From positions 1 to 24,782 of the IMG/VR virus record IMGVR_UViG_3300025704_000104: 24,782 nt of DNA; one strand, written 5' to 3'. Position numbers and translations under genes: made by a program. This stretch comes from a virus. This document shows positions 1-24,782 of the stretch, one piece after another; the stretch's first letter is position 1; every line of letters begins with the position of its first letter. The notes beneath the pieces are model-generated. The model made no database searches. It was given only the letters and a program-made list of their open reading frames with translations, and was not told the DNA's origin.

Positions 1-576
1 GAAGTGTACGAGCGTTACAACTGTAACCAAGTGGTTTTCATAGGTGACGTGATAGATAACCATTACAGCTCATATCATGAGACGGATGCGGACGGCCTAG
101 GAGGTGGCCAGGAGCTGGAGCTAGCTATAAAGAGACTAGAAAGATATTACCACAGATGGCCCGACGCTCACGTTACTGTAGGTAATCACGATAGAATTAT
201 AATGCGTAAGGCACAATCAGGAGGCGTGCCAAAACAGTGGATTAAGGATTACTCAGAAGTGCTAAATACACCTAAGTGGAGATTCGTAACAGACGTAGAG
301 ATTGACGGCGTTTTATACATCCATGGTGAAGCTGGTACAGCTAAGACAAAAGCCAGGTCAGATATGAGATCAACGGTTCAGGGCCATTTACACACCCAGG
401 CCTACACTGAGTATTTTGTAGGAGCTAACTCTAGAGTATTTGGAACTCAAGTAGGTTGTGGCATAGACGCTAAAAGTTATGCTATGGCTTATATGAAAGT
501 AGGAAAAAAGCCTGCAATTGGGTGCGCTGTTATTTTAGGAGGTAAGACAGCTGTTAATGAATTAATGGTCTTATAA
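1..576 (+). CDS. Calcineurin-like metallophosphoesterase, 5' end outside window
   Basis: Metal-dependent phosphoesterase of the calcineurin-like family, which hydrolyses phosphomono- or diesters; the phage substrate is not known. Seen: GDVIDNH (residues 15-21 counted from base 1), GNHD near residue 60 and GHLH near residue 128, the order expected for this fold, with a His-containing IHGE strand between. The frame is open from base 1 and the usual N-terminal D-x-H motif is missing, so the gene starts upstream; the GTG at position 4 is not a credible start. Its TAA overlaps the ATG of the next gene (TAATG), so the two are probably translationally coupled. Such enzymes are common in the replication or nucleotide-metabolism regions of phages. 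Family call is firm; specific role unknown. Confidence 0.88.
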   Translation, partial: EVYERYNCNQVVFIGDVIDNHYSSYHETDADGLGGGQELELAIKRLERYYHRWPDAHVTVGNHDRIIMRKAQSGGVPKQWIKDYSEVLNTPKWRFVTDVEIDGVLYIHGEAGTAKTKARSDMRSTVQGHLHTQAYTEYFVGANSRVFGTQVGCGIDAKSYAMAYMKVGKKPAIGCAVILGGKTAVNELMVL

Positions 577-980
577 TGTATTGTCTTAATTGCACATGCG
601 AAGGTGATAAGCTAGGGAGCTGCTCTAGGTTTTACCAAAGTGTATCAAATGACATTACTGAGATGGTAGACAATCCACTATTTAGTAATCAAGAAGCAGC
701 AAATAGAAAAAAAATCCCTGTATTTTCAGGAGTGCTTAAGTACTTCCCCAACGCTATTAAGGAGGTTGCTAAGTGCTCGCAAGCAGGTAATGATCAACAC
801 CATCCCAACATGCCGTTACATTGGGACATGGATAAGTCTAAGGACGAGCTTGACGCTTTGACTAGACATCTAATAGATCACAGCATTGATCCTTTAGACA
901 CTGACGGACAATTACACCTTGCAAAAGTTGCATGGAGGGCCTTAGCGGGCCTAGAGAGATTTTTAACCAATAAATATTGA
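576..980 (+). CDS. dATP/dGTP diphosphohydrolase-like protein (former DUF5664)
   Basis: 134 residues. Residues about 45-130 resemble the phage family described as the N-terminal domain of dATP/dGTP diphosphohydrolase: a K-x-P start, FPNAIKEVAKCSQAG, a HW pair (82-83), ALTRHL (94-99), and DGQLHLAKVAWRALAGLE near the end. In this family acidic and His residues on helices bind metal and the enzyme hydrolyses a purine dNTP to dNMP and pyrophosphate, shaping the nucleotide pool for phage replication. The first 30 residues carry a Cys cluster (C3, C6, C8, C16) not typical of the core; it may bind metal, or the true start may be a later Met such as residue 30. The TAATG overlap with the phosphoesterase gene favours the upstream start. 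Assignment rests on motif recall, not a search. Confidence 0.62.
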   Translation: MYCLNCTCEGDKLGSCSRFYQSVSNDITEMVDNPLFSNQEAANRKKIPVFSGVLKYFPNAIKEVAKCSQAGNDQHHPNMPLHWDMDKSKDELDALTRHLIDHSIDPLDTDGQLHLAKVAWRALAGLERFLTNKY

Positions 981-983
981 TAT

Positions 984-1121
984 ATGAAAAAAGTAAAAGA
1001 AAAAGAAGAAAAAAACATAAACCTAACGGTTGAGTCCGTTAACCAAATACTAGGATACTTATCTACTAGGCCCTACAATGAGGTTGCTAATTTAATTAAT
1101 GAAATCCAAAAACAAGCATAA
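984..1121 (+). CDS. Small hypothetical protein, 45 aa
   Basis: Unrecognised. Begins MKKVKEKEEKN, a highly charged N-terminus, followed by a more ordinary segment (VNQILGYLSTRPYNEVANLI) that could form two short helices with a turn at RPYNE. Starts three bases after the upstream stop and ends in a TAATG overlap with the next small ORF, so it sits inside the same operon. The length, in-frame coupling and tight spacing support it being a real gene; function unknown. Confidence 0.55.
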   Translation: MKKVKEKEEKNINLTVESVNQILGYLSTRPYNEVANLINEIQKQA

Positions 1122-1216
1122 TGAATAAAGATGAAAAAGCAATTGAAGTAGTAGTGAAGATCCTGTGTATAGGAATAGTTTCCTTAGGCATATTGTTTGC
1201 TTTAGGTAATTATTAG
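1121..1216 (+). CDS. Predicted single-pass membrane miniprotein, 31 aa
   Basis: Unrecognised. After MNKDEKAIEVVVK comes a hydrophobic stretch ILCIGIVSLGILFALG of about 16 residues, long enough for one membrane helix, then NY and a stop. It overlaps the preceding stop as TAATG and is followed 25 bases later by an intrinsic terminator, so it is the last gene of this operon. Small phage membrane proteins can act in superinfection exclusion, lysis control or host takeover, but nothing in the sequence chooses among these. Confidence 0.5.
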   Translation: MNKDEKAIEVVVKILCIGIVSLGILFALGNY

Positions 1217-1240
1217 TTTTGTTTAAACCCTAGTGAAATT

Positions 1241-1271
1241 AGGCCTTACAGAGATGTAGGGCTTTTTTTTT
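1241..1271 (+). terminator. Intrinsic terminator closing the first operon
   Basis: A 10-pair stem (arms 1241-1250 and 1255-1264, two G-T pairs) with a GAGA tetraloop of the GNRA type runs straight into nine T residues (1263-1271). It follows the stop of the 31-residue membrane ORF by 24 bases and precedes the next promoter, as expected for a factor-independent terminator on the + strand. Confidence 0.85.
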
Positions 1272-1289
1272 AAAAATAATTCAATATTC

Positions 1290-1322
1290 CTCAGGTTTAA
1301 CTAATAAAGGTTTATATCTTTG
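1290..1322 (+). promoter_or_regulatory. Host-type (Bacteroidota) promoter with 15-base box
   Basis: The -7 element TATCTTTG (1315-1322) fits the Bacteroidota primary sigma factor consensus TAnnTTTG. Upstream, CTCAGGTTTAACTAA (1290-1304) includes TTTAAC starting 19 bases before the -7 box. The same 15-mer, with exactly the same spacing to another TATCTTTG, occurs at 7021-7053. It lies directly after a terminator and before the ATG at 1338, so it should drive the DnaA-like gene operon. The conserved box may be a -33 element plus part of an operator. Confidence 0.75.
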
Positions 1323-1337
1323 CTCAAAAGAAACACT

Positions 1338-1574
1338 ATGACTACTTTAAATTTAAAAAGAAAATTCAAATCTCATTACGGACTATCACACGGGGGCTTA
1401 ACTATAGACGTGGTAAACCCTTTCAAGTCTAACGGAATGGGGAGCGACTCTTGGAATATAATCATAGAGTTTTACAACGGAAATGATCAGGACTATATAT
1501 ATGTGAGTGAGTATTTTGAAACTAAAAAACAGGCTTCTATATTCGGGGCTAAATGGGTACAAGAAAATTTATAA
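1338..1574 (+). CDS. Hypothetical protein, 78 aa, first gene of second operon
   Basis: Unrecognised. The ATG at 1338 is preferred over the upstream in-frame TTG at 1320, which lies inside the -7 box and would not be in the transcript. The protein is soluble and aromatic-rich: a basic start (LKRKFKSHYG), GLTIDVVNPF, then SWNIIIEFYNG, YIYVSEYFETKKQA and GAKWVQENL, suggesting a small alternating strand/helix domain. It overlaps the start region of the next gene and is the promoter-proximal gene, a position often taken by early host-takeover or regulatory proteins, but no function is supported. Confidence 0.7.
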   Translation: MTTLNLKRKFKSHYGLSHGGLTIDVVNPFKSNGMGSDSWNIIIEFYNGNDQDYIYVSEYFETKKQASIFGAKWVQENL

Positions 1575-1591
1575 AAAAAAACTATAAAAAT

Positions 1592-2218
1592 ATGTTAGAC
1601 ATTATAAGAAAAGCTGTAGAAACCTCAACAGGTTTGGATCTAATGAAGATCACTAGGCAGACAGAGTATGTAAAAGCTAGAAATTTATTTTATCACTTTG
1701 CTAGAGCTCAAGGACAGACATTTTACGCTATAGGTAAATACTTAAATAAAGATCATGCAACTATCATGCACGGCATAAAGAAATTTAAGATAGAAATAGA
1801 ATGGGATACAGGTCTTCAGAGACGAGTAAATGAAATACATGGCCTAATAGGTGGATTAGATTTTAAAGACTGTAAGGATGCCTCTGAGACTATCTTAGAC
1901 GCTTATGAGATGCATAATAAAGTACTATATAGCGAGAATGTAGACCTTAAGGCTAGAATAGCTGATCTAGAAGCTGTAAGGGTTCAAACTATTGAGGACA
2001 TGCTAGAAGGCATTCCACAGGATCGTATTGACTCTTTCATGAACAATCAGCTTAGTACATTTATAAAGGTAGAGAGGTCCATGATGGCTCAAGACGAAGC
2101 TAGACAGCAAAGAGATGACTTAGATATAGAGGCTAGAGATGAATTTGATGCCCTAACATACGTTAAGCTAAAGAAACCCCGTACAGAAGTGATAAGATAT
2201 TTATATCCAATAGCTTAA
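1592..2218 (+). CDS. DnaA domain IV-like DNA-binding protein
   Basis: 208 residues from the ATG at 1592; an in-frame ATG at 1553 would add 13 Lys-rich residues and overlap the previous gene, so is less likely. Residues 1-65 match the C-terminal duplex-binding domain of DnaA: ITRQTEYVKARNLFYHFAR (basic helix), YAIGKYLNKDHATIMHGIKKF, with the DnaA signature version DHATIMHG at 54-61 (usual form DHTTVLHA). In DnaA this helix-turn-helix reads the DnaA box. No ATPase domain is present. The remainder (about 70-208) is charged with coiled-coil potential (ENVDLKARIADLEA) and is not recognised. Likely a sequence-specific DNA binder acting in phage replication, or competing with or recruiting host initiation factors; that role is inferred. 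Confidence 0.82.
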   Translation: MLDIIRKAVETSTGLDLMKITRQTEYVKARNLFYHFARAQGQTFYAIGKYLNKDHATIMHGIKKFKIEIEWDTGLQRRVNEIHGLIGGLDFKDCKDASETILDAYEMHNKVLYSENVDLKARIADLEAVRVQTIEDMLEGIPQDRIDSFMNNQLSTFIKVERSMMAQDEARQQRDDLDIEARDEFDALTYVKLKKPRTEVIRYLYPIA

Positions 2219-2267
2219 TAATTAGACCCTTGCAAATTAAATTAAAAATAAATCATAAAAAGCTTTT

Positions 2268-2294
2268 TTTAACCAATAATCATAATTACTTTTA
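2268..2294 (+). promoter_or_regulatory. Probable host-type promoter
   Basis: TACTTTTA (2287-2294) approximates the Bacteroidota -7 box TAnnTTTG, and TTTAAC (2268-2273) begins 19 bases upstream, the same element and spacing as the promoters at 1290 and 7021. It lies in the 106-base gap after the DnaA-like gene and 30 bases before the next small ORF. The last base of the -7 box deviates (A for G). Confidence 0.55.
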
Positions 2295-2324
2295 CAAAAA
2301 CATTAATCACTAAATACTATAACT

Positions 2325-2453
2325 ATGAACAAATTAATCACATTACAACTATTAAGAAACATCGCCTACGTAGATTATCGCTACGGACGTATTACATTAG
2401 GAGAAGTAGACCAAGCAGAGACAAACCTTTCAATTCACTTAAACAAAAACTAA
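2325..2453 (+). CDS. Small hypothetical protein, 42 aa
   Basis: Unrecognised. Begins MNKLITLQLLRNIAYVDYRYG and continues RITLGEVDQAETNLSIHLN, probably a short helical protein. First ORF after the promoter at 2268, with an A-rich upstream region and no Shine-Dalgarno sequence. Stop and next start are separated by one base. Accepted because of its position in a promoter-led chain of close-packed small genes. Confidence 0.5.
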   Translation: MNKLITLQLLRNIAYVDYRYGRITLGEVDQAETNLSIHLNKN

Positions 2454-2454
2454 T

Positions 2455-2559
2455 ATGAATTACTCAGACTTATACAACGCTATAGACACTCAATACGATC
2501 TTGAAAATTGGGCTGATGACCTAGACATTGATACTAACTTATATAACGCCATAGACTAA
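2455..2559 (+). CDS. Acidic miniprotein, 34 aa, with internal LYNAID repeat
   Basis: Unrecognised. Strongly acidic (about nine Asp/Glu and no Lys or Arg). The hexapeptide LYNAID occurs near the N-terminus and again at the very end, and the DNA of both copies is similar over about 19 bases, so part of the gene looks duplicated. The stop overlaps the ATG of the nuclease gene (TAATG), indicating coupling. An acidic miniprotein next to a nuclease could be a DNA mimic or inhibitor, but that is speculation. Confidence 0.5.
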   Translation: MNYSDLYNAIDTQYDLENWADDLDIDTNLYNAID

Positions 2560-3374
2560 TGAAAGTAACACTATTAAATCACGAGACAGTAGACCTATCT
2601 GAGACATTAGATAACATGGTAGGAGACGAATATTACTATAAGTACCTTAACCTAGATAGAGTATTATCATATAGTACAATGAAGTGGCTACTAAAGAGCC
2701 CTAAGTGGTTCGCTCACATGAAGCGTAAAGGCATGACAGAGACTCAAGCATTAAGAGACGGTAAGCTAGTACATACTGAGATACTAGAACCTGAGAAGTA
2801 CGGACAATTTACCTTTGTAGATACCTCTAGTAAGAATACCACTAAATGGAAACTAGCTAAAGAGCAGAACGGAGCTGAGAGCACCTATACGCTTAAAGAG
2901 AAGTATATGGCCTCTAGAATAGCTGCAGCATTCTTACAGAACGATAGCTGTGTATCATTTATGAAGGGAGCAGAGACAGAAACACCTGCCCTAGTAGAAG
3001 TAGACGGACTAGCTGTAAGAAGTAAAGCAGATATATTCAAAAAAAGAGAATATGTAGCGGACGTTAAGACAACTAACGACGGACTTAAGGATATTACGTT
3101 AAAGAATGGTAGTAGTGTAAATCAGTTTAAGTTCACTATAGAGAAATATGACTATGACTTACAAGCTTACCTATATACACAACTTTATAACGTGCCTGAC
3201 TTCTATTGGTTAGTAATAGATAAGACCACTACAGATATAGGTATATTTAAAGCCTCAGAGCAAACACTACAATCAGGTAAGGATAAACTAGAAGCAGCAA
3301 TCGCTATATACAAAGCATTTTTTGTTGACGAATTAATAGATTTATCACAGTACCACAAAGAAGGGACACTATGA
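2559..3374 (+). CDS. PD-(D/E)XK nuclease, RecE / DUF3799-like
   Basis: 271 residues. The pattern fits the RecE/YqaJ-like exonuclease group of the PD-(D/E)XK superfamily: an N-terminal SYSTMKWLLKSPKWFAH segment, GKLVHTEILEPEKY with His72, then catalytic-type residues Asp158 (SKADIF), Asp168 and Lys170 (ADVKTT), and a following Gln/Tyr helix (YDYDLQAYLYTQLY). Such phage enzymes resect duplex ends for recombination, normally with a single-strand annealing partner; none is seen in this window. It starts in a TAATG overlap and ends in an ATGA overlap with the next gene, within the early operon. Family call good; exact substrate inferred. Confidence 0.8.
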   Translation: MKVTLLNHETVDLSETLDNMVGDEYYYKYLNLDRVLSYSTMKWLLKSPKWFAHMKRKGMTETQALRDGKLVHTEILEPEKYGQFTFVDTSSKNTTKWKLAKEQNGAESTYTLKEKYMASRIAAAFLQNDSCVSFMKGAETETPALVEVDGLAVRSKADIFKKREYVADVKTTNDGLKDITLKNGSSVNQFKFTIEKYDYDLQAYLYTQLYNVPDFYWLVIDKTTTDIGIFKASEQTLQSGKDKLEAAIAIYKAFFVDELIDLSQYHKEGTL

Positions 3375-3589
3375 TGACAGATCAGGAGACAAGACACTTT
3401 AATTACGTAGGGGCCTTATACGCTTTGAGCTTAGGAGTACCTCAGGAAAGAGTCTTAGTAGCAGAACAAGAGGCAGCCGAGATAAATGACTTCGAGGCTG
3501 CTATAGGAATAAGAGACGCCTTAAGAGATTATAATGACACAGACAAACAATTTAACTGCTATATAAGACATGACCAATCCGACATTTGA
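3371..3589 (+). CDS. Small protein with UVR-motif-like helix pair, 72 aa
   Basis: Unrecognised as a whole. Residues about 29-53 (VAEQEAAEINDFEAAIGIRD followed by ALRDY) resemble the UVR motif, in which a helical hairpin with a conserved D-F-E-x-A-x-x-x-R-D core mediates UvrB-UvrC contacts and also occurs in ClpC and McsA. The N-terminus (FNYVGALYALSLGVPQERV) is another short helical unit. Starts in an ATGA overlap with the nuclease gene and overlaps the next gene by 20 bases. The similarity covers only one short motif and could be fortuitous. Confidence 0.6.
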   Translation: MMTDQETRHFNYVGALYALSLGVPQERVLVAEQEAAEINDFEAAIGIRDALRDYNDTDKQFNCYIRHDQSDI

Positions 3590-3878
3590 AAGCCTACAGA
3601 AGGGTGCTGATCAAAACCTTATATGTGATCTATTAATTAAGTGGACAGCAAAGAGTGACAACGAGGAGCTGATCTATATGCAGTCAGCATTCCTTAGGAT
3701 CTTTGTGTATGTAAACAGCTTAGAGCTAAGGGATTACAGCTTTACTAGGCTTATGTCTGAGGCACGTAATGACAGAAACAACGCTGTAGTGAGAGCACGC
3801 AAAGCAGAAGCTGCCCTAGAGGTGGCTGAGCTTAAGATAAAGGATCTAGAGTCTAAAATGAAAATATTCGGTATATGA
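3570..3878 (+). CDS. Hypothetical protein with C-terminal coiled coil, 102 aa
   Basis: Unrecognised. The N-terminal half is mixed (DQNLICDLLIKWTAKSDN, AFLRIFVYVNSLELRD); the C-terminal third (RKAEAALEVAELKIKDLESK) has heptad-like spacing and should form a coiled coil. Overlaps the preceding gene by 20 bases in another frame and is the last gene before the terminase unit. Position suggests an early or middle gene. Confidence 0.6.
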   Translation: MTNPTFESLQKGADQNLICDLLIKWTAKSDNEELIYMQSAFLRIFVYVNSLELRDYSFTRLMSEARNDRNNAVVRARKAEAALEVAELKIKDLESKMKIFGI

Positions 3879-3883
3879 TGGAA

Positions 3884-3899
3884 AATCAATACATTGATT
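3884..3899. promoter_or_regulatory. 16-base palindrome upstream of terminase (possible operator)
   Basis: AATCAAT-AC-ATTGATT is a perfect inverted repeat with 7-base arms and a 2-base centre, in the 68-base gap before the small terminase gene, ending 18 bases before the conserved 14-base element. The two-base centre makes an RNA hairpin unlikely, so a dimeric repressor or activator site is the better guess. No second copy was noticed in front of the other late units. Confidence 0.35.
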
Positions 3900-3917
3900 A
3901 CTAAAGCTAATTTAGAT

Positions 3918-3931
3918 TGTTTTTAAATAAA
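3918..3931 (+). promoter_or_regulatory. Late-unit element copy 1 (TGTTTTTAAATAAA)
   Basis: First of six exact copies of a 14-base element that each precede a structural gene unit. Here 15 bases separate it from the ATG of the small terminase gene. Most likely a phage-specific promoter core (the TAAATA part recalls the T4 late promoter TATAAATA), alternatively a leader element acting on the RNA. Confidence 0.7.
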
Positions 3932-3946
3932 CCAACATAAATCAAC

Positions 3947-4252
3947 ATGGCAGGCAAGAGCAAAGCAAACGGAGCACAGGGATCAGATAATTGGGGAGGT
4001 CCAAGACCAAACAGTGGGCGTCCTTCAAATGGGGAGCTTATAAACATAAGACAGATCCTAGACGACAATATTGACATTGACGTAGTAATACAGAAGCTAC
4101 TAGAACGCATTGAGTCAGGAGACCAAAGAGCTATTGAGTTGTTCCTAAAGTATAGAGCAGGACTACCTAAGCAGGAGATTGATCTTAACACTTCAGGATC
4201 AGTAGATCACAATATTACTCTAAGAGGCTTAATCTCTTTTGAGGATGAGTAA
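3947..4252 (+). CDS. terS: Terminase small subunit
   Basis: 101 residues, small and basic at the N-terminus, with the WGGPRPNSGRP segment (16-26) typical of many small terminases and immediately upstream of a clear large subunit, which it overlaps by 8 bases. Small terminase forms a ring that recognises the packaging site on the concatemeric genome and regulates the large subunit. The middle (IRQILDDNIDIDVVIQKLLE, IELFLKYRAGLPKQEID) is helical, fitting oligomerisation. It is the first gene after late-unit element copy 1. The call depends on the RPNSGRP pattern plus context. Confidence 0.85.
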   Translation: MAGKSKANGAQGSDNWGGPRPNSGRPSNGELINIRQILDDNIDIDVVIQKLLERIESGDQRAIELFLKYRAGLPKQEIDLNTSGSVDHNITLRGLISFEDE

Positions 4253-5462
4253 CGGCATAACTTTAAACCCTAAGTATAGGCCTTTGTTTCTTAGTAATTC
4301 GCGTTACTATATGATTACAGGGGGACGTGGCTCTAGTAAGTCCTATAGTATATCTACAATGATATTGCTACTCACTTATGAGAAGGGACACAATATCCTA
4401 TTTACACGCTATACAATGACCTCAGCATCTACTTCTATTATACCTGAGATGAATGAGAAGATTGAGATCATGGGTTTACATAATGACTTCATTATAAACA
4501 AGACAGACATAACTAATAAGCTTACAGGTAACAAGATATACTTTAGAGGTCTAAAGGTAGGACAGGGTACACAGACAGCTGCACTTAAGTCTTTGAATGG
4601 TATAAGCACATGGATACTCGATGAGGCAGAAGAAATGCCTGATCCTTTACTATTTGATAAGATTGATCTATCAGTAAGATCTAAGGAGGCACAGAACCGT
4701 GTTATAATGGTAATGAACCCCACTACCAAAGCGCATTGGATATATGATAGGTTTTTCCAACGTAGAGGCTTACAGGGTGGTGAGAATACCACAGAAGGCG
4801 ACACTACCTATATACATACAACCTACTTAGATAATGAGAAGCACTTAGATAAAACATTCTTGGCTAACTTAGACAGGATGAAAAGAGAGCGCCCTGATGA
4901 CTACAAAGCGCAAATCCTTGGAGGGTGGCGTGATGTGGCCCATGGTGTTATTTTTACTAATTGGGAGGTTAAAAGATTTGATCCTAATGGTGATCACTAT
5001 GGTATAGGCTTAGATTTTGGCTTCTCGAATGATGCAACCGCAGGTACATTAGTATCTATAAACGTTAAACGTAAAGAGATCTATCTTAAAGAGATTATAT
5101 ACGCTACAGGGCTAACTACTTCAGATATTGCTCAGAAGCTCTTAAAGTACCCTAATACGCTTACTATAGGGGACAGTGCTGAACCTCGGCTATTGCATGA
5201 GCTTAAGTCTAACTATGGCCTTAACATAAAGCCTAGTATTAAAGGACAGGGATCTATTAACTTGGGTATCGCTCTTATGCAGGATTACAAGCTATTTGTA
5301 GATCAGGGATCTAATAACCTTATTACAGAGCTAAACAATTACGTTTGGAAGGATGGCAAAGAGGTTGCAATTGACGATTTTAACCATTTATTGGATGGGA
5401 TCAGGTATTTTATATCATATAACCTCAGCAATCCTAATGCAGGTAAATACTTCATTAACTAA
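4245..5462 (+). CDS. terL: Terminase large subunit (ATPase/nuclease)
   Basis: 405 residues from the ATG at 4245; an in-frame TTG at 4239 is a poorer start. Packaging motor that translocates DNA into the prohead through the portal and cuts it. ATPase domain: Walker A GGRGSSKS (26-33), Walker B WILDEAEEM with catalytic acids at 126-130, and coupling motif region VMNPTTKAHW. Nuclease domain (RNase H-like): GLDFGFSNDATAGT, GDSAEPR and DDFNHLLDGIRY supply the three acidic metal ligands. Length is normal for the compact PBSX/Terminase_3-like group. The overlap with terS indicates coupled translation. Firm call. Confidence 0.96.
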   Translation: MSNGITLNPKYRPLFLSNSRYYMITGGRGSSKSYSISTMILLLTYEKGHNILFTRYTMTSASTSIIPEMNEKIEIMGLHNDFIINKTDITNKLTGNKIYFRGLKVGQGTQTAALKSLNGISTWILDEAEEMPDPLLFDKIDLSVRSKEAQNRVIMVMNPTTKAHWIYDRFFQRRGLQGGENTTEGDTTYIHTTYLDNEKHLDKTFLANLDRMKRERPDDYKAQILGGWRDVAHGVIFTNWEVKRFDPNGDHYGIGLDFGFSNDATAGTLVSINVKRKEIYLKEIIYATGLTTSDIAQKLLKYPNTLTIGDSAEPRLLHELKSNYGLNIKPSIKGQGSINLGIALMQDYKLFVDQGSNNLITELNNYVWKDGKEVAIDDFNHLLDGIRYFISYNLSNPNAGKYFIN

Positions 5463-5525
5463 TCAGCTACACCTCAGCTACTTACATTTTATTTTCATTT
5501 TATTTTAAAAAAAGTTGCATAATTG

Positions 5526-5558
5526 TTTGGTAGGTACATTTAATTAGTTGTATCTTTA
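5526..5558 (+). promoter_or_regulatory. Host-type promoter for the small-ORF island
   Basis: TATCTTTA (5551-5558) matches the Bacteroidota -7 box except at the last base, and TTTG at 5526-5529 sits 21 bases upstream, a reasonable -33 element. It is in the 126-base gap after terL and 30 bases before the first small ORF. It lacks the CTCAGGTTTAACTAA box of two other promoters. The gap also holds a direct repeat (TCAGCTAC twice, 5464-5481) and a T-rich stretch, but no convincing terminator hairpin. Confidence 0.6.
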
Positions 5559-5588
5559 CAAAAAACAAATCAACTAAATATAAAAACT

Positions 5589-5735
5589 ATGTTACAAGAA
5601 ATCAACAAAGGAATAGAGAGAGCGTTAGAGACTATTAACTATGAGTTATCTTTAGGAGACTTTGCAGACCTAGAGAGGGTAGCAAAGTATAAGAAGTATA
5701 TAGCAGATATGAACGAACTTAAAACAACAATATAA
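5589..5735 (+). CDS. Small helical protein, 48 aa
   Basis: Unrecognised. MLQEINKGIERALETINYEL and DLERVAKYKKYIADMNELK look like two amphipathic helices, a hairpin-like small protein. First gene after the promoter at 5551, and its stop overlaps the next ATG (TAATG). Accepted on position, coupling and composition. Confidence 0.55.
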   Translation: MLQEINKGIERALETINYELSLGDFADLERVAKYKKYIADMNELKTTI

Positions 5736-5866
5736 TGGACACTAAAACAGAATTACTACTAGACTATCAAGAAATGGCTATATTAGCCCTTAGAGAAGAG
5801 GTTAACAGACTGACCTTAGAGAATCAATTACTAACCCTTAAATTAAAAGCAAATGAATATATATAA
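5735..5866 (+). CDS. Leucine-zipper-like miniprotein, 43 aa
   Basis: Unrecognised. Most of the chain is one predicted helix rich in Leu and Glu (LLLDYQEMAILALREEVNRL, then TLENQLLTLKLKANEY) with Leu spacing compatible with a dimeric coiled coil. Starts in a TAATG overlap and overlaps the next small ORF by 14 bases. Might be a dimerising regulator or adaptor; no DNA-binding region is visible. Confidence 0.5.
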   Translation: MDTKTELLLDYQEMAILALREEVNRLTLENQLLTLKLKANEYI

Positions 5867-5987
5867 CAGATTACTCGTAAAGCTATCTATAAGGCCGTAT
5901 AAGGTCGTAGAACTAGATACACAACTATTGGTAAAGCATTACCGCAATGGTCGCATAGGGGTCACTAGAATAAGTCAAAAGCAATGA
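5853..5987 (+). CDS. Basic small hypothetical protein, 44 aa
   Basis: Unrecognised. Basic, with NRLLVKLSIRPYKVVEL and a C-terminal KHYRNGRIGVTRISQKQ. Overlaps both neighbours (14 bases with the previous ORF, ATGA with the next), so if translated it is tightly coupled. The YRNGRI segment loosely recalls YRYGRI in the 42-residue protein at 2325, which may hint at a shared small family. Confidence 0.42.
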   Translation: MNIYNRLLVKLSIRPYKVVELDTQLLVKHYRNGRIGVTRISQKQ

Positions 5988-6229
5988 AAGGCTTAAAAGC
6001 CATGAGTTGGGCCTTAAAAGGAAACCATCTGAGGGTATATGCTGAACCTATTAAACAGTATTATACACATAAGACAGGAAAGACTACAAGGAATCTAGCT
6101 TATGTTAGATTGGTCCTGGAGATCGGTAACGCTAAGCATGTAGGTACTGAGGTATATAAGCAGCATGAGCACTCAGAGAAGGTAGAGGAGATCTATCTAC
6201 ATTACTATAATAAACGCACACAGAAATGA
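5984..6229 (+). CDS. Basic hypothetical protein, 81 aa
   Basis: Unrecognised. Mixed strand/helix composition with alternating hydrophobics (LRVYAEPIKQYYTHKTG, LAYVRLVLEIGNAKHVGTEV) and a charged C-terminus (HEHSEKVEEIYLHYYNKR). A second Met at residue 7 is an alternative start. Starts in an ATGA overlap with the preceding ORF and ends in another ATGA overlap. The beta-rich middle could be a small nucleic-acid binding or single-strand-binding-like fold, but no motif proves this. Confidence 0.6.
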   Translation: MKGLKAMSWALKGNHLRVYAEPIKQYYTHKTGKTTRNLAYVRLVLEIGNAKHVGTEVYKQHEHSEKVEEIYLHYYNKRTQK

Positions 6230-6339
6230 GAACAACTAAACAGATAATACAGAAACTACAACAGATTGCAGATAAGCTGCCATGCAGTAAAAGACGTAAA
6301 GCAATTAACAAAAGAATTTTAAACCTTAAAACTAAATAA
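6226..6339 (+). CDS. Lys/Arg-rich miniprotein, 37 aa
   Basis: Unrecognised. Begins MRTTKQIIQKLQQIADKLP and continues CSKRRKAINKRILNLKTK, two basic helices around a CSKRRK turn. Strongly cationic, so nucleic-acid contact is plausible. Coupled to the upstream gene by ATGA; one base separates its stop from the next ATG. Confidence 0.45.
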   Translation: MRTTKQIIQKLQQIADKLPCSKRRKAINKRILNLKTK

Positions 6340-6340
6340 C

Positions 6341-6478
6341 ATGAAAGACTTACAGATTATAATTAAGCCCGCAATTACTAAAGATTATTTTACCCTTCAT
6401 ATAGATGAAAAATTAATAGGTCAATTTGAAAGATCACAGCTTAGACATATAATAGAGAAAATAGACAACGCTATATAA
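6341..6478 (+). CDS. Small hypothetical protein, 45 aa
   Basis: Unrecognised. Begins MKDLQIIIKPAITKDYFTLH, continues IDEKLIGQFERSQLRHIIEK and ends IDNAI: two short strands followed by a helix, a compact beta-beta-alpha-like pattern. Lies one base after the previous stop and two bases before the next gene. Function unknown. Confidence 0.5.
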   Translation: MKDLQIIIKPAITKDYFTLHIDEKLIGQFERSQLRHIIEKIDNAI

Positions 6479-6480
6479 AC

Positions 6481-6843
6481 ATGAAGGAATGTACAAAATG
6501 CAATGCAATAAAAGACAAAGGTTTATTTAACAAAGATAAAACTAGAAAAGACGGGCTGTCTTATGTATGTAAAGAATGCATAAATACTCAGTCTAAGACA
6601 TATAGAGCCAAGTCTAAAGATAAAATAAAGGCTTATATTGAGTCTCAGAGAAACGATTTTTATACATTATACTATCTGCCTGAGGATCACTATATAGGAA
6701 TAACGACACAACCCAGTATAAGAATGAGGAACCATAAAAGCCAAGGCAGACACATACTAGGATATGAGGTGGTAGCTGCTTTTAAAACTAAAAGAGAGGC
6801 TTTAGCTACTGAAAGATACTTACATAATATAGGATATAATTAA
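6481..6843 (+). CDS. Zinc-finger plus GIY-YIG nuclease-like protein
   Basis: 120 residues. N-terminal CxxC...CxxC (C4, C7, C30, C33) with KDGLSYVCKECIN between resembles the zinc finger of many phage HNH/GIY-YIG endonucleases. Residues about 60-120 fit a short GIY-YIG domain: FYTLYYL (GIY-like strand), HYIGIT (YIG-like), Arg81/Arg83 in PSIRMRNH, and a late ALATERYLHNIGY with Glu111 as candidate metal ligand. Such modules cut DNA as homing endonucleases, or act in repair or host degradation. The length is short and no extra specificity region is visible, so it may be a free-standing homing-type gene that entered the island. Start: ATG two bases after the preceding stop. Confidence 0.72.
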   Translation: MKECTKCNAIKDKGLFNKDKTRKDGLSYVCKECINTQSKTYRAKSKDKIKAYIESQRNDFYTLYYLPEDHYIGITTQPSIRMRNHKSQGRHILGYEVVAAFKTKREALATERYLHNIGYN

Positions 6844-6844
6844 T

Positions 6845-7015
6845 ATGACAGATAAAGACTTAAATAAATGTACTACTATGGAATTGGAGCATATACTGCT
6901 TAACTTTACCTGGTTTCCTAACAAACACCTCAGCAGGTGCAAAAGAATACTAGATCAGAGACATCGTAAAAGACTGATAAAGAAGCAGATGCAAAATAAT
7001 TCAAAAAAAGATTAA
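6845..7015 (+). CDS. Basic hypothetical protein, 56 aa
   Basis: Unrecognised. LNKCTTMELEHILLNFTWFP then a strongly basic tail (NKHLSRCKRILDQRHRKRLI, KKQMQNNSKKD). Starts one base after the GIY-YIG gene stop and is the last gene before the promoter at 7021. The cationic tail could bind nucleic acid. Accepted on context only. Confidence 0.5.
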   Translation: MTDKDLNKCTTMELEHILLNFTWFPNKHLSRCKRILDQRHRKRLIKKQMQNNSKKD

Positions 7016-7020
7016 AAAAG

Positions 7021-7053
7021 CTCAGGTTTAACTAAATAACCATTGTATCTTTG
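7021..7053 (+). promoter_or_regulatory. Host-type promoter with 15-base box, second copy
   Basis: CTCAGGTTTAACTAA (7021-7035), then 10 bases, then TATCTTTG (7046-7053): identical box, spacing and -7 element to 1290-1322, while the 10-base spacers differ. AAATAATTCAA also precedes both copies at slightly different distances. It drives the 70- and 63-residue ORFs that end at the terminator at 7547. Confidence 0.75.
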
Positions 7054-7089
7054 AAGTGTAAATAATAACAAACACTAAAAATAAACATT

Positions 7090-7302
7090 ATGACTTTAAA
7101 AGAAATCTACAAAGCAAACAACGAAACTCTAAAAATGCTTATATCACTTGTAACAAAGTGGAACGATAAAAACTACGACCTAACAGACTTAGAATGGGAT
7201 ACTATAAAGTCTTATAAAAGCCTATTGGATTTATACTTCAATGACACTGATTTAATACAGAAGACAATCGAAGCAAACGAGAAGACAATTTTATCACTAT
7301 AA
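7090..7302 (+). CDS. Hypothetical protein, 70 aa
   Basis: Unrecognised. Probably all-helical: LKEIYKANNETLKMLISLVT, DLTDLEWDTIKSYKSLLDLY, NDTDLIQKTIEANEK. ATG lies 37 bases after the -7 box with an A-rich leader and no Shine-Dalgarno sequence. Its promoter duplicates that of the gene at 1338, so both are probably expressed early and possibly under common control. A GC hairpin follows 8 bases after the stop. Confidence 0.65.
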   Translation: MTLKEIYKANNETLKMLISLVTKWNDKNYDLTDLEWDTIKSYKSLLDLYFNDTDLIQKTIEANEKTILSL

Positions 7303-7310
7303 TAACTAAC

Positions 7311-7326
7311 GGGGGTTAACACCCCC
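7311..7326 (+). other. GC-rich hairpin between two small ORFs
   Basis: GGGGGT-TAAC-ACCCCC is a perfect 6-pair hairpin with a 4-base loop in otherwise AT-rich DNA. Only three T residues follow, then A residues, so it is a weak or partial terminator, an attenuator or an mRNA-stabilising element. It sits 8 bases after one stop and 21 bases before the next ATG. Confidence 0.55.
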
Positions 7327-7347
7327 TTTAAAACTAAACCACTACTA

Positions 7348-7539
7348 ATGAACACACTAGATGAATTACACGAGAATAGAGAGGTCGAAGCTGTGAGGCG
7401 TAAAAACTATGAGCTAGGATACTTTCATGCCATGAGAGATCTTGAAAACTATATAGATAGCAAGGAGATGTTAAATGATACTGATCTGCTAGATGACGTT
7501 TACAACCTGATTGTATCAAATGAGGTATTAAGAGACTAA
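7348..7539 (+). CDS. Acidic hypothetical protein, 63 aa
   Basis: Unrecognised. Helical and acidic: MNTLDELHENREVEAVRRKN, YELGYFHAMRDLENYIDSKE, LNDTDLLDDVYNLIVSNEVL. The YELGYFHAMRDLE portion resembles generic phage helical hairpins. Last gene of the island, followed directly by a strong terminator. Confidence 0.6.
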   Translation: MNTLDELHENREVEAVRRKNYELGYFHAMRDLENYIDSKEMLNDTDLLDDVYNLIVSNEVLRD

Positions 7540-7546
7540 GAAAATA

Positions 7547-7578
7547 AAACCTGCATTAAGTTGTGGGTTTCGTTTTTT
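7547..7578 (+). terminator. Intrinsic terminator closing the small-ORF island
   Basis: Nine-pair stem (arms 7547-7555 and 7562-7570, two G-T pairs) with a TTAAGT loop, then CG and six T residues (7573-7578). It follows the 63-residue ORF by 7 bases and separates the island from the tail genes, which begin after late-unit element copy 2. Confidence 0.8.
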
Positions 7579-7579
7579 A

Positions 7580-7667
7580 TGCCCTATTTTACCGTTGACT
7601 TTAGGGCACCGTGACAAATATACTAATTAATATATATACACTCCAAATTTTTTTTTTATTTTTTTTG
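7580..7667. repeat. Inverted repeat plus long T tracts in the 171-base gap
   Basis: TGCCCTA (7580-7586) and TAGGGCA (7602-7608) form a 7-base inverted repeat with a 15-base loop, immediately after the terminator. Farther on, an AT-only stretch (about 7619-7640) and two T tracts (ten T at 7648-7657, eight at 7659-7666) precede late-unit element copy 2. No ORF of note is present. The T tracts may be bent or easily melted DNA, or an UP-like element for the downstream start. Confidence 0.45.
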
Positions 7668-7690
7668 AGGCTACTTATTTACTAGTGACC

Positions 7691-7704
7691 TGTTTTTAAA
7701 TAAA
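7691..7704 (+). promoter_or_regulatory. Late-unit element copy 2 (TGTTTTTAAATAAA)
   Basis: Exact copy, six bases (GATCAA) before the ATG at 7711. It restarts expression 113 bases after a strong terminator, which supports a promoter role. If the element works like a T4-type late -10 box, the transcript would begin at or next to the ATG. Confidence 0.72.
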
Positions 7705-7710
7705 GATCAA

Positions 7711-8358
7711 ATGAAGATACAAGTCCCTACAGAAATTAACGACATTACACTAGAGCAATACCAAAGATTTGCTTTGATCAATACAGAGGATCAGGAGAAG
7801 GAATTTTTTATGTTTAAGACCATTGAGATATTCTGTGGTGTAGATATTAAGATAGTATCTAAGATGAGGTTTTCTGAGGTTCAAGCCATTTCAGATGAGA
7901 TCTTAGAGATCCTAAATACACAAATACCCTTCAATACTAAGTTCACTATGGACGGCATTGAGTACGGGTTCATTCCTGATCTTCAGGCCATGTCTTTAGG
8001 TGAGTTCATAGATCTCGAGCAAGGGCTAAGTAACCCTAAGGAGTTTCACAAGGCTGCAGCTGTTATGTATAGACCTGTATTAAAGAGTTTTGGTGATCTT
8101 TACACTATTAACGGCTATGAGGCAAGCATGGAATCACATGAGCTAATGAAGCAGGCGCCTATAGGGGTAATTAGTGCAGCTATTGTTTTTTTTTACAGTA
8201 TCGTGAACGAGTTACTAAAGGATTCACAGGACTATTTGAAGACACAGGAGGGGACGATAATGACTATAGCAGACAGTCTCAATTCGCCTCGAAATACGGA
8301 TGGTTCAACTCTATCTACGCTCTTTGCGGAGGAGTGGCTACAAAGTATACAGAAGTAA
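7711..8358 (+). CDS. Tail assembly chaperone (zero-frame product)
   Basis: 215 residues. Looks like the Bacteroidota phage protein family with EITLEQYQ-type start, IEYGFIPDLQAMSLGEFIDL (near 90-110), MYRPV (about 120) and a helix FFYSIVNELLKDSQDYL. I call it a tail assembly chaperone (lambda gpG role: coats the tape measure before tube assembly) because its 3' part overlaps a -1 frame that encodes a protein-like extension after slippery runs, the hallmark of the G/GT arrangement, and because tail completion genes follow. The tape measure gene is 5 kb farther on, not adjacent as usual. The last about 40 zero-frame residues look less conserved in character than the alternative frame. Confidence 0.6.
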   Translation: MKIQVPTEINDITLEQYQRFALINTEDQEKEFFMFKTIEIFCGVDIKIVSKMRFSEVQAISDEILEILNTQIPFNTKFTMDGIEYGFIPDLQAMSLGEFIDLEQGLSNPKEFHKAAAVMYRPVLKSFGDLYTINGYEASMESHELMKQAPIGVISAAIVFFYSIVNELLKDSQDYLKTQEGTIMTIADSLNSPRNTDGSTLSTLFAEEWLQSIQK

Positions 8359-8447
8359 CAGAAATGAATCACCTTGAAGCTTTAATGTTTTTAGAATATG
8401 ATAAGGAGAAGGCAGAAATTGAAAGGGCACAATATAGAAAAAAATAA
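8175..8447 (+). CDS. -1 frame extension of tail chaperone (GT-like, by frameshifting)
   Basis: Open -1 frame relative to the gene at 7711, running from just after a stop at 8172 to TAA at 8445. It has no ATG until 8364, yet the residues before that are highly protein-like: QFASKYGWFNSIYALCGGVA, TKYTEVTEM, HLEALMFLEYDKEKAEIERA. The aromatic KYGWFNSIYAL segment is the sort found in the long form of such chaperones. Expression would need a -1 slip, at T9 (8186-8194, tandem TTT TTT) giving about 245 residues, or at GGGG (8250-8253). It ends 3 bases before the next ATG. An uncorrected homopolymer error in T9 is the competing explanation. Confidence 0.65.
   Translation, partial: CSYCFFLQYRERVTKGFTGLFEDTGGDDNDYSRQSQFASKYGWFNSIYALCGGVATKYTEVTEMNHLEALMFLEYDKEKAEIERAQYRKK
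8186..8194 (+). promoter_or_regulatory. Candidate -1 slippery site (T9)
   Basis: In the zero frame the codons are GTT TTT TTT TAC, so T-TTT-TTT (8187-8193) satisfies the X-XXY-YYZ rule and allows both tRNAs to re-pair one base back. The slip would enter the -1 frame at TTA (8193). A second candidate is the GGG codon in GGGG (8250-8253), next to an AGGAGGGG stretch; a slip there would retain more of the zero-frame helix. Confidence 0.5.
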
Positions 8448-8450
8448 GAT

Positions 8451-8909
8451 ATGAATAACATTTTTAAAGTCACAGATGCTATAAGGTCTGAGTTGCAAAA
8501 TAATAAACTAATCAATCAGGTCACATTCGGTGATCTCTTTGAGGTTGACTTACTTAAAAAGAATATTTTTCCTTTAGCACATGTAGGAATGTCTACAGCT
8601 AGGATAGGAGAAGGCGTAGCCTATGTAGATATGTCAGTGTTATTCTTGGATATTGTAGACGAACAAAAGCAGGCCCAAACAGATCAGTTTTACGGAAATG
8701 ATAATGAGCACTATGTGCTAAATTCTATGTTTGCTGCAGCTACTAAGACAATACAGGAGCTAATGAGAGGCGACCTATATGCTCAAGGCTTTCAGGTAGA
8801 GGATGAATCTGTAAGTATCGAGTTCTTTAGTGAGAGATTTGAAGATAAGCTGGCAGGATGTGGAATGGAGTTTACAGTGATCATTAAAAACACTTTGGAC
8901 CTGTGCTAA
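8451..8909 (+). CDS. Probable tail terminator/completion protein
   Basis: 152 residues. Pattern: short N-terminal helix (IFKVTDAIRSELQNN), then NQVTFGDLFEVDLLKKNIFP and LAHVGM, a long strand pair (GVAYVDMSVLFLDIVD), a helix (NSMFAAATKTIQELMRG) and a final strand region (MEFTVIIKNTL). This alternating layout and the position between chaperone and gp10-like connector fit the ring-forming tail terminator family, which caps the finished tail tube. I recognise the ...GDLFEVDLLKK.FPLAH... style from flavobacterial phages, but have no direct homology evidence. Starts three bases after the -1 frame stop. Confidence 0.5.
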   Translation: MNNIFKVTDAIRSELQNNKLINQVTFGDLFEVDLLKKNIFPLAHVGMSTARIGEGVAYVDMSVLFLDIVDEQKQAQTDQFYGNDNEHYVLNSMFAAATKTIQELMRGDLYAQGFQVEDESVSIEFFSERFEDKLAGCGMEFTVIIKNTLDLC

Positions 8910-8911
8910 AA

Positions 8912-9502
8912 ATGACCTCAACATATCCTAAGGCAAGGCGTGTAATGGATGGCTATAAACGCTATGTAATAGCTCAGTCTAAGGCTAATCTAACTAGGGG
9001 CCGCACGAGTAGAGGCAAGAAATCTTCACACAAAGTAAGTGGTAAGCTATATAAGTCTCTTAAGGGGTTTGTTAGCTCCAAAATGAATAGAGATATTAAA
9101 GGTAAGTTTACAGGTGGATCTGCAATGCCTAGTGTCACATTTGAAATGGCTCACTATGGTAAGTTCTTAGATGAGGGTGTGAGAGGTTCTAAAAGTAACT
9201 ATATAGTCAACGCTAAAAGTCCTAATAAGTTCAGGAATGGTAAGAAGACTGTGCCTGTTGGTCCTATCAGGAAGTGGCTTAAAAAGAAGGGTCTATCTCA
9301 GGGCTTAGCTTTTGTTATAGCTAGATCAATCTATGAGAAGGGTATTAAAAAGACAGGTTTCTTTGAGAAGCCTTTTAATAAAAGATATAAGGTAACAATG
9401 CGAGCGTATCACAATGCCATAGCAGATGACATACAGAAAAACTTTGCAAATCAAATAACAAACAGACTAGCTAGGTCTAGAATGGTTAAAATACTAAAAT
9501 AA
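8912..9502 (+). CDS. HK97 gp10-like head-tail connector/neck protein
   Basis: 196 residues from the ATG at 8912; a GTG at 8903 overlapping the previous stop is a weaker start. Very basic. The centre matches the HK97 gp10-like pattern: FEMAHYGKFLDEGVRGSKSN (about 85-105), then VPVGPIRKWLKKKGLSQGLA and FVIARSIYEKGIKKTGFFEK. These proteins join the head completion ring to the tail. The N-terminus (RGRTSRGKKSSHKVSGKLYK) is unusually Lys/Arg-rich. Two bases separate it from the previous stop, and seven from the next gene. Confidence 0.72.
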   Translation: MTSTYPKARRVMDGYKRYVIAQSKANLTRGRTSRGKKSSHKVSGKLYKSLKGFVSSKMNRDIKGKFTGGSAMPSVTFEMAHYGKFLDEGVRGSKSNYIVNAKSPNKFRNGKKTVPVGPIRKWLKKKGLSQGLAFVIARSIYEKGIKKTGFFEKPFNKRYKVTMRAYHNAIADDIQKNFANQITNRLARSRMVKILK

Positions 9503-9509
9503 CAATACA

Positions 9510-10634
9510 ATGGCATACAGACAGATTAACACAAGGAGCCCGTTTTACGTACAACTAGCAACTACAGAGCCTACAGTGCAATTACAGCTTAGGATTTGGA
9601 CAGGAGACGTATCTACTGACAAACCAACAGCGGCAACATATACTTTAACTAAAGAAGCTATAGGAGGAGAGGCCACATTAGAGATATCTGAACTAGTAAG
9701 GGACTATTGTACTCAAGATGATTCAAACAGATCGGCTGTGGTATGGGTAGAAACTAAATTTACTGATTTTGCTCTTATAGCAGCTCAAAAAGCTACATAT
9801 ATAGCTACAGAAGGTTACACTGTCTTTACAGAAGGGCTACAGCATAATGGCCAAACATTTGAGGACGAATATATCTGTTTACCTGAAGATCCTAAGCCAA
9901 ATACTCTAGGATATGACAAGATATTTAGAGTTACAGGAGCTGAAGGTGAAAGTGGTCTATTTTCTTACCTAGTACAACCTACTGACAGCACTTCATGGAA
10001 TAAAACTATATTCTTTGCGAACGGTACAAGTCTTCAGAGTGCTATATTGCCTTCAACAGATTCTGACGGGCAGATAAGAAGCCTGAGTTTGTCTACAACT
10101 ATTACTCAGGTACTATTCAACTTTAATGGTACTTTTTATCTAGTAAAGCATGACATTTTTGACTGCAATAAATACAATAACAACGATAACACAGCATTGT
10201 CTTACGCAACAGGTACGGCTAGAGCTATAACACTTACTTATGTTAATAAGCAGGGTGCTAAAAATACATTAGCTTTTACTCTTAAGCATACTGAAGAGAT
10301 AGCTACAACCTCAGATACCTTTAAACGCAATATAAGCAACTTAGAGAGCATGAACTACAGTAATGGTATGCATGCATCTAGAAAACGCTTAACGGGCTCT
10401 AAGCAATCATTTACTATCAATACGGACTATCTAGATGAGTACTATGTTATGCAGATAGAGGAGCTTATGCTAAGTGAGTATGTATGGGCTAAGATCCACA
10501 GTAACGGATCTAATTTATTACCTGTTAATGTAACTAACACAAAGCTATCTAAGAAAAACCATCTTAATGACAAGCTTATACAGTACACCTTTACAATAGA
10601 ATCAGCTTCTGAGTACTTAAACAATGTGAGATAA
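9510..10634 (+). CDS. Putative minor tail / distal tail protein, 374 aa
   Basis: Beta-rich throughout, no Cys-rich or catalytic motif. The N-terminal domain (YRQINTRSPFYVQLATTEPT, then LQLRIWTGDVST and ISELVRDYC) resembles the beta-sandwich start of a protein common in flavobacterial phages. The middle has alternating strands (FLVKHDIFDCN, ARAITLTYVNKQGAKNTLAF) and the C-terminus ends YTFTIESASEYLNNVR. Located directly before the 799-residue hub-like protein and overlapping it as TAATG, so the pair is probably co-translated and built into the same tail-tip structure. Distal tail protein is a contextual inference. Confidence 0.5.
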   Translation: MAYRQINTRSPFYVQLATTEPTVQLQLRIWTGDVSTDKPTAATYTLTKEAIGGEATLEISELVRDYCTQDDSNRSAVVWVETKFTDFALIAAQKATYIATEGYTVFTEGLQHNGQTFEDEYICLPEDPKPNTLGYDKIFRVTGAEGESGLFSYLVQPTDSTSWNKTIFFANGTSLQSAILPSTDSDGQIRSLSLSTTITQVLFNFNGTFYLVKHDIFDCNKYNNNDNTALSYATGTARAITLTYVNKQGAKNTLAFTLKHTEEIATTSDTFKRNISNLESMNYSNGMHASRKRLTGSKQSFTINTDYLDEYYVMQIEELMLSEYVWAKIHSNGSNLLPVNVTNTKLSKKNHLNDKLIQYTFTIESASEYLNNVR

Positions 10635-13033
10635 TGAAGATACCAATTAGAATACTTATAGGTAATATACCTGAGCCTGCTAATGGTGAGACTTGGGGTG
10701 ATATAATTGACTCATGGGAGTCGTATGCTGTAGCATGGAATGCAAGCAACAACCTTAATGTGGATGTAACTCAAACTCCTATTTTAGATATGTTTGGAGA
10801 CGAAGGGGTTAGTATCAAGTCAGTAGTAAAAGACATGAGTGATCCTAAGAAGTTATTTACTGATTTTAGTAAAACCTTCACAGTTCCTGCTAGTAAGAAA
10901 AACAACAGGATCTTTAAACACAACTACAATATAGATATCAATAATGGTATCGACTCTAGAGAGCTTATACCTGCTAAAATTATAATGAATAATACTACTT
11001 ACAAAGTAGGAAACATTCGTATAGATGGTGCTAGAATAGCCAACGGTGTAGCTATGCACTATAAGATTACTTTTATAGGTAAATTATCTGAGCTATCTAG
11101 GCAAATTGGTAAGGATAGGTTAAATGATTTAGACTTCACTGACCTATATGATGACAGCTTTGATTTTGTGTCTGAAATACAGAACCAAACCCCTAGGGAC
11201 TTAATGTTCCCTTTAGCTAGTAGAAAAGCGAGATATATAGCTGATTCATCTACAGCGGCCACAGGTATTGAAGGAGCTAGAAATATAGCATACTCAGGAG
11301 GTACAAATGCAGTGGGTTATGGTATACGTGAAGAGGATGTAATAGGTGCTCTTTCAGTAGGGGCTATATTAGACAAAATACAGACTAGATACAACTTTAA
11401 TTTCACAGGAGTACTAGAATCTGACTACATAAGAGAGCTGTATCTTTGGCTTCACCAAACAGACAAAACTAGATCAGGGAGTCTTAATTCAACTATAGCT
11501 AATAACTTTACTTTATTATCAGGTTCTATTCCTGATTTTCAACTGATCAGCAATGGCTTTGTTTTTGATCCAAGTGAAGAGACTATGCTGCTAGGACAGG
11601 ACAGAAAATATCAGGTAAGAGTAAAGGGAATCTTTAACACTACAGCAAACATTAAATTGAAAGTAGGTGGTCAGGTAGTTAGAGAAATAAGTGAGTCAGA
11701 TGCGTATACTGAAGATTTTATAGTACTAGGAAACAGAAACCCTGCGATATTTCAGGTTGAGGTTGAGTCAGAGAGTAATCCTAGCGTAGATATAAGGGTA
11801 TCAATAATAGGATATAATAAAGAGTATATACCTAATCAAGTTGGTAACCACCTCTTTAAAACATGGTACTACGATCCTACGATAACTTCATCTTTAGAAG
11901 CAGATGCTCTTGTGGGGACAGCTAATACCTATGACGCTCAAAAGAACTTACCTACTATGACTATAATGGAGTTTTTAACCTCTATTTTTAAACAATTTAA
12001 TGTAATTGCTGAGGTTGACTCTGACTTAAATATATCTACTAAACACTATGATCATTTCATGAGTGAAGGATCTGTTAAGGATATCACAAAATATGTGGAT
12101 GTATCAGGATATGATATTAATAAGCCTAACTTATACTCTAGTTTGTTAATGGGCTTCGAGGAGCCTGTATTGGCCTTAGAAGAAGGATACAAGGCTGTTA
12201 ATGGTAGAAATTACGGTGAAATAAGATACGAATTAATAGGAGAAGAAGGTGCGAAGCTATCAGGTAGTGCTTATGACTTTAAGATAAAGAATCAAAGATC
12301 TCCTATAGAGCCCTTAGATGACCTTAGCAATGGCGATGACTTCAGGGTATGTTATACGTTATTTAGCGACGTAGGTGGATCTGAACAATCTATTAAGCCT
12401 ATGTTTACTTATATATGTAAGCCTGATACATTTACAGGTAGTGTATCTCAATTAGCTTTTGACACGGTCTCAACGGTATCTTCTAGCACAGTATATACAA
12501 TGCCATCAAATGTGCATCAAGTAGGCTTAGAAACACCTGTAGGCCTATACAGCGACGTAGGGTTGTACTTTGGTGAGGAACTAAGTGAGTATAGGTTTGC
12601 TTTTAACATGTTTGGTAATGGCTTATGGCATAGTTTCTACAGAGGTACTACAGCTTTAATGTTTGACGAAGATAAACGCAAGGTAAAGTTGACAGCTCAT
12701 ATACCACAGTCTCAATTAATCAATTTAAAGCTTTCAGATACGCTTCTAATAAGTAATAAATTCTATAACATAAATTCCTTAGAAACTAACTACCTTTCAG
12801 GAGTAACCAAATTGGATCTTACTTTAGTAGGTAATTCTAAGCTAGAGCACTTTGAAACTCAAACAAGGAACATCGAGAATGAGAGCCTTACTAAGTCTAT
12901 ATACTTCACTTATGTAGATGCATCCACGGGACTGATTTCTAGGTACTTATTAGCTCCTAATACTGACGTAGACATCGACATGGTAGGGTCTGTTATAGGT
13001 AGAAGTGGTGATTTTATAGAGACTTTTGCATAA
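10634..13033 (+). CDS. Large tail-tip / baseplate hub-like structural protein
   Basis: 799 residues. The N-terminal quarter holds DPKKLFTDFSKTFTVPASKK (about residues 75-94) followed by NNRIFKHNYN, a motif I associate with a tail protein family of Bacteroidota phages. The rest is mostly beta: jelly-roll-like segments around 250-400, MTIMEFLTSIFKQFNVIAEV (about 440-460, a gp27/hub-like helix-strand motif), and a C-terminal part ending SVIGRSGDFIETFA. No peptidase or lysozyme signature is visible. The combination of a FLTSIFKQFN segment and location next to the tape measure fits the hub through which the tape protein ends attach. Good as a tail structural protein; hub role inferred. Confidence 0.58.
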   Translation: MKIPIRILIGNIPEPANGETWGDIIDSWESYAVAWNASNNLNVDVTQTPILDMFGDEGVSIKSVVKDMSDPKKLFTDFSKTFTVPASKKNNRIFKHNYNIDINNGIDSRELIPAKIIMNNTTYKVGNIRIDGARIANGVAMHYKITFIGKLSELSRQIGKDRLNDLDFTDLYDDSFDFVSEIQNQTPRDLMFPLASRKARYIADSSTAATGIEGARNIAYSGGTNAVGYGIREEDVIGALSVGAILDKIQTRYNFNFTGVLESDYIRELYLWLHQTDKTRSGSLNSTIANNFTLLSGSIPDFQLISNGFVFDPSEETMLLGQDRKYQVRVKGIFNTTANIKLKVGGQVVREISESDAYTEDFIVLGNRNPAIFQVEVESESNPSVDIRVSIIGYNKEYIPNQVGNHLFKTWYYDPTITSSLEADALVGTANTYDAQKNLPTMTIMEFLTSIFKQFNVIAEVDSDLNISTKHYDHFMSEGSVKDITKYVDVSGYDINKPNLYSSLLMGFEEPVLALEEGYKAVNGRNYGEIRYELIGEEGAKLSGSAYDFKIKNQRSPIEPLDDLSNGDDFRVCYTLFSDVGGSEQSIKPMFTYICKPDTFTGSVSQLAFDTVSTVSSSTVYTMPSNVHQVGLETPVGLYSDVGLYFGEELSEYRFAFNMFGNGLWHSFYRGTTALMFDEDKRKVKLTAHIPQSQLINLKLSDTLLISNKFYNINSLETNYLSGVTKLDLTLVGNSKLEHFETQTRNIENESLTKSIYFTYVDASTGLISRYLLAPNTDVDIDMVGSVIGRSGDFIETFA

Positions 13034-13134
13034 AGGCTACTGTTTCACTTAAAGAAGTTTTGAATATCGACAAAATAATTGACATACACAAGCTTTTAAC
13101 ATAACTTTAACATACTACTAGAATAACACTACGG

Positions 13135-13148
13135 TGTTTTTAAATAAA
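13135..13148 (+). promoter_or_regulatory. Late-unit element copy 3 (TGTTTTTAAATAAA)
   Basis: Exact copy at the end of a 119-base gap, only four bases (GACT) before the ATG of a 48-residue ORF. A transcript initiated just downstream would have essentially no leader. The gap also contains TTTAACATA twice (13095-13103 and 13106-13114), possibly a binding site. Confidence 0.7.
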
Positions 13149-13152
13149 GACT

Positions 13153-13299
13153 ATGATAGATATAATCCTAAAACTACTAAGGACCACAGAACAAGACAGC
13201 TATCCCGTCAATGTGGCTAAAGGACTATATAAGTATCCTGAGACATGGAGCGAGCTTAAAAGATACATGAAATTTAGATATAATAATACATACAGATAA
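13153..13299 (+). CDS. Small protein ahead of tape measure, 48 aa
   Basis: Unrecognised. Begins MIDIILKLLRTTEQDSYPVN, continues VAKGLYKYPETWSELKRYMK and ends FRYNNTYR; helical with a basic, aromatic C-terminus. It is the first gene after late-unit element copy 3 and overlaps the tape measure start (TAATG), so it is probably made together with it. Its place is where tail chaperones usually lie, so a small tape-measure partner is a reasonable guess, unproven. Confidence 0.6.
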   Translation: MIDIILKLLRTTEQDSYPVNVAKGLYKYPETWSELKRYMKFRYNNTYR

Positions 13300-16232
13300 T
13301 GGCTAAAGAAACTAGAAGAGTTCATGTGTCGGTTACATCAAATGCAGCAACTAGCTTAAACGCAGGGACAGCCGCAGCGGGTGGACTATCGACTTCATTG
13401 AAAGGAGTGGCGGCCTCAGCTACAGCGGCAACAGGAGGCATCAAGTCTATGACTATGGCACTTATATCGAGCGGTGTTGGGGTTTTAGTAGTAGGATTAG
13501 GTGCTTTAGTAGCAGGCTTAGGAGCGGCACTTAGTAAGTCAACTCAATTTGAGAAGGCTCTATCTACATTAGAGGCCGTAACAGGATCTAGTAAGGCAGA
13601 AATGGGTGAGCTTAGTAATCAGGCTAAGCAATTAGGAGCCACAACAGCATTTACCGCTAGTGAGGTATTATCACTGCAAACTGAGCTAGCAAAGTTAGGT
13701 TTCAAGACTGATGATATTAAAAATTCAACAGGTGCAATATTAGATCTAGCAGCATCTTTAGAAGTTGATCTAGGAGAAGCAGCTGAGTTTTCAGGATCAT
13801 TAATCAAATCATTTGGTTTATCAACAAAAGAGACTCAAAGGGTTGTAGACGTAATGGCCAAGAGTACATCTAGCTCAGCACTGTCATTTAGCTCATTAAG
13901 AGAATCATTGAAGTTAGTCGCTCCTGTATCAAAAGCTACAAACGTATCTGTAGAGAAAACGACGGCTTTACTAGGGGTTTTAGCAGATAGGGGACTAAAG
14001 GGATCTATAGCAGGAACGGGACTAGCTAAGACCTTTATAATGCTTAACAAGAAGGGTATATCATTGGCAGATGGTATGAAAAAAGTGAGAGAATCGGCAG
14101 ATCCACTTAATACCGCTATTGATATGGTAGGTGTTGTAGCAGGTAAAACATTCCTTACTCTAGCAAGTGGACAGGATGACATTGCAGGCTTAGAGAAGAA
14201 ATTTCTAGATGCTGAAGGAGCCGCTAAGAAAATGGCAGAGGTAAAACTAGACAATTTAGCAGGTGATACCACTAAGTTATCTAGTGCATGGGAAGGATTT
14301 CTACTATCTATAGAAGACGGTGAGGGAATGCTCAATAAAATAGCTAGAGGCTTTATACAGGCCACTACAGCAATATTAAGCTTTATAACACCCACAACAC
14401 TATTAAGTGAAGAGCTAGATAAGGAGCGCTTTGCATTGTTTGCTTTAGAGGGGCAACTACTAGACACAAATACATCTGAGGGTGATCGTGTTGAGATCAT
14501 AGAAAAACTACAAAAGGAATATCCTGACTTTTTAAAAAATATTGACGCTGAGAAGGCCACTAACGAGCAATTAAGTGCTGCTATTGGAGAAGTTAACGAG
14601 ATGTTAATTAATAAGATCATACTTCAGGAGGCTGACGAAGAGATACAAGAGGCATTAAATGACGCAGCAAAGGATAAGAAGACCTTGCTTGAGAATGAAA
14701 TGCAACTAAGGAATGCTATAGCTCAGAACGCTAAACAGCACAATCTAGAACAAACTGAGGGCACATTACAGGAGCGAGCTGCAGCACAGCAACAGCAAAT
14801 ACATCTTAAGCGTACTGAGATGTCATTCAATGATCTAGAAATAGCTAACAGAAGGCTTAGAAATGGCCTTAAAGGCACTGAAAGAGCACAAGACAGCTAT
14901 AACAAATCTATGGAGATTACAAGCTCTCTAACATCAGCTAAAAACGGCCTGATGGAGGATCTAGGAATGACTATAGCCGAAAATACTGAGTTAACAGATG
15001 AGAATACACTTGCCGATGGTGAAGCTACAAAGAAACTAGGTAGTCTTATAGCAGCTCAAAAAGCATTGCTAGCCGTTGGTAAAGCTATGCCTGAAACTAC
15101 AGAGGCTGAGATCAGAGCTAAGAATAAGTTTATTGAGAGTATAGAAAATGAGATCAAAAGACTTAATGAGCTAGGAGTTGCTAAAAAGGGAGGAGTAGAT
15201 AAGGAACTTAATGCTAAGAATGCGTTTCTTAAAAAACTGTTAAAATTAGAACAAGATCAGCAAGCTAAAACTAAACTAGAGGCTATTGAAGTTAAAAGAA
15301 AACAATACTTAGCTGAGTTAGAACTGCATAAAATGAGTGACGATGAGAAGGGTAAAGCCACTCTAGCTATAAATGCTATATATAATCAAAAGGTAATAGA
15401 TCAGGAGCTATTAAATAAAGAAGCTAAAAAGAAAATATTTGACGACTTCGATGCTAAATTTAAGATAAAGTCAGACGATCCACTTCAGAACTTAGCACAG
15501 CAAAAAGAGGCACATTTACTAGAGCTAGAACAACTGAAAGTATCGACTACTGAGAAGGAGATGTTAAAAGCAAGTATTGTAGAGTACTATGCTGACCTAA
15601 GCTTTAAAGCAGATCAGGACAGAATGATCAAAAAACAAGAGGAGGATGCACGTATTTTAGAGCTTAAAAAACAAACTTTAGCTGATGGCTTAGATGCTGT
15701 TATAATGGCCTCAGGTGAGGAGTCAAAGATAGGTCAGTTAATGCTTAAAATGAAGCAGGCTATGATGCTAGCTGAGATCGTTATGAAAATGAAGGCTCTA
15801 GCTATGACAATGAAGGCAAAAGCGACAGAGTCTAACATGGAAATGGCTGCAGATGGAATAAAACAACAAGGATCTTTGCAGGTGGGTATGGCTAACGCTA
15901 GTAAACTCGGACCTCCATGGAATGCTATCACTATGGCTACGTATGCAATTCAAGCGGGTATGATGATCAAAAACATGGCAAAGCAAAAGAAGGATATGAA
16001 AAAACTCACTTCTAGATTTGGGGGCCAAGACTTTGGAGGATCAGGAGGTGGTGCGGCCATTCAAGCCCCCGCTTTTAATGTTATAGGGCAGACTAGCAAT
16101 GACGCTAACTTTTTAGGCAGTACAATATCAGGAGCTAACAATAGACCCATGAGAGCCTATGTAGTAGCTGAAGACGTTACGAGCACTCAAGCATTACAGC
16201 GCAACACAGAAACCGAAGCAAGTCTCGGATAA
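13299..16232 (+). CDS. Tail tape measure protein
   Basis: 977 residues. Determines tail length and is ejected into the host envelope during infection. N-terminal region (1-400) matches the phage TP901-type tape measure: hydrophobic GVGVLVVGLGALVAGLGAAL (about 59-78), FEKALSTLEAVTGSS, ATTAFTASEVLSLQTELAKL, then DRGLKGSIAGTGLAKTFIML. The middle is long coiled coil (Gln/Glu/Lys-rich, about 400-800), followed by a Met/Ala-rich amphipathic segment (MLKMKQAMMLAEIVMKMKAL) and a Gly/Ala-rich end (FGGQDFGGSGGGAAIQAP). At about 0.15 nm per residue the tail would be near 150 nm, an estimate from the general ruler relation. No lytic transglycosylase or peptidase motif is obvious. Confidence 0.93.
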   Translation: MAKETRRVHVSVTSNAATSLNAGTAAAGGLSTSLKGVAASATAATGGIKSMTMALISSGVGVLVVGLGALVAGLGAALSKSTQFEKALSTLEAVTGSSKAEMGELSNQAKQLGATTAFTASEVLSLQTELAKLGFKTDDIKNSTGAILDLAASLEVDLGEAAEFSGSLIKSFGLSTKETQRVVDVMAKSTSSSALSFSSLRESLKLVAPVSKATNVSVEKTTALLGVLADRGLKGSIAGTGLAKTFIMLNKKGISLADGMKKVRESADPLNTAIDMVGVVAGKTFLTLASGQDDIAGLEKKFLDAEGAAKKMAEVKLDNLAGDTTKLSSAWEGFLLSIEDGEGMLNKIARGFIQATTAILSFITPTTLLSEELDKERFALFALEGQLLDTNTSEGDRVEIIEKLQKEYPDFLKNIDAEKATNEQLSAAIGEVNEMLINKIILQEADEEIQEALNDAAKDKKTLLENEMQLRNAIAQNAKQHNLEQTEGTLQERAAAQQQQIHLKRTEMSFNDLEIANRRLRNGLKGTERAQDSYNKSMEITSSLTSAKNGLMEDLGMTIAENTELTDENTLADGEATKKLGSLIAAQKALLAVGKAMPETTEAEIRAKNKFIESIENEIKRLNELGVAKKGGVDKELNAKNAFLKKLLKLEQDQQAKTKLEAIEVKRKQYLAELELHKMSDDEKGKATLAINAIYNQKVIDQELLNKEAKKKIFDDFDAKFKIKSDDPLQNLAQQKEAHLLELEQLKVSTTEKEMLKASIVEYYADLSFKADQDRMIKKQEEDARILELKKQTLADGLDAVIMASGEESKIGQLMLKMKQAMMLAEIVMKMKALAMTMKAKATESNMEMAADGIKQQGSLQVGMANASKLGPPWNAITMATYAIQAGMMIKNMAKQKKDMKKLTSRFGGQDFGGSGGGAAIQAPAFNVIGQTSNDANFLGSTISGANNRPMRAYVVAEDVTSTQALQRNTETEASLG

Positions 16233-16235
16233 AAT

Positions 16236-16249
16236 TGTTTTTAAATAAA
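16236..16249 (+). promoter_or_regulatory. Late-unit element copy 4 (TGTTTTTAAATAAA)
   Basis: Exact copy beginning three bases after the tape measure stop codon and ending eight bases before the ATG of the protease gene. The whole intergenic space is 25 bases, so the element was kept even where there is no room for other signals. Confidence 0.7.
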
Positions 16250-16257
16250 GATATAAT

Positions 16258-16860
16258 ATGAAAATTTACGAAATGCTTTTAGGCGAAGATGACCAGCTAG
16301 GTGTAAGCGCTGTTAGTTTGGTTAATACGCCAGCAATTATGAGTGACTGGGTAGCCCTAGGTGATCAGAAACCTATTTTACTAGCTGAAGTATCAAAAGA
16401 TAAACAAGTACTCTTAGGAGCGGCCCTAATACCTGATAAACCAATTTTTCGCAAAGGTGAGAATGGAGCTGAAGACTTTTACATATATTTTTCTAAGGAG
16501 ACGATAGCTAAGACAGCACAGAATTTCTTTAAAAATAATAATCAAAACAATGCTACTCTAGAGCACGACGTTAAACTAGCTGGGATGACCATTTTTGAGT
16601 CCTGGATAGTAGAAGACTCTAAGCTAGACAAGAGCGCTAAATACGGCTTAAATCTACCTGAGGGGACTTGGGCAATTAGCATGAAAGTAGATGACCAGGA
16701 TGTATGGGACAACTACGTAAAAAACGATAAGGTTTTTGGCTTCAGTATAGAAGGACAATTTTCTAACGCTCTAAGACGTGAAAGTGATATGAATTTTAGC
16801 GATGAGGTCCTAGATAAAACTCTAGATATGATACGCCAAATAGTAAAAGAAAATATATAA
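16258..16860 (+). CDS. XkdF-like prohead serine protease
   Basis: 200 residues. Matches the XkdF-type phage protease family: LLGAALIPDKPIFRKGENGA, then EDFYIYFSKETIAKTAQNFF, TLEHDVKLAG with His103, ESWIVEDS, GTWAISMKVDD and KVFGFSIEGQF with Ser163. In the related herpesvirus-assemblin fold His and Ser form the catalytic pair, and the enzyme trims scaffold and capsid protein during head maturation. Full family length with an intact His/Ser pair. It is encoded after the tape measure and about 1.3 kb before the scaffold-like and capsid genes, with two unknown genes between, rather than next to the portal. Confidence 0.82.
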   Translation: MKIYEMLLGEDDQLGVSAVSLVNTPAIMSDWVALGDQKPILLAEVSKDKQVLLGAALIPDKPIFRKGENGAEDFYIYFSKETIAKTAQNFFKNNNQNNATLEHDVKLAGMTIFESWIVEDSKLDKSAKYGLNLPEGTWAISMKVDDQDVWDNYVKNDKVFGFSIEGQFSNALRRESDMNFSDEVLDKTLDMIRQIVKENI

Positions 16861-16884
16861 ATAATAGATATAAATAATAGATAT

Positions 16885-17376
16885 ATGGCTGTAATAAATA
16901 ACAACACGCAAAGAGCATACTTACACACGTCAACAGAATACTTAAAAGACCACGAAGTTGAAAGGGCCGTTGTTTATATGCACGAGAACACAACTGAGAC
17001 TGTAATTAACACAGTAAGCACACCCGAAACTATAAGCGGAAATTTTATTTATTCAGTAAATGACGGATTTGCTCAAGGCTTAAATTCTGTTATATATAAT
17101 GGAGATAGTATGACTTCTCAAGTTATAGCTATTTTTTCTGTGGAGTCTAGTAATGGCCAAGACTTAGCGTTTTATGTATCTAAAAATGGTGTTATAGTAG
17201 AAGACTCTGAGGGGTTTGTCACAACAGACTCAGGTGGCAAGGCTGCAAATGTTGTTTGTCAGACAGTAATAGACTTAGTAAATTTAGATGAAATAACTTT
17301 AGAGGTTGAAAATTACACATCTACCCATAACGTCACTGTAGATAATTTATCTCTTAATATAATATCAATACACTAA
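16885..17376 (+). CDS. Beta-rich structural protein, possible head decoration or fibre domain
   Basis: 163 residues, unrecognised as a family. Strand-rich with Asn/Thr/Ser repeats: NNNTQRAYLHTSTEYLKD, ERAVVYMHENTTETVINTVS, GLNSVIYNGDSMTSQVIAIF, and a closing VENYTSTHNVTVDNLSLNII that resembles the last strands of jelly-roll (TNF-like) domains. Located between the protease and a 50-residue ORF in the head-maturation unit, which fits a capsid decoration or head-fibre protein. No Cys clusters except one residue; no membrane segment. Confidence 0.5.
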   Translation: MAVINNNTQRAYLHTSTEYLKDHEVERAVVYMHENTTETVINTVSTPETISGNFIYSVNDGFAQGLNSVIYNGDSMTSQVIAIFSVESSNGQDLAFYVSKNGVIVEDSEGFVTTDSGGKAANVVCQTVIDLVNLDEITLEVENYTSTHNVTVDNLSLNIISIH

Positions 17377-17528
17377 TGTACATAAAAGCAAAATATCCAA
17401 AAGTAGGTAATGAGTACGGAGGTCCAAATGCAAAGCCTCAAGGTTTCGGTAGTTTATACGGTGGCAATCAAATTAGTGACATAACCAAAATAGATAGAGA
17501 AGATACAATATCCAACACAAGTGGTTAA
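17376..17528 (+). CDS. Gly-rich small protein, 50 aa
   Basis: Unrecognised. Begins MYIKAKYPKVGNEYGGPNAK, continues PQGFGSLYGGNQISDITKID and ends REDTISNTSG; low in hydrophobics, probably disordered or binding as an extended arm. Starts in a TAATG overlap with the beta-rich protein, so the two are likely partners. Last gene before late-unit element copy 5; an AACAG/CTGTT inverted repeat lies in the gap near 17558-17571, without a T run. Confidence 0.5.
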   Translation: MYIKAKYPKVGNEYGGPNAKPQGFGSLYGGNQISDITKIDREDTISNTSG

Positions 17529-17575
17529 AAAACTAAAATCATTAGTGCTACAAAAAAACAGATTTCTGTTAATAG

Positions 17576-17589
17576 TGTTTTTAAATAAA
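17576..17589 (+). promoter_or_regulatory. Late-unit element copy 5 (TGTTTTTAAATAAA)
   Basis: Exact copy 22 bases before the ATG of the scaffold-like gene, the longest spacing of the six. It heads the unit containing scaffold, major capsid and tail tube genes, presumably the most heavily expressed products. Confidence 0.72.
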
Positions 17590-17611
17590 ATACAAACCCT
17601 TAAATTAATTT

Positions 17612-18061
17612 ATGTTAAACGCAAAAGACACCCTAAAAAAGATTGCTGAAGCTTTAAATATAGCGACAGAAACACCTGCAGATGAAGCTGTAGCACCAAC
17701 ACCTGAAGCTGCGGCAGAGCCTGTAGCACCAACACCTGATCCTGTAGTGGCTGAGGTAGTAGCACCTGCAGCTGAGCCTGTAGCAGAGCCTGTAGCGGAA
17801 ACGCCTGCAGCTGAAGTAGTATCTGAGGAGCCCGTAGAGGACCTGCGAGTAAAAGCACTAGAGCAACAACTAGCGGACCTAAAAGGAATCTTAGCAGATG
17901 CTATGAAAGTAGAAGATCCTATACCCGAAATACCACAAGCAGCACCACAAGGATTGACACATAGCCCTGAGGCTGTAGTCAGGTCTGAGTCAGCGAGTGG
18001 CATCGGTAAAAAAGGAGCTTCTATTCAAGAGAGAGTTTTCAAATATATCAATAATAATTAA
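17612..18061 (+). CDS. Probable scaffolding protein, Ala/Pro/Glu-rich
   Basis: 149 residues. Residues about 18-75 are a low-complexity acidic tract with near repeats (VAPTPEAAAEPVAPTPDPVV; the DNA repeats an 18-mer at 17689-17706 and 17722-17739), followed by a coiled coil (LRVKALEQQLADLKGILADA) and a basic tail (GIGKKGASIQERVFKYINNN). Acidic low-complexity plus helix plus basic C-terminus, immediately upstream of the major capsid gene, fits a scaffolding protein whose C-terminus docks on the capsid and which is cleaved by the XkdF-like protease. Sixteen bases separate it from the capsid gene. Function inferred from position and composition. Confidence 0.68.
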   Translation: MLNAKDTLKKIAEALNIATETPADEAVAPTPEAAAEPVAPTPDPVVAEVVAPAAEPVAEPVAETPAAEVVSEEPVEDLRVKALEQQLADLKGILADAMKVEDPIPEIPQAAPQGLTHSPEAVVRSESASGIGKKGASIQERVFKYINNN

Positions 18062-18077
18062 TTTTAAATTTTAAACA

Positions 18078-18977
18078 ATGCCAACAACAACTAGTATTAC
18101 GACCTCTTACGCAGGGGCTAAAGCACAAGGATTTATAGCCGCGGCTTTATTATCAGCGCCTACTTTAGATAAAGGAGGAATCACAGTAAAACCAAACATT
18201 AAGTATAAGCAGGTAATGCAGAAGCTTGCAGTAGGAGACATAGTAGCTGACGCTTCATGTGACTTCGCAGCAACATCTTCAGTTACATTAACTGAGCGTT
18301 ACTTACAAGTAAAAGATTTTCAAGTAAATTTGGAACTTTGTAAAAAAGATTTTGAGTCGGACTGGCTTTCAATTGAGCAAGGATTTTCATCTTTTGACGA
18401 ATTACCAAAAAGCTTCGCAGCATACCTTATAGGTCATGTAGCAGGTAAAGTAGCTGCTAACGTAGAGACTAACATTTGGAACGGAACAGGAGCGGGTAAA
18501 TTTGACGGATTAGTTAACCTTATGGCAGCTGATGCTGATGTAGTAGATGTAGCCTTCACAGGTGCAACGACTGCAGCTAACATCATTGAGCGCCTTGGAG
18601 ACGTAGTAGACGCTATTCCTGAGACTATTTATGGTTCTGAAGGACTAAGTATCTATATCTCACAAGCAGACGCTAGATCTTATGTAAGAGCTCAGGCAGC
18701 TTTAGGATACAAAGATCTTTACCATGTAGGTCAAACTGCAATGGATTTTGAAGGTGTTAAATTATTTGTAGCAAATGGATTAAATTCAGGGCAAATGGTT
18801 GCAGGAATGAAGGACAATATGTTTTTCGGCTGCGGGCTTCAAAATGACCAAAATCTTGTAAAATTGATTGACCTCGCAGATATCGACGGATCACAAAATG
18901 TGAGAGTTGTAATGCGTTATTCTGCAGCGGTACAATATGCTATCGGTTCAGAAATCGTTTTAACAACACAGTCTTAA
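18078..18977 (+). CDS. Major capsid protein
   Basis: 299 residues, compatible with the HK97 fold: an N-terminal arm region, KQVMQKLAVGDIVADASCDF, strand/helix segments with LQVKDFQVNLELCKKDFESD, the long spine-like helix ELPKSFAAYLIGHVAGKVAA, NIWNGTGAGKFDGLVNLM, a VYISQ-type strand (SIYISQADARSYVRAQAALG), a glycine-rich VANGLNSGQMVAGMKDNMFF loop and a closing RVVMRYSAAVQYAIGSEIVL. Codons here are visibly more regular (many GCA/GGA/GTA) than neighbours, as expected for a highly expressed gene. Leader is AT-rich (TTTTAAAT occurs before the ATG) without Shine-Dalgarno. Located after scaffold and followed by a hairpin. Fold call from pattern and context. Confidence 0.85.
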   Translation: MPTTTSITTSYAGAKAQGFIAAALLSAPTLDKGGITVKPNIKYKQVMQKLAVGDIVADASCDFAATSSVTLTERYLQVKDFQVNLELCKKDFESDWLSIEQGFSSFDELPKSFAAYLIGHVAGKVAANVETNIWNGTGAGKFDGLVNLMAADADVVDVAFTGATTAANIIERLGDVVDAIPETIYGSEGLSIYISQADARSYVRAQAALGYKDLYHVGQTAMDFEGVKLFVANGLNSGQMVAGMKDNMFFGCGLQNDQNLVKLIDLADIDGSQNVRVVMRYSAAVQYAIGSEIVLTTQS

Positions 18978-18995
18978 TAACAGACTAATTATCTA

Positions 18996-19021
18996 AAGGG
19001 CTCCTTTAATTAGGGGCTCTT
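18996..19021 (+). terminator. Hairpin after capsid gene (partial terminator or RNA processing/stability element)
   Basis: Ten-pair stem (18996-19005 with 19012-19021, two G-T pairs) and TTAATT loop, 18 bases after the capsid stop. No T run follows, so full termination is unlikely; it may protect the capsid mRNA 3' end or lower expression of the tail tube gene relative to capsid. Confidence 0.5.
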
Positions 19022-19059
19022 AACTAAATCAATATCAACAACTTAAATACTATAACATT

Positions 19060-19575
19060 ATGCCATGTAATATCACACTAGGGCGTTTGGAAGGCTGTAA
19101 AGACAGTGTGGGGGGTTTGAACGCCATCTACTTTGTAAACTTTGGAGCAATGGGAGACCTAACTATTTCTGATGAAACGGTTACAGGAATCTCAGCAACA
19201 ACACCTGACGCTTTTAAATACGATCTAAGAGGTACATCTACCTTTGATCAATCACTAACCTCAAGCCGCGATAACGGTACTACTTTTGCTGAGCAAACGC
19301 TAGTCGTTTCTTTAAAGAAGCAAGACGCTACGACTCACAAAGAAGTAAAATTATTAGCTTACGGACGTCCACAAATTTTAATTGAAGATAACAACGGGAC
19401 TGTTTGGTTAATGGGAGAAGAATTTGGAGCTGAAATGAGCGCAACCGCTACAAGTGGGGCTTCATTAGGTGACAAATCAGGATATGAGCTCACGTTTGCA
19501 GGAATGGAGAAGGGCTTCGCTAAGCAATACACAGGAGTAATTGCTACAGATTTTTCAGTAACTTTAGGAGTATAA
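19060..19575 (+). CDS. Probable major tail tube protein
   Basis: 171 residues. Begins MPCNITLGRLEGCKDSVGGL and is beta-rich with one likely helix: YFVNFGAMGDLTIS, SFDQSLTSSRDNGTTFAEQT-like central strands, KEVKLLAYGRPQILIEDNNG, TVWLMGEEFGAEMSATATSG, and YELTFAGMEKGFAKQY near the end. The closing strand/helix pattern (ELTF.G.E) is what tail tube proteins of long-tailed phages show. It is in the same unit as the capsid gene and is followed by a strong terminator, fitting an abundant structural product. No late-unit element lies before it, so it depends on read-through from 17576. A capsid decoration protein is the main alternative. Confidence 0.6.
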   Translation: MPCNITLGRLEGCKDSVGGLNAIYFVNFGAMGDLTISDETVTGISATTPDAFKYDLRGTSTFDQSLTSSRDNGTTFAEQTLVVSLKKQDATTHKEVKLLAYGRPQILIEDNNGTVWLMGEEFGAEMSATATSGASLGDKSGYELTFAGMEKGFAKQYTGVIATDFSVTLGV

Positions 19576-19598
19576 TCCAACAAAATGAAAACTAGAAT

Positions 19599-19629
19599 AA
19601 CAGCTGCCTTAGGGTGGCTGTTTTTTTTT
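19599..19629 (+). terminator. Intrinsic terminator closing the capsid/tail tube unit
   Basis: Ten-pair stem (19599-19608 with 19613-19622, two G-T pairs), TTAG loop and nine T residues (19621-19629). It lies 23 bases after the tail tube stop. Late-unit element copy 6 begins 21 bases beyond the T run, so transcription must restart for the portal unit. Confidence 0.9.
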
Positions 19630-19650
19630 GTATCATATTGGCTAGTATAT

Positions 19651-19664
19651 TGTTTTTAAATAAA
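19651..19664 (+). promoter_or_regulatory. Late-unit element copy 6 (TGTTTTTAAATAAA)
   Basis: Exact copy located immediately downstream of a strong terminator and eight bases before the ATG at 19673. Because the terminator should end upstream transcripts and no TAnnTTTG box is visible in the short gap, this is the best single argument that the element is a promoter. Confidence 0.75.
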
Positions 19665-19672
19665 GAGTAATA

Positions 19673-20053
19673 ATGAACTATATAAACATAGTAGGCACTC
19701 AAATACAAAGCTTAAATATAAACATAAACTTAACAGATCAAGATGCTGAAAGTTCTTATATTTTATGGAGCGTTTACGCTGACGGAAATGACACGGTCTT
19801 AGCTGAGTTTAATAATGCACAAGGTAACGCTAATGTGGTTGCTAAAAAATATTATCATGAATTAAAGATAAGAACCTTAGAGCTATCTAGCTTAAAAGAT
19901 GAAACACAATACAGCTTAGTGGGTGTCTTGTTTGGAGAAGTTGTATATAGAGGTAAATTTCAAACGACTCAAAAAAGTACACTAGATTACTCAATTAATG
20001 AGGATGTATACGTACAAAAAACAACGGCAACTAACTATACAATACTAGAATAA
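19673..20053 (+). CDS. Hypothetical structural protein, 126 aa
   Basis: Unrecognised. Beta-rich with an Ig-like rhythm: MNYINIVGTQIQSLNININL, YILWSVYADGNDTVLAEFNN, ELKIRTLELSSLKDETQYSL, VGVLFGEVVYRGKFQTT. First gene after late-unit element copy 6; its stop overlaps the portal ATG (TAATG), so it is translationally coupled to the portal and could be a head or head-tail component. No signal peptide. Confidence 0.55.
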   Translation: MNYINIVGTQIQSLNININLTDQDAESSYILWSVYADGNDTVLAEFNNAQGNANVVAKKYYHELKIRTLELSSLKDETQYSLVGVLFGEVVYRGKFQTTQKSTLDYSINEDVYVQKTTATNYTILE

Positions 20054-21294
20054 TGAACTACACTATAACAAACTTAGCGGCCTATGAAATGCCTAAAGCT
20101 ATTGAAGATAAATTTAAGGAGTATGTATCTTATGGAGAAGATAATGATTATTTCAGTTTTTTAATACAGCAATACCTACAGAGTGCAACCAACAACGCTG
20201 CAATCAAATCTATATCAGATCTAATATACGGGCAAGGTATCTGCATAGATGGCCTTGAGAAGGATTCTAACGAAGTTAAAGAGCTTAGGAAACTAATAAA
20301 CCACAGAGACCTTAAAAAGGTTATCGTAGAGCGTAAAATGTTAGGGATGGCTGCTATGCAGGTTATATACAACAATGCAAGTAACAACCGCAAAGTGGTA
20401 GGTATAAAGCATTTTCCTATACACACCTTAAGACCTGAGAAGATGGATGAAATGGGTGTAATAAATAACTATTACTACCACCCTAACTGGATAGACAAGA
20501 GCCCTTCAGATAAGCTAACTAAGATACCTACATTTGGGAACTCAAAGGAGAAGATTGAATTGTTAATCTTAAAGCCATACGTTTCAGGTTATTCATATTT
20601 TAGCCCTGTAGGATACTCAGGAGCCTTACCTTATTGTGAGCTTGAAAACGAGATCTCAGACTACTTACTTAATGAGGCTAAAAATTCTTTTAGTGGTACA
20701 AAGGTTATAAATTTTAACAATGGAGTCCCTTCAGCTGAACAAAGACAGCAAATTTCTGAAGACGTTAAAAGAAAATTAACAGGATCTAAGGGGCAAAAGG
20801 TAATTGTAGCTTTTAATGAGTCTGCAGACAACAAAGCATCTGTTGAAGATATATCTTTAAATGACGCTCCTGCACATTATGAGTACCTCGCAAACGAAGC
20901 AATGCACAAGATCCTTGTGGGCCACAGGGTAACGTCCCCTATGTTATTAGGAATTAAAGACGGTGGAAATGGCCTCGCAAGTAACTCAGATGAAATTAAG
21001 GTAGCCTCACAGCTATTTAACTCTACAGTTATACGTAACTTTCAGGATGAGATAGTTGATGCCTTAAAAGAGGTTCTAGAGGTTAATGGAGAAGCTCCTG
21101 AGTTGTATTTTATAACATCGCAACCTATTGAGTTTACAGAGGAGAATCAAGAGGAGGAGAATCAATACAAAGAGAAGGATGAGAAGCCAAAAGCCGAGAA
21201 GATAACTGAGAAGGATGAGGAGGACAATAAAGTAGATCAAAACCTAGCGAGTGCTGTAGATCTAGCAATGAGTGCTTATTTAAAAAATAGATAA
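20053..21294 (+). CDS. Portal protein
   Basis: 413 residues. Dodecameric channel at the capsid vertex through which DNA enters and leaves; docks the terminase and head-tail adaptor. Seen: early helix-rich region (FSFLIQQYLQSATNNAAIKS), a stem/clip section (GMAAMQVIYNN, VVGIKHFPIHTLRPEKM), Phe/Tyr-rich SGYSYFSPVGYSGALPYCEL, and the HK97/PBSX-type portal signature EAMHKILVGHRVTSPMLLGI followed by GLASNSDEIKVASQLFNSTV. The C-terminal 50 residues are charged and low-complexity (EENQEEENQYKEKDEKPKAE). Encoded far from the terminase and downstream of the capsid gene, which is unusual. TAATG overlaps on both sides. Confidence 0.88.
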   Translation: MNYTITNLAAYEMPKAIEDKFKEYVSYGEDNDYFSFLIQQYLQSATNNAAIKSISDLIYGQGICIDGLEKDSNEVKELRKLINHRDLKKVIVERKMLGMAAMQVIYNNASNNRKVVGIKHFPIHTLRPEKMDEMGVINNYYYHPNWIDKSPSDKLTKIPTFGNSKEKIELLILKPYVSGYSYFSPVGYSGALPYCELENEISDYLLNEAKNSFSGTKVINFNNGVPSAEQRQQISEDVKRKLTGSKGQKVIVAFNESADNKASVEDISLNDAPAHYEYLANEAMHKILVGHRVTSPMLLGIKDGGNGLASNSDEIKVASQLFNSTVIRNFQDEIVDALKEVLEVNGEAPELYFITSQPIEFTEENQEEENQYKEKDEKPKAEKITEKDEEDNKVDQNLASAVDLAMSAYLKNR

Positions 21295-21962
21295 TGTGTA
21301 AGACTTCTAGGGAGCAAGCTGAAATACTAATGTACCTTAAAAAAGTGGGAGAAATTGTCTCTGACGAATGGGTGTGCGTTGACGCGCGTATTGATGACGG
21401 GGAGACTGAGGCCGAGGATTTTGAGGGTATGCTAAACGCTACGCTTAATGTGGCCCTTAGCTTCGCTCCTGAGGACCAAAGAGCAAAAGATAGCAAGCAG
21501 GATAACAATTTTGTCAAAGTTCGTTACGCATACGTTCAAGGCTCAAAAAAGTACGGCAAAAGCAATAGCGGAAAAAAGATGCGCCCATTCTGTAGAGCTA
21601 TGGAAGGAGCTGACAGATTATACCGTAAAGAGGACATCATAAGAATGAAGGCAGACGGCGTAAATTCAAGACTAGGCCACAATAAACAACCATATAGTTT
21701 GTGGTTGCATAAAGGCGGGGTTAACTGCCATCACAAGTTTGAAAGACGCATATATATAAAAAGAAAAAAGAAGGACGGGACACCATGGGGTGGAGGTGCT
21801 TTTAATGGAGTAAAAAAGGCATCTATTTCAGAAGCTAAAAAACACCACTTTAGCCCAACTAGTGGGAGATTTAAAAATGACAGGAGAGTAGCTGAGGCTC
21901 AGATAGATAGAGCCGACAAAGGGCATCACCCAAGTTATAAACCAAAAGGAAAAAAGAAATAA
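21294..21962 (+). CDS. MuF-like minor head protein, diverged
   Basis: 222 residues, very basic in the second half. Follows the portal with a TAATG overlap, the normal place for the MuF/SPP1 gp7 minor head protein. The segment MRPFCRAMEGADRLYRKEDI (about 100-119) and LWLHKGGVNCHHKFERRIYI resembles the C-terminal MuF signature (FC..M....Y...DI ... H..CRC/H). The C-terminus is Lys/His/Gly-rich (HKGHHPSYKPKGKKK-like). The usual long N-terminal helical part of MuF is short here. These proteins help head assembly and may travel with the DNA. Assignment from signature and context; the N-terminal third (CKTSREQAEILMYLKKVGEI) is unrecognised. Confidence 0.6.
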   Translation: MCKTSREQAEILMYLKKVGEIVSDEWVCVDARIDDGETEAEDFEGMLNATLNVALSFAPEDQRAKDSKQDNNFVKVRYAYVQGSKKYGKSNSGKKMRPFCRAMEGADRLYRKEDIIRMKADGVNSRLGHNKQPYSLWLHKGGVNCHHKFERRIYIKRKKKDGTPWGGGAFNGVKKASISEAKKHHFSPTSGRFKNDRRVAEAQIDRADKGHHPSYKPKGKKK

Positions 21963-21963
21963 G

Positions 21964-22464
21964 ATGAGTAAAGCATTATTTATTAGCAGGGATGATCTTG
22001 TAAGGTTCACACCAATATCAGGAAATTTAGATTTTGATAGAGTAATCCAATATATAGAGATAGCTCAGGACATACATGTACATGAGTTATTAGGGAGTAG
22101 ACTGTATAAAAAGCTACAGGCAGATGTTTTAGCTAACACACTAACAGGAGATTATGAGACCTTAATGATTACGCACATTAAACCTACTTTGGCCCAATTT
22201 GCTTTATTAGAGTTTTTGCCATTTAGTCAATTTAGCATTAATAATAAAGGAGTTTTTAAGCACACTAGCGAAGCCGCTGAGACGCTAACTAAGGATGATC
22301 TTAATATGATGGTAGAGGCCACTAGAGACACAGCACAGCACTACGCTGATAGGATGGTAGACTATTTAAAGAACTACCCAAATGAGTTTCCTGAGTACCT
22401 AGTTAACACAAAGGATGAAATGAGCCCTAACAGAGACACAAACTTCGGAGGGTGGTATATATAA
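21964..22464 (+). CDS. Head-tail adaptor (head completion) protein
   Basis: 166 residues, mostly helical: ISRDDLVRFTPISGNLDFDR, VIQYIEIAQDIHVHELLGSR, LYKKLQADV, THIKPTLAQFALLEFLPFSQ, FSINNKGVFKHTSEAAETLT, ATRDTAQHYADRMVDYLKNY. The helix pattern, with IQYIEIAQDIHVHELLGSRL leading and a later F-x-I-x-x-K-G-V strand, matches a flavobacterial phage family I know as DUF6712-like, of the gp6/gp15-type adaptor group that binds under the portal. It follows portal and MuF genes by one base. Good family recognition, adaptor role by analogy. Confidence 0.7.
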   Translation: MSKALFISRDDLVRFTPISGNLDFDRVIQYIEIAQDIHVHELLGSRLYKKLQADVLANTLTGDYETLMITHIKPTLAQFALLEFLPFSQFSINNKGVFKHTSEAAETLTKDDLNMMVEATRDTAQHYADRMVDYLKNYPNEFPEYLVNTKDEMSPNRDTNFGGWYI

Positions 22465-22465
22465 T

Positions 22466-22906
22466 ATGGCAACATTTACAGGACAAAGAATTAAGGACAC
22501 CTATGAGTCGGTTCTTAAATTAAAAGATAACGAGAATTTAACTAGTTCAGACAAGGTTGTGACGGACGGTCTAGGTAATGAAACGCCTTTATCTATCTCA
22601 ACAAACTCAATAGAAAGTAGTGTAAACATAGAGGCTACAGGATTTAAAACGCCTACAGGTACGTCTACAGAATATCTTAGGGCAGATGGTACTGTCGCTA
22701 ATATACTACAGGATAAAGAGTATGTTTTTGATCAAACTATACCCTCAGCTTCTTGGTCAATAAACCATCAATTAAATAAAAGACCCTCTTGTGTGGTCGT
22801 AGACACAGCAGGGACCGTAGTAGTAGGTGCAATACAACACATAGATAACAACAATATAAAAATAACTTTTAACTCAGCCTTCTCGGGTGAAGCGTACATA
22901 AATTAG
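22466..22906 (+). CDS. Short fibre-like protein with C-terminal beta domain, 146 aa
   Basis: N-terminus [20 protein letters not shown] followed by [16 protein letters not shown] is typical of marine phage fibre or host-attachment proteins, including the [10 protein letters not shown] motif near residue 70. The C-terminal 60 residues ([20 protein letters not shown] ... [17 protein letters not shown]) form a compact beta domain also recognisable, in variant form, at the end of the next protein. Probably part of the tail tip or a head fibre that binds the host surface. One base after the adaptor gene. Confidence 0.65.
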
Positions 22907-22911
22907 AAGCA

Positions 22912-24210
22912 ATGGCAAACATTAAACACTTAGTAGACTTAGATTTAAATAAAAATCAACTCTTAAATGCGGTTGTACAAAATTTATCGGCTGCGCCATC
23001 AAGCCCTGTAGATGGACAAATATATTGGAATACATCTGTCAATACTCTTTATGTTTATGATGCAGGTGCTACATCTTGGATAGATCTAGGGGAGAACGGA
23101 ATTACAGACCTAGGATATACGGCTGCGGCCTCTAGTGGTATTGTTACATCTTCTAGTGGAAACGACGCAACTATTCCAGCCGCTACAGGAGGTCAAGCAG
23201 GTTTATTGCTGCCTACTGAGAAGACAAAACTATCTAACATAGAGTCTAACGCTACAGCTGATCAAGTAGCTTCAGAGGTTCCTAGCAATGCCTCAGGGAA
23301 CTTAACAAGCACTAACGTACAATCTGCGCTTCAAGAATTACAGGTGGATATTGATTCTTTAAATTCACACTCCTCCAACGACTTAAGCATTACACACAAT
23401 GCTACTGACGTAGATATAGATATTGACTATGGTACAGGTATAACTGTAAACGCTGCAACAATTACGGTGGCGGGTGTAATGACTGCAGATGACAAGGTAA
23501 AACTTAATGGATTAGATACAGAAACACTAACATCTATAGGGATTGCCGCTAACATAATCACCTACACGGACGAAGCGGGTAATGACACCACTATTGACTT
23601 AGCTACATATTTAGATGACACTAACCTGGCTAGATTGACTTCAGGGTCAATTAATGGCGCTACGGGTTTAGCTACCTTTACTAGGGATGATGCAAGTACG
23701 TTCACAATCGATATGAGCGACTTCTTAGACGCTATTACACTAAACAACACCTTAACGTCCACAAGCACCACAGAAGGGCTTACAGCGGCTCAGGGTAAGG
23801 TATTAAAGGACCTTATTGATGCTATTAACACCTCAACTGGAACTAATACAGGGGATGAACCTGACGCATCTACAACCACTAAGGGTATTATAGAGATAGC
23901 AACACAAACAGAGGTTAACACGGGTACTGACACAATAAGGGCCGTGACACCTTCAACACTAAAAGGTAATCTAGGTGTAAGCTCTACGCTTACAAATACT
24001 AGGACCTATACAAGATTGATAAGCGAGATTACAACTACAGTAGTGGTAACTCATGGCATGAATAATCAGTATGTACAAGCTAAAGTTTACGATGCGACTA
24101 GTAATGACGAGGTGGTGGCTTTTGTGGAATTAACATCTGTTAATACAATAACCATTAAGTTTAATACAGCGCCTACCACAAATCAATATAGGATAGTAGT
24201 AAACGGATAG
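22912..24210 (+). CDS. Tail fibre protein, 432 aa
   Basis: Trimeric-fibre features: N-terminal attachment-like segment [20 protein letters not shown] and [20 protein letters not shown] (typical of phage fibre N-termini), Thr/Ala/Asp-rich repeats ([55 protein letters not shown]), and the widespread fibre repeat [20 protein letters not shown] followed by [18 protein letters not shown]. The C-terminus ([20 protein letters not shown] ... [20 protein letters not shown]) is a beta domain like that of the preceding protein and probably the receptor-facing tip. No chaperone or intramolecular cleavage motif is visible. Substrate unknown. Confidence 0.82.
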
Positions 24211-24274
24211 TCATAACTAAAAGTGAACAAGTGTAAAGACTACACACAAATAAATAACAAGGGCATACAGATAT

Positions 24275-24782
24275 ATGGCAACTAAAAAGTTTTTAACAGA
24301 CATAGAAATTGACGGATCAATAGAAGCGGATGACGGAACTTTTACAGGCAACGTCGGTATCGGGACGACTAGTCCTAGCGGGATATTATCTGTATCAGAC
24401 GGAACTTATGATACTCTTAGAGTAAATAATGGGACTAGTCATTTAGCAGGTACAAGATTATATAGGTTAGATAGCGAAGTTGGATCTTCTACAGCTTGGA
24501 TGCTAGACGCTACAGGCAATAGTATAATTGTTGGACCAAGAACAGGAACAGTTCAATTTAGTGTAGTTGACGCTAGTGAAAATGTTAAATTTATTGTAGA
24601 TAACGGCAACGTCGGGATAGGGACGACTAGCCCAGGTACTAAACTTCATATATCTGTACCTGGCGGAAGCTCACAATTAACTCTTGAGAGAACTGGCGGC
24701 GGCGCTGGTAAAGTGGTATTGGCAGGAGCGGCACAAGGCTTGATAGTTTATGATGATTTGTATGGTCCTAAAATGTATGTGG
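24275..24782 (+). CDS. Large fibre/adhesin protein, 3' end outside window
   Basis: Open frame from the ATG at 24275 to the window end (169 full codons). Begins MATKKFLTDIEIDGSIEADD, then FTGNVGIGTTSP, a spacer of about 75 residues, and again GNVGIGTTSP, a repeat well known from Bacteroidota phage fibres and surface adhesins. Rich in Gly, Thr, Ser, Asp and Val; beta-strand repeats expected. The full gene is probably much longer, ending in a receptor-binding or peptidase-type C-terminal domain that is not visible here. 64 bases of AT-rich intergenic DNA with no clear promoter or terminator separate it from the previous fibre gene. Confidence 0.75.
   Translation, partial: MATKKFLTDIEIDGSIEADDGTFTGNVGIGTTSPSGILSVSDGTYDTLRVNNGTSHLAGTRLYRLDSEVGSSTAWMLDATGNSIIVGPRTGTVQFSVVDASENVKFIVDNGNVGIGTTSPGTKLHISVPGGSSQLTLERTGGGAGKVVLAGAAQGLIVYDDLYGPKMYV
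24347..24631 (+). repeat. Two-copy VGIGTTSP coding repeat
   Basis: GGCAACGTCGG.AT.GGGACGACTAG occurs at 24347-24373 and 24605-24631, 258 bases (86 codons) apart, with only third-position changes. Both copies are GC-richer than the surrounding gene and use the same codons (GGC AAC GTC, ACG ACT), pointing to a recent duplication or exchange. Confidence 0.7.

Follow-up and report, generated by a model that had tools for sequence, protein, structure and literature searches.

Late promoters in the closest described systems

Late promoters of phage T4 carry the sequence TATAAATA, and their use involves gp55, gp33 and gp45. A promoter of this type consists of a single -10-type element with no conservation upstream of it, and is served by a σ factor without a functional region 4 and by a clamp co-activator. 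The element described here resembles T4 late promoters in being a strong, AT-rich sequence near a presumed start site in phages that encode a sigma-like factor. A different arrangement is described in the available part of a report on phiEco32 and Salmonella phage 7-11, in which gp36 and gp47, respectively, are small phage-encoded σ factors of the sigma-70 superfamily for late promoters. Early genes of these phages are transcribed with the host primary σ, and the late genes use a set of similar promoters whose places in the genome correspond; the σ factors are diverged and the promoters differ (tAATGTAtA versus GTAAtg-16-aCTA) (PMC8948821). For flavobacterial cells, the available part of a second source gives TAnnTTTG as the σA box, TAnnTTGY as the SM5 box and a CGT box for the ECF-type SM6 promoters (PMC9723704).

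The phages studied here live on Bacteroidota, hosts whose transcription departs from the usual models. They resemble phiEco32 and 7-11 in encoding a predicted sigma-70 family protein, with region 2 and region 4 as in 7-11 gp47, in having near-identical elements upstream of late units that are absent from early gaps, and in having early gaps with consensus matches to the host primary-σ box. They differ in being flavobacterial siphophages, and in that their element, TGTTTTTAAATAAAG, is invariant over 14-15 nt and usually lies 3-28 nt from the ATG.

A repeated element upstream of late gene units

An exact scan of the 24,782-nt stretch of DNA analyzed (the window; 37.3% G+C) found TGTTTTTAAATAAA six times, at 3918, 7691, 13135, 16236, 17576 and 19651, always on the + strand and never on the - strand; the reversed, non-complemented sequence had no match in the window. 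This was the commonest 14-mer present, the next (its own shifted versions aside) occurring twice. In 2000 second-order Markov simulations exact copies averaged 0.0005 and never numbered more than 1. Allowing up to two mismatches raised the count to 9, which 0 of 100 shuffles reached (expectation 1.11, sd 1.08); the three inexact matches all lay on the - strand. A chance repeat is ruled out by these simulations and shuffles, and a mobile repeat by the fact that only the short core is common to the copies and the flanks differ. The original prediction, made from the window, had reported six exact + strand copies 4-22 nt before the first genes of six late units, had assumed about 63% AT, and had put the chance expectation far below one copy; all of this agrees with the scan, the measured composition and the simulations. 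The same phage is also represented by a longer contig, which is identical to the window over 15,459 nt and carries a seventh copy outside it, at -4973, ahead of a NinG-type nuclease gene.

The units headed by the six copies are structural or packaging units. Copy 1 (3918..3931, +) ends 15 nt before the ATG of 3947-4252, which occupies the position of a small terminase gene and is followed by TerL (4239-5462; PHROG 2, E 1.7e-51). Copy 2 (7691..7704, +) lies 6 nt before a module at 7711-13033 that would be the tail module by its position. Copy 3 (13135..13148, +) stops 4 nt short of a 48-aa ORF (13153-13299; PHROG 32183, E 7.5e-7), missing from the ORF list because that list starts at 50 aa, and then the tape measure gene (13299-16232; PHROG 1533, E 2e-48). 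Eight nucleotides separate copy 4 (16236..16249, +) from a head-protease-like gene (16258-16860; PHROG 34096 head maturation protease, E 1.5e-8). Copy 5 (17576..17589, +) precedes by 22 nt a gene in the scaffold position (17612-18061), for which no family match was found, and then a capsid-like gene (18078-18977; PHROG 1623 virion structural protein, E 3.7e-7). Copy 6 (19651..19664, +) is 8 nt before 19673-20053, which leads into a portal gene (20053-21294) homologous to the portal of the P12024 phages. Candidate intrinsic terminators were seen upstream of two of the six copies: a hairpin of -13.2 kcal/mol with a T run after it (19599..19629, +), ending some 20 nt ahead of copy 6, and one of -9.1 kcal/mol, also with a T run (7547..7578, +), that ends about 110-115 nt upstream of copy 2.

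Conservation in related phages

The original prediction had proposed comparing the motif with gene position in relatives, and would have been contradicted by copies scattered inside genes and on both strands elsewhere in the genome. Among IMG/VR relatives, the exact motif was present in 123 of 177 regions upstream of the seven first genes, and with 1-2 mismatches in 11 more; 54 were without an exact copy and 43 without even a near one. Upstream of 22 other genes the exact motif was found in 0 of 507 cases and a near copy in 12. The individual units varied: exact copies preceded the terminase unit in 7 of 11 relatives (1-2 mismatches in 2 of 11), the tail unit in 11 of 37 (one near copy and 25 with neither, at a median identity of 31% across the 37 rows), the tape measure unit in 4 of 7 (1-2 mismatches in the other 3), the protease unit in 13 of 18, the capsid unit in 33 of 35 (the other two near copies) and the portal unit in 28 of 29 (one near copy). 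The element thus holds up as genuine, conserved and tied to particular genes.

Loci fetched by portal or TerL similarity were for the most part fragments; of the 80 fetched by portal 74 had exact copies, of the 62 fetched by TerL 20 did, and on the opposite strand there were copies in 0 of 142. The six portal-fetched loci with no exact copy were L016, L058, L060, L080, L081 and L087, and the 42 TerL-fetched loci with none belonged mostly to a sister clade with TerL of about 50% identity, in which de novo k-mer ranking gave no new element, mostly A-rich start contexts. Thirteen longer contigs (11 distinct phages) had 4-8 copies apiece in one orientation throughout, and the reversed-pattern control had 0. 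A scan of viral contigs matched at least 120 stretches; among the 80 loci listed, more than one copy was found in L162 and L180 alone, both contigs of already known relatives. Single matches fell on both strands among the matches listed, so that one copy is no signature, and number and orientation are. A literature search that did not extend to the P12024 genome announcement found no published description of the TGTTTTTAAATAAA element, the 14-mer returning matches on other subjects only.

Fine structure of the element

In 133 deduplicated sites the element extends beyond the 14-mer, with G as the next base in 82%. Weak conservation was seen upstream, at -5 to -2 and around -21 to -13; A is found at -4 in 80% and at -2 in 72% of sites, C at -17 in 51%, and positions -16 to -14 are A-rich. 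The distance from the motif to the ATG was 3-12 nt in 70 sites and 21-28 nt in 33; it fell within 3-32 nt in most sites and was longer ahead of ninG genes. On account of this variable gap a ribosome-binding or Kozak-like element was rejected; the spread is more in keeping with a promoter than with a ribosome site. Where copies had no nearby ORF, a small late-transcribed RNA was considered and rejected, a hairpin leader before ninG fitting better.

An element acting in the mRNA, as a translation enhancer or as the site of a translational regulator in late leaders with no promoter function, would account for an A-rich motif near start codons, and the available part of one source describes Bacteroidetes as without Shine-Dalgarno sites and as favouring A at -3 (PMC6847099). 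The spread of distances to the ATG, the lack of an exact motif in all 507 regions upstream of internal or early genes, the conserved sequence upstream of it and the terminator candidates upstream of two copies make such an element very improbable.

Early genes and candidate host-type promoters

The two classes of intergenic gap differ in their sequences. Early gaps had the host box TAnnTTTG in 31 of 73 and the motif in none, which accords with the original observation that no copy precedes early-type genes; late gaps had the motif in 21 of 54 and TAnnTTTG in 9, the TAnnTTTG counts being of consensus matches only. Across the window TAnnTTTG is little enriched, with 15 matches on the + and 14 on the - strand versus 10 per strand in simulations. 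A scan with TANNTTTG gave two host-type promoter candidates, both consensus matches only. The first (1290..1322, +), with CTCAGGTTTAACTAA and then TATCTTTG at 1315, lies before a non-structural gene and is part of a repeat (D5) shared with 7000-7053; the second (7021..7053, +), from the same repeat, has TATCTTTG at 7046 and lies before a small ORF at 7090. No + strand match to TANNTTTG overlapped any of the six motif copies, and we rejected a Bacteroidetes primary-σ (σA) promoter, with its TAnnTTTG -7 box, as the identity of the element.

If the motif were instead an operator, bound by a phage regulator beside ordinary promoters, candidate proteins could be named among the early-region genes: an HTH-like protein (L107:4951-5412), which matches weak HTH models only and below cut-off, and a protein resembling DnaA domain IV (window 1553-2218; Bac_DnaA_C, 34.4 bits, cut-off 31.5). 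Most late gaps, however, have no TAnnTTTG box, and the motif is non-palindromic and keeps a single orientation relative to genes; we give an operator very little credence.

Somewhat less improbable, though still unlikely, is a late promoter read by a host σ, either an SM5-like alternative factor or the primary σ with a phage activator, the phage sigma-like protein doing something else. SM5 promoters of F. psychrophilum have the TAnnTTGY box at -12 to -5 in the available description (PMC9723704), and over the corresponding stretch our sites read W-A-W-A-N-T-G-T, with the frequent A at -4. However, TAnnTTGY is exact in only 19 of the 133 sites, on which ground identity with the SM5 promoter was rejected; neither T at -5 nor T at -1 is conserved, and the invariant run TTTTTAAATAAA does not figure in the available SM5 description (PMC9723704). 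Phage P12024S, moreover, carries another element at the corresponding place, and its sigma-like gene is a different one. Compared with the σA, SM5 and SM6 promoters as given in that part of the source, the window motif is a full match to none, and the early gaps of the phage share the σA box.

A phage-encoded sigma-like protein

The longer contig encodes a 193-aa protein whose gene lies at -1461..-880 relative to the window, 0.9 kb to the left of its start. Residues 32-180 match PHROG 1740 ('RNA polymerase sigma factor', E 3.8e-8). The AlphaFold model (pLDDT 71) has ECF σ factors as its top Foldseek matches (6dv9, E 1.5e-4), and these cover both domains; just two matches reached E 0.001, and whole-chain TM-scores were about 0.3. 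Structural alignments, which re-examine Foldseek's own matches and cover those families alone, placed one domain on the region 4 of sigE bound to -35 DNA (2h27; Z 8.1, rmsd 2.7 over 69) and the other on RpoE region 2 (5uxx; Z 8.0, rmsd 4.2 over 82), a Z of about 8 being middling for a helical protein. Eleven of 13 members of the family matched Pfam region 2 weakly (best E 6.4e-4), and the protein of this phage scored below the curated cut-off (18.6 vs 24 bits). A sequence-profile search of the PDB with the protein found no σ factor, tblastn gave no match at E 0.01 in 50,697 phage records, and no relative of the protein was found by tblastn among 196 pattern matches in the genome collection. 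As modelled, the protein would be an ECF-like σ factor with regions 2 and 4.

All 9 contigs fetched by portal or TerL that span helicase to phosphoesterase (7 distinct phages) had the gene. In L295 it is present (60%) and the exact motif is absent, one-mismatch variants lying directly before ninG and at the contig end, where the terminase unit should begin. Motif and sigma-like protein probably belong together, their co-occurrence being the evidence for the pairing.

The original prediction, in which the element is a late promoter specific to the phage and dependent on a phage sigma-like factor, gains support from the tie to first genes, the absence from early gaps and the presence of the sigma-like gene in this phage and its relatives. 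Its remark that no regulator lay in the window is true of the window, but only because the window is cut short of the gene. Its view of the element as self-contained, like T4 late promoters, found no support: in contrast to the T4 system, the sigma-like protein is modelled with a domain resembling the -35-binding region 4, and there is weak conservation upstream of the sites. With such a domain and the weak upstream block at -21 to -13, the layout looks ECF-like and bipartite.

Proposed early-to-late switch

The observations comprise the motif, which is conserved and specific to certain genes, the sigma-like gene with the fold modelled for its product, and two classes of promoter. From them we infer a promoter role for the motif, reading by this σ, timing and a start site: TGTTTTTAAATAAA(G) is likely to be the core of a late promoter for a phage-encoded ECF-type σ, in a system like that of phiEco32 and 7-11 rather than that of T4. 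Early in infection, host RNA polymerase with the primary σ would read the TTG/TAnnTTTG promoters, giving transcripts for the ERF recombinase, helicase and sigma-like genes, among others. The 193-aa ECF-type σ, with its presumed regions 2 and 4, would then redirect the host core polymerase to seven promoters of identical core, one each for the terminase, tail, tape measure, protease, scaffold/capsid, portal/fibre and ninG units. Late transcription would be one-directional and the leaders mostly short; TGTTTTTAAATAAA(G) would span the -10 region through the start region, with initiation somewhere in AAATAAAG. An unannotated repeat thus becomes a testable early-to-late switch for marine Bacteroidota phages known mainly from metagenomes, and the candidate promoter/σ pair, with a second pair in a cultured phage, may offer orthogonal expression tools for flavobacteria.

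Comparison with phages P12024S and P12024L

The nearest cultured relatives found were the Nonlabens (Persicivirga) phages P12024S and P12024L (Inhavirus; TerL 52%, portal 34%), in neither of which was an exact copy of the window motif found. Like the window phage with its sigma-like gene, they have a gene of sigma-70 region 2 type (gp33), which in P12024S is above the Pfam cut-off, and P12024S likewise has a repeated element of its own before late units. That element, unlike TGTTTTTAAATAAA, is AAAAC-N17-CGTTA at fixed positions -34/-12 before the ATG: CGTTA is found at -12 in 6 of 45 genes, AAAAC at -34 in 6 of 45 and both in 5, versus a maximum of 4 genes for any 5-mer at the same offset in 150 simulated sets. 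The fixed spacing predicts leaderless late mRNAs. Compared directly, the two sigma-like proteins show little similarity (BLASTP E 0.041; probability 26% by hhalign), and the parallel between the families therefore depends on each of them matching PHROG 1740.

Taken jointly, the two phage groups may, as a tentative reading that we hold a little less probable than its contrary, represent a flavobacterial siphophage family with a one-σ late regulon and a continuous promoter core that begins at the -10 region, takes in the start site and stops only a few bases short of the start codon. In the P12024 sister genus this layout would have shifted, +1 coinciding with the A of the ATG and σ-driven late mRNAs being leaderless, each lineage coupling a private σ, a private promoter and a distinct mode of translation start. 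The two groups also provide a likely case in which σ and promoter have changed in concert from one sister phage lineage to the other. The CGTT part of the P12024S element resembles the CGT box of flavobacterial ECF promoters as given in the available part of that description (PMC9723704).

Candidate late promoters

The 14-mer TGTTTTTAAATAAA had been proposed, from the sequence alone, as a late promoter element of the phage, and the positions of its six exact copies in the window, all on the + strand, were confirmed. Chance copies had been put far below one; in 2000 simulations under a second-order Markov model the mean was about 0.0005 exact copies per window on both strands, and no simulation gave more than 1. 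The noted spacing of 4-22 nt to the ATG also held, with measured gaps of 15, 6, 4, 8, 22 and 8 nt in copy order. The copies head a terminase unit (PHROG 2, E 1.7e-51), a module assigned as tail by its position, a 48-aa ORF, a head-protease-like gene identified by family match, a gene in the scaffold position followed by a capsid-like gene, and a small gene followed by the portal, which is homologous to the P12024 portal. The copy at 13135, originally attributed to the tape measure, does adjoin that unit (PHROG 1533, E 2e-48) but directly heads the 48-aa ORF at 13153 (PHROG 32183). Terminator candidates end about 110 nt before the copy at 7691 and about 20 nt before that at 19651 (two of the six copies), as expected if transcription restarts there.

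Loci of related phages were fetched from IMG/VR by portal search (80 loci) and TerL search (62 loci). With overlapping loci included, the exact motif was present in 74 of the former (181 copies) and 20 of the latter (33 copies), and on the opposite strand in none of the 142. Thirteen longer contigs, which represent 11 distinct phages since three belong to one phage, have 4-8 copies each in one orientation throughout; a reversed-pattern control gave 0. Homologues of 29 genes of the window's phage were located in the fetched loci and distinct upstream sequences were counted, keeping near-identical ones and leaving out matches that lacked the first 12 residues or had <130 nt upstream. For the seven genes that follow a motif copy (six in the window, and the NinG-type nuclease gene outside it), 123 of 177 distinct upstream sequences had the exact motif and 11 more had it with 1-2 mismatches; upstream of the remaining 22 genes, which are early genes or structural genes inside units, there were 0/507 exact and 12/507 near copies. 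The motif is conserved and tied to these first genes. Exact copies preceded the gene at the scaffold position in 33/35 upstream sequences, the pre-portal gene in 28/29, the protease in 13/18, NinG in 27/40, the small terminase in 7/11, the 48-aa ORF in 4/7 and the tail gene in 11/37. Upstream sequences without the motif often belong to remote homologues, as for the tail gene (25/37 without, median row identity 31%). Literature searches found no published description of the motif.

Deduplication at 80% flank identity left 133 sites. G directly follows the 14-mer in 82% of them; upstream there is A at -4 (80%) and -2 (72%) and A or T at -5 (98%). A weaker block from -21 to -13 (A or G at -21, 84%; C at -17, 51%; A at -16, -15 and -14, 56% each) is clear for the tail, scaffold and portal units and weak for the others. 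Motif-to-ATG distances are bimodal, with 70 sites at 3-12 nt and 33 at 21-28 nt; 19 of the 133 sites lack a 30-codon ORF within 70 nt. Variants among relatives differ mainly at bases 10 and 11 (for example TGTTTTTAAGTAAA and TGTTTTTAAAAAAA, and TGTTTTTAATAAAA in locus L080, which is richer in G+C). An SM5-like reading would place the transcription start at element position 7, but TANNTTGY fits only 19 of the 133 sites; an ECF-like reading would put it at about position 12-14, and transcription could start within AAATAAAG.

Most of the 20 ninG-position copies inspected precede NinG-type genes with a hairpin leader. The late message for this nuclease would start with the motif, followed by a leader of about 60-100 nt whose conserved hairpin has a UUUUAGUAGGGUUUU-like loop (L107:813-899; L010:6809-6891; L012:4702-4768; L023:11619-11682; L034:15375-15442). 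Among 13 sequences, five of the seven consensus pairs were changed on both sides, with pairing kept, in at least one sequence; the covariation term is only -0.25. No Rfam match at gathering score was found for the leader in the four sources searched. It is possibly a regulatory RNA element.

A phage sigma-like protein

Contig IMGVR_UViG_3300009496_000035 (32,698 bases) is from the same phage as the window: two of the stretches compared, of 9,117 and 15,459 bases, are identical, and another of 14,702 is 99.98% identical. The original prediction had no regulator in the window; in this longer contig a sigma-like gene, preceded by ERF and helicase genes, lies about 0.9-1.5 kb outside the window's left end. 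Its 193-aa product matches PHROG 1740 'RNA polymerase sigma factor' (E 3.8e-8, residues 32-180) and, weakly and under the curated cut-off, Pfam Sigma70_r2 (E 0.0016); 11 of the 13 members of the family hit this Pfam model, at best with E 6.4e-4. An AlphaFold model made from 13 orthologous sequences, 12 of them 53-81% identical to this protein, had a mean pLDDT of 71. Its top Foldseek matches were ECF sigma factors in initiation complexes (E 1.5e-4), with whole-chain TM-scores of only about 0.3. Model residues 114-183 align to E. coli sigmaE region 4 on -35 DNA (Z 8.1, rmsd 2.7, 69 residues) and residues 1-91 to RpoE region 2 (Z 8.0, rmsd 4.2, 82 residues); Z of about 8 is middling for helical proteins, but almost every one of the 50 matches listed is a sigma factor or an HTH protein.

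The gene is present in all nine portal- or TerL-fetched contigs spanning helicase to phosphoesterase (seven distinct phages, the window's included, since L074, L075 and L077 are one phage); the eight sigma-fetched loci, L288-L295, were left out of this count. L295 has the sigma gene and no exact motif, with one-mismatch variants at both expected places. The motif and a sigma-like gene whose modelled product has a matching fold occur in the same genomes. We infer that the motif is a promoter recognized by this protein, as well as its timing and start site.

Six TerL relatives (49-54% identity, phosphoesterase gene present) had neither an exact motif nor a clear sigma-like orthologue in the flanking DNA, which covers at most 10 kb on each side of TerL. 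In one of them, from a motif-less sister clade, a 184-aa remote sigma-like ORF upstream of TerL (L120:6228-6779) matches PHROG 36 'transcriptional regulator' (E 3.4e-6) and aligns to the sigma family with an hhalign probability of 90%; no promoter element was found for this clade.

Late promoters dedicated to a phage sigma factor are already known, and the present system would be another case in a less studied host group. According to PMC8948821, late promoters served by phage sigma factors consist of a single element, tAATGTAtA, in phiEco32 and of GTAAtg-16-aCTA in 7-11, and sister phages of this type differ in their element, as do the window's family and P12024S. The original comparison with T4 late promoters is apt for function and not for layout.

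Putative promoter elements of P12024S

The nearest cultured relatives found were the Nonlabens (Persicivirga) phages P12024S and P12024L (TerL 52% identity; portal 34%). Neither has an exact motif copy, the nearest being one-mismatch matches on the minus strand. P12024S has TTTCCGTTAATA-type elements (0-2 mismatches) upstream of gp01, gp05, gp08, gp41, gp44 and gp45, the 12-mer starting exactly 16 nt before the ATG in every case. A test without a preset motif found two 5-mers at a constant offset from the ATG in 6 of 45 genes each, CGTTA at -12 and AAAAC at -34; over 150 simulated sets, the highest count for any 5-mer at one offset averaged 2.9 and never exceeded 4. The two boxes occur together at five genes; CGTTA at gp41 is paired with an AAAAC that is closer by one base, and the remaining AAAAC belongs to a different gene, at 11277. 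With a transcription start at the A of the ATG, the boxes would occupy the usual -35 and -10 positions, and leaderless late messages are therefore predicted for P12024. In an upstream CAAA, the C is 17 nt before TGTT in the window's family, where the consensus is weak, and mostly 18 nt before CGTT in P12024S; the two share a layout with different -10 sequences. P12024S gp33 is its own sigma-70 region 2 protein (25.2 bits, cut-off 24), barely similar to that of the window's phage.

Early promoter candidates and other features

In ten contigs with early regions, the early/late boundaries were drawn manually, one at ninG and one at the terminase unit, and two putative promoter classes were distinguished by consensus. 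TAnnTTTG, given as the flavobacterial primary-sigma -7 box in PMC9723704, was found in 31/73 early and 9/54 late gaps, often about 20 nt after a TTG; the motif was found in 0/73 and 21/54. Across the whole window TAnnTTTG alone is little enriched, with 15 boxes on + and 14 on - where about 10 would be expected on each, so that an isolated match carries little weight. A longer repeat in the window's phage, CTCAGGTTTAACTAA then TATCTTTG, has its box at -3986 (left of the window), 1315 and 7046. All three precede non-structural genes, and the one at -3986 is upstream of the ERF, helicase and sigma-like genes. The promoter classes and this repeat suggest an order in which the host sigma factor would serve the early genes, including that for the phage sigma factor, which would in turn serve the late units.

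Promoter candidates in early gaps of L059, L072, L091, L100 and L291 share a longer pattern, roughly AAAAAGCTTGCATATGTCATTTAT-N-TATGTTTG, and resemble each other further in the stretch separating the -33 and -7 boxes. Between the terminase and the 7711 module, 5500-7600 contains an endonuclease VII/HNH-like gene (6481-6843) and a host-type promoter repeat (7021-7053), and is perhaps an accessory island under early-type control inside the late region. The protein encoded at 1553-2218 has a DnaA domain IV-like HTH (Bac_DnaA_C, 34.4 bits, cut-off 31.5) with no AAA+ domain in the Pfam result, and may bind an origin or control replication. The gene in which the window ends (24275-24782, repeat D16) contains repeated units that encode GNVGIGTTSP. 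A search for an exact 25-base overlap joining this end to the opposite end of the longer contig found none; a similar sequence does lie there, within the first 300 bases of L288, and the assembly may have broken at this repeat.
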